Shown piece by piece: positions 1 to 64,000 of a stretch of 64,000 nt of DNA. The position numbers and the translations under genes are program-made. Position 1 is the first letter of the stretch; every line of letters starts with the position of its first letter. The stretch lies in contig JBBELK010000982.1 of the NCBI GenBank assembly GCA_037783545.1, positions 62,001-126,000 on the forward strand, in the 5' to 3' direction. The DNA comes from Henricia sp. BOLD:AAB3569. Its lineage: Eukaryota; Echinodermata; Asteroidea; Spinulosida; Echinasteridae. The notes beneath the pieces are model-generated. The model saw only the letters and a list, made by a program, of their open reading frames with translations. It did no database searches and had not been told where the DNA came from.

Positions 1-690
1 CCGACGAACTTCAAATTTTGCATGCCCTAAACTCTCTATATTGCGCACTTGTCATAAAAAATTGACAGACTTTCGCCGGGAAATGGCAGAGAAATTTCAA
101 AGTTTAGAAAAAACTGGGTTGAGGCTTCCTGACTGCTCTCGCGCAAACCGTGGCTGTCTGTACACACCTCTTTGGGGTACTCCTGAGTTGTGCGCATGCT
201 CAGTCATTCGGACTGTCGTTAACGCACCGCAGTTTGGCTCGGCAATTTGGTCAAAGTGTGGTCCAAACGTCGGCAAATTTGGAGGTCGAAAAATGTTCCG
301 ACGAACATCAAATTTTGCATGCCCTAAACTCTCTATATTGCGCACTTGTCATAACAAATTGACAGACTTTCGCCGGGAAATGGCAGAGAAATTTCAAAGT
401 TTAGAAAAAACTGGGTTGAGGCTTCCTGACTGCTCTCGCGCAAACCGTGGCTGTCTGTACACACCTCTTTGGGGTACTCCTGAGTTGTGCGCATGCTCAG
501 TCATTCGGACTGTCGTTAACGCACCGCAGTTTGGCTCGGCAATTTGGTCAAAGTGTGGTCCAAACGTCGGCAAATTTGGAGGTCGAAAAATGTTCCGACG
601 AACTTCAAATTGTGCATGCCCTAAACTCTCTATATTGCGCACTTGTCATAACAAATTGACAGACTTTCGCCGGGAAATGGCAGAGAAATT

Positions 691-2128
691 TCAAAGTTTA
701 GAAAAAACTGGGTTGAGGCTTCCTGACTGCTCTCGCGCAAACCGTGGCTGTCTGTACACACCTCTTTGGGGTACTCCTGAGTTGTGCGCATGCTCAGTCA
801 TTCGGACTGTCGTTAACGCACCGCAGTTTGGCTCGGCAATTTGGTCAAAGTGTGGTCCAAACGTCGGCAAATTCGGAGGTCGAAAAATGTTCCGACGAAC
901 TTCAAATTTTGCATGCCCTAAACTCTCTATATTGCGCACTTGTCATAAAAAATTGACAGACTTTCGCCGGGAAATGGCAGAGAAATTTCAAAGTTTAGAA
1001 AAAACTGGGTTGAGGCTTCCTGACTGCTCTCGCGCAAACCGTGGCTGTCTGTACACACCTCTTTGGGGTACTCCTGAGTTGTGCGCATGCTCAGTCATTC
1101 GGACTGTCGTTATCGCACCGCAGTTTGGCTCGGCAATTTGGTCAAAGTGTGGTCCAAACGTCGGCAAATTTGGAGGTCGAAAAATGTTCCGACGAACTTC
1201 AAATTTTGCATGCCCTAAACTCTCTATATTGCGCACTTGTCATAACAAATTGACAGACTTTCGCCGGGAAATGGCAGAGAAATTTCAAAGTTTAGAAAAA
1301 ACTGGGTTGAGGCTTCCTGACTGCTCTCGCGCAAACCGTGGCTGTCTGTACACACCTGTTTGGGGTACTCCTGAGTTGTGCGCATGCTCAGTCATTCGGA
1401 CTGTCGTTAACGCACCGCAGTTTGGCTCGGCAATTTGGTCAAAGTGTGGTCGAAACGTCGGCAAATTTGGAGGTCGAAAAATGTTCCGACGAACTTCAAA
1501 TTTTGCATGCCCTAAACTCTCTATATTGCGCACTTGTCATAAAAAATTGACAGACTTTCGCCGGGAAATGGCAGAGAAATTTCAAAGTTTAGAAAAAACT
1601 GGGTTGAGGCTTCCTGACTGCTCTCGCGCAAACCGTGGCTGTCTGTACACACCTATTTGGGGTACTCCTGAGTTGTGCGCATGCTCAGTCATTCGGACTG
1701 TCGTTAACGCACCGCAGTTTGGCTCGGCAATTTGGTCAAAGTGTGGTCCAAACGTCGGCAAATTTGGAGGTCGAAAAATGTTCCGACGAACTTCAAATGT
1801 TGCATGCCCTAAACTCTCTATATTGCGCACTTGTCATAAAAAATTGACAGACTTTCGCCGGGAAATGGCAGAGAAATTTCAAAGTTTAGAAAAAAACTGG
1901 GTTGAGGCTTCCTGACTGCCCTCGCGCAAACCGTGGCTGTCTGTACACACCTCTTTGGGGTACTCCTGAGTTGTGCGCATGCTCAGTCATTCGGACTGTC
2001 GTTAACGCACCGCAGTTTGGCTCGGCAATTTGGTCAAAGTGTGGTCCAAACGTCGGCAAATTTGGAGGTCGAAAAATGTTCCGACGAACTTCAAATTTTG
2101 CATGCCCTAAACTCTCTATATTGCGCAC
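691..2128 (+). repeat. A-type variant string, copy 1 (repeated about 10.7 kb away)
   Basis: Successive monomers carry attcggagg (about 871), cgttatcgc (about 1,108), gtcgaaacg (about 1,449), cctatttgg (about 1,652) and then the extra-A plus ctgccctcg monomer (about 1,887-1,921). The same ordered string recurs at 11,390-13,100 with one extra monomer interposed. Order-preserved sharing of rare variants indicates segmental duplication within the array rather than independent mutation. Confidence 0.75.
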
Positions 2129-3925
2129 TTGTCATAAAAAATTGACAGACTTTCGCCGGGAAATGGCAGAGAAATTTCAAAGTTTAGAAAAAACTGGGTT
2201 GAGGCTTCCTGACTGCTCTCGCGCAAACCGTGGCTGTCTGTACACACCTCTTTGGGGTACTCCTGAGTTGTGCGCATGCTCAGTCATTCGGACTGTCGTT
2301 AACGCACCGCAGTTTGGCTCGGCGATTTGGTCAAAGTGTGGTTCAAACGTCGGCAAATTTGGAGGTCGAAAAATGTTCCGACGAACTTCAAATTTTGCAT
2401 GCCCTAAACTCTCTATATTGCGCACTTGTCATAAAAAATTGACAGACTTTCGCCGGGAAATGGCAGAGAAATTTCAAAGTTTAGAAAAAAACTGGGTTGA
2501 GGCTTCCTGACTGCCCTCGCGCAAACCGTGGCTGTCTGTACACACCTCTTAGGGGTACTCCTGAGTTGTGCGCATGCTCAGTCATTCGGACTGTCGTTAA
2601 CGCACCGCAGTTTGGCTCGGCAATTTGGTCAAAGTGTGGTCCAAACGTCGGCAAATTTGGAGGTCGAAAAATGTTCCGACGAACTTCATATTTTGCATGC
2701 CCTAAACTCTCTATATTGCGCACTTGTCATAACAAATTGACAGACTTTCGCCGGGAAATGGCAGAGAAATTTCAAAGTTTAGAAAAAACTGGGTTGAGGC
2801 TTCCTGACTGCTCTCGCGCAAACCGTGGCTGTCTGTACACACCTCTTTGGGGTACTCCTGAGTTGTGCGCATGCTCAGTCATTCGGACTGTCGTTAACGC
2901 ACCGCAGTTTGGCTCGGCAATTTGGTCAAAGTGTGGTCCAAACGTCGGCAAATTTGGAGGTCGAAAAATGTTCCGACGAACTTTAAATTTTGCATGCCCT
3001 AAACTCTCTATATTGCGCACTTGTCATAAAAAATTGACAGACTTTCGCCGGGAAATGGCAGAGAAATTTCAAAGTTTAGAAAAAACTGGGTTGAGGCTTC
3101 CTGACTGCTCTCGCGCAAACCGTGGCTGTCTGTACACACCTCTTTGGGGTACTCCTGAGTTGTGCGCATGCTCAGTCATTCGGACTGTCGTTAACGCACC
3201 GCAGTTTGGCTCGGCAATTTGGTCAAAGTGTGGTCGAAACGTCGGCAAATTTGGAGGTCGAAAAATGTTCCGACGAACTTCAAATTTTGCATGCCCTAAA
3301 CTCTCTATATTGCGCACTTGTCATAAAAAATTGACAGACTTTCGCCGGGAAATGGCAGAGAAATTTCAAAGTTTAGAAAAAACTGGGTTGAGGCTTCCTG
3401 ACTGCTCTCGCGCAAACCGTGGCTGTCTGTACACACCTCTTTGGGGTACTCCTGAGTTGTGCGCATGCTCAGTCATTCGGACTGTCGTTAACGCACCGCA
3501 GTTTGGCTCGGCGATTTGGTCAAAGTGTGGTTCAAACGTCGGCAAATTTGGAGGTCGAAAAATGTTCCGACGAACTTCAAATTTTGCATGCCCTAAACTC
3601 TCTATATTGCGCACTTGTCATAAAAAATTGACAGACTTTCGCCGGGAAATGGCAGAGAAATTTCAAAGTTTAGAAAAAACTGGGTTGAGGCTTCCTGACT
3701 GCTCTCGCGCAAACCGTGGCTGTCTGTACACACCTCTTTGGGGTACTCCTGAGTTGTGCGCATTCTCAGTCATTCGGACTGTCGTTAACGCACCGCAGTT
3801 TGGCTCGGCAATTTGGTCAAAGTGTGATCCAAACGTCGGCAAATTTGGAGGTCGAAAAATGTTCCGACGAACTTCAAATTTTGCATGCCCTAAACTCTCT
3901 ATATTGCGCACTTGTCATAAAAAAA

Positions 3926-5709
3926 TTGACAGACTTTCGCCGGGAAATGGCAGAGAAATTTCAAAGTTTAGAAAAAACTGGGTTGAGGCTTCCTGACTGC
4001 TCTCGCGCAAACCGTGGCTGTCTGTACACACCTCTTTGGGGTACTCCTGAGTTGTGCGCATTCTCAGTCATTCGGACTGTCGTTAACGCACCGCAGTTTG
4101 GCTCGGCAATTTGGTCAAAGTGTGATCCAAACGTCGGCAAATTTGGAGGTCGAAAAATGTTCCGACGAACTTCAAATTTTGCATGCCCTAAACTCTCTAT
4201 ATTGCGCACTTGTCATAAAAAATTGACAGACTTTCGCCGGGAAATGGCAGAGAAATTTCAAAGTTTAGAAATAACTGGGTTGAGGCTTCCTGACTGCTCT
4301 CGCGCAAACCGTGGCTGTCTGTACACACCTCTTTGGGGTACTACTGAGTTGTGCGCATGCTCAGTCATTCGGACTGTCGTTAACGCACCGCAGTTTGGCT
4401 CGGCAATTTGGTCAAAGTGTGGTCCAAACGTCGGCAAATTTGGAGGTCGAAAAATGTTCCGACGAACTTCAAATTTTGCATGCCCTAAACTCTCTATATT
4501 GCGCACTTGTCATAAAAAATTGACAGACTTTCGCCGGGAAATGGCAGAGAAATTTCAAAGTTTAGAAAAAACTGGGTTGAGGCTTCCTGACTGCTCTCGC
4601 GCAAACCGTGGCTGTCTGTACACACCTCTTTGGGGTACTCCTGAGTTGTGCGCATGCTCAGTCATTCGGACTGTCGTTAACGCACCGCAGTTTGGCTCGG
4701 CAATTTGGTCAAAGTGTGGTCCAAACGTCGGCAAATTTGGAGGTCGAAAAATGTTCCGACGAACTTCAAATTTTGCATGCCCTAAACTCTCTATATTGCG
4801 CACTTGTCATAAAAAAATTGACAGACTTTCGCCGGGAAATGGCAGAGAAATTTCAAAGTTTAGAAAAAACTGGGTTGAGGCTTCCTGACTGCTCTCGCGC
4901 AAACCGTGGCTGTCTGTACACACCTCTTTGGGGTACTCCTGAGTTGTGCGCATTCTCAGTCATTCGGACTGTCGTTAACGCACCGCAGTTTGGCTCGGCA
5001 ATTTGGTCAAAGTGTGATCCAAACGTCGGCAAATTTGGAGGTCGAAAAATGTTCCGACGAACTTCAAATTTTGCATGCCCTAAACTCTCTATATTGCGCA
5101 CTTGTCATAAAAAATTGACAGACTTTCGCCGGGAAATGGCAGAGAAATTTCAAAGTTTAGAAATAACTGGGTTGAGGCTTCCTGACTGCTCTCGCGCAAA
5201 CCGTGGCTGTCTGTACACACCTCTTTGGGGTACTACTGAGTTGTGCGCATGCTCAGTCATTCGGACTGTCGTTAACGCACCGCAGTTTGGCTCGGCAATT
5301 TGGTCAAAGTGTGGTCCAAACGTCGGCAAATTTGGAGGTCGAAAAATGTTCCGACGAACTTCAAATTTTGCATGCCCTAAACTCTCTATATTGCGCACTT
5401 GTCATAAAAAATTGACAGACTTTCGCCGGGAAATGGCAGAGAAATTTCAAAGTTTAGAAAAAACTGGGTTGAGGCTTCCTGACTGCTCTCGCGCAAACCG
5501 TGGCTGTCTGTACACACCTCTTTGGGGTACTCCTGAGTTGTGCGCATGCTCAGTCATTCGGACTGTCGTTAACGCACCGCAGTTTGGCTCGGCAATTTGG
5601 TCAAAGTGTGGTCCAAACGTCGGCAAATTTGGAGGTCGAAAAATGTTCCGACGAACTTCAAATTTTGCATGCCCTAAACTCTCTATATTGCGCACTTGTC
5701 ATAAAAAAA
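3926..5709 (+). repeat. 892-bp three-monomer HOR, two tandem copies
   Basis: Copy 1 is 3,926-4,817 and copy 2 is 4,818-5,709, each 892 bp (3 x 297 + 1). Each holds, in order, a monomer with gcattctcag plus gtgatccaaa, a monomer with gaaataactggg plus ggtactactg, and an unmarked monomer ending in an A-run one base longer. I found no difference between the copies by eye. Another gcattctcag/gtgatcc monomer directly precedes copy 1, consistent with unequal exchange at this unit. Confidence 0.9.
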
Positions 5710-8679
5710 TTGACAGACTTTCGCCGGGAAATGGCAGAGAAATTTCAAAGTTTAGAAAAAACTGGGTTGAGGCTTCCTGACTGCTCTCGCGCAAACCGAG
5801 GCTGTCTGTACACACCTCTTTGGGGTACTCCTGAGTTGTGCGCATGCTCAGTCATTCGGACTGTCGTTAACGCACCGCAGTTTGGCTCGGCAATTTGGTC
5901 AAAGTGTGGTCCAAACGTCGGCAAATTTGGAGGTCGAAAAATGTTCCGACGAACTTCAAATTTTGCATGCCCTAAACTCTCTATATTGCGCACTTGTCAT
6001 ACAAAATTGACAGACTTTCGCCGGGAAATGGCAGAGAAATTTCAAAGTTTAGAAAAAACTGGGTTGAGGCTTCCTGACTGCTCTCGCGCAAACCGTGGCT
6101 GTCTGTACACACCTCTTTGGGGTACTCCTGAGTTGTGCGCATGCTCAGTCATTCGGACTGTCGTTAACGCACCGCAGTTTGGCTCGGCAATTTGGTCAAA
6201 GTGTGGTCCAAACGTCGGCAAATTTGGAGGTCGAAAAATGTTCCGACGAACTTCAAATTTTGCATGCCCTAAACTCTCTATATTGCGCACTTGTCATAAA
6301 AAATTGACAGACTTTCGCCGGGAAATGGCAGAGAAATTTCAAAGTTTAGAAAAAACTGGGTTGAGGCTTCCTGACTGCTCTCGCGCAAACCGTGGCTGTC
6401 TGTACACACCTCTTTGGGGTACTCCTGAGTTGTGCGCATGCTCAGTCATTCGGACTGTCGTTAACGCACCGCAGTTTGGCTCGGCAATTTGGTCAAAGTG
6501 TGGTCCAAACGTCGGCAAATTTGGAGGTCGAAAAATGTTCCGACGAACTTCAAATTTTGCATGCCCTAAACTCTCTATATTGCGCACTTGTCATAAAAAA
6601 TTGACAGACTTTCGCCGGGAAATGGCAGAGAAATTTCAAAGTTTAGAAAAAACTGGGTTGAGGCTTCCTGACTGCTCTCGCGCAAACCGTGGCTGTCTGT
6701 ACACACCTCTTTGGGGTACTCCTGAGTTGTGCGCATGCTCAGTCATTCGGACTGTCGTTAACGCACCGCAGTTTGGCTCGGCAATTTGGTCAAAGTGTGG
6801 TCCAAACGTCGGCAAATTTGGAGGTCGAAAAATGTTCCGACGAACTTCAAATTTTGCATGACCTAAACTCTCTATATTGCGCACTTGTCATAACAAATTG
6901 ACAGACTTTCGCCGGGAAATGGCAGAGAAATTTCAAAGTTTAGAAAAAACTGGGTTGAGGCTTCCTGACTGCTCTCGCGCAAACCGTGGCTGTCTGTACA
7001 CACCTCTTTGGGGTACTCCTGAGTTGTGCGCATGCTCAGTCATTCGGACTGTCGTTAACGCACCGCAGTTTGGCTCGGCGATTTGGTCAAAGTGTGGTTC
7101 AAACGTCGGCAAATTTGGAGGTCGAAAAATGTTCCGACGAACTTCAAATTTTGCATGCCCTAAACTCTCTATATTGCGCACTTGTCATAAAAAATTGACA
7201 GACTTTCGCCGGGAAATGGCAGAGAAATTTCAAAGTTTAGAAAAAACTGGGTTGAGGCTTCCTGACTGCTCTCGCGCAAACCGTGGCTGTCTGTACACAC
7301 CTCTTTGGGGTACTCCTGAGTTGTGCGCATGCTCAGTCATTCGGACTGTCGTTAACGCACCGCAGTTTGGCTCGGCAATTTGGTCAAAGTGTGGTCCAAA
7401 CGTCGGCAAATTTGGAGGTCGAAAAATGTTCCGACGAACTTCAAATTTTGCATGCCCTAAACTCTCTATATTGCGCACTTGTCATAAAAAATTGACAGAC
7501 TTTCGCCGGGAAATGGCAGAGAAATTTCAAAGTTTAGAAAAAACTGGGTTGAGGCTTCCTGACTGCTCTCGCGCAAACCGTGGCTGTCTGTACACACCTC
7601 TTTGGGGTACTCCTGAGTTGTGCGCATGCTCAGTCATTCGGACTGTCGTTAACGCACCGCAGTTTGGCTCGGCAATTTGGTCAAAGTGTGGTCCAAACGT
7701 CGGCAAATTTGGAGGTCGAAAAATGTTCCGACGAACTTCAAATTTTGCATGCCCTAAACTCTCTATATTGCGCACTTGTCATAAAAAATTGACAGACTTT
7801 CGCCGGGAAATGGCAGAGAAATTTCAAAGTTTAGAAAAAACTGGGTTGAGGCTTCCTGACTGCTCTCGCGCAAACCGTGGCTGTCTGTACACACCTCTTT
7901 GGGGTACTCCTGAGTTGTGCGCATGCTCAGTCATTCGGACTGTCGTTAACGCACCGCAGTTTGGCTCGGCAATTTGGTCAAAGTGTGGTCCAAACGTCGG
8001 CAAATTTGGAGGTCGAAAAATGTTCCGACGAACTTCAAATTTTGCATGCCCTAAACTCTCTATATTGCGCACTTGTCATAAAAAATTGACAGACTTTCGC
8101 CGGGAAATGGCAGAGAAATTTCAAAGTTTAGAAAAAACTGGGTTGAGGCTTCCTGACTGCTCTCGCGCAAACCGTGGCTGTCTGTACACACCTCTTTGGG
8201 GTACTCCTGAGTTGTGCGCATGCTCAGTCATTCGGACTGTCGTTAACGCACCGCAGTTTGGCTCGGCAATTTGGTCAAAGTGTGGTCCAAACGTCGGCAA
8301 ATTTGGAGGTCGAAAAATGTTCCGACGAACTTCAAATTTTGCATGCCCTAAACTCTCTATATTGCGCACTTGTCATAAAAAATTGACAGACTTTCGCCGG
8401 GAAATGGCAGAGAAATTTCAAAGTTTAGAAAAAACTGGGTTGAGGCTTCCTGACTGCTCTCGCGCAAACCGTGGCTGTCTGTACACACCTCTTTGGGGTA
8501 CTCCTGAGTTGTGCGCATGCTCAGTCATTCGGACTGTCGTTAACGCACCGCAGTTTGGCTCGGCAATTTGGTCAAAGTGTGGTCCAAACGTCGGCAAATT
8601 TGGAGGTCGAAAAATGTTCCGACGAACTTCAAATTTTGCATGACCTAAACTCTCTATATTGCGCACTTGTCATAACAAA
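5710..8679 (+). repeat. Highly homogenised monomer run with a 1,782-bp six-monomer period
   Basis: Ten monomers, most of which look identical to the reference. Two carry gcatgacct (about 6,857 and 8,639), exactly 1,782 bp (6 x 297) apart, each followed by a taacaaattg junction. The six-mer 6,898-8,679 opens with a ggcgatttgg/gttcaaacg monomer followed by four unmarked monomers. The low variation implies recent local amplification or conversion. Confidence 0.75.
7195..7491 (+). repeat. Reference (consensus-like) 297-bp monomer
   Basis: One of four consecutive unmarked monomers (7,195-8,382), chosen as reference, with phase 1 set at the ttgacagac landmark. Hand count gives 68 C and 71 G in 297 bp (46.8% GC) and 17 CpG, an observed/expected ratio near 1.05. 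Visible parts are: a GAAATTTC palindrome and A-run early; a CGTTAACG palindrome in the middle; two GCATGC palindromes; a tcggcaatttgg motif and a near copy of it 31 bp later; and an A/T-tract-rich last third. One plus-strand frame lacks any stop over all 99 codons. I do not recognise the family. Confidence 0.9.
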
Positions 8680-11389
8680 TTGACAGACTTTCGCCGTGAA
8701 ATGGCAGAGAAATTTCAAAGTTTAGAAAAAACTGGGTTGAGGCTTCCTGACTGCTCTCGCGCAAACCGTGGCTGTCTCTACACACCTCTTTGGGGTACTC
8801 CTGAGTTGTGCGCATGCTCAGTCATTCGGACTGTCGTTAACGCACCGCAGTTTGGCTCGGCAATTTGGTCAAAGTGTGGTCCAAACGTCGGCAAATTTGG
8901 AGGTCGAAAAATGTTCCGACGAACTTCAAATTTTGCATGCCCTAAACTCTCTATATTGCGCACTTGTCATAAAAAATTGACAGACTTTCGCCGGGAAATG
9001 GCAGAGAAATTTCAAAGTTTAGAAAAAACTGGGTTGAGGCTTCCTGACTGCTCTCGCGCAAACCGTGGCTGTCTGTACACACCTCTTTGGGGTACTCCTG
9101 AGTTGTGCGCATGCTCAGTCATTCGGACTGTCGTTATCGCACCGCAGTTTGGCTCGGCAATTTGGTCAAAGTGTGGTCCAAACGTCGGCAAATTTGGAGG
9201 TCGAAAAATGTTCCGACGAACATCAAATTTTGCATGCCCTAAACTCTCTATATTGCGCACTTGTCATAACAAATTGACAGACTTTCGCCGGGAAATGGCA
9301 GAGAAATTTCAAAGTTTAGAAAAAACTGGGTTGAGGCTTCCTGACTGCTCTCGCGCAAACCGTGGCTGTCTGTACACACCTCTTTGGGGTACTCCTGAGT
9401 TGTGCGCATGCTCAGTCATTCGGACTGTCGTTAACGCACCGCAGTTTGGCTCGGCAATTTGGTCAAAGTGTGGTCCAAACGTCGGCAAATTTGGAGGTCG
9501 AAAAATGTTCCGACGAACTTCAAATTTTGCATGCCCTAAACTCTCTATATTGCGCACTTGTCATACAAAATTGACAGACTTTCGCCGGGAAATGGCAGAG
9601 AAATTTCAAAGTTTAGAAAAAACTGGGTTGAGGCTTCCTGACTGCTCTCGCGCAAACCGTGGCTGTCTGTACACACCTCTTTGGGGTACTCCTGAGTTGT
9701 GCGCATGCTCAGTCATTCGGACTGTCGTTATCGCACCGCAGTTTGGCTCGGCAATTTGGTCAAAGTGTGGTCCAAACGTCGGCAAATTTGGAGGTCGAAA
9801 AATGTTCCGACGAACTTCAAATTTTGCATGCCCTAAACTCTCTATATTGCGCACTTGTCATAACAAATTGACAGACTTTCGCCGGGAAATGGCAGAGAAA
9901 TTTCAAAGTTTAGAAAAAACTGGGTTGAGGCTTCCTGACTGCTCTCGCGCAAACCGTGGCTGTCTGTACACACCTCTTTGGGGTACTCCTGAGTTGTGCG
10001 CATGCTCAGTCATTCGGACTGTCGTTAACGCACCGCAGTTTGGCTCGGCAATTTGGTCAAAGTGTGGTCGAAACGTCGGAAAATTTGGAGGTCGAAAAAT
10101 CTTCCGACGAACTTCAAATTTTGCATGCCCTAAACTCTCTATATTGCGCACTTGTCATAAAAAATTGACAGACTTTCGCCGGGAAATGGCAGAGAAATTT
10201 CAAAGTTTAGAAAAAAACTGGGTTGAGGCTTCCTGACTGCCCTCGCGCAAACCGTGGCTGTCTGTACACACCTCTTTGGGGTACTCCTGAGTTGTGCGCA
10301 TGCTCAGTCATTCGGACTGTCGTTAACGCACCGCAGTTTGGCTCGGCAATTTGGTCAAAGTGTGGTCCAAACGTCGGCAAATCTGGAGGTCGAAAAATGT
10401 TCCGACGAACTTCAAATTTTGCATGCCCTAAACTCTCTATATTGCGCACTTGTCATAACAAATTGACAGACTTTCGCCGGGAAATGGCAGAGAAATTTCA
10501 AAGTTTAGAAAAAAACTGGGTTGAGGCTTCCTGACTGCTCTCGCGCAAACCGTGGCTGTCTGTACACACCTCTTTGGGGTACTCCTGAGTTGTGCGCATG
10601 CTCAGTCATTCGGACTGTCGTTAACGCACCGCAGTTTGGCTCGGCGATTTGGTCAAAGTGTGGTTCAAACGTCGGCAAATTTGGAGGTCGAAAAATGTTC
10701 CGACGAACTTCAAATTTTGCATGCCCTAAACTCTCTATATTGCGCACTTGTCATAAAAAATTGACAGACTTTCGCCGGGAAATGGCAGAGAAATGTCAAA
10801 GTTTAGAAAAAACTGAGTTGAGGCTTCCTGACTGCTCTCGCGCAAACCGTGGCTGTCTGTACACACCTCTTTGGGGTACTCCTGAGTTGTGCGCATGCTC
10901 AGTCATTCGGACTGTCGTTAACGCACCGCAGTTTGGCTCGGCAATTTGGTCAAAGTGTGGTCCAAACGTCGGCAAATTTGGAGGTCGAAAAATGTTCCGA
11001 CGAACTTCAAATTTTGCATGCCCTAAACTCTCTATATTGCGCACTTGTCATACAAAATTGACAGACTTTCGCCGGGAAATGGCAGAGAAATTTCAAAGTT
11101 TAGAAAAAACTGGGTTGAGGCTTCCTGACTGCTCTCGCGCAAACCGTGGCTGTCTGTACACACCTCTTTGGGGTACTCCTGAGTTGTGCGCATGCTCAGT
11201 CATTCGGACTGTCGTTAACGCACCGCAGTTTGGCTCGGCAATTTGGTCAAAGTGTGGTCCAAACGTCGGCAAATTTGGAGGTCGAAAAATGTTCCGACGA
11301 ACTTCAAATTTTGCATGCCCTAAACTCTCTATATTGCGCACTTGTCATAACAAATTGACAGACTTTCGCCGGGAAATGGCAGAGAAATT

Positions 11390-13100
11390 TCAAAGTTTAG
11401 AAAAAACTGGGTTGAGGCTTCCTGACTGCTCTCGCGCAAACCGTGGCTGTCTGTACACACCTCTTTGGGGTACTCCTGAGTTGTGCGCATGCTCAGTCAT
11501 TCGGACTGTCGTTAACGCACCGCAGTTTGGCTCGGCAATTTGGTCAAAGTGTGGTCCAAACGTCGGCAAATTCGGAGGTCGAAAAATGTTCCGACGAACT
11601 TCAAATTTTGCATGCCCTAAACTCTCTATATTGCGCACTTGTCATAAAAAATTGACAGACTTTCGCCGGGAAATGGCAGAGAAATTTCAAAGTTTAGAAA
11701 AAACTGGGTTGAGGCTTCCTGACTGCTCTCGCGCAAACCGTGGCTGTCTGTACACACCTCTTTGGGGTACTCCTGAGTTGTGCGCATGCTCAGTCATTCG
11801 GACTGTCGTTATCGCACCGCAGTTTGGCTCGGCAATTTGGTCAAAGTGTGGTCCAAACGTCGGCAAATTTGGAGGTCGAAAAATGTTCCGACGAACTTCA
11901 AATTTTGCATGCCCTAAACTCTCTATATTGCGCACTTGTCATAACAAATTGACAGACTTTCGCCGGGAAATGGCAGAGAAATTTCAAAGTTTAGAAAAAA
12001 CTGGGTTGAGGCTTCCTGACTGCTCTCGCGCAAACCGTGGCTGTCTGTACACACCTCTTTGGGGTACTCCTGAGTTGTGCGCATGCTCAGTCATTCGGAC
12101 TGTCGTTAACGCACCGCAGTTTGGCTCGGCAATTTGGTCAAAGTGTGGTCGAAACGTCGGCAAATTTGGAGGTCGAAAAATGTTCCGACGAACTTCAAAT
12201 TTTGCATGCCCTAAACTCTCTATATTGCGCACTTGTCATAAAAAATTGACAGACTTTCGCCGGGAAATGGCAGAGAAATTTCAAAGTTTAGAAAAAACTG
12301 GGTTGAGGCTTCCTGACTGCTCTCGCGCAAACCGTGGCTGTCTGTACACACCTATTTGGGGTACTCCTGAGTTGTGCGCATGCTCAGTCATTCGGACTGT
12401 CGTTAACGCACCGCAGTTTGGCTCGGCAATTTGGTCAAAGTGTGGTCCAAACGTCGGCAAATTTGGAGGTCGAAAAATGTTCCGACGAACTTCAAATTTT
12501 GCATGTCCTAAACTCTCTATATTGCGCACTTGTCATAAAAAATTGACAGACTTTCGCCGGGAAATGGCAGAGAAATTTCAAAGTTTAGAAAAAACTGGGT
12601 TGAGGCTTCCTGACTGCTCTCGCGCAAACCGTGGCTGTCTGTACACACCTCTTTGGGGTACTCCTGAGTTGTGCGCATGCTCAGTCATTCGGACTGTCGT
12701 TAACGCACCGCAGTTTGGCTCGGCAATTTGGTCAAAGTGTGGTCCAAACGTCGGAAAATTTGGAGGTCGAAAAATCTTCCGACGAACTTCAAATTTTGCA
12801 TGCCCTAAACTCTCTATATTGCGCACTTGTCATAAAAAATTGACAGACTTTCGCCGGGAAATGGCAGAGAAATTTCAAAGTTTAGAAAAAAACTGGGTTG
12901 AGGCTTCCTGACTGCCCTCGCGCAAACCGTGGCTGTCTGTACACACCTCTTTGGGGTACTCCTGAGTTGTGCGCATGCTCAGTCATTCGGACTGTCGTTA
13001 ACGCACCGCAGTTTGGCTCGGCAATTTGGTCAAAGTTGTGGTCCAAACGTCGGCAAATTTGGAGGTCGAAAAATGTTCCGACGAACTTCAAATTTTGCAT
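11390..13100 (+). repeat. A-type variant string, copy 2
   Basis: Repeats the ordered marker string seen at 691-2,128: attcggagg near 11,571, cgttatcgc near 11,808, gtcgaaacg near 12,149, cctatttgg near 12,353. An extra cggaaaattt/atcttccg monomer (about 12,578-12,826) then precedes the extra-A ctgccctcg monomer. The last monomer also has a non-homopolymer T insertion near 13,036 (caaagttgtgg), so two extra bases accumulate between neighbouring landmarks. A partial relative lies at about 9,012-10,236. Confidence 0.75.
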
Positions 13101-16100
13101 GCCCTAAACTCTCTATATTGCGCACTTGTCATAAAAAATTGACAGACTTTCGCCGGGAAATGGCAGAGAAATTTCAAAGTTTAGAAAAAACTGGGTTGAG
13201 GCTTCCTGACTGCTCTCGCGCAAACCGTGGCTGTCTGTACACACCTCTTTGGGGTACTCCTGAGTTGTGCGCATGCTCAGTCATTCGGACTGTCGTTAAC
13301 GCACCGCAGTTTGGCTCGGCAATTTGGTCAAAGTGTGGTCCAAACGTCGGCAAATTTGGAGGTCGAAAAATGTTCCGACGAACTTCAAATTTTGCATGCC
13401 CTAAACTCTCTATATTGCGCACTTGTCATTAAAAATTGACAGACTTTCGCCGGGAAATGGCAGAGAAATTTCAAAGTTTAGACAAAACTGGGTTGAGGCT
13501 TCCTGACTGCTCTCGCGCAAACCGTGGCTGTCTGTACACACCTCTTTGGGGTACTCCTGAGTTGTGCGCATGCTCAGTCATTCGGACTGTCGTTAACGCA
13601 CCGCAGTTTGGCTCGGCAATTTGGTCAAAGTGTGGTCCAAACGTCGGAAAATTTGGAGGTCGAAAAATCTTCCGACGAACTTCAAATTTTGCATGCCCTA
13701 AACTCTCTATATTGCGCACTTGTCATAAAAAATTGACAGACTTTCGCCGGGAAATGGCAGAGAAATTTCAAAGTTTAGAAAAAAACTGGGTTGAGGCTTC
13801 CTGACTGCCCTCGCGCAAACCGTGGCTGTCTGTACACACCTCTTTGGGGTACTCCTGAGTTGTGCGCATGCTCAGTCATTCGGACTGTCGTTAACGCACC
13901 GCAGTTTGGCTCGGCAATTTGGTCAAAGTGTGGTCCAAACGTCGGCAAATTTGGAGGTCGAAAAATGTTCCGACGAACTTCAAATTTTGCATGCCCTAAA
14001 CTCTCTATATTGCGCACTTGTCATAAAAAATTGACAGACTTTCGCCGGGAAATGGCAGAGAAATTTCAAAGTTTAGAAAAAACTGGGTTGAGGCTTCCTG
14101 ACTGCTCTCGCGCAAACCGTGGCTGTCTGTACACACCTCTTTGGGGTACTCCTGAGTTGTGCGCATGCTCAGTCATTCGGACTGTCGTTAACGCACCGCA
14201 GTTTGGCTCGGCGATTTGGTCAAAGTGTGGTTCAAACGTCGGCAAATTTGGAGGTCGAAAAATGTTCCGACGAACTTCAAATTTTGCATGCCCTAAACTC
14301 TCTATATTGCGCACTTGTCATAAAAAATTGACAGACTTTCGCCGGGAAATGGCAGAGAAATTTCAAAGTTTAGAAAAAACTGGGTTGAGGCTTCCTGACT
14401 GCTCTCGCGCAAACCGTGGCTGTCTGTACACACCTCTTTGGGGTACTCCTGAGTTGTGCGCATGCTCAGTCATTCGGACTGTCGTTAACGCACCGCAGTT
14501 TGGCTCGGCAATTTGGTCAAAGTGTGGTCCAAACGTCGGCAAATTTGGAGGTCGAAAAATGTTCCGACGAACTTCAAATTTTGCATGCCCTAAACTCTCT
14601 ATATTGCGCACTTGTCATACAAAATTGACAGACTTTCGCCGGGAAATGGCAGAGAAATTTCAAAGTTTAGAAAAAACTGGGTTGAGGCTTCCTGACTGCT
14701 CTCGCGCAAACCGTGGCTGTCTGTACACACCTCTTTGGGGTACTCCTGAGTTGTGCGCATGCTCAGTCATTCGGACTGTCGTTAACGCACCGCAGTTTGG
14801 CTCGGCAATTTGGTCAAAGTGTGGTCCAAACGTCGGAAAATTTGGAGGTCGAAAAATCTTCCGACGAACTTCAAATTTTGCATGCCCTAAACTCTCTATA
14901 TTGCGCACTTGTCATAAAAAATTGACAGACTTTCGCCGGGAAATGGCAGAGAAATTTCAAAGTTTAGAAAAAACTGGGTTGAGGCTTCCTGACTGCTCTC
15001 GCGCAAACCGTGGCTGTCTGTACACACCTCTTTGGGGTACTCCTGAGTTGTGCGCATGCTCAGTCATTCGGACTGTCGTTAACGCACCGCAGTTTGGCTC
15101 GGCAATTTGGTCAAAGTGTGGTCCAAACGTCGGCAAATTTGGAGGTCGAAAAATGTTCCGACGAACTTCAAATTTTGCATGCCCTAAACTCTCTATATTG
15201 CGCACTTGTCATACAAAATTGACAGACTTTCGCCGGGAAATGGCAGAGAAATTTCAAAGTTTAGAAAAAACTGGGTTGAGGCTTCCTGACTGCTCTCGCG
15301 CAAACCGTGGCTGTCTGTACACACCTCTTTGGGGTACTCCTGAGTTGTGCGCATGCTCAGTCATTCGGACTGTCGTTAACGCACCGCAGTTTGGCTCGGC
15401 AATTTGGTCAAAGTGTGGTCCAAACGTCGGAAAATTTGGAGGTCGAAAAATCTTCCGACGAACTTCAAATTTTGCATGCCCTAAACTCTCTATATTGCGC
15501 ACTTGTCATAAAAAATTGACAGACTTTCGCCGGGAAATGGCAGAGAAATTTCAAAGTTTAGAAAAAAAATGGGTTGAGGCTTCCTGACTGCCCTCGCGCA
15601 AACCGTGGCTGTCTGTACACACCTCTTTGGGGTACTCCTGAGTTGTGCGCATGCTCAGTCATTCGGACTGTCGTTAACGCACCGCAGTTTGGCTCGGCAA
15701 TTTGGTCAAAGTGTGGTCCAAACGTCGGCAAATTTGGAGGTCGAAAAATGTTCCGACGAACTTCAAATTTTGCATGCCCTAAACTCTCTATATTGCGCAC
15801 TTGTCATAAAAAATTGACAGACTTTCGCCGGGAAATGGCAGAGAAATTTCAAAGTTTAGAAAAAACTGGGTTGAGGCTTCCTGACTGCTCTCGCGCAAAC
15901 CGTGGCTGTCTGTACACACCTCTTTGGGGTACTCCTGAGTTGTGCGCATGCTCAGTCATTCGGACTGTCGTTAACGCACCGCAGTTTGGCTCGGCGATTT
16001 GGTCAAAGTGTGGTTCAAACGTCGGCAAATTTGGAGGTCGAAAAATGTTCCGACGAACTTCAAATTTTGCATGCCCTAAACTCTCTATATTGCGCACTTG

Positions 16101-18177
16101 TCATAAAAAATTGACAGACTTTCGCCGGGAAATGGCAGAGAAATTTCAAAGTTTAGAAAAAACTGGGTTGAGGCTTCCTGACTGCTCTCGCGCAAACCGT
16201 GGCTGTCTGTACACACCTCTTTGGGGTACTCCTGAGTTGTGCGCATGCTCAGTCATTCGGACTGTCGTTAACGCACCGCAGTTTGGCTCGGCAATTTGGT
16301 CAAAGTGTGGTCCAAACGTCGGCAAATTTGGAGGTCGAAAAATGTTCCGACGAACTTCAAATTTTGCATGCCCTAAACTCTCTATATTGCGCACTTGTCA
16401 TAAAAAATTGACAGACTTTCGCCGGGAAATGGCAGAGAAATTTCAAAGTTTAGAAAAAACTGGGTTGAGGCTTCCTGACTGCTCTCGCGCAAACCGTGGC
16501 TGTCTGTACACACCTCTTTGGGGTACTCCTGAGTTGTGCGCATGCTCAGTCATTCGGACTGTCGTTAACGCACCGCAGTTTGGCTCGGCAATTTGGTCAA
16601 AGTGTGGTCCAAACGTCGGCAAATTTGGAGGTCGAAAAATGTTCCGACGAACTTCAAATTTTGCATGCCCTAAACTCTCTATATTGCGCACTTGTCATAA
16701 AAAATTGACAGACTTTCGCCGGGAAATGGCAGAGAAATTTCAAAGTTTAGAAAAAACTGGGTTGAGGCTTCCTGACTGCTCTCGCGCAAACCGTGGCTGT
16801 CTGTACACACCTCTTTGGGGTACTCCTGAGTTGTGCGCATGCTCAGTCATTCGGACTGTCGTTAACGCACCGCAGTTTGGCTCGGCAATTTGGTCAAAGT
16901 GTGGTCCAAACGTCGGAAAATTTGGAGGTCGAAAAATGTTCCGACGAACTTCAAATTTTGCATGACCTAAACTCTCTATATTGCGCACTTGTCATAACAA
17001 ATTGACAGACTTTCGCCGGGAAATGGCAGAGAAATTTCAAAGTTTAGAAAAAACTGGGTTGAGGCTTCCTGACTGCTCTCGCGCAAACCGTGGCTGTCTG
17101 TACGCACCTCTTTGGGGTACTCCTGAGTTGTGCGCATGCTCAGTCATTCGGACTGTCGTTAACGCACCGCAGTTTGGCTCGGCAATTTGGTCAAAGTGTG
17201 GTCCAAACGTCGGCAAATTAGGAGGTCGAAAAATGTTCCGACGAACTTCAAATTTTGCATGCCCTAAACTCTCTATATTGCGCACTTGTCATAAAAAATT
17301 GACAGACTTTCGCCGGGAAATGGCAGAGAAATTTCAAAGTTTAGAAAAAACTGGGTTGAGGCTTCCTGACTGCTCTCGCGCAAACCGTGGCTGTCTGTAC
17401 ACACCTCTTTGGGGTACTCCTGAGTTGTGCGCATGCTCAGTCATTCGGACTGTCGTTAACGCACCGCAGTTTGGCTCGGCAATTTGGTCAAAGTGTGGTC
17501 CAAACGTCGGAAAATTTGGAGGTCGAAAAATGTTCCGACGAACTTCAAATTTTGCATGCCCTAAACTCTCTATATTGCGCACTTGTCATTAAAAATTGAC
17601 AGACTTTCGCCGGGAAATGGCAGAGAAATTTCAAAGTTTAGAAAAAACTGGGTTGAGGCTTCCTGACTGCTCTCGCGCAAACCGTGGCTGTCTGTACACA
17701 CCTCTTTGGGGTACTCCTGAGTTGTGCGCATGCTCAGTCATTCGGACTGTCGTTAACGCACCGCAGTTTGGCTCGGCAATTTGGTCAAAGTGTGGTCCAA
17801 ACGTCGGAAAATTTGGAGGTCGAAAAATCTTCCGACGAACTTCAAATTTTGCATGCCCTAAACTCTCTATATTGCGCACTTGTCATAAAAAATTGACAGA
17901 CTTTCGCCGGGAAATGGCAGAGAAATTTCAAAGTTTAGAAAAAAACTGGGTTGAGGCTTCCTGACTGCCCTCGCGCAAACCGTGGCTGTCTGTACACACC
18001 TCTTTGGGGTACTACTGAGTTGTGCGCATGCTCAGTCATTCGGACTGTCGTTAACGCACCGCAGTTTGGCTCGGCAATTTGGTCAAAGTGTGGTCCAAAC
18101 GTCGGCAAATTTGGAGGTCGAAAAATGTTCCGACGAACTTCAAATTTTGCATGCCCTAAACTCTCTATATTGCGCAC
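12888..18177 (+). repeat. Series of A-type units opened by the extra-A, ctgccctcg monomer
   Basis: A monomer with one extra A before ctggg (or eight As before tggg near 15,565) and ctgccctcg opens units near 12,898, 13,791, 15,574 and 17,951. Unit lengths are about 3, 6 and 8 monomers. At 13,791 and 15,574 the second monomer carries ggcgatttgg plus gttcaaacg, showing that these two units are homologous. Earlier members lie at 1,902, 2,497 and 10,223. Because the length change and the substitution stay together, they descend from one event. Confidence 0.8.
14328..15515 (+). repeat. 594-bp A-type dimer, two tandem copies
   Basis: Copies are 14,328-14,921 and 14,922-15,515. Each dimer is an unmarked monomer ending in catacaaaattg followed by a monomer with cggaaaattt and atcttccg. 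This is a dimeric HOR independent of the 594-bp dimer used in the B-type blocks. Confidence 0.85.
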
Positions 18178-19675
18178 TTGTCATAAAAAATTGACAGACT
18201 TTCGCCGGGAAATGGCAGAGAAATTTCAAAGTTTAGAAAAAACTGGGTTGAGGCTTCCTGACTGCTCTCGCGCAAACCGTGGCTGTCTGTACACACCTCT
18301 TTGGGGTACTCCTGAGTTGTGCGCATGCTCAGTCATTCGGACTGTCGTTAACGCACCGCAGTTTGGCTCGGCAATTTGGTCAAAGTGTGGTCCAAACGTC
18401 GGCAAATTTGGAGGTCGAAAAATGTTCCGACGAACTTCAAATTTTGCATGCCCTAAACTCTCTATATTGCGCACTTGTCATAAAAAATTGACAGACTTTC
18501 GCCGGGAAATGGCAGAGAAATTTCAAAGTTTAGAAAAAACTGGGTTAAGGCTTCCTGACTGCTCTCGCGCAAACCGTGGCTGTCTGTACACACCTCTTTG
18601 GGGTACTCCTGAGTTGTGCGCATGCTCAGTCATTCGGACTGTCGTTAACGCACCGCAGTTTGGCTCGGCAATTTGGTCAAAGTGTGGTCCAAGCGTCGGC
18701 AAATTTGGAGGTCGAAAAATGTTCCGACGAACTTCAAATTTTGCATGCCCTAAACTCTCTATATTGCGCACTTGTCATAACAAATTGACAGACTTTCGCC
18801 GGGAAATGGCAGAGAAATTTCAAAGTTTAGAAAAAACTGGGTTGAGGCTTCCTGACTGCTCTCGCGCAAACCGTGGCTGTCTGTACACACCTCTTTGGGG
18901 TACTCCTGAGTTGTGCGCATGCTCAGTCATTCGGACAGTCGTTAACGCACCGCAGTTTGGCTCGGCAATTTGGTCAAAGTGTGGTCCAAACGTCGGCAAA
19001 TTTGGAGGTCGAAAAATGTTCCGACGAACTTCAAATTTTGCATGCCCTAAACTCTCTATATTGCGCACTTGTCATAAAAAATTGACAGACTTTCGCCGGG
19101 AAATGGCAGAGAAATTTCAAAGTTTAGAAAAAACTGGGTTGAGGCTTCCTGACTGCTCTCGCGCAAACCGTGGCTGTCTGTACACACCTCTTTGGGGTAC
19201 TCCTGAGTTGTGCGCATGCTCAGTCATTCGGACTGTCGTTAACGCACCGCAGTTTGGCTCGGCAATTTGGTCAAAGTGTGGTCCAAGCGTCGGCAAATTT
19301 GGAGGTCGAAAAATGTTCCGACGAACTTCAAATTTTGCATGCCCTAAACTCTCTATATTGCGCACTTGTCATAACAAATTGACAGACTTTCGCCGGGAAA
19401 TGGCAGAGAAATTTCAAAGTTTAGAAAAAACTGGGTTGAGGCTTCCTGACTGCTCTCGCGCAAACCGTGGCTGTCTGTACACACCTCTTTGGGGTACTCC
19501 TGAGTTGTGCGCATGCTCAGTCATTCGGACTGTCGTTAACGCACCGCAGTTTGGCTCGGCAATTTGGTCAAAGTGTGGTCCAAACGTCGGCAAATTTGGA
19601 GGTCGAAAAATGTTCCGACGAACTTCAAATTTTGCATGCCCTAAACTCTCTATATTGCGCACTTGTCATAAAAAA

Positions 19676-21457
19676 TTGACATACTTTCGCCGGGAAATGG
19701 CAGAGAAATTTCAAAGTTTAGAAAAAACTGGGTTGAGGCTTCCTGACTGCTCTCGCGCAAACCGTGGCTGTCTTTACACACCTCTTTGGGGTACTCCTGA
19801 GTTGTGCGCATGCTCAGTCATTCGGACTGTCGTTAACGCACCGCAGTTTGGCTCGGCAATTTGGTCAAAGTGTGGTCCAAACGTCGGCAAATTTGGAGGT
19901 CGAAAAATGTTCCGACGAACTTCAAATTTTGCATGCCCTAAACTCTCTATATTGCGCACTTGTCATACAAAATTGACAGACTTTCGCCGGGAAATGGCAG
20001 AGAAATTTCAAAGTTTAGAAAAAAATGGGTTGAGGCTTCCTGACTGCTCTCGCGCAAACCGTGGCTGTCTGTACACACCTCTTTGGGGTACTCCTGAGTT
20101 GTGCGCATGCTCAGTCATTCGGACAGTCGTTAACGCACCGCAGTTTGGCTCGGCAATTTGGTCAAAGTGTGGTCCAAACGTCGGCAAATTTGGAGGTCGA
20201 ACAATGTTCCGACGAACTTCAAATTTTGCATGCCCTAAACTCTCTATATTGCGCACTTGTCATAAAAAATTGACATACTTTCGCCGGGAAATGGCAGAGA
20301 AATTTCAAAGTTTAGAAAAAACTGGGTTGAGGCTTCCTGACTGCTCTCGCGCAAACCGTGGCTGTCTTTACACACCTCTTTGGGGTACTCCTGAGTTGTG
20401 CGCATGCTCAGTCATTCGGACTGTCGTTAACGCACCGCAGTTTGGCACGGCAATTTGGTCAAAGTGTGGTCCAAACGTCGGCAAATTTGGAGGTCGAAAA
20501 ATGTTCCGACGAACTTCAAATTTTGCATGCCCTAAACTCTCTATATTGCGCACTTGTCATACAAAATTGACAGACTTTCGCCGGGAAATGGCAGAGAAAT
20601 TTCAAAGTTTAGAAAAAAATGGGTTGAGGCTTCCTGACTGCTCTCGCGCAAACCGTGGCTGTCTGTACACACCTCTTTGGGGTACTCCTGAGTTGTGCGC
20701 ATGCTCAGTCATTCGGACAGTCGTTAACGCACCGCAGTTTGGCTCGGCAATTTGGTCAAAGTGTGGTCCAAACGTCGGCAAATTTGGAGGTCGAACAATG
20801 TTCCGACGAACTTCAAATTTTGCATGCCCTAAACTCTCTATATTGCGCACTTGTCATAAAAAATTGACATACTTTCGCCGGGAAATGGCAGAGAAATTTC
20901 AAAGTTTAGAAAAAACTGGGTTGAGGCTTCCTGACTGCTCTCGCGCAAACCGTGGCTGTCTTTACACACCTCTTTGGGGTACTCCTGAGTTGTGCGCATG
21001 CTCAGTCATTCGGACTGTCGTTAACGCACCGCAGTTTGGCACGGCAATTTGGTCAAAGTGTGGTCCAAACGTCGGCAAATTTGGAGGTCGAAAAATGTTC
21101 CGACGAACTTCAAATTTTGCATGCCCTAAACTCTCTATATTGCGCACTTGTCATACAAAATTGACAGACTTTCGCCGGGAAATGGCAGAGAAATTTCAAA
21201 GTTTAGAAAAAAATGGGTTGAGGCTTCCTGACTGCTCTCGCGCAAACCGTGGCTGTCTGTACACACCTCTTTGGGGTACTCCTGAGTTGTGCGCATGCTC
21301 AGTCATTCGGACAGTCGTTAACGCACCGCAGTTTGGCTCGGCAATTTGGTCAAAGTGTGGTCCAAACGTCGGCAAATTTGGAGGTCGAAAAATGTTCCGA
21401 CGAACTTCAAATTTTGCATGCCCTAAACTCTCTATATTGCGCACTTGTCATAAAAAA
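19676..21457 (+). repeat. 594-bp B-type dimer, three tandem copies
   Basis: Dimers lie at 19,676-20,269, 20,270-20,863 and 20,864-21,457. Each pairs a gacatac/tgtctttac monomer with an aaaaaaatggg/ggacagtcg monomer; the first two second-monomers also have gaacaatg and the third does not. Dimers 2 and 3 share ggcacggcaa, absent from the first, which shows the last step was duplication of one dimer. Confidence 0.9.
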
Positions 21458-21793
21458 ATGACAGACTTTCGCCGGGAAATGGCAGAGAAATTTCAAAGTT
21501 TAGAAAAAACTGGGTTGAGGCTTCCTGACTGCTCTCGCGCAAACCGTGGCTGTCTGTACACACCTCTTTGGGGTACTCCTGAGTTGTGCGCATGCTCAGT
21601 CATTCGGACTGTCGTTAACGCACCGCAGTTTGGCTCGGCAATTTGGTCAAAGTGTGGTCCAAACGTCGGCAAATTTGGAGGTCGAAAAATGTTCCGACGA
21701 ACTTCAAATTTTGCATGCCCTAAACTCTCTATATTGCGCACTTGTCATAAAAAATTGACAGACTTTCGCCGGGAAATGGCAGAGAAATTTTAA

Positions 21794-23575
21794 AGTTTAG
21801 AAAAAACTGGGTTGAGGCTTCCTGACTGCTCTCGCGCAAACCGTGGCTGTCTGTACACACCTCTTTGGGGTACTCCTGAGTTGTGCGCATGCTCAGTCAT
21901 TCGGACTGTCGTTAACGCACCGCAGTTTGGCTCGGCAATTTGGTCAAAGTGTGGTCCAAACGTCGGCAAATTTGGAGGTCGAAAAATGTTCCGACGAACT
22001 TCAAATTTTGCATGCCCTAAACTCTCTATATTGCGCACTTGTCATAAAAAATTGACATACTTTCGCCGGGAAATGGCAGAGAAATTTCAAAGTTTAGAAA
22101 AAACTGGGTTGAGGCTTCCTGACTGCTCTCGCGCAAACCGTGGCTGTCTTTACACACCTCTTTGGGGTACTCCTGAGTTGTGCGCATGCTCAGTCATTCG
22201 GACTGTCGTTAACGCACCGCAGTTTGGCTCGGCAATTTGGTCAAAGTGTGGTCCAAACGTCGGCAAATTTGGAGGTCGAAAAATGTTCCGACGAACTTCA
22301 AATTTTGCATGCCCTAAACTCTCTATATTGCGCACTTGTCATACAAAATTGACAGACTTTCGCCGGGAAATGGCAGAGAAATTTCAAAGTTTAGAAAAAA
22401 ATGGGTTGAGGCTTCCTGACTGCTCTCGCGCAAACCGTGGCTGTCTGTACACACCTCTTTGGGGTACTCCTGAGTTGTGCGCATGCTCAGTCATTCGGAC
22501 AGTCGTTAACGCACCGCAGTTTGGCTCGGCAATTTGGTCAAAGTGTGGTCCAAACGTCGGCAAATTTGGAGGTCGAACAATGTTCCGACGAACTTCAAAT
22601 TTTGCATGCCCTAAACTCTCTATATTGCGCACTTGTCATAAAAAATTGACATACTTTCGCCGGGAAATGGCAGAGAAATTTCAAAGTTTAGAAAAAACTG
22701 GGTTGAGGCTTCCTGACTGCTCTCGCGCAAACCGTGGCTGTCTTTACACACCTCTTTGGGGTACTCCTGAGTTGTGCGCATGCTCAGTCATTCGGACTGT
22801 CGTTAACGCACCGCAGTTTGGCTCGGCAATTTGGTCAAAGTGTGGTCCAAACGTCGGCAAATTTGGAGGTCGAAAAATGTTCCGACGAACTTCAAATTTT
22901 GCATGCCCTAAACTCTCTATATTGCGCACTTGTCATACAAAATTGACAGACTTTCGCCGGGAAATGGCAGAGAAATTTCAAAGTTTAGAAAAAAATGGGT
23001 TGAGGCTTCCTGACTGCTCTCGCGCAAACCGTGGCTGTCTGTACACACCTCTTTGGGGTACTCCTGAGTTGTGCGCATGCTCAGTCATTCGGACAGTCGT
23101 TAACGCACCGCAGTTTGGCTCGGCAATTTGGTCAAAGTGTGGTCCAAACGTCGGCAAATTTGGAGGTCGAAAAATGTTCCGACGAACTTCAAATTTTGCA
23201 TGCCCTAAACTCTCTATATTGCGCACTTGTCATAAAAAATTGACAGACTTTCGCCGGGAAATGGCAGATAAATTTCAAAGTTTAGAAAAAACTGGGTTGA
23301 GGCTTCCTGACTGCTCTCGCGCAAACCGTGGCTGTCTGTACACACCTCTTTGGGGTACTCCTGAGTTGTGCGCATGCTCAGTCATTCGGACTGTCGTTAA
23401 CGCACCGCAGTTTGGCTCGGCAATTTGGTCAAAGTGTGGTCCAAACGTCGGCAAATTTGGAGGTCGAAAAATGTTCCGACGAACTTCAAATTTTGCATGC
23501 CCTAAACTCTCTATATTGCGCACTTGTCATAAAAAATTGACAGACTTTCGCCGGGAAATGGCAGAGAAATTTTAA
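21794..23575 (+). repeat. B-type six-monomer HOR (1,782 bp)
   Basis: Delimited by the gaaattttaaag marker at both ends. Monomer order: unmarked; gacatac/tgtctttac; aaaaaaatggg/ggacagtcg/gaacaatg; gacatac/tgtctttac; aaaaaaatggg/ggacagtcg; unmarked. It contains two B dimers, so the HOR is itself built from the shorter repeat. The same order recurs at 44,208-45,989. Confidence 0.88.
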
Positions 23576-25060
23576 AGTTTAGAAAAAACTGGGTTGAGGC
23601 TTCCTGACTGCTCTCGCGCAAACCGTGGCTGTCTGTACACACCTCTTTGGGGTACTCCTGAGTTGTGCGCATGCTCAGTCATTCGGACTGTCGTTAACGC
23701 ACCGCAGTTTGGCTCGGCAATTTGGTCAAAGTGTGGTCCAAACGTCGGCAAATTTGGAGGTCGAAAAATGTTCCGACGAACTTCAAATTTTGCATGCCCT
23801 AAACTCTCTATATTGCGCACTTGTCATAAAAAATTGACATACTTTCGCCGGGAAATGGCAGAGAAATTTCAAAGTTTAGAAAAAACTGGGTTGAGGCTTC
23901 CTGACTGCTCTCGCGCAAACCGTGGCTGTCTTTACACACCTCTTTGGGGTACTCCTGAGTTGTGCGCATGCTCAGTCATTCGGACTGTCGTTAACGCACC
24001 GCAGTTTGGCTCGGCAATTTGGTCAAAGTGTGGTCCAAACGTCGGCAAATTTGGAGGTCGAAAAATGTTCCGACGAACTTCAAATTTTGCATGCCCTAAA
24101 CTCTCTATATTGCGCACTTGTCATAAAAAATTGACAGACTTTCGCCGGGAAATGGCAGAGAAATTTCAAAGTTTAGAAAAAAATGGGTTGAGGCTTCCTG
24201 ACTGCTCTCGCGCAAACCGTGGCTGTCTGTACACACCTCTTTGGGGTACTCCTGAGTTGTGCGCATGCTCAGTCATTCGGACTGTCGTTAACGCACCGCA
24301 GTTTGGCTCGGCAATTTGGTCAAAGTGTGGTCCAAACGTCGGCAAATTTGGAGGTCGAAAAATGTTCCGACGAACTTCAAATTTTGCATGCCCTAAACTC
24401 TCTATATTGCGCACTTGTCATAAAAAATTGACATACTTTCGCCGGGAAATGGCAGAGAAATTTCAAAGTTTAGAAAAAACTGGGTTGAGGCTTCCTGACT
24501 GCTCTCGCGCAAACCGTGGCTGTCTTTACACACCTCTTTGGGGTACTCCTGAGTTGTGCGCATGCTCAGTCATTCGGACTGTCGTTAACGCACCGCAGTT
24601 TGGCTCGGCAATTTGGTCAAAGTGTGGTCCAAACGTCGGCAAATTTGGAGGTCGAAAAATGTTCCGACGAACTTCAAATTTTGCATGCCCTAAACTCTCT
24701 ATATTGCGCACTTGTCATAAAAAATTGACAGACTTTCGCCGGGAAATGGCAGAGAAATTTCAAAGTTTAGAAAAAACTGGGTTGAGGCTTCCTGACTGCT
24801 CTCGCGCAAACCGTGGCTGTCTGTACACACCTCTTTGGGGTACTCCTGAGTTGTGCGCATGCTCAGTCATTCGGACTGTCGTTAACGCACCGCAGTTTGG
24901 CTCGGCAATTTGGTCAAAGTGTGGTCCAAACGTCGGCAAATTTGGAGGTCGAAAAATGTTCCGACGAACTTCAAATTTTGCATGCCCTAAACTCTCTATA
25001 TTGCGCACTTGTCATAAAAAATTGACAGACTTTCGCCGGGAAATGGCAGAGAAATTTTAA
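23576..25060 (+). repeat. B-type five-monomer HOR (1,485 bp)
   Basis: Bounded by the same marker. Order: unmarked; gacatac/tgtctttac; aaaaaaatggg without ggacagtcg; gacatac/tgtctttac; unmarked. It is one monomer shorter than its left neighbour, and its monomers all end in cataaaaaattg rather than catacaaaattg. This pattern suggests partial conversion by unmarked monomers. Confidence 0.85.
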
Positions 25061-28000
25061 AGTTTAGAAAAAACTGGGTTGAGGCTTCCTGACTGCTCTC
25101 GCGCAAACCGTGGCTGTCTGTACACACCTCTTTGGGGTACTCCTGAGTTGTGCGCATGCTCAGTCATTCGGACTGTCGTTAACGCACCGCAGTTTGGCTC
25201 GGCAATTTGGTCAAAGTGTGGTCCAAACGTCGGCAAATTTGGAGGTCGAAAAATGTTCCGACGAACTTCAAATTTTGCATGCCCTAAACTCTCTATATTG
25301 CGCACTTGTCATAAAAAATTGACATACTTTCGCCGGGAAATGGCAGAGAAATTTCAAAGTTTAGAAAAAACTGGGTTGAGGCTTCCTGACTGCTCTCGCG
25401 CAAACCGTGGCTGTCTTTACACACCTCTTTGGGGTACTCCTGAGTTGTGCGCATGCTCAGTCATTCGGACTGTCGTTAACGCACCGCAGTTTGGCTCGGC
25501 AATTTGGTCAAAGTGTGGTCCAAACGTCGGCAAATTTGGAGGTCGAAAAATGTTCCGACGAACTTCAAATTTTGCATGCCCTAAACTCTCTATATTGCGC
25601 ACTTGTCATACAAAATTGACAGACTTTCGCCGGGAAATGGCAGAGAAATTTCAAAGTTTAGAAAAAAATGGGTTGAGGCTTCCTGACTGCTCTCGCGCAA
25701 ACCGTGGCTGTCTGTACACACCTCTTTGGGGTACTCCTGAGTTGTGCGCATGCTCAGTCATTCGGACAGTCGTTAACGCACCGCAGTTTGGCTCGGCAAT
25801 TTGGTCAAAGTGTGGTCCAAACGTCGGCAAATTTGGAGGTCGAACAATGTTCCGACGAACTTCAAATTTTGCATGCCCTAAACTCTCTATATTGCGCACT
25901 TGTCATAAAAAATTGACATACTTTCGCCGGGAAATGGCAGAGAAATTTCAAAGTTTAGAAAAAACTGGGTTGAGGCTTCCTGACTGCTCTCGCGCAAACC
26001 GTGGCTGTCTTTACACACCTCTTTGGGGTACTCCTGAGTTGTGCGCATGCTCAGTCATTCGGACTGTCGTTAACGCACCGCAGTTTGGCTCGGCAATTTG
26101 GTCAAAGTGTGGTCCAAACGTCGGCAAATTTGGAGGTCGAAAAATGTTCCGACGAACTTCAAATTGTGCATGCCCTAAACTCTCTATATTGCGCACTTGT
26201 CATACAAAATTGACAGACTTTCGCCGGGAAATGGCAGAGAAATTTCAAAGTTTAGAAAAAAATGGGTTGAGGCTTCCTGACTGCTCTCGCGCAAACCGTG
26301 GCTGTCTGTACACACCTCTTTGGGGTACTCCTGAGTTGTGCGCATGCTCAGTCATTCGGACAGTCGTTAACGCACCGCAGTTTGGCTCGGCAATTTGGTC
26401 AAAGTGTGGTCCAAACGTCGGCAAATTTGGATGTCGAAAAATGTTCCGACGAACTTCAAATTTTGCATGCCCTAAACTCTCTATATTGCGCACTTGTCAT
26501 AAAAAATTGACAGACTTTCGCCGGGAAATGGCAGAGAAATTTCAAAGTTTAGAAAAAACTGGGTTGAGGCTTCCTGACTGCTCTCGCGCAAACCGTGGCT
26601 GTATGTACACACCTCTTTGGGGTACTCCTGAGTTGTGCGCATGCTCAGTCATTCGGACTGTCGTTAACGCACCGCAGTTTGGCTCGGCAATTTGGTCAAA
26701 GTGTGGTCCAAGCGTCGGCAAATTTGGAGGTCGAAAAATGTTCCGACGAACTTCAAATTTTGCATGCCCTAAACTCTCTATATTGCGCACTTGTCATAAA
26801 AAATTGACAGACTTTCGCCGGGAAATGGCAGAGAAATTTCAAAGTTTAGAAAAAACTGGGTTGAGGCTTCCTGACTGCTCTCGCGCAAACCGTGGCTGTC
26901 TGTACACACCTCTTTGGGGTACTCCTGAGTTGTGCGCATGCTCAGTCATTCGGACTGTCGTTAACGCACCGCAGTTTGGCTCGGCAATTTGGTCAAAGTG
27001 TGGTCCAAACGTCGGCAAATTTGGAGGTCGAAAAATGTTCCGACGAACTTCAAATTTTGCATGCCCTAAACTCTCTATATTGCGCACTTGTCATACAAAA
27101 TTGACAGACTTTCGCCGGGAAATGGCAGAGAAATTTCAAAGTTTAGAAAAAAATGGGTTGAGGCTTCCTGACTGCTCTCGCGCAAACCGTGGCTGTCTGT
27201 ACACACCTCTTTGGGGTACTCCTGAGTTGTGCGCATGCTCAGTCATTCGGACAGTCGTTAACGCACCGCAGTTTGGCTCGGCAATTTGGTCAAAGTATGG
27301 TCCAAACGTCGGCAAATTTGGAGGTCGAACAATGTTCCGACGAACTTCAAATTTTGCATGCCCTAAACTCTCTATATTGCGCACTTGTCATAAAAAATTG
27401 ACATACTTTCGCCGGGAAATGGCAGAGAAATTTCAAAGTTTAGAAAAAACTGGGTTGAGGCTTCCTGACTGCTCTCGCGCAAACCGTGGCTGTCTTTACA
27501 CACCTCTTTGGGGTACTCCTGAGTTGTGCGCATGCTCAGTCATTCGGACTGTCGTTAACGCACCGCAGTTTGGCTCGGCAATTTGGTCAAAGTGTGGTCC
27601 AAACGTCGGCAAATTTGGAGGTCGAAAAATGTTCCGACGAACTTCAAATTGTGCATGCCCTAAACTCTCTATATTGCGCACTTGTCATACAAAATTGACA
27701 GACTTTCGCCGGGAAATGGCAGAGAAATTTCAAAGTTTAGAAAAAAATGGGTTTAGGCTTCCTGACTGCTCTCGCGCAAACCGTGGCTGTCTGTACACAC
27801 CTCTTTGGGGTACTCCTGAGTTGTGCGCATGCTCAGTCATTCGGACAGTCGTTAACGCACCGCAGTTTGGCTCGGCAATTTGGTCAAAGTGTGGTCCAAA
27901 CGTCGGCAAATTTGGAGGTCGAAAAATGTTCCGACGAACTTCAAATTTTGCATGCCCTAAACTCTCTATATTGCGCACTTGTCATAAAAAATTGACAGAC

Positions 28001-28921
28001 TTTCGCCGGGAAATGGCAGAGAAATTTCAAAGTTTAGAAAAAACTGGGTTGAGGCTTCCTGACTGCTCTCGCGCAAACCGTGGCTGTCTGTACACACCTC
28101 TTTGGGGTACTCCTGAGTTGTGCGCATGCTCAGTCATTCGGACTGTCGTTAACGCACCGCAGTTTGGCTCGGCAATTTGGTCAAAGTGTGGTCCAAGCGT
28201 CGGCAAATTTGGAGGTCGAAAAATGTTCCGACGAACTTCAAATTTTGCATGCCCTAAACTCTCTATATTGCGCACTTGTCATAAAAAATTGACAGACTTT
28301 CGCCGGGAAATGGCAGAGAAATTTCAAAGTTTAGAAAAAACTGGGTTGAGGCTTCCTGACTGCTCTCGCGCAAACCGTGGCTGTCTGTACACACCTCTTT
28401 GGGGTACTCCTGAGTTGTGCGCATGCTCAGTCATTCGGACTGTCGTTAACGCACCGCAGTTTGGCTCGGCAATTTGGTCAAAGTGTGGTCCAAACGTCGG
28501 CAAATTTGGAGGTCGAAAAATGTTCCGACGAACTTCAAATTTTGCATGCCCTAAACTCTCTATATTGCGCACTTGTCATAAAAAATTGACAGACTTTCGC
28601 CGGGAAATGGCAGAGAAATTTCAAAGTTTAGAAAAAAATGGGTTGAGGCTTCCTGACTGCTCTCGCGCAAACCGTGGCTGTCTGTACACACCTCTTTGGG
28701 GTACTCCTGAGTTGTGCGCATGCTCAGTCATTCGGACTGTCGTTAACGCACCGCAGTTTGACTCGGCAATTTGGTCAAAGTGTGGTCCAAACGTCGGCAA
28801 ATTTGGAGGTCGAAAAATGTTCCGACGAACTTCAAATTTTGCATGCCCTAAACTCTCTATATTGCGCACTTGTCATAAACAATTGACAGACTTTCGCCGG
28901 GAAATGGCAGAGAAATTTTAA
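25061..28921 (+). repeat. B-type 13-monomer HOR (3,861 bp)
   Basis: A long unit that holds two rounds of the B dimer plus gtccaagcg monomers. It adds markers not used to its left: aaattgtgc in gacatac monomers, gtatggtcc in two ggacagtcg monomers' lineage, tttgactcgg with a cataaacaattg junction in the last monomer, and tagacaaaac just after the boundary. The same suite in nearly the same order forms the 15-monomer unit at 45,990-50,444, about 20.9 kb to the right. Confidence 0.82.
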
Positions 28922-31438
28922 AGTTTAGACAAAACTGGGTTGAGGCTTCCTGACTGCTCTCGCGCAAACCGTGGCTGTCTGTACACACCTCTTTGGGGTA
29001 CTCCTGAGTTGTGCGCATGCTCAGTCATTCGGACTGTCGTTAACGCACCGCAGTTTGGCTCGGCAATTTGGTCAAAGTGTGGTCCAAACGTCGGCAAATT
29101 TGGAGGTCGAAAAATGTTCCGACGAACTTCAAATTGTGCATGCCCTAAACTCTCTATATTGCGCACTTGTCATACAAAATTGACAGACTTTCGCCGGGAA
29201 ATGGCAGAGAAATTTCAAAGTTTAGAAAAAAATGGGTTGAGGCTTCCTGACTGCTCTCGCGCAAACCGTGGCTGTCTGTACACACCTCTTTGGGGTACTC
29301 CTGAGTTGTGCGCATGCTCAGTCATTCGGACAGTCGTTAACGCACCGCAGTTTGGCTCGGCAATTTGGTCAAAGTGTGGTCCAAACGTCGGCAAATTTGG
29401 AGGTCGAAAAATGTTCCGACGAACTTCAAATTTTGCATGCCCTAAACTCTTTATATTGCGCACTTGTCATAAAAAATTGACAGACTTTCGCCGGGAAATG
29501 GCAGAGAAATTTCAAAGTTTAGAAAAAACTGGGTTGAGGCTTCCTGACTGCTCTCGCGCAAACCGTGGCTGTCTGTACACACCTCTTTGGGGTACTCCTG
29601 AGTTGTGCGCATGCTCAGTCATTCGGACTGTCGTTAACGCACCGCAGTTTGGCTCGGCAATTTGGTCAAAGTGTGGTCCAAGCGTCGGCAAATTTGGAGG
29701 TCGAAAAATGTTCCGACGAACTTCAAATTTTGCATGCCCTAAACTCTCTATATTGCGCACTTGTCATAAAAAATTGACAGACTTTCGCCGGGAAATGGCA
29801 GAGAAATTTCAAAGTTTAGAAAAAACTGGGTTGAGGCTTCCTGACTGCTCTCGCGCAAACCGTGGCTGTCTGTACACACCTCTTTGGGGTACTCCTGAGT
29901 TGTGCGCATGCTCAGTCATTCGGACTGTCGTTAACGCACCGCAGTTTGGCTCGGCAATTTGGTCAAAGTGTGGTCCAAACGTCGGCAAATTTGGAGGTCG
30001 AAAAATGTTCCGACGAACTTCAAATTTTGCATGCCCTAAACTCTCTATATTGCGCACTTGTCATACAAAATTGACAGACTTTCGCCGGGAAATGGCAGAG
30101 AAATTTCAAAGTTTAGAAAAAAATGGGTTGAGGCTTCCTGACTGCTCTCGCGCAAACCGTGGCTGTCTGTACACACCTCTTTGGGGTACTCCTGAGTTGT
30201 GCGCATGCTCAGTCATTCGGACAGTCGTTAACGCACCGCAGTTTGGCTCGGCAATTTGGTCAAAGTATGGTCCAAACGTCGGCAAATTTGGAGGTCGAAC
30301 AATGTTCCGACGAACTTCAAATTTTGCATGCCCTAAACTCTCTATATTGCGCACTTGTCATAAAAAATTGACATACTTTCGCCGGGAAATGGCAGAGAAA
30401 TTTCAAAGTTTAGAAAAAACTGGGTTGAGGCTTCCTGACTGCTCTCGCGCTAACCGTGGCTGTCTTTACACACCTCTTTGGGGTACTCCTGAGTTGTGCG
30501 CATGCTCAGTCATTCGGACTGTCGTTAACGCACCGCAGTTTGGCTCGGCAATTTGGTCAAAGTGTGGTCCAAACGTCGGCAAATTTGGAGGTCGAAAAAT
30601 GTTCCGACGAACTTCAAATTGTGCATGCCCTAAACTCTCTATATTGCGCACTTGTCATACAAAATTGACAGACTTTCGCCGGGAAATGGCAGAGAAATTT
30701 CAAAGTTTAGAAAAAAATGGGTTGAGGCTTCCTGACTGCTCTCGCGCAAACCGTGGCTGTCTGTACACACCTCTTTGGGGTACTCCTGAGTTGTGCGCAT
30801 GCTCAGTCATTCGGACAGTCGTTAACGCACCGCAGTTTGGCTCGGCAATTTGGTCAAAGTGTGGTCCAAACGTCGGCAAATTTGGAGGTCGAAAAATGTT
30901 CCGACGAACTTCAAATTTTGCATGCCCTAAACTCTCTATATTGCGCACTTGTCATAAAAAATTGACAGACTTTCGCCGGGAAATGGCAGAGAAATTTCAA
31001 AGTTTAGAAAAAACTGGGTTGAGGCTTCCTGACTGCTCTCGCGCAAACCGTGGCTGTCTGTACACACCTCTTTGGGGTACTCCTGAGTTGTGCGCATGCT
31101 CAGTCATTCGGACTGTCGTTAACGCACCGCAGTTTGGCTCGGCAATTTGGTCAAAGTGTGGTCCAAGCGTCGGCAAATTTGGAGGTCGAAAAATGTTCCG
31201 ACGAACTTCAAATTTTGCATGCCCTAAACTCTCTATATTGCGCACTTGTCATAAAAAATTGACAGACTTTCGCCGGGAAATGGCAGAGAAATTTCAAAGT
31301 TTATAAAAAACTGGGTTGAGGCTTCCTGACTGCTCTCGCGCAAACCGTGGCTGTCTGTACACACCTCTTTGGGGTACTCCTGAGTTGTGCGCATGCTCAG
31401 TCATTCGGACTGTCGTTAACGCACCGCAGTTTGGCTCG
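28922..31438 (+). repeat. B-type HOR remainder, left of the insertion
   Basis: Eight complete monomers and a partial one continue the 13-monomer pattern: tagacaaaac and aaattgtgc; ggacagtcg; gtccaagcg; unmarked; ggacagtcg with gtatggtcc and gaacaatg; gacatac with aaattgtgc; ggacagtcg; gtccaagcg; then a monomer with tttataaaaaactggg. That last monomer is cut in its middle by the insertion. Confidence 0.85.
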
Positions 31439-31465
31439 GTCGTTAACGCACCGCAGTTTGGGGCG
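31412..31465 (+). repeat. 27-bp tandem duplication at the left edge of the insertion
   Basis: Copy 1 (31,412-31,438) is the normal satellite segment that starts gtcgttaacgcacc. Copy 2 (31,439-31,465) repeats its first 23 bases exactly and then differs in the next two, reading ggcg where the satellite reads ctcg. A further gtcggg starts at 31,466. Copy 2 is the first part of the inserted DNA, so either the duplication arose with the insertion or the inserted DNA already carried a piece of this satellite. Confidence 0.9.
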
Positions 31466-31806
31466 GTCGGGTTGGCGTACGGGTTCTTTCCTCGCTGGCC
31501 TGTGATGACCGCTTTCCAAAGGACTACCCTTGCACATAGGTAGTTTGGAGGAGTTTTTCGCGGAATCCCGTGATGTCCTGGAACGTTGCTCAATGATGGA
31601 GTGACCAGTACGTACGTCACGGGGAACGCCGATGCAATTTTGGAACACGATTGGATCCGAGTCTGCGGTCTTGATTCTTCCAGACCTGGACTGGTGACGA
31701 TTGTGGTTTTATGAGGATGTACCTGTGGTGCTTCTCGAAGGATATGACCTGATACTCGGACACGATCGACCAAGATTGGTGATGATTGTGATGGAGAATA
31801 CTCGCC
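31466..31806. other. Unrecognised single-copy part of the insertion
   Basis: About 340 bp with no satellite similarity and no convincing gene. A TACGTA palindrome lies near 31,609. From about 31,683 rightward, degenerate copies of the minisatellite core can be seen: gacctggactgg at 31,683 followed by tgacgattgtgg, tgacctgatactcgg near 31,745, and gattggtgatgattg near 31,774. Left of 31,680 I see nothing I can identify. Open frames on the minus strand are short or cross unrelated segments. Confidence 0.6.
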
Positions 31807-32085
31807 GGATAATGACCTGGATTGGCAACGACAACGAATGAGGAAATTTGGTGGATAAATGACCTGGACTGGCAACGACAACGAATGAGGAAATTTGGCA
31901 ATAACGGCGAACAATTGGTGGATAAATGACCTGGACTGGCAACGACTACGAATGAGGAAATTTGGCAATAACGGCGAACGCTTAGTGGATAAATGACCTG
32001 GACTGGCAACGACTACGAATGAGGAAATTTGGCAATAACGGCGAACGCTTAGTGGATAAATGACCTGGACTGGCAACGACAACGG
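31807..32085. repeat. 67-bp minisatellite inside the insertion
   Basis: The gtggataaatgacctgg landmark occurs at 31,851, 31,918, 31,985 and 32,052, exactly 67 bp apart. Three copies are full length. The fourth is truncated near 32,085. A shortened copy of 44 bp (31,807-31,850) lies on the left and lacks the gcaataacggcgaac half. The copies at 31,918 and 31,985 look identical and share cgactacg, whereas the outer copies read cgacaacg. Since 67 is not a multiple of three, any open frame reads successive copies in different frames, which argues against coding. Confidence 0.93.
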
Positions 32086-32129
32086 CTGAAGCACTGGTTC
32101 TATCGGTAACAACGTTGGACTGGTTAGCG

Positions 32130-32153
32130 TGTTTTATTCGGACGAATAAAACA
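32130..32153. other. Perfect 11-bp-arm hairpin with AATAAA near the right end of the insertion
   Basis: tgttttattcg at 32,130-32,140 and its exact reverse complement at 32,143-32,153 flank a two-base GA loop. The right arm contains AATAAA (32,145-32,150) on the plus strand. Tttagaaaaa follows at 32,155-32,164 and satellite resumes at once. A near-terminal hairpin is seen in Helitron/Helentron-type elements, and a polyadenylation signal with an A-run is seen in retroposed transcripts. Neither identification is secured, because no CTRR end, no long A-tail and no target duplication is visible. Confidence 0.75.
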
Positions 32154-34065
32154 TTTTAGAAAAAGGCAATTTGGTCAAAGTGTGGTCCAAACGTCGGCAA
32201 ATTTGGAGGTCGAAAAATGTTCCGACGAACTTCAAATTTTGCATGCCCTAAACTCTCTATATTGCGCACTTGTCATAAAAAATTGACAGACTTTCGCCGG
32301 GAAATGGCAGAGAAATTTCAAAGTTTAGAAAAAAATGGGTTGAGGCTTCCTGACTGCTCTCGCGCAAACCGTGGCTGTCTGTACACACCTCTTTGGGGTA
32401 CTCCTGAGTTGTGCGCATGCTCAGTCATTCGGACTGTCGTTAACGCACCGCAGTTTGACTCGGCAATTTGGTCAAAGTGTGGTCCAAACGTCGGCAAATT
32501 TGGAGGTCGAAAAATGTTCCGACGAACTTCAAATTTTGCATGCCCTAAACTCTCTATATTGCGCACTTGTCATAAACAATTGACAGACTTTCGCCGGGAA
32601 ATGGCAGAGAAATTTTAAAGTTTAGACAAAACTGGGTTGAGGCTTCCTGACTGCTCTCGCGCAAACCGTGGCTGTCTGTACACACCTCTTTGGGATACTC
32701 CTGAGTTGTGCGCATGCTCAGTCATTCGGACTGTCGTTAACGCACCGCAGTTTGGCTCGGCAATTTGGTCAAAGTGTGGTCCAAACGTCGGCAAATTTGG
32801 AGGTCGAAAAATGTTCCGACGAACTTCAAATTTTGCATGCCCTAAACTCTCTATATTGCGCACTTGTCATAAAAAATTGACAGACTTTCGCCGGGAAATG
32901 GCAGAGAAATTTCAAAGTTTAGAAAAAACTGGGTTGAGGCTTCCTGACTGCTCTCGCGCAAACCGTGGCTGTCTGTACACACCTCTTTGGGGTACTCCTG
33001 AGTTGTGCGCATGCTCAGTCATTCGGACTGTCGTTAACGCACCGCAGTTTGGCTCGGCAATTTGGTCAAAGTGTGGTCCAAGCGTCGGCAAATTTGGAGG
33101 TCGAAAAATGTTCCGACGAACTTCAAATTTTGCATGCCCTAAACTCTCTATATTGCGCACTTGTCATAAAAAATTGACAGACTTTCGCCGGGAAATGGCA
33201 GAGAAATTTCAAAGTTTATAAAAAACTGGGTTGAGGCTTCCTGACTGCTCTCGCGCAAACCGTGGCTGTCTGTACACACCTCTTTGGGGTACTCCTGAGT
33301 TGTGCGCATGCTCAGTCATTCGGACTGTCGTTAACGCACCGCAGTTTGGCTCGGCAATTTGGTCAAAGTGTGGTCCAAACGTCGGCAAATTTGGAGGTCG
33401 AAAAATGTTCCGACGAACTTCAAATTTTGCATGCCCTAAACTCTCTATATTGCGCACTTGTCATAAAAAATTGACAGACTTTCGCCGGGAAATGGCAGAG
33501 AAATTTCAAAGTTTAGAAAAAAATGGGTTGAGGCTTCCTGACTGCTCTCGCGCAAACCGTGGCTGTCTGTACACACCTCTTTGGGGTACTCCTGAGTTGT
33601 GCGCATGCTCAGTCATTCGGACTGTCGTTAACGCACCGCAGTTTGACTCGGCAATTTGGTCAAAGTGTGGTCCAAACGTCGGCAAATTTGGAGGTCGAAA
33701 AATGTTCCGACGAACTTCAAATTTTGCATGCCCTAAACTCTCTATATTGCGCACTTGTCATAAACAATTGACAGACTTTCGCCGGGAAATGGCAGAGAAA
33801 TTTTAAAGTTTAGACAAAACTGGGTTGAGGCTTCCTGACTGCTCTCGCGCAAACCGTGGCTGTCTGTACACACCTCTTTGGGATACTCCTGAGTTGTGCG
33901 CATGCTCAGTCATTCGGACTGTCGTTAACGCACCGCAGTTTGGCTCGGCAATTTGGTCAAAGTGTGGTCCAAACGTCGGCAAATTTGGAGGTCGAAAAAT
34001 GTTCCGACGAACTTCAAATTTTGCATGCCCTAAACTCTCTATATTGCGCACTTGTCATAAAAAAA

Positions 34066-37000
34066 TTGACAGACTTTCGCCGGGAAATGGCAGAGAAATT
34101 TCAAAGTTTAGAAAAAACTGGGTTGAGGCTTCCTGACTGCTCTCGCGCAAACCGTGGCTGTCTGTACACACCTCTTTGGGGTACTCCTGAGTTGTGCGCA
34201 TGCTCAGTCATTCGGACTGTCGTTAACGCACCGCAGTTTGGCTCGGCAATTTGGTCAAAGTGTGGTCCAAACGTCGGCAAATTTGGAGGTCGAAAAATGT
34301 TCCGACGAACTTCAAATTTTGCATGCCCTAAACTCTCTATATTGCGCACTTGTCATAACAAATTGACAGACTTTCGCCGGGAAATGGCAGAGAAATTTCA
34401 AAGTTTAGAAAAAACTGGGTTGAGGCTTCCTGACTGCTCTCGCGCAAACCGTGGCTGTCTGTACACACCTCTTTGGGGTACTCCTGAGTTGTGCGCATGC
34501 TCAGTCATTCGGACTGTCGTTAACGCACCGCAGTTTGGCTCGGCAATTTGGTCAAAGTGTGGTCCAAACGTCGGCAAATTTGGAGGTCGAAAAATGTTCC
34601 GACGAACTTCAAATTTTGCATGTCCTAAACTCTCTATATTGCGCACTTGTCATACAAAATTGACAGACTTTCGCCGGGAAATGGCAGAGAAATTTCAAAG
34701 TTTAGAAAAAACTGGGTTGAGGCTTCCTGACTGCTCTCGCGCAAACCGTGGCTGTCTGTACACACCTCTTTGGGGTACTCCTGAGTTGTGCGCATGCTCA
34801 GTCATTCGGACTGTCGTTAACGCACCGCAGTTTAGCTCGGCAATTTGGTCAAAGTGTGGTCCAAACGTCGGCAAATTTGGAGGTCGAAAAATGTTCCGAC
34901 GAACTTCAAATTTTGCATGCCCTAAACTCTCTATATTGCGCACTTGTCATAAAAAATTGACAGACTTTCGCCGGGAAATGGCAGAGAAATTTCAAAGTTT
35001 AGAAAAAACTGGGTTGAGGCTTCCTGACTGCTCTCGCGCAAACCGTGGCTGTCTGTACACACCTCTTTGGGGTACTCCTGAGTTGTGCGCATGCTCAGTC
35101 ATTCGGACTGTCGTTAACGCACCGCAGTTTGGCTCGGCAATTTGGTCAAAGTGTGGTCCAAACGTCGGAAAATTTGGAGGTCGAAAAATGTTCCGACGAA
35201 CTTCAAATTTTGCATGACCTAAACTCTCTATATTGCGCACTTGTCATAACAAATTGACAGACTTTCGCCGGGAAATGGCAGAGAAATTTCAAAGTTTAGA
35301 AAAAACTGGGTTGAGGCTTCCTGACTGCTCTCGCGCAAACCGTGGCTGTCTGTACACACCTCTTTGGGGTACTCCTGAGTTGTGCGCATGCTCAGTCATT
35401 CGGACTGTCGTTAACGCACCGCAGTTTGGCTCGGCAATTTGGTCAAAGTGTGGTCCAAACGTCGGCAAATTTGGAGGTCGAAAAATGTTCCGACGAACTT
35501 CAAATTTTGCATGACCTAAACTCTCTATATTGCGCACTTGTCATAACAAATTGACAGACTTTCGCCGGGAAATGGCAGAGAAATTTCAAAGTTTAGAAAA
35601 AACTGGGTTGAGGCTTCCTGACTGCTCTCGCGCAAACCGTGGCTGTCTGTACACACCTCTTTGGGGTACTCCTGAGTTGTGCGCATGCTCAGTCATTCGG
35701 ACTGTCGTTAACGCACCGCAGTTTGGCTCGGCAATTTGGTCAAAGTGTGGTCCAAACGTCGGCAAATTTGGAGGTCGAAAAATGTCCCGACGAACTTCAA
35801 ATTTTGCATGCCCTAAACTCTCTATATTGCGCACTTGTCATAAAAAATTGACAGACTTTCGCCGGGAAATGGCAGAGAAATTTCAAAGTTTAGAAAAAAC
35901 TGGGTTGAGGCTTCCTGACTGCTCTCGCGCAAACCGTGGCTGTCTGTACACACCTCTTTGGGGTACTCCTGAGTTGTGCGCATGCTCAGTCATTCGGACT
36001 GTCGTTAACGCACCGCAGTTTGGCTCGGCAATTTGGTCAAAGTGTGGTCCAAACGTCGGAAAATTTGGAGGTCGAAAAATGTTCCGACGAACTTCAAATT
36101 TTGCATGACCTAAACTCTCTATATTGCGCACTTGTCATAAAAAATTGACAGACTTTCGCCGGGAAATGGCAGAGAAATTTCAAAGTTTAGAAAAAACTGG
36201 GTTGAGGCTTCCTGACTGCTCTCGCGCAAACCGTGGCTGTCTGTACACACCTCTTTGGGGTACTCCTGAGTTGTGCGCATGCTCAGTCATTCGGACTGTC
36301 GTTAACGCACCGCAGTTTGGCTCGGCAATTTGGTCAAAGTGTGGTCCAAACGTCGGCAAATTTGGAGGTCGAGAAATGTTCCGACGAACTTCAAATTTTG
36401 CATGCCCTAAACTCTCTATATTGCGCACTTGTCATAAAAAATTGACAGACTTTCGCCGGGAAATGGCAGAGAAATTTCAAAGTTTAGAAAAAACTGGGTT
36501 GAGGCTTCCTGACTGCTCTCGCGCAAACCGTGGCTGTCTGTACACACCTCTTTGGGGTACTCCTGAGTTGTGCGCATGCTCAGTCATTCGGACTGTCGTT
36601 AACGCACCGCAGTTTGGCTCGGCAATTTGGTCAAAGTGTGGTCCAAACGTCGGCAAATTTGGAGGTCGAAAAATGTTCCGACGAACTTCAAATTTTGCAT
36701 GCCCTAAACTCTCTATATTGCGCACTTGTCATAAACAAATTGACAGACTTTCGCCGGGAAATGGCAGAGAAATTTCAAAGTTTAGAAAAAACTGGGTTGA
36801 GGCTTCCTGACTGCTCTCGCGCAAACCGTGGCTGTCTGTACACACCTCTTTGGGGTACTCCTGAGTTGTGCGCATTCTCAGTCATTCGAACTGTCGTTAA
36901 CGCACCGCAGTTTGGCTCGGCAATTTGGTCAAAGTGTGGTCCAAACGTCGGCAAATTTGGAGGTCGAAAAATGTTCCGACGAACTTCAAATTTTGCATGC

Positions 37001-40000
37001 CCTAAACTCTCTATATTGCGCACTTGTCATAAAAAATTGACAGACTTTCGCCGGGAAATGGCAGAGAAATTTCAAAGTTTAGAAAAAACTGGGTTGAGGC
37101 TTCCTGACTGCTCTCGCGCAAACCGTGGCTGTCTGTACACACCTCTTTGGGGTACTCCTGAGTTGTGCGCATGCTCAGTCATTCGGACTGTCGTTAACGC
37201 ACCGCAGTTTGGCTCGGCAATTTGGTCAAAGTGTGGTCCAAACGTCGGCAAATTTGGAGGTCGAAAAATGTTCCGACGAACTTCAAATTTTGCATGCCCT
37301 AAACTCTCTATATTGCGCACTTGTCATAAAAAATTGACAGACTTTCGCCGGGAAATGGCAGAGAAATTTCAAAGTTTAGAAAAAACTGGGTTGAGGCTTC
37401 CTGACTGCTCTCGCGCAAACCGTGGCTGTCTGTACACACCTCTTTGGGGTACTCCTGAGTTGTGCGCATGCTCAGTCATTCGGACTGTCGTTAACGCACC
37501 GCAGTTTGGCTCGGCAATTTGGTCAAAGTGTGGTCCAAGCGTCGGCAAATTTGGAGGTCGAAAAATGTTCCGACGAACTTCAAATTTTGCATGCCCTAAA
37601 CTCTCTATATTGCGCACTTGTCATAACAAATTGACAGACTTTCGCCGGGAAATGGCAGAGAAATTTCAAAGTTTAGAAAAAACTGGGTTGAGGCTTCCTG
37701 ACTGCTCTCGCGCAAACCGTGGCTGTCTGTACACACCTCTTTGGGGTACTCCTGAGTTGTGCGCATGCTCAGTCATTCGGACAGTCGTTAACGCACCGCA
37801 GTTTGGCTCGGCAATTTGGTCAAAGTGTGGTCCAAACGTCGGCAAATTTGGAGGTCGAAAAATGTTCCGACGAACTTCAAATTTTGCATGCCCTAAACTC
37901 TCTATATTGCGCACTTGTCATAAAAAATTGACAGACTTTCGCCGGGAAATGGCAGAGAAATTTCAAAGTTTAGAAAAAACTGGGTTGAGGCTTCCTGACT
38001 GCTCTCGCGCAAACCGTGGCTGTCTGTACACACCTCTTTGGGGTACTCCTGAGTTGTGCGCATGCTCAGTCATTCGGACTGTCGTTAACGCACCGCAGTT
38101 TGGCTCGGCAATTTGGTCAAAGTGTGGTCCAAGCGTCGGCAAATTTGGAGGTCGAAAAATGTTCCGACGAACTTCAAATTTTGCATGCCCTAAACTCTCT
38201 ATATTGCGCACTTGTCATAACAAATTGACAGACTTTCGCCGGGAAATGGCAGAGAAATTTCAAAGTTTAGAAAAAACTGGGTTGAGGCTTCCTGACTGCT
38301 CTCGCGCAAACCGTGGCTGTCTGTACACACCTCTTTGGGGTACTCCTGAGTTGTGCGCATGCTCAGTCATTCGGACTGTCGTTAACGCACCGCAGTTTGG
38401 CTCGGCAATTTGGTCAAAGTGTGGTCCAAACGTCGGCAAATTTGGAGGTCGAGAAATGTTCCGACGAACTTCAAATTTTGCATGCCCTAAACTCTCTATA
38501 TTGCGCACTTGTCATAAAAAATTGACAGACTTTCGCCGGGAAATGGCAGAGAAATTTCAAAGTTTAGAAAAAACTGGGTTGAGGCTTCCTGACTGCTCTC
38601 GCGCAAACCGTGGCTGTCTGTACACACCTCTTTGGGGTACTCCTGAGTTGTGCGCATGCTCAGTCATTCGGACTGTCGTTAACGCACCGCAGTTTGGCTC
38701 GGCAATTTGGTCAAAGTGTGGTCCAAACGTCGGCAAATTTGGAGGTCGAAAAATGTTCCGACGAACTTCAAATTTTGCATGCCCTAAACTCTCTATATTG
38801 CGCACTTGTCATAAAAAAATTGACAGACTTTCGCCGGGAAATGGCAGAGAAATTTCAAAGTTTAGAAAAAACTGGGTTGAGGCTTCCTGACTGCTCTCGC
38901 GCAAACCGTGGCTGTCTGTACACACCTCTTTGGGGTACTCCTGAGTTGTGCGCATTCTCAGTCATTCGAACTGTCGTTAACGCACCGCAGTTTGGCTCGG
39001 CAATTTGGTCAAAGTGTGGTCCAAACGTCGGCAAATTTGGAGGTCGAAAAATGTTCCGACGAACTTCAAATTTTGCATGCCCTAAACTCTCTATATTGCG
39101 CACTTGTCATAAAAAATTGACAGACTTTCGCCGGGAAATGGCAGAGAAATTTCAAAGTTTAGAAAAAACTGGGTTGAGGCTTCCTGACTGCTCTCGCGCA
39201 AACCGTGGCTGTCTGTACACACCTCTTTGGGGTACTCCTGAGTTGTGCGCATGCTCAGTCATTCGGACTGTCGTTAACGCACCGCAGTTTGGCTCGGCAA
39301 TTTGGTCAAAGTGTGGTCCAAACGTCGGCAAATTTGGAGGTCGAAAAATGTTCCGACGAACTTCAAATTTTGCATGCCCTAAACTCTCTATATTGCGCAC
39401 TTGTCATAAAAAATTGACAGACTTTCGCCGGGAAATGGCAGAGAAATTTCAAAGTTTAGAAAAAACTGGGTTGAGGCTTCCTGACTGCTCTCGCGCAAAC
39501 CGTGGCTGTCTGTACACACCTCTTTGGGGTACTCCTGAGTTGTGCGCATGCTCAGTCATTCGGACTGTCGTTAACGCACCGCAGTTTGGCTCGGCAATTT
39601 GGTCAAAGTGTGGTCCAAGCGTCGGCAAATTTGGAGGTCGAAAAATGTTCCGACGAACTTCAAATTTTGCATGCCCTAAACTCTCTATATTGCGCACTTG
39701 TCATAACAAATTGACAGACTTTCGCCGGGAAATGGCAGAGAAATTTCAAAGTTTAGAAAAAACTGGGTTGAGGCTTCCTGACTGCTCTCGCGCAAACCGT
39801 GGCTGTCTGTACACACCTCTTTGGGGTACTCCTGAGTTGTGCGCATGCTCAGTCATTCGGACAGTCGTTAACGCACCGCAGTTTGGCTCGGCAATTTGGT
39901 CAAAGTGTGGTCCAAACGTCGGCAAATTTGGAGGTCGAAAAATGTTCCGACGAACTTCAAATTTTGCATGCCCTAAACTCCTGTATATTGCGCACTTGTC

Positions 40001-40602
40001 ATAAAAAATTGACAGACTTTCGCCGGGAAATGGCAGAGAAATTTCAAAGTTTAGAAAAAACTGGGTTGAGGCTTCCTGACTGCTCTCGCGCAAACCGTGG
40101 CTGTCTGTACACACCTCTTTGGGGTACTCCTGAGTTGTGCGCATGCTCAGTCATTCGGACTGTCGTTAACGCACCGCAGTTTGGCTCGGCAATTTGGTCA
40201 AAGTGTGGTCCAAGCGTCGGCAAATTTGGAGGTCGAAAAATGTTCCGACGAACTTCAAATTTTGCATGCCCTAAACTCTCTATATTGCGCACTTGTCATA
40301 ACAAATTGACAGACTTTCGCCGGGAAATGGCAGAGAAATTTCAAAGTTTAGAAAAAACTGGGTTGAGGCTTCCTGACTGCTCTCGCGCAAACCGTGGCTG
40401 TCTGTACACACCTCTTTGGGGTACTCCTGAGTTGTGCGCATGCTCAGTCATTCGGACTGTCGTTAACGCACCGCAGTTTGGCTCGGCAATTTGGTCAAAG
40501 TGTGGTCCAAACGTCGGCAAATTTGGAGGTCGAAAAATGTTCCGACGAACTTCAAATTTTGCATGCCCTAAACTCTCTATATTGCGCACTTGTCATAACA
40601 AA
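34066..40602 (+). repeat. A-type satellite block 2
   Basis: B markers gacatac, tgtctttac and gaacaatg vanish and A markers return: gcatgacct at about 35,213, 35,510 and 36,104, cggaaaattt in two monomers, taacaaattg junctions, and gaaattgag-free unmarked copies. It opens with a one-base A-run gain at 34,060. Most of its right part is the 7-monomer duplication described separately. Ggacagtcg monomers flanked by gtccaagcg monomers also occur, as at 18.5-19.4 kb. Confidence 0.82.
36145..40305 (+). repeat. 2,080-bp seven-monomer HOR, two tandem copies
   Basis: Copy 1 is 36,145-38,224 and copy 2 is 38,225-40,305. Order in both: gtcgagaaatg; unmarked with one extra base at its end; gcattctcag with cattcgaactg; unmarked; gtccaagcg; ggacagtcg; gtccaagcg. 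The gtcgagaaatg marks are exactly 2,080 bp apart (36,369 and 38,449). Copies differ in few places: the extra-base junction is cataaacaaattg in copy 1 and cataaaaaaattg in copy 2, and copy 2 has actcctgtatattg near 39,978, which adds one base. Confidence 0.92.
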
Positions 40603-40899
40603 TTGACAGACTTTCGCCGGGAAATGGCAGAGAAATTTCAAAGTTTAGAAAAAAATGGGTTGAGACTTCCTGACTGCTCTCGCGCAAACCGTGGCTGTCT
40701 GTACACACCTCTTTGGGGTACTCCTGAGTTGTGCGCATGCTCAGTCATTCGGACTGTCGTTAACGCACCGCAGTTTGGCTCGGCAATTTGGTCAAAGTGT
40801 GGTCCAAACGTCGGCAAATTTGGAGGTCGAAAAATGTTCCGACGAACTTCAAATTTTGCATGCCCTAAACTCTCTATATTGCACACTTGTCATAAAAAA

Positions 40900-43871
40900 T
40901 TGACAGACTTTCGCCGGGAAATGGCAGAGAAATTTTAAAGTTTAGAAAAAAATGGGTTGAGGCTTCCTGACTGCTCTCGCGCAAACCGTGGCTGTCTGTA
41001 CACACCTCTTTGGGGTACTCCTGAGTTGTGCGCATGCTCAGTCATTCGGACTGTCGTTAACGCACCGCAGTTTGGCTCGGCAATTTGGTCAAAGTGTGGT
41101 CCAAACGTCGGCAAATTTGGAGGTCGAAAAATGTTCCGACGAACTTCAAATTTTGCATGCCCTAAACTCTCTATATTGCGCACTTGTCATAAAAAATTGA
41201 CATACTTTCGCCGGGAAATGGCAGAGAAATTTCAAAGTTTAGAAAAAACTGGGTTGAGGCTTCCTGACTGCTCTCGCGCAAACCGTGGCTGTCTTTACAC
41301 ACCTCTTTGGGGTACTCCTGAGTTGTGCGCATGCTCAGTCATTCGGACTGTCGTTAACGCACCGCAGTTTGGCTCGGCAATTTGGTCAAAGTGTGGTCCA
41401 AACGTCGGCAAATTTGGAGGTCGAAAAATGTTCCGACGAACTTCAAATTTTGCATGCCCTAAACTCTCTATATTGCGCACTTGTCATACAAAATTGACAG
41501 ACTTTCGCCGGGAAATGGCAGAGAAATTTCAAAGTTTAGAAAAAAATGGGTTGAGGCTTCCTGACTGCTCTCGCGCAAACCGTGGCTGTCTGTACACACC
41601 TCTTTGGGGTACTCCTGAGTTGTGCGCATGCTCAGTCATTCGGACAGTCGTTAACGCACCGCAGTTTGGCTCGGCAATTTGGTCAAAGTGTGGTCCAAAC
41701 GTCGGCAAATTTGGAGGTCGAACAATGTTCCGACGAACTTCAAATTTTGCATGCCCTAAACTCTCTATATTGCGCACTTGTCATAAAAAATTGACATACT
41801 TTCGCCGGGAAATGGCAGAGAAATTTCAAAGTTTAGAAAAAACTGGGTTGAGGCTTCCTGACTGCTCTCGCGCAAACCGTGGCTGTCTTTACACACCTCT
41901 TTGGGGTACTCCTGAGTTGTGCGCATGCTCAGTCATTCGGACTGTCGTTAACGCACCGCAGTTTGGCTCGGCAATTTGGTCAAAGTGTGGTCCAAACGTC
42001 GGCAAATTTGGAGGTCGAAAAATGTTCCGACGAACTTCAAATTTTGCATGCCCTAAACTCTCTATATTGCGCACTTGTCATACAAAATTGACAGACTTTC
42101 GCCGGGAAATGGCAGAGAAATTTCAAAGTTTAGAAAAAAAATGGGTTGAGGCTTCCTGACTGCTCTCGCGCAAACCGTGGCTGTCTGTACACACCTCTTT
42201 GGGGTACTCCTGAGTTGTGCGCATGCTCAGTCATTCGGACAGTCGTTAACGCACCGCAGTTTGGCTCGGCAATTTGGTCAAAGTGTGGTCCAAACGTCGG
42301 CAAATTTGGAGGTCGAAAAATGTTCCGACGAACTTCAAATTTTGCATGCCCTAAACTCTCTATATTGCGCACTTGTCATAAAAAATTGACAGACTTTCGC
42401 CGGGAAATGGCAGAGAAATTTTAAAGTTTAGAAAAAAATGGGTTGAGGCTTCCTGACTGCTCTCGCGCAAACCGTGGCTGTCTGTACACACCTCTTTGGG
42501 GTACTCCTGAGTTGTGCGCATGCTCAGTCATTCGGACTGTCGTTAACGCACCGCAGTTTGGCTCGGCAATTTGGTCAAAGTGTGGTCCAAACGTCGGCAA
42601 ATTTGGAGGTCGAAAAATGTTCCGACGAACTTCAAATTTTGCATGCCCTAAACTCTCTATATTGCGCACTTGTCATAAAAAATTGACATACTTTCGCCGG
42701 GAAATGGCAGAGAAATTTCAAAGTTTAGAAAAAACTGGGTTGAGGCTTCCTGACTGCTCTCGCGCAAACCGTGGCTGTCTTTACACACCTCTTTGGGGTA
42801 CTCCTGAGTTGTGCGCATGCTCAGTCATTCGGACTGTCGTTAACGCACCGCAGTTTGGCTCGGCAATTTGGTCAAAGTGTGGTCCAAACGTCGGCAAATT
42901 TGGAGGTCGAAAAATGTTCCGACGAACTTCAAATTTTGCATGCCCTAAACTCTCTATATTGCGCACTTGTCATACAAAATTGACAGACTTTCGCCGGGAA
43001 ATGGCAGAGAAATTTCAAAGTTTAGAAAAAAATGGGTTGAGGCTTCCTGACTGCTCTCGCGCAAACCGTGGCTGTCTGTACACACCTCTTTGGGGTACTC
43101 CTGAGTTGTGCGCATGCTCAGTCATTCGGACAGTCGTTAACGCACCGCAGTTTGGCTCGGCAATTTGGTCAAAGTGTGGTCCAAACGTCGGCAAATTTGG
43201 AGGTCGAACAATGTTCCGACGAACTTCAAATTTTGCATGCCCTAAACTCTCTATATTGCGCACTTGTCATAAAAAATTGACATACTTTCGCCGGGAAATG
43301 GCAGAGAAATTTCAAAGTTTAGAAAAAACTGGGTTGAGGCTTCCTGACTGCTCTCGCGCAAACCGTGGCTGTCTTTACACACCTCTTTGGGGTACTCCTG
43401 AGTTGTGCGCATGCTCAGTCATTCGGACTGTCGTTAACGCACCGCAGTTTGGCTCGGCAATTTGGTCAAAGTGTGGTCCAAACGTCGGCAAATTTGGAGG
43501 TCGAAAAATGTTCCGACGAACTTCAAATTTTGCATGCCCTAAACTCTCTATATTGCGCACTTGTCATACAAAATTGACAGACTTTCGCCGGGAAATGGCA
43601 GAGAAATTTCAAAGTTTAGAAAAAAAATGGGTTGAGGCTTCCTGACTGCTCTCGCGCAAACCGTGGCTGTCTGTACACACCTCTTTGGGGTACTCCTGAG
43701 TTGTGCGCATGCTCAGTCATTCGGACAGTCGTTAACGCACCGCAGTTTGGCTCGGCAATTTGGTCAAAGTGTGGTCCAAACGTCGGCAAATTTGGAGGTC
43801 GAAAAATGTTCCGACGAACTTCAAATTTTGCATGCCCTAAACTCTCTATATTGCGCACTTGTCATAAAAAA
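40900..43871 (+). repeat. 1,486-bp five-monomer HOR, two tandem copies
   Basis: Copy 1 is 40,900-42,385 and copy 2 is 42,386-43,871. Each has a gaaattttaaag/aaaaaaatggg monomer; gacatac/tgtctttac; aaaaaaatggg/ggacagtcg/gaacaatg; gacatac/tgtctttac; and a ggacagtcg monomer with eight As before tggg, which makes it 298 bp. I see no difference between the copies by eye. The shared eight-A run in both copies shows the length change predates the duplication. Confidence 0.92.
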
Positions 43872-44207
43872 TTGACAGACTTTCGCCGGGAAATGGCAGA
43901 GAAATTTCAAAGTTTAGAAAAAACTGGGTTGAGGCTTCCTGACTGCTCTCGCGCAAACCGTGGCTGTCTGTACACACCTCTTTGGGGTACTCCTGAGTTG
44001 TGCGCATGCTCAGTCATTCGGACTGTCGTTAACGCACCGCAGTTTGGCTCGGCAATTTGGTCAAAGTGTGGTCCAAACGTCGGCAAATTTGGAGGTCGAA
44101 AAATGTTCCGACGAACTTCAAATTTTGCATGCCCTAAACTCTCTATATTGCGCACTTGTCATAAAAAATTGACAGACTTTCGCCGGGAAATGGCAGAGAA
44201 ATTTTAA

Positions 44208-45989
44208 AGTTTAGAAAAAACTGGGTTGAGGCTTCCTGACTGCTCTCGCGCAAACCGTGGCTGTCTGTACACACCTCTTTGGGGTACTCCTGAGTTGTGC
44301 GCATGCTCAGTCATTCGGACTGTCGTTAACGCACCGCAGTTTGGCTCGGCAATTTGGTCAAAGTGTGGTCCAAACGTCGGAAAATTTGGAGGTCGAAAAA
44401 TGTTCCGACGAACTTCAAATTTTGCATGCCCTAAACTCTCTATATTGCGCACTTGTCATAAAAAATTGACATACTTTCGCCGGGAAATGGCAGAGAAATT
44501 TCAAAGTTTAGAAAAAACTGGGTTGAGGCTTCCTGACTGCTCTCGCGCAAACTGTGGCTGTCTTTACACACCTCTTTGGGGTACTCCTGAGTTGTGCGCA
44601 TGCTCAGTCATTCGGACTGTCGTTAACGCACCGCAGTTTGGCTCGGCAATTTGGTCAAAGTGTGGTCCAAACGTCGGCAAATTTGGAGGTCGAAAAATGT
44701 TCCGACGAACTTCAAATTTTGCATGCCCTAAACTCTCTATATTGCGCACTTGTCATACAAAATTGACAGACTTTCGCCGGGAAATGGCAGAGAAATTTCA
44801 AAGTTTAGAAAAAAATGGGTTGAGGCTTCCTGACTGCTCTCGCGCAAACCGTGGCTGTCTGTACACACCTCTTTGGGGTACTCCTGAGTTGTGCGCATGC
44901 TCAGTCATTCGGACAGTCGTTAACGCACCGCAGTTTGGCTCGGCAATTTGGTCAAAGTGTGGTCCAAACGTCGGCAAATTTGGAGGTCGAACAATGTTCC
45001 GACGAACTTCAAATTTTGCATGCCCTAAACTCTCTATATTGCGCACTTGTCATAAAAAATTGACATACTTTCGCCGGGAAATGGCAAAGAAATTTCAAAG
45101 TTTAGAAAAAACTGGGTTGAGGCTTCCTGACTGCTCTCGCGCAAACCGTGGCTGTCTTTACACACCTCTTTGGGGTACTCCTGAGTTGTGCGCATGCTCA
45201 GTCATTCGGACTGTCGTTAACGCACCGCAGTTTGGCTCGGCAATTTGGTCAAAGTGTGGTCCAAACGTCGGCAAATTTGGAGGTCGAAAAATGTTCCGAC
45301 GAACTTCAAATTTTGCATGCCCTAAACTCTCTATATTGCGCACTTGTCATACAAAATTGACAGACTTTCGCCGGGAAATGGCAGAGAAATTTCAAAGTTT
45401 AGAAAAAAATGGGTTGAGGCTTCCTGACTGCTCTCGCGCAAACCGTGGCTGTCTGTACACACCTCTTTGGGGTACTCCTGAGTTGTGCGCATGCTCAGTC
45501 ATTCGGACAGTCGTTAACGCACCGCAGTTTGGCTCGGCAATTTGGTCAAAGTGTGGTCCAAACGTCGGCAAATTTGGAGGTCGAAAAATGTTCCGACGAA
45601 CTTCAAATTTTGCATGCCCTAAACTCTCTATATTGCGCACTTGTCATAAAAAATTGACAGACTTTCGCCGGGAAATGGCAGAGAAATTTCAAAGTTTAGA
45701 AAAAACTGGGTTGAGGCTTCCTGACTGCTCTCGCGCAAACCGTGGCTGTCTGTACACACCTCTTTGGGGTACTCCTGAGTTGTGCGCATGCTCAGTCATT
45801 CGGACTGTCGTTAACGCACCGCAGTTTGGCTCGGCAATTTGGTCAAAGTGTGGTCCAAACGTCGGCAAATTTGGAGGTCGAAAAATGTTCCGACGAACTT
45901 CAAATTTTGCATGCCCTAAACTCTCTATATTGCGCACTTGTCATAAAAAATTGACAGACTTTCGCCGGGAAATGGCAGAGAAATTTTAA
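44208..45989 (+). repeat. B-type six-monomer HOR (1,782 bp), second occurrence
   Basis: Same monomer order as 21,794-23,575, bounded by gaaattttaaag at both ends. Private changes include cggaaaattt in its first monomer (an A-type marker in a B block), aactgtggc in the second and atggcaaaga in the fourth. The A-type marker here points to exchange or conversion between families. Confidence 0.85.
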
Positions 45990-48900
45990 AGTTTAGAAAA
46001 AACTGGGTTGAGGCTTCCTGACTGCTCTCGCGCAAACCGTGGCTGTCTGTACACACCTCTTTGGGGTACTCCTGAGTTGTGCGCATGCTCAGTCATTCGG
46101 ACTGTCGTTAACGCACCGCAGTTTGGCTCGGCAATTTGGTCAAAGTGTGGTCCAAACGTCGGCAAATTTGGAGGTCGAAAAATGTTCCGACGAACTTCAA
46201 ATTTTGCATGCCCTAAACTCTCTATATTGCGCACTTGTCATAAAAAATTGACATACTTTCGCCGGGAAATGGCAGAGAAATTTCAAAGTTTAGAAAAAAC
46301 TGGGTTGAGGCTTCCTGACTGCTCTCGCGCAAACCGTGGCTGTCTGTATACACCTCTTTGGGGTACTCCTGAGTTGTGCGCATGCTCAGTCATTCGGACA
46401 GTCGTTAACGCACCGCAGTTTGGCTCGGCAATTTGGTCAAAGTGTGGTCCAAACGTCGGCAAATTTGGAGGTCGAACAATGTTCCGACGAACTTCAAATT
46501 TTGCATGCCCTAAACTCTCTATATTGCGCACTTGTCATAAAAAATTGACATACTTTCGCCGGGAAATGGCAGAGAAATTTCAAAGTTTAGAAAAAACTGG
46601 GTTGAGGCTTCCTGACTGCTCTCGCGCAAACCGTGGCTGTCTTTACACACCTCTTTGGGGTACTCCTGAGTTGTGCGCATGCTCAGTCATTCGGACTGTC
46701 GTTAACGCACCGCAGTTTGGCTCGGCAATTTGGTCAAAGTGTGGTCCAAACGTCGGCAAATTTGGAGGTCGAAAAATGTTCCGACGAACTTCAAATTGTG
46801 CATGCCCTAAACTCTCTATATTGCGCACTTGTCATACAAAATTGACAGACTTTCGCCGGGAAATGGCAGAGAAATTTCAAAGTTTAGAAAAAAATGGGTT
46901 GAGGCTTCCTGACTGCTCTCGCGCAAACCGTGGCTGTCTGTACACACCTCTTTGGGGTACTCCTGAGTTGTGCGCATGCTCAGTCATTCGGACAGTCGTT
47001 AACGCACCGCAGTTTGGCTCGGCAATTTGGTCAAAGTGTGGTCCAAACGTCGGCAAATTTGGAGGTCGAAAAATGTTCCGACGAACTTCAAATTTTGCAT
47101 GCCCTAAACTCTCTATATTGCGCACTTGTCATAAAAAATTGACAGACTTTCGCCGGGAAATGGCAGAGAAATTTCAAAGTTTAGAAAAAACTGGGTTGAG
47201 GCTTCCTGACTGCTCTCGCGCAAACCGTGGCTGTCTGTACACACCTCTTTGGGGTACTCCTGAGTTGTGCGCATGCTCAGTCATTCGGACTGTCGTTAAC
47301 GCACCGCAGTTTGGCTCGGCAATTTGGTCAAAGTGTGGTCCAAGCGTCGGCAAATTTGGAGGTCGAAAAATGTTCCGACGAACTTCAAATTTTGCATGCC
47401 CTAAACTCTCTATATTGCGCACTTGTCATAAAAAATTGACAGACTTTCGCCGGGAATTGGCAGAGAAATTTCAAAGTTTAGAAAAAACTGGGTTGAGGCT
47501 TCCTGACTGCTCTCGCGCAAACCGTGGCTGTCTGTACACACCTCTTTGGGGTACTCCTGAGTTGTGCGCATGCTCAGTCATTCGGACTGTCGTTAACGCA
47601 CCGCAGTTTGGCTCGGCAATTTGGTCAAAGTGTGGTCCAAACGTCGGCAAATTTGGAGGTCGAAAAATGTTCCGACGAACTTCAAATTTTGCATGCCCTA
47701 AACTCTCTATATTGCGCACTTGTCATACAAAATTGACAGACTTTCGCCGGGAAATGGCAGAGAAATTTCAAAGTTTAGAAAAAAATGGGTTGAGGCTTCC
47801 TGACTGCTCTCGCGCAAACCGTGGCTGTCTGTACACACCTCTTTGGGGTACTCCTGAGTTGTGCGCATGCTCAGTCATTCGGACAGTCGTTAACGCACCG
47901 CAGTTTGGCTCGGCAATTTGGTCAAAGTATGGTCCAAACGTCGGCAAATTTGGAGGTCGAACAATGTTCCGACGAACTTCAAATTTTGCATGCCCTAAAC
48001 TCTCTATATTGCGCACTTGTCATAAAAAATTGACATACTTTCGCCGGGAAATGGCAGAGAAATTTCAAAGTTTAGAAAAAACTGGGTTGAGGCTTCCTGA
48101 CTGCTCTCGCGCAAACCGTGGCTGTCTTTACACACCTCTTTGGGGTACTCCTGAGTTGTGCGCATGCTCAGTCATTCGGACTGTCGTTAACGCACCGCAG
48201 TTTGGCTCGGCAATTTGGTCAAAGTGTGGTCCAAACGTCGGCAAATTTGGAGGTCGAAAAATGTTCCGACGAACTTCAAATTGTGCATGCCCTAAACTCT
48301 CTATATTGCGCACTTGTCATACAAAATTGACAGACTTTCGCCGGGAAATGGCAGAGAAATTTCAAAGTTTAGAAAAAAATGGGTTGAGGCTTCCTGACTG
48401 CTCTCGAGCAAACCGTGGCTGTCTGTACACACCTCTTTGGGGTACTCCTGAGTTGTGCGCATGCTCAGTCATTCGGACTGTCGTTAACGCACCGCAGTTT
48501 GGCTCGGCAATTTGGTCAAAGTGTGGTCCAAACGTCGGCAAATTTGGAGGTCGAAAAATGTTCCGACGAACTTCAAATTTTGCATGCCCTAAACTCTCTA
48601 TATTGCGCACTTGTCATACAAAATTGACAGACTTTCGCCGGGAAATGGCAGATAAATTTCAAAGTTTAGAAAACAATGGGTTGAGGCTTCCTGACTGCTC
48701 TCGCGCAAACCGTGGCTGTCTGTACACACCTCTTTGGGGTACTCCTGAGTTGTGCGCATGCTCAGTCATTCGGACAGTCGTTAACGCACCGCAGTTTGGC
48801 TCGGCAATTTGGTCAAAGTATGGTCCAAACGTCGGCAAATTTGGAGGTCGAACAATGTTCCGACGAACTTCAAATTTTGCATGCCCTAAACTCTCTATAT

Positions 48901-50444
48901 TGCGCACTTGTCATAAAAAATTGACATACTTTCGCCGGGAAATGGCAGAGAAATTTCAAAGTTTAGAAAAAACTGGGTTGAGGCTTCCTGACTGCTCTCG
49001 CGCAAACCGTGGCTGTCTTTACACACCTCTTTGGGGTACTCCTGAGTTGTGCGCATGCTCAGTCATTCGGACTGTCGTTAACGCACCGCAGTTTGGCTCG
49101 GCAATTTGGTCAAAGTGTGGTCCAAACGTCGGCAAATTTGGAGGTCGAAAAATGTTCCGACGAACTTCAAATTGTGCATGCCCTAAACTCTCTATATTGC
49201 GCACTTGTCATACAAAATTGACAGACTTTCGCCGGGAAATGGCAGAGAAATTTCAAAGTTTAGAAAAAAATGGGTTGAGGCTTCCTGACTGCTCTCGCGC
49301 AAACCGTGGCTGTCTGTACACACCTCTTTGGGGTACTCCTGAGTTGTGCGCATGCTCAGTAATTCGGACAGTCGTTAACGCACCGCAGTTTGGCTCGGCA
49401 ATTTGGTCAAAGTGTGGTCCAAACGTCGGCAAATTTGGAGGTCGAAAAATGTTCCGACGAACTTCAAATTTTGCATGCCCTAAACTCTCTATATTGCGCA
49501 CTTGTCATAACAAATTGACAGACTTTCGCCGGGAAATGGCAGAGAAATTTCAAAGTTTAGAAAAAACTGGGTTGAGGCTTCCTGACTGCTCTCGCGCAAA
49601 CCGTGGCTGTCTGTACACACCTCTTTGGGGTACTCCTGAGTTGTGCGCATGCTCAGTCATTCGGACTGTCGTTAACGCACCGCAGTTTGGCTCGGCAATT
49701 TGGTCAAAGTGTGGTCCAAGCGTCGGCAAATTTGGAGGTCGAAAAATGTTCCGACGAACTTCAAATTTTGCATGCCCTAAACTCTCTATATTGCGCACTT
49801 GTCATAAAAAATTGACAGACTTTCGCCGGGAAATGGCAGAGAAATTTCAAAGTTTAGAAAAAACTGGGTTGAGGCTTCCTGACTGCTCTCGCGCAAACCG
49901 TGGCTGTCTGTACACACCTCTTTGGGGTACTCCTGAGTTGTGCGCATGCTCAGTCATTCGGACTGTCGTTAACGCACCGCAGTTTGGCTCGGCAATTTGG
50001 TCAAAGTGTGGTCCAAACGTCGGCAAATTTGGAGGTCGAAAAATGTTCCGACGAACTTCAAATTTTGCATGCCCTAAACTCTCTATATTGCGCACTTGTC
50101 ATAAAAAATTGACAGACTTTCGCCGGGAAATGGCAGAGAAATTTCAAAGTTTAGAAAAAAATGGGTTGAGGCTTCCTGACTGCTCTCGCGCAAACCGTGG
50201 CTGTCTGTACACACCTCTTTGGGGTACTCCTGAGTTGTGCGCATGCTTAGTCATTCGGACTGTCGTTAACGCACCGCAGTTTGACTCGGCAATTTGGTCA
50301 AAGTGTGGTCCAAACGTCGGCAAATTTGGAGGTCGAAAAATGTTCCGACGAACTTCAAATTTTGCATGCCCTAAACTCTCTATATTGCGCACTTGTCATA
50401 AACAATTGACAGACTTTCGCCGGGAAATGGCAGAGAAATTTTAA
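45990..50444 (+). repeat. B-type 15-monomer HOR (4,455 bp), homologue of 25,061-28,921
   Basis: Carries the same suite as the 13-monomer unit (aaattgtgc, gtatggtcc, gtccaagcg, then tttgactcgg with cataaacaattg) in nearly the same order. The extra length comes from a repeated passage around 47.8-49.5 kb, where ggacagtcg/gtatggtcc and gacatac/aaattgtgc monomers occur a further time. Its second monomer is a hybrid: gacatac at the start but ggacagtcg and gaacaatg later, as expected for a crossover inside a dimer. Confidence 0.8.
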
Positions 50445-50703
50445 AGTTTAGACAAAACTGGGTTGAGGCTTCCTGACTGCTCTCGCGCAAACCGTGGCTG
50501 TCTGTACACACCTCTTTGGGGTACTCCTGAGTTGTGCGCATGCTCAGTCATTCGGACTGTCGTTAACGCACCGCAGTTTGGCTCGGCAATTTGGTCAAAG
50601 TGTGGTCCAAACGTCGGCAAATTTGGAGGTCGAAAAATGTTCCGACGAACTTCAAATTTTGCATGCCCTAAACTCTCTATATTGCGCACTTGTCATAAAA
50701 AAA

Positions 50704-53079
50704 TTGACAGACTTTCGCCGGGAAATGGCAGAGAAATTTCAAAGTTTAGAAAAAACTGGGTTGAGGCTTCCTGACTGCTCTCGCGCAAACCGTGGCTGTC
50801 TGTACACACCTCTTTGGTGTACTCCTGAGTTGTGCGCATGCTCAGTCATTCGGACTGTCGTTAACGCACCGCAGTTTGGCTCGGCAATTTGGTCAAAGTG
50901 TGGTCCAAACGTCGGCAAATTTGGAGGTCGAAAAATGTTCCGACGAACTTCAAATTTTGCATGACCTAAACTCTCTATATTGCGCACTTGTCATAACAAA
51001 TTGACAGACTTTCGCCGGGAAATGGCAGAGAAATTTCAAAGTTTAGAAAAAACTGGGTTGAGGCTTCCTGACTGCTCTCGCGCAAACCGTGGCTGTCTGT
51101 ACACACCTCTTTGGGGTACTCCTGAGTTGTGCGCATGCTCAGTCATTCGGACTGTCGTTAACGCACCGCAGTTTGGCTCGGCAATTTGGTCAAAGTGTGG
51201 TCCAAACGTCGGCAAATTTGGAGGTCGAAAAATGTTCCGACGAACTTCAAATTTTGCATGCCCTAAACTCTCTATATTGCGCACTTGTCATACAAAATTG
51301 ACAGACTTTCGCCGGGAAATGGCAGAGAAATTTCAAAGTTTAGAAAAAACTGGGTTGAGGCTTCCTGACTGCTCTCGCGCAAACCGTGGCTGTCTGTACA
51401 CACCTCTTTGGGGTACTCCTGAGTTGTGCGCATGCTCAGTCATTCGGACTGTCGTTAACGCACCGCAGTTTGGCTCGGCAATTTGGTCAAAGTGTGGTCC
51501 AAACGTCGGAAAATTTGGAGGTCGAAAAATGTTCCGACGAACTTCAAATTTTGCATGACCTAAACTCTCTATATTGCGCACTTGTCATAAAAAATTGACA
51601 GACTTTCGCCGGGAAATGGCAGAGAAATTTCAAAGTTTAGAAAAAACTGGGTTGAGGCTTCCTGACTGCTCTCGCGCAAACCGTGGCTGTCTGTACACAC
51701 CTCTTTGGGGTACTCCTGAGTTGTGCGCATGCTCAGTCATTCGGACTGTCGTTAACGCACCGCAGTTTGGCTCGGCAATTTGGTCAAAGTGTGGTCCAAA
51801 CGTCGGCAAATTTGGAGGTCGAGAAATGTTCCGACGAACTTCAAATTTTGCATGCCCTAAACTCTCTATATTGCGCACTTGTCATAAAAAATTGACAGAC
51901 TTTCGCCGGGAAATGGCAGAGAAATTTCAAAGTTTAGAAAAAACTGGGTTGAGGCTTCCTGACTGCTCTCGCGCAAACCGTGGCTGTCTGTACACACCTC
52001 TTTGGAGTACTCCTGAGTTGTGCGCATGCTCAGTCATTCGGACTGTCGTTAACGCACCGCAGTTTGGCTCGGCGATTTGGTCAAAGTGTGGTCCAAACGT
52101 CGGCAAATTTGGAGGTCGAAAAATGTTTCGACGAACTTCAAATTTTGCATGCCCTAAACTCTCTATATTGCGCACTTGTCATAAAAAATTGACAGACTTT
52201 CGCCGGGAAATGGCAGAGAAATTTCAAAGTTTAGAAAAAACTGGGTTGAGGCTTCCTGACTGCTCTCGCGCAAACCGTGGCTGTCTGTACACACCTCTTT
52301 GGGGTACTCCTGAGTTGTGCGCATGCTCAGTCATTCGGACTGTCGTTAACGCACCGCAGTTTGGCTCGGCAATTTGGTCAAAGTGTGGTCCAAACGTCGG
52401 CAAATTTGGAGGTCGAAAAATGTTCCGACGAACTTCAAATTTTGCATGCCCTAAACTCTCTATATTGCGCACTTGTCATAAAAAATTGACAGACTTTCGC
52501 CGGGAAATGGCAGAGAAATTTCAAAGTTTAGAAAAAACTGGGTTGAGGCTTCCTGACTGCTCTCGCGCAAACCGTGGCTGTCTGTACACACCTCTTTGGG
52601 GTACTCCTGAGTTGTGCGCATGCTCAGTCATTCGGACTGTCGTTAACGCACCGCAGTTTGGCTCGGCGATTTGGTCAAAGTGTGGTCCAAACGTCGGCAA
52701 ATTTGGAGGTCGAAAAATGTTCCGACGAACTTCAAATTTTGCATGCCCTAAACTCTCTATATTGCGCACTTGTCATAAAAAATTGACAGACTTTCGCCGG
52801 GAAATGGCAGAGAAATTTCAAAGTTTAGAAAAAACTGGGTTGAGGCTTCCTGACTGCTCTCGCGCAAACCGTGGCTGTCTGTACACACCTCTTTGGGGTA
52901 CTCCTGAGTTGTGCGCATGCTCAGTCATTCGGACTGTCGTTAACGCACCGCAGTTTGGCTCGGCAATTTGGTCAAAGTGTGGTCCAAACGTCGGCAAATT
53001 TGGAGGTCGAAAAATGTTCCGACGAACTTCAAATTTTGCATGCCCTAAACTCTCTATATTGCGCACTTGTCATAAAAAA
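50704..53079 (+). repeat. A-type satellite block 3 (short)
   Basis: Eight monomers with A markers in the order gcatgacct, unmarked, cggaaaattt with gcatgacct, gtcgagaaatg, then two ggcgatttgg monomers alternating with unmarked ones. The first four mirror 34.8-36.4 kb with several monomers missing, so this is a shortened copy of A block 2. Private changes include tttggtgtac near 50,814 and tttggagtac near 52,002. Confidence 0.8.
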
Positions 53080-56000
53080 TTGACAGACTTTCGCCGGGAA
53101 ATGGCAGAGAAATTTCCAAGTTTAGAAAAAAATGGGTTGAGGCTTCCTGACTGCTCTCGCGCAAACCGTGGCTGTCTGTACACACCTCTTTGGGGTACTC
53201 CTGAGTTGTGCGCATGCTCAGTCATTCGGACAGTCGTTAACGCACCGCAGTTTGGCTCGGCAATTTGGTCAAAGTGTGGTCCAAACGTCGGCAAATTTGG
53301 AGGTCGAACAATGTTCCGACGAACTTCAAATTTTGCATGCCCTAAACTCTCTATATTGCGCACTTGTCATAAAAAATTGACATACTTTCGCCGGGAAATG
53401 GCAGAGAAATTTCAAAGTTTAGAAAAAACTGGGTTGAGGCTTCCTGACTGCTCTCGCGCAAACCGTGGCTGTCTTTACACACCTCTTTGGGGTACTCCTG
53501 AGTTGTGCGCATGCTCAGTCATTCGGACTGTCGTTAACGCACCGCAGTTTGGCTCGGCAATTTGGTCAAAGTGTGGTCCAAACGTCGGCAAATTTGGAGG
53601 TCGAAAAATGTTCCGACGAACTTCAAATTTTGCATGCCCTAAACTCTCTATATTGCGCACTTGTCATACAAAATTGACAGACTTTCGCCGGGAAATGGCA
53701 GAGAAATTTCAAAGTTTAGAAAAAAATGGGTTGAGGCTTCCTGACTGCTCTCGCGCAAACCGTGGCTGTCTGTACACACCTCTTTGGGGTACTCCTGAGT
53801 TGTGCGCATGCTCAGTCATTCGGACAGTCGTTAACGCACCGCAGTTTGGCTCGGCAATTTGGTCAAAGTGTGGTCCAAACGTCGGCAAATTTGGAGGTCG
53901 AAAAATGTTCCGACGAACTTCAAATTTTGCATGCCCTAAACTCTCTATATTGCGCACTTGTCATAAAAAATTGACAGACTTTCGCCGGGAAATGGCAGAG
54001 AAATTTCAAAGTTTAGAAAAAACTGGGTTGAGGCTTCCTGACTGCTCTCGCGCAAACCGTGGCTGTCTGTACACACCTCTTTGGGGTACTCCTGAGTTGT
54101 GCGCATGCTCAGTCATTCGGACTGTCGTTAACGCACCGCAGTTTGGCTCGGCAATTTGGTCAAAGTGTGGTCCAAACGTCGGCAAATTTGGAGGTCGAAA
54201 AATGTTCCGACGAACTTCAAATTTTGCATGCCCTAAACTCTCTATATTGCGCACTTGTCATAAAAAATTGACAGACTTTCGCCGGGAAATGGCAGAGAAA
54301 TTTTAAAGTTTAGAAAAAACTGGGTTGAGGCTTCCTGACTGCTCTCGCGCAAACCGTGGCTGTCTGTACACACCTCTTTGGGGTACTCCTGAGTTGTGCG
54401 CATGCTCAGTCATTCGGACTGTCGTTAACGCACCGCAGTTTGGCTCGGCAATTTGGTCAAAGTGTGGTCCAAACGTCGGCAAATTTGGAGGTCGAAAAAT
54501 GTTCCGACGAACTTCAAATTTTGCATGCCCTAAACTCTCTATATTGCGCACTTGTCATAAAAAATTGACATACTTTCGCCGGGAAATGGCAGAGAAATTT
54601 CAAAGTTTAGAAAAAACTGGGTTGAGGCTTCCTGACTGCTCTCGCGCAAACCGTGGCTGTCTTTACACACCTCTTTGGGGTACTCCTGAGTTGTGCGCAT
54701 GCTCAGTCATTCGGACTGTCGTTAACGCACCGCAGTTTGGCTGGGCAATTTGGTCAAAGTGTGGTCCAAACGTCGGCAAATTTGGAGGTCGAAAAATGTT
54801 CCGACGAACTTCAAATTTTGCATGCCCTAAACTCTCTATATTGCGCACTTGTCATACAAAATTGACAGACTTTCGCCGGGAAATGGCAGAGAAATTTCAA
54901 AGTTTAGAAAAAAATGGGTTGAGGCTTCCTGACTGCTCTCGCGCAAACCGTGGCTGTCTTTACACACCTCTTTGGGGTACTCCTGAGTTGTGCGCATGCT
55001 CAGTCATTCGGACTGTCGTTAACGCACCGCAGTTTGGCTCGGCAATTTGGTCAAAGTGTGGTCCAAACGTCGGCAAATTTGGAGGTCGAAAAATGTTCCG
55101 ACGAACTTCAAATTTTGCATGCCCTAAACTCTCTATATTGCGCACTTGTCATACAAAATTGACAGACTTTCGCCGGGAAATGGCAGAGAAATTTCAAAGT
55201 TTAGAAAAAAATGGGTTGAGGCTTCCTGACTGCTCTCGCGCAAACCGTGGCTGTCTGTACACACCTCTTTGGGGTACTCCTGAGTTGTGCGCATGCTCAG
55301 TCATTCGGACAGTCGTTAACGCACCGCAGTTTGGCTCGGCAATTTGGTCAAAGTGTGGTCCAAACGTCGGCAAATTTGGAGGTCGAAAAATGTTCCGACG
55401 AACTTCAAATTTTGCATGCCCTAAACTCTCTATATTGCGCACTTGTCATAAAAAATTGACAGACTTTCGCCGGGAAATGGCAGAGAAATTTCAAAGTTTA
55501 GAAAAAACTGGGTTGAGGCTTCCTGACTGCTCTCGCGCAAACCGTGGCTGTCTGTACACACCTCTTTGGGGTACTCCTGAGTTGTGCGCATGCTCAGTCA
55601 TTCGGACTGTCGTTAACGCACCGCAGTTTGGCTCGGCAATTTGGTCAAAGTGTGGTCCAAACGTCGGCAAATTTGGAGGTCGAAAAATGTTCCGACGAAC
55701 TTCAAATTTTGCATGCCCTAAACTCTCTATATTGCGCACTTGTCATAAAAAATTGACAGACTTTCGCCGGGAAATGGCAGAGAAATTTTAAAGTTTAGAA
55801 AAAACTGGGTTGAGGCTTCCTGACTGCTCTCGCGCAAACCGTGGCTGTCTGTACACACCTCTTTGGGGTACTCCTGAGTTGTGCGCATGCTCAGTCATTC
55901 GGACTGTCGTTAACGCACCGCAGTTTGGCTCGGCAATTTGGTCAAAGTGTGGTCCAAACGTCGGCAAATTTGGAGGTCGAAAAATGTTCCGACGAACTTC

Positions 56001-59000
56001 AAATTTTGCATGCCCTAAACTCTCTATATTGCGCACTTGTCATAAAAAATTGACATACTTTCGCCGGGAAATGGCAGAGAAATTTCAAAGTTTAGAAAAA
56101 ACTGGGTTGAGGCTTCCTGACTGCTCTCGCGCAAACCGTGGCTGTCTTTACACACCTCTTTGGGGTACTCCTGAGTTGTGCGCATGCTCAGTCATTCGGA
56201 CTGTCGTTAACGCACCGCAGTTTGGCTCGGCAATTTGGTCAAAGTGTGGTCCAAACGTCGGCAAATTTGGAGGTCGAAAAATGTTCCGACGAACTTCAAA
56301 TTTTGCATGCCCTAAACTCTCTATATTGCGCACTTGTCATAAAAAATTGACAGACTTTCGCCGGGAAATGGCAGAGAAATTTTAAAGTTTAGAAAAAACT
56401 GGGTTGAGGCTTCCTGACTGCTCTCGCGCAAACCGTGGCTGTCTGTACACACCTCTTTGGGGTACTCCTGAGTTGTGCGCATGCTCAGTCATTCGGACTG
56501 TCGTTAACGCACCGCAGTTTGGCTCGGCAATTTGGTCAAAGTGTGGTCCAAACGTCGGCAAATTTGGAGGTCGAAAAATGTTCCGACGAACTTCAAATTT
56601 TGCATGCCCTAAACTCTCTATATTGCGCACTTGTCATACAAAATTGACAGACTTTCGCCGGGAAATGGCAGAGAAATTTCAAAGTTTAGAAAAAAATGGG
56701 TTGAGGCTTCCTGACTGCTCTCGCGCAAACCGTGGCTGTCTGTACACACCTCTTTGGGGTACTCCTGAGTTGTGCGCATGCTCAGTCATTCGGACAGTCG
56801 TTAACGCACCGCAGTTTGGCTCGGCAATTTGGTCAAAGTGTGGTCCAAACGTCGGCAAATTTGGAGGTCGAAAAATGTTCCGACGAACTTCAAATTTTGC
56901 ATGCCCTAAACTCTCTATATTGCGCACTTGTCATAAAAAATTGACAGACTTTCGCCGGGAAATGGCAGAGAAATTTCAAAGTTTAGAAAAAACTGGGTTG
57001 AGGCTTCCTGACTGCTCTCGCGCAAACCGTGGCTGTCTGTACACACCTCTTTGGGGTACTCCTGAGTTGTGCGCATGCTCAGTCATTCGGACTGTCGTTA
57101 ACGCACCGCAGTTTGGCTCGGCAATTTGGTCAAAGTGTGGTCCAAACGTCGGCAAATTTGGAGGTCGAAAAATGTTCCGACGAACTTCAAATTTTGCATG
57201 CCCTAAACTCTCTATATTGCGCACTTGTCATAAAAAATTGACAGACTTTCGCCGGGAAATGGCAGAGAAATTTTAAAGTTTAGAAAAAACTGGGTTGAGG
57301 CTTCCTGACTGCTCTCGCGCAAACCGTGGCTGTCTGTACACACCTCTTTGGGGTACTCCTGAGTTGTGCGCATGCTCAGTCATTCGGACTGTCGTTAACG
57401 CACCGCAGTTTGGCTCGGCAATTTGGTCAAAGTGTGGTCCAAACGTCGGCAAATTTGGAGGTCGAAAAATGTTCCGACGAACTTCAAATTTTGCATGCCC
57501 TAAACTCTCTATATTGCGCACTTGTCATAAAAAATTGACATACTTTCGCCGGGAAATGGCAGAGAAATTTCAAAGTTTAGAAAAAACTGGGTTGAGGCTT
57601 CCTGACTGCTCTCGCGCAAACCGTGGCTGTCTTTACACACCTCTTTGGGGTACTCCTGAGTTGTGCGCATGCTCAGTCATTCGGACTGTCGTTAACGCAC
57701 CGCAGTTTGGCTCGGCAATTTGGTCAAAGTGTGGTCCAAACGTCGGCAAATTTGGAGGTCGAAAAATGTTCCGACGAACTTCAAATTTTGCATGCCCTAA
57801 ACTCTCTATATTGCGCACTTGTCATACAAAATTGACAGACTTTCGCCGGGAAATGGCAGAGAAATTTCAAAGTTTAGAAAAAAATGGGTTGAGGCTTCCT
57901 GACTGCTCTCGCGCAAACCGTGGCTGTCTGTACACACCTCTTTGGGGTACTCCTGAGTTGTGCGCATGCTCAGTCATTCGGACAGTCGTTAACGCACCGC
58001 AGTTTGGCTCGGCAATTTGGTCAAAGTGTGGTCCAAACGTCGGCAAATTTGGAGGTCGAACAATGTTCCGACGAACTTCAAATTTTGCATGCCCTAAACT
58101 CTCTATATTGCGCACTTGTCATAAAAAATTGACATACTTTCGCCGGGAAATGGCAGAGAAATTTCAAAGTTTAGAAAAAACTGGGTTGAGGCTTCCTGAC
58201 TGCTCTCGCGCAAACCGTGGCTGTCTTTACACACCTCTTTGGGGTACTCCTGAGTTGTGCGCATGCTCAGTCATTCGGACTGTCGTTAACGCACCGCAGT
58301 TTGGCTCGGCAATTTGGTCAAAGTGTGGTCCAAACGTCGGCAAATTTGGAGGTCGAAAAATGTTCCGACGAACTTCAAATTTTGCATGCCCTAAACTCTC
58401 TATATTGCGCACTTGTCATAAAAAAATTGACAGACTTTCGCCGGGAAATGGCAGAGAAATTTCAAAGTTTAGAAAAAACTGGGTTGAGGCTTCCTGACTG
58501 CTCTCGCGCAAGCCGTGGCTGTCTGTACACACCTCTTTGGGGTACTCCTGAGTTGTGCGCATGCTCAGTCATTCGGACTGTCGTTAACGCACCGCAGTTT
58601 GGCTGGGCAATTTGGTCAAAGTGTGGTCCAAACGTCGGCAAATTTGGAGGTCGAAAAATGTTCCGACGAACTTCAAATTTTGCATGCCCTAAACTCTCTA
58701 TATTGCGCACTTGTCATACAAAATTGACAGACTTTCGCCGGGAAATGGCAGAGAAATTTCAAAGTTTAGAAAAAAATGGGTTGAGGCTTCCTGACTGCTC
58801 TCGCGCAAACCGTGGCTGTCTTTACACACCTCTTTGGGGTACTCCTGAGTTGTGCGCATGCTCAGTCATTCGGACTGTCGTTAACGCACCGCAGTTTGGC
58901 TCGGCAATTTGGTCAAAGTGTGGTCCAAACGTCGGCAAATTTGGAGGTCGAAAAATGTTCCGACGAACTTCAAATTTTGCATGCCCTAAACTCTCTATAT

Positions 59001-62000
59001 TGCGCACTTGTCATACAAAATTGACAGACTTTCGCCGGGAAATGGCAGAGAAATTTCAAAGTTTAGAAAAAAATGGGTTGAGGCTTCCTGACTGCTCTCG
59101 CGCAAACCGTGGCTGTCTGTACACACCTCTTTGGGGTACTCCTGAGTTGTGCGCATGCTCAGTCATTCGGACAGTCGTTAACGCACCGCAGTTTGGCTCG
59201 GCAATTTGGTCAAAGTGTGGTCCAAACGTCGGCAAATTTGGAGGTCGAAAAATGTTCCGACGAACTTCAAATTTTGCATGCCCTAAACTCTCTATATTGC
59301 GCACTTGTCATAAAAAATTGACAGACTTTCGCCGGGAAATGGCAGAGAAATTTCAAAGTTTAGAAAAAACTGGGTTGAGGCTTCCTGACTGCTCTCGCGC
59401 AAACCGTGGCTGTCTGTACACACCTCTTTGGGGTACTCCTGAGTTGTGCGCATGCTCAGTCATTCGGACTGTCGTTAACGCACCGCAGTTTGGCTCGGCA
59501 ATTTGGTCAAAGTGTGGTCCAAACGTCGGCAAATTTGGAGGTCGAAAAATGTTCCGACGAACTTCAAATTTTGCATGCCCTAAACTCTCTATATTGCGCA
59601 CTTGTCATAACAAATTGACAGACTTTCGCCGGGAAATGGCAGAGAAATTTTAAAGTTTAGAAAAAACTGGGTTGAGGCTTCCTGACTGCTCTCGCGCAAA
59701 CCGTGGCTGTCTGTACACACCTCTTTGGGGTACTCCTGAGTTGTGCGCATGCTCAGTCATTCGGACTGTCGTTAACGCACCGCAGTTTGGCTGGGCAATT
59801 TGGTCAAAGTGTGGTCCAAACGTCGGCAAATTTGGAGGTCGAAAAATGTTCCGACGAACTTCAAATTTTGCATGCCCTAAACTCTCTATATTGCGCACTT
59901 GTCATACAAAATTGACAGACTTTCGCCGGGAAATGGCAGAGAAATTTCAAAGTTTAGAAAAAAATGGGTTGAGGCTTCCTGACTGCTCTCGCGCAAACCG
60001 TGGCTGTCTTTACACACCTCTTTGGGGTACTCCTGAGTTGTGCGCATGCTCAGTCATTCGGACTGTCGTTAACGCACCGCAGTTTGGCTCGGCAATTTGG
60101 TCAAAGTGTGGTCCAAACGTCGGCAAATTTGGAGGTCGAAAAATGTTCCGACGAACTTCAAATTTTGCATGCCCTAAACTCTCTATATTGCGCACTTGTC
60201 ATACAAAATTGACAGACTTTCGCCGGGAAATGGCAGAGAAATTTCAAAGTTTAGAAAAAAATGGGTTGAGGCTTCCTGACTGCTCTCGCGCAAACCGTGG
60301 CTGTCTGTACACACCTCTTTGGGGTACTCCTGAGTTGTGCGCATGCTCAGTCATTCGGACAGTCGTTAACGCACCGCAGTTTGGCTCGGCAATTTGGTCA
60401 AAGTGTGGTCCAAACGTCGGCAAATTTGGAGGTCGAAAAATGTTCCGACGAACTTCAAATTTTGCATGCCCTAAACTCTCTATATTGCGCACTTGTCATA
60501 CAAAATTGACAGACTTTCGCCGGGAAATGGCAGAGAAATTTCAAAGTTTAGAAAAAAATGGGTTGAGGCTTCCTGACTGCTCTCGCGCAAACCGTGGCTG
60601 TCTGTACACACCTCTTTGGGGTACTCCTGAGTTGTGCGCATGCTCAGTCATTCGGACAGTCGTTAACGCACCGCAGTTTGGCTCGGCAATTTGGTCAAAG
60701 TGTGGTCCAAACGTCGGCAAATTTGGAGGTCGAAAAATGTTCCGACGAACTTCAAATTTTGCATGCCCTAAACTCTCTATATTGCGCACTTGTCATAAAA
60801 AATTGACAGACTTTCGCCGGGAAATGGCAGAGAAATTTCAAAGTTTAGAAAAAACTGGGTTGAGGCTTCCTGACTGCTCTCGCGCAAACCGTGGCTGTCT
60901 GTACACACCTCTTTGGGGTACTCCTGAGTTGTGCGCATGCTCAGTCATTCGGACTGTCGTTAACGCACCGCAGTTTGGCTCGGCAATTTGGTCAAAGTGT
61001 GGTCCAAACGTCGGCAAATTTGGAGGTCGAAAAATGTTCCGACGAACTTCAAATTTTGCATGCCCTAAACTCTCTATATTGCGCACTTGTCATAAAAAAT
61101 TGACAGACTTTCGCCGGGAAATGGCAGAGAAATTTTAAAGTTTAGAAAAAACTGGGTTGAGGCTTCCTGACTGCTCTCGCGCAAACCGTGGCTGTCTGTA
61201 CACACCTCTTTGGGGTACTCCTGAGTTGTGCGCATGCTCAGTCATTCGGACTGTCGTTAACGCACCGCAGTTTGGCTCGGCAATTTGGTCAAAGTGTGGT
61301 CCAAACGTCGGCAAATTTGGAGGTCGAAAAATGTTCCGACGAACTTCAAATTTTGCATGCCCTAAACTCTCTATATTGCGCACTTGTCATAAAAAATTGA
61401 CATACTTTCGCCGGGAAATGGCAGAGAAATTTCAAAGTTTAGAAAAAACTGGGTTGAGGCTTCCTGACTGCTCTCGCGCAAACCGTGGCTGTCTTTACAC
61501 ACCTCTTTGGGGTACTCCTGAGTTGTGCGCATGCTCAGTCATTCGGACTGTCGTTAACGCACCGCAGTTTGGCTCGGCAATTTGGTCAAAGTGTGGTCCA
61601 AACGTCGGCAAATTTGGAGGTCGAAAAATGTTCCGACGAACTTCAAATTTTGCATGCCCTAAACTCTCTATATTGCGCACTTGTCATACAAAATTGACAG
61701 ACTTTCGCCGGGAAATGGCAGAGAAATTTCAAAGTTTAGAAAAAAATGGGTTGAGGCTTTCTGACTGCTCTCGCGCAAACCGTGGCTGTCTTTACACACC
61801 TCTTTGGGGTACTCCTGAGTTGTGCGCATGCTCAGTCATTCGGACTGTCGTTAACGCACCGCAGTTTGGCTGGGCAATTTGGTCAAAGTGTGGTCCAAAC
61901 GTCGGCAAATTTGGAGGTCGAAAAATGTTCCGACGAACTTCAAATTTTGCATGCCCTAAACTCTCTATATTGCGCACTTGTCATACAAAATTGACAGACT

Positions 62001-64000
62001 TTCGCCGGGAAATGGCAGAGAAATTTCAAAGTTTAGAAAAAAATGGGTTGAGGCTTTCTGACTGCTCTCGCGCAAACCGTGGCTGTCTTTACACACCTCT
62101 TTGGGGTACTCCTGAGTTGTGCGCATGCTCAGTCATTCGGACTGTCGTTAACGCACCGCAGTTTGGCTCGGCAATTTGGTCAAAGTGTGGTCCAAACGTC
62201 GGCAAATTTGGAGGTCGAAAAATGTTCCGACGAACTTCAAATTTTGCATGCCCTAAACTCTCTATATTGCGCACTTGTCATACAAAATTGACAGACTTTC
62301 GCCGGGAAATGGCAGAGAAATTTCAAAGTTTAGAAAAAAATGGGTTGAGGCTTCCTGACTGCTCTCGCGCAAACCGTGGCTGTCTGTACACACCTCTTTG
62401 GGGTACTCCTGAGTTGTGCGCATGCTCAGTCATTCGGACAGTCGTTAATGCACCGCAGTTTGGCTCGGCAATTTGGTCAAAGTGTGGTCCAAACGTCGGC
62501 AAATTTGGAGGTCGAAAAATGTTCCGACGAACTTCAAATTTTGCATGCCCTAAACTCTCTATATTGCGCACTTGTCATAAAAAATTGACAGACTTTCGCC
62601 GGGAAATGGCAGAGAAATTTCAAAGTTTAGAAAAAACTGGGTTGAGGCTTCCTGACTGCTCTCGCGCAAACCGTGGCTGTCTGTACACACCTCTTTGGGG
62701 TACTCCTGAGTTGTGCGCATGCTCAGTCATTCGGACTGTCGTTAACGCACCGCAGTTTGGCTCGGCAATTTGGTCAAAGTGTGGTCCAAACGTCGGCAAA
62801 TTTGGAGGTCGAAAAATGTTCCGACGAACTTCAAATTTTGCATGCCCTAAACTCTCTATATTGCGCACTTGTCATAACAAATTGACAGACTTTCGCCGGG
62901 AAATGGCAGAGAAATTTTAAAGTTTAGAAAAAACTGGGTTGAGGCTTCCTGACTGCTCTCGCGCAAACCGTGGCTGTCTGTACACACCTCTTTGGGGTAC
63001 TCCTGAGTTGTGCGCATGCTCAGTCATTCGGACTGTCGTTAACGCACCGCAGTTTGGCTGGGCAATTTGGTCAAAGTGTGGTCCAAACGTCGGCAAATTT
63101 GGAGGTCGAAAAATGTTCCGACGAACTTCAAATTTTGCATGCCCTAAACTCTCTATATTGCGCACTTGTCATACAAAATTGACAGACTTTCGCCGGGAAA
63201 TGGCAGAGAAATTTCAAAGTTTAGAAAAAAATGGGTTGAGGCTTCCTGACTGCTCTCGCGCAAACCGTGGCTGTCTTTACACACCTCTTTGGGGTACTCC
63301 TGAGTTGTGCGCATGCTCAGTCATTCGGACTGTCGTTAACGCACCGCAGTTTGGCTCGGCAATTTGGTCAAAGTGTGGTCCAAACGTCGGCAAATTTGGA
63401 GGTCGAAAAATGTTCCGACGAACTTCAAATTTTGCATGCCCTAAACTCTCTATATTGCGCACTTGTCATACAAAATTGACAGACTTTCGCCGGGAAATGG
63501 CAGAGAAATTTCAAAGTTTAGAAAAAAATGGGTTGAGGCTTCCTGACTGCTCTCGCGCAAACCGTGGCTGTCTGTACACACCTCTTTGGGGTACTCCTGA
63601 GTTGTGCGCATGCTCAGTCATTCGGACAGTCGTTAACGCACCGCAGTTTGGCTCGGCAATTTGGTCAAAGTGTGGTCCAAACGTCGGCAAATTTGGAGGT
63701 CGAAAAATGTTCCGACGAACTTCAAATTTTGCATGCCCTAAACTCTCTATATTGCGCACTTGTCATAAAAAATTGACAGACTTTCGCCGGGAAATGGCAG
63801 AGAAATTTCAAAGTTTAGAAAAAACTGGGTTGAGGCTTCCTGACTGCTCTCGCGCAAACCGTGGCTGTCTGTACACACCTCTTTGGGGTACTCCTGAGTT
63901 GTGCGCATGCTCAGTCATTCGGACTGTCGTTAACGCACCGCAGTTTGGCTCGGCAATTTGGTCAAAGTGTGGTCCAAACGTCGGCAAATTTGGAGGTCGA
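53080..64000 (+). repeat. B-type satellite block 3 (runs off the window)
   Basis: Gaaattttaaag marks end units at 54,306, 55,791, 56,385, 57,276, 59,653, 61,138 and 62,920, giving unit lengths of 5, 2, 3, 8, 5 and 6 monomers after the first. A ggctgggcaa variant occurs five times (54,739, 58,601, 59,789, 61,868 and 63,056), spaced 13, 4, 7 and 4 monomers apart. Ggctttctgac is private to two adjacent monomers near 61,755 and 62,052. The varied unit lengths with few private variants indicate recent and continuing unequal exchange. Confidence 0.85.

What the first reader, a model, noticed from the sequence alone, without database searches (positions are those of the whole stretch)
1..64000. Three-level satellite: 297-bp monomer, 594-bp dimers, and HORs of 2 to 15 monomers
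Shared single-base variants sort monomers into classes that recur in fixed order. Dimers of 594 bp occur in both families with different markers. In B blocks they sit inside longer units bounded by a C-to-T variant (gaaattttaaag). The 18 boundary marks are 6, 5, 13, 10, 4, 24, 5, 6, 6, 15, 13, 5, 2, 3, 8, 5 and 6 monomers apart. This is alpha-satellite-like organisation in an unrelated monomer, with HOR length not yet fixed.
Basis: seen in the sequence. Interest (0 to 1): 0.75.

Follow-up and report, generated by a model that had tools for sequence, protein, structure and literature searches.

The report
Satellite array with irregular higher-order repeats
A long run of nearly identical 297-base repeats, probably from an animal or plant chromosome, in which groups of five or six repeats have been copied as blocks by recombination; a good worked example of a known kind of repeat DNA.

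Summary
The window is a head-to-tail array of about 213 copies of a 297-bp satellite monomer (mean pairwise difference 1.27%), split once by a 725-bp insert. In the three B stretches (113 of 209 monomers tested) monomer order is far from random: a core unit a-b-c-b-d-(plain), a pentamer g-q-c-b-d, and a 5-monomer periodicity. The A stretches show only local duplications, and mark spacings are not HOR lengths. Unit copies are 99.3-100% identical, but monomers inside a unit are already 98.3-98.7% identical: an incipient, irregular HOR in the manner of Arabidopsis CEN178, not alpha-satellite-grade. New here: a gapped colinear duplication of 13-18 kb (40 monomer pairs, 99.69%) and hybrid monomers where whole monomers are missing, so unequal exchange inside monomers changed unit lengths. 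The open 297-bp frame shows no sign of coding. No relative was found in the collections and papers searched. Species, chromosome position and assembly accuracy could not be tested. Ordinary in kind, informative in detail.

The parts
1..31439 (+). 297-bp satellite array, left part (head to tail)
   Evidence: TRF: period 297, 105.8 copies, 98% match
32165..64000 (+). 297-bp satellite array, right part
   Evidence: TRF: period 297, 107.2 copies, 98% match
1..19675 (+). Block A1: no significant monomer offset of 30 tested; local duplications
19676..34065 (+). Block B1: bcbcb|abcbd.abDb.abcbdgqcbdg.fadgqcbdg|fag.fa (contains the insert; | marks a left-out monomer)
34066..40602 (+). Block A2, with one 7-monomer tandem duplication (36145-38224 / 38225-40305)
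40603..50703 (+). Block B2: Dabcbdabcbd.abcbd.aBbdgqcbDcbdg.fa
50704..53079 (+). Block A3 (8 monomers; not tested alone)
53080..64000 (+). Block B3: units with hybrid monomer x, such as abxd.
21755..23536 (+). Core 6-monomer unit a-b-c-b-d-plain
   Evidence: first five monomers 99.53-99.87% to the five other units beginning abcb
40900..42385 (+). Unit abcbd (5 monomers), first of three successive core units
   Evidence: no difference in five monomers from the unit at 42386
42386..44168 (+). Unit abcbd. (6 monomers), second of three
44169..45950 (+). Unit abcbd. (6 monomers), third of three
26507..27991 (+). Pentamer g-q-c-b-d, copy 1
   Evidence: 6-monomer run with 29477, offset 10, 3 differences
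29477..30961 (+). Pentamer g-q-c-b-d, copy 2
30962..32876 (+). Tetramer g-plain-f-a carrying the insert
32877..34065 (+). Twin tetramer without the insert, sharing two private variants with the insert-bearing one
18191..36441 (+). Large gapped duplication, copy 1 (end of A1, B1, part of A2)
   Evidence: monomer-level local alignment; 40 of 56 complete monomers aligned
39117..51891 (+). Large gapped duplication, copy 2 (end of A2, B2, part of A3)
   Evidence: 40 of 43 monomers aligned, 99.69% identity
46248..46544 (+). Hybrid monomer: b-type left, c-type right, where one monomer is missing from abcbd
54862..55158 (+). Hybrid monomer x: c-type left, b-type right, in a unit abxd. instead of abcbd.
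48327..48623 (+). Probable hybrid: c/d-type left, right part with 295C (b or q type); weaker case
31440..32164 (+). 725-bp non-satellite insert in one monomer, GG repeated at its ends
31851..32084 (+). 67-bp minisatellite, 3.5 copies, inside the insert

Best explanation
A non-coding satellite array, most likely of a eukaryotic chromosome, that evolves by unequal (out-of-register) exchange of multi-monomer segments. Point changes label monomers. Tandem duplication of segments of several monomers copies the labels in fixed order, giving irregular, still-young higher-order units (5- and 6-mers, a pentamer, a tetramer) in the B stretches; a larger duplication of 13-18 kb copied an A-to-B stretch and was then gapped by losses and gains. 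Exchange with breakpoints inside monomers, in register at the 297-bp level, removes whole monomers and leaves a hybrid monomer at the joint, which is one reason why unit length varies. Shown: order, periodicity, large colinearity, single-switch mosaic monomers. Inferred: the exchange mechanism (sister-chromatid unequal crossover, gene conversion or break-induced replication cannot be told apart here), the eukaryotic host, and any centromeric role.
For: Order and period in B blocks. Units beginning abcb (6 of the 18 that begin with a) 99.3-100% to each other against 98.3-98.7% between monomers of a unit. Colinear duplication: score 142.2, at most 138.5 in 500 unit-order shuffles and 58.9 in 300 monomer shuffles. 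All 9 of 209 monomers that mix b and c markers switch type once along six sites, in 4 distinct mosaics; column shuffles in B give a mean of 0.24 and a maximum of 0.43 of mixers with at most one switch in 2000. 12 of 15 candidate hybrids have the neighbours predicted by exchange between the parents, null mean 4.8, maximum 9 of 300. A tetramer occurs with and without the insert. Neighbouring monomers are no more alike than average (ratio 1.03), which a duplication simulation reaches with mean segments of 8-16 monomers and not 1-4. Non-coding: 19 synonymous, 54 non-synonymous and 4 stop changes against 18.3, 54.1 and 4.6 expected.
Against: A first, strict form of the hybrid test (exact neighbours, all variants kept) supported 1 of 25 candidates, no better than its null (mean 0.54, maximum 3 of 300); support came only after variants with fewer than four carriers were set aside and one neighbour difference was allowed. 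The 15 candidates are 7 distinct haplotypes, so the counts are not independent. Two of the four mosaics (48327, 60209) need only one recurrent change from another class. The simulation did not match everything: medians of 12.5-29.5 haplotypes against 95 observed, and of 116-307 identical 3-monomer runs against 23, so pure tandem duplication is not the whole story. The margin of the colinearity score over the strictest null is small, its regions were chosen, and B1 also aligns with B2 in other registers (scores 101.1 and 87.9). B3 alone has no significant offset.
Confidence: 0.8

Rival explanations
1. Mature alpha-satellite-like HOR array: a fixed multi-monomer unit, amplified as such and maintained at a centromere.
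For: Three successive core units at 40900-45950, ordered marker classes, hybrid monomers as in human arrays.
Against: Monomers inside a unit are 98.3-98.7% identical instead of about 70%; unit length varies; block A1 without period; no CENP-B box (PMC8122249 passages).
Confidence: 0.07
2. Assembly artefact: near-identical reads of a plain monomeric array were mis-joined, giving false unit order, false hybrids and a false large duplication.
For: Monomers are 98.7% identical on average, a hard case for assemblers; a mis-join out of step by one monomer would itself create a hybrid monomer. No reads were available.
Against: The x-type hybrid occurs at six places, two of them with a further shared change (61694, 61991), and unit copies carry their own private variants; the insert-bearing tetramer and its empty twin differ as expected of real copies.
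Confidence: 0.1
3. A coding tandem repeat: 297 bp is 99 codons and the consensus has one open frame, so it could be a giant repetitive protein.
For: Frame 0 of the consensus is open; ORFs up to 1478 aa.
Against: 20 one-base insertions in 209 monomers, and the a-mark, which makes a stop codon, break the frame; change types match the non-coding expectation; at least one open frame is expected by chance with probability 0.16; no Pfam match at E up to 1.
Confidence: 0.02

Closest known systems
Arabidopsis thaliana CEN178 HORs as annotated by TRASH (PMC10199239, passages)
   Same: HORs taken as pairs of blocks of monomers with few variants between counterparts, found without discrete monomer classes; [quoted passage not shown]
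   Different: Monomer length (178 against 297) and sequence; CEN178 is centromeric. TRASH itself was not run here.
Poplar Palv156 (centromeric) and Palv148 (non-centromeric) arrays (PMC12046899, passages)
   Same: Similar monomers organised into HORs; Palv148 shows that this also occurs outside centromeres, so HORs alone do not prove a centromere.
   Different: Other names, lengths and species; CENH3 was examined there. Sequences were not compared.
Human alpha-satellite HORs, their structural variants and hybrid monomers (PMC8122249, PMC8336445, PMC9549924, passages)
   Same: Unit variants by insertion or deletion of whole monomers, and hybrid monomers in which parts of two monomers are fused with monomer length conserved.
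   Different: Monomers within a unit about 70% identical there, 98.3-98.7% here; CENP-B boxes there, none here.
Insect satellites with dimeric and trimeric HORs, such as Chrysolina carnifex (PMC8122249, passage)
   Same: Monomers and short HORs of one repeat coexist.
   Different: 211-bp monomer; no relation by sequence was tested.

Membership tests
Satellite DNA array | Long head-to-tail array of one non-coding unit | tested here: met
   About 213 copies, + strand, 98% match; change types as expected without coding
Higher-order repeat (block definition, as in TRASH) | Pairs of blocks of at least 3 monomers with few variants between counterparts, beyond shuffles | tested here: met
   Identical runs of 3 or more: B blocks 18, shuffle mean 0.25, maximum 4 of 60; A blocks 5, mean 0.1, maximum 1. 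With one difference allowed: B 66 (maximum 19), A 15 (mean 6.2, maximum 18, so not beyond shuffles). TRASH's default of 5 variants would be uninformative, as the mean difference is 3.77
Alpha-satellite-grade HOR | Monomers within the unit strongly diverged, unit copies 97-100% identical | tested here: not met
   98.3-98.7% within, 99.3-100% between
Alpha-satellite-grade HOR | One unit repeated many times in tandem | tested here: not met
   At most three successive core units (40900-45950); unit length varies. Only 64 kb seen
Alpha satellite / CENP-B-dependent centromere DNA | CENP-B box | tested here: not met
   No match to the core in the consensus; best partial score 7 of 9; 150 of 300 shuffles reach 7 or more
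Centromeric satellite | CENP-A/CENH3 occupancy, position on chromosome | not testable with these tools
   No genome is held for the window; no chromatin data

The most novel reading that the evidence does not exclude
The array is a live centromere caught at the birth of a higher-order repeat: an active recombination process has just begun to favour 5-6-monomer units over single monomers, with the intermediate hybrids, an empty-site/filled-site pair and a 13-18 kb parent duplication still readable in 64 kb.
Probability: 0.2. Interest if true: 0.55.

Novelty: new member of a known kind. Interest (0 to 1): 0.32.

Why it matters
How monomeric satellites turn into higher-order repeats is usually inferred from mature arrays (general knowledge). 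Here monomers differ by only about four bases, so single events (hybrid monomers, whole-unit duplications, an insertion relative to a duplication) can still be read one by one. It is a useful test case for HOR-origin models, but the phenomenon itself is known.

Tried and rejected
Coding repeat: not supported. RNA gene or tRNA: none. CENP-B box: none beyond chance. Strong DNA secondary structure of the monomer: z -1.17, not notable. Relatives: no match of two monomers in phages or plasmids, none of the insert, no exact match of one 30-base satellite piece in viral contigs or genome contigs, none of one 27-base insert piece in viral contigs; the insert was not sought in genome contigs, and E. 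coli genomes was not searched. As described by the tools, these collections hold phages, plasmids, viral contigs and prokaryote genomes, so absence says little about a eukaryote. Papers: '297 bp' with satellite DNA, monomer and tandem gave 2 papers: in one (PMC3351487) the 297 bp refers to a retroelement alignment (passages); the other, on Dracaena organelle genomes, was seen as a listing only. With higher-order terms: none. Six 14-15-base pieces of the monomer gave 4 papers, all through one piece, with titles on interleukins and T cells (listing only). Searches looked for comparable HOR papers; only the papers named in this report were opened. Strict hybrid test: negative; relaxed test positive. 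The A2 family-wise p values are invalid (missing values) and were recomputed. Duplication simulation: matches neighbour similarity only, not haplotype number or run counts.
Full report
The window is one satellite array. TRF gives a 297-bp period from 1 to 31439 and from 32165 to 64000 at 98% match. The 212 TTGACA[GT] landmarks lie on the + strand; the - strand has one TTGACAT match, at 10793. For all order statistics I used the 209 complete monomers cut by landmarks; the double-length piece at 21161 (two monomers) and the insert-bearing piece at 31259 were left out, as was the partial sequence at either end. Mean pairwise difference is 3.77 of 297 (1.27%), with 525 identical pairs, 95 haplotypes, and 75 variable columns, 33 of them singletons. 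Column numbers below are the 0-based alignment columns.

Blocks. B monomers carry the classes a (36T), b (6T, 99T, usually 295C), c (53A, 153A, 231C), d (53A, 153A), g (207G), q (295C), f (53A, 176A, 298C) and plain. Written as classes, B1 is bcbcb|abcbd.abDb.abcbdgqcbdg.fadgqcbdg|fag.fa (the bars, put in from the all-window string, mark left-out monomers), B2 is Dabcbdabcbd.abcbd.aBbdgqcbDcbdg.fa, and B3 is cbd.abxd.abad.abcbqxdraxdd.abxxdraxd.

Tests of order. Against shuffles of monomers within blocks, the class of one monomer predicts the next strongly in B (mutual information z 16.9, lag 2 z 9.8) and less in A (z 5.9; lag 2 p 0.052). Offsets: the pooled B blocks (113 monomers, 30 lags) show 5 (family-wise p 0.0005) and 11 (p 0.0145); A1 (66 monomers, 30 lags) shows none; A2 (22 monomers, 11 lags) shows 7 (p 0.0015), which is one tandem duplication of seven monomers; A3 (8 monomers) was not tested alone. 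Singly, offset 5 holds in B1 (p 0.012) and B2 (p 0.019) but not in B3 (p 0.151); B1 also has offset 10 (p 0.002) and a borderline 2 (p 0.054). Offset 1 is larger than average in B (4.44 against 3.84): neighbours tend to be of different classes. Block borders were fixed before these tests but drawn from the same data, which may flatter the B results somewhat.

Units. Eighteen stretches begin with an a monomer. The six that begin abcb, compared over their first five monomers, are 99.33-100% identical to one another, while monomers within one of them average 98.32-98.72%; the one at 57238 has q instead of d in fifth place and gives the lowest values. Three core units follow each other at 40900-45950. 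The 18 marks are real, but the spacings of 10, 13 and 15 inside B contain the pentamer and tetramer modules, the other 13 spans A3 and the 24 spans A2, so they are not HOR lengths.

A fourth level. A monomer-level local alignment, scoring shared rare variants, has its best path (score 146.8, 56 pairs) from 18191 against 39117 onward to 45060 against 58129. I kept its first 40 pairs, where the two sides do not overlap: 18191-36441 against 39117-51891, 15 pairs identical, 99.69% on average; these are 40 of 56 and 40 of 43 complete monomers, so copy 1 holds many that copy 2 lacks. The whole-window score has a maximum of 74.9 in 60 within-block shuffles. For two regions chosen after that result the score is 142.2; 300 monomer shuffles of the second region reach at most 58.9, and 500 shuffles that keep its local units intact and permute only their order have mean 86.7, standard deviation 16.3 and maximum 138.5. 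So the order of the units themselves seems shared, at a small margin over the strictest null. B1 and B2 also align in two other registers with scores of 101.1 and 87.9, as expected of periodic sequence, so the exact register of the duplication is uncertain.

Hybrid monomers. Nine of 209 monomers carry both b and c markers, and all nine change type once along the six marker sites, in four distinct mosaics. Shuffling each marker column among the 113 B monomers gives on average 0.24, and at most 0.43 in 2000 shuffles, of mixed monomers with at most one change. The monomer at 54862 has the left part of c and the right part of b, with the switch between columns 53 and 99, and its unit reads a-b-x-d-plain where the core reads a-b-c-b-d-plain: one monomer is gone and its neighbours look fused. 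The monomer at 46248 is the opposite fusion, switched in the same interval, again in a unit short by one. The monomer at 48327 has a c/d-type left part and a right part with 295C, as in b or q; read as d fused to q, an inference, it sits where the pentamer has lost two monomers. With rare variants set aside, 12 of 15 candidates have the neighbours expected from exchange between their parents (null mean 4.8, maximum 9 of 300), but these are seven haplotypes, and a stricter first version supported only 1 of 25 (null mean 0.54). By recurrent mutation, the mosaics at 54862 and 46248 would each need at least two changes; those at 48327 and 60209 could arise by one and are weaker.

The insert. 31440-32164 interrupts one monomer, with GG repeated at its two ends. 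The broken monomer and the intact one at 33174 share a change found in none of the other 208 complete monomers, and the two surrounding tetramers share a second private change (32580 and 33768). The simplest order is tetramer duplication, then insertion; insertion first with later loss is not excluded. The first 22 bases copy the satellite, which has the same stretch just upstream; the body holds a 67-bp minisatellite, and near the right end lie a 10-bp hairpin (DNA fold z -3.49), AATAAA at 32145 and five A's. No Pfam, Rfam, phage or plasmid match. It may be a non-autonomous mobile element (a Helitron-like element with an internal minisatellite, or a short poly-A retro-insertion; both recalled from general knowledge); this is undecided.

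Mechanism. A simple simulation of segment duplication and deletion (12 runs for each of five mean segment lengths) gives median neighbour-to-average difference ratios of 0.05, 0.25, 0.56, 0.92 and 1.02 for 1, 2, 4, 8 and 16 monomers; the observed ratio is 1.03. Single-monomer turnover is thus unlikely to dominate. The same simulation gives too few haplotypes (medians 12.5-29.5 against 95), too many identical runs (116-307 against 23) and too many identical pairs (0.117-0.214 against 0.024), so conversion, a larger array or other processes must add to it. Similarity falls weakly with distance (3.43 at offsets 2-5, 3.84 beyond 80).

Not coding. The consensus has one open frame, which produces ORFs up to 1478 aa. 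At least one open frame is expected in such a sequence with probability 0.16, the changes are as expected without selection (19, 54 and 4 against 18.3, 54.1 and 4.6), and 20 one-base insertions break the frame. CpG observed/expected is 1.05, and 3 of 23 C-to-T or G-to-A changes lie at CpG against 5.6 expected, so there is no sign of methylation-driven decay.

Comparison. By the block definition of TRASH (PMC10199239, passages) these are HORs. By the alpha-satellite standard (PMC8122249, passages) they are not. Hybrid monomers and whole-monomer length variants are known in human arrays (PMC8336445 and PMC9549924, passages). HORs in non-centromeric arrays are known too (PMC12046899, passages), so a centromeric role cannot be inferred from the order alone. 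I found no report of this monomer in the searches named in Tried and rejected.

Noticed in passing
31440-32164: 725-bp insert in one monomer with GG repeated at its ends, a 22-base copy of the neighbouring satellite at its left end, a 67-bp minisatellite (3.5 copies), a 10-bp hairpin, AATAAA and five A's at its right end; no relatives found in the collections searched.
   Followed up: partly
30962-34065: Tandem tetramer duplication with and without the insert, sharing two private variants: a filled-site/empty-site pair that helps to order two events.
   Followed up: yes
1-64000, frame of TTGACA: The 297-bp consensus is open in one frame, giving ORFs up to 1478 aa that are not coding by the tests done; gene finders may call them.
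   Followed up: yes
alignment columns 46 and 297 (beside A runs): 18 of the 20 one-base insertions fall at two columns beside A runs, so they may be polymerase slippage or sequencing error.
   Followed up: no
3926-5709: A three-monomer tandem duplication in block A1 (haplotypes 12, 13, 14 twice).
   Followed up: no
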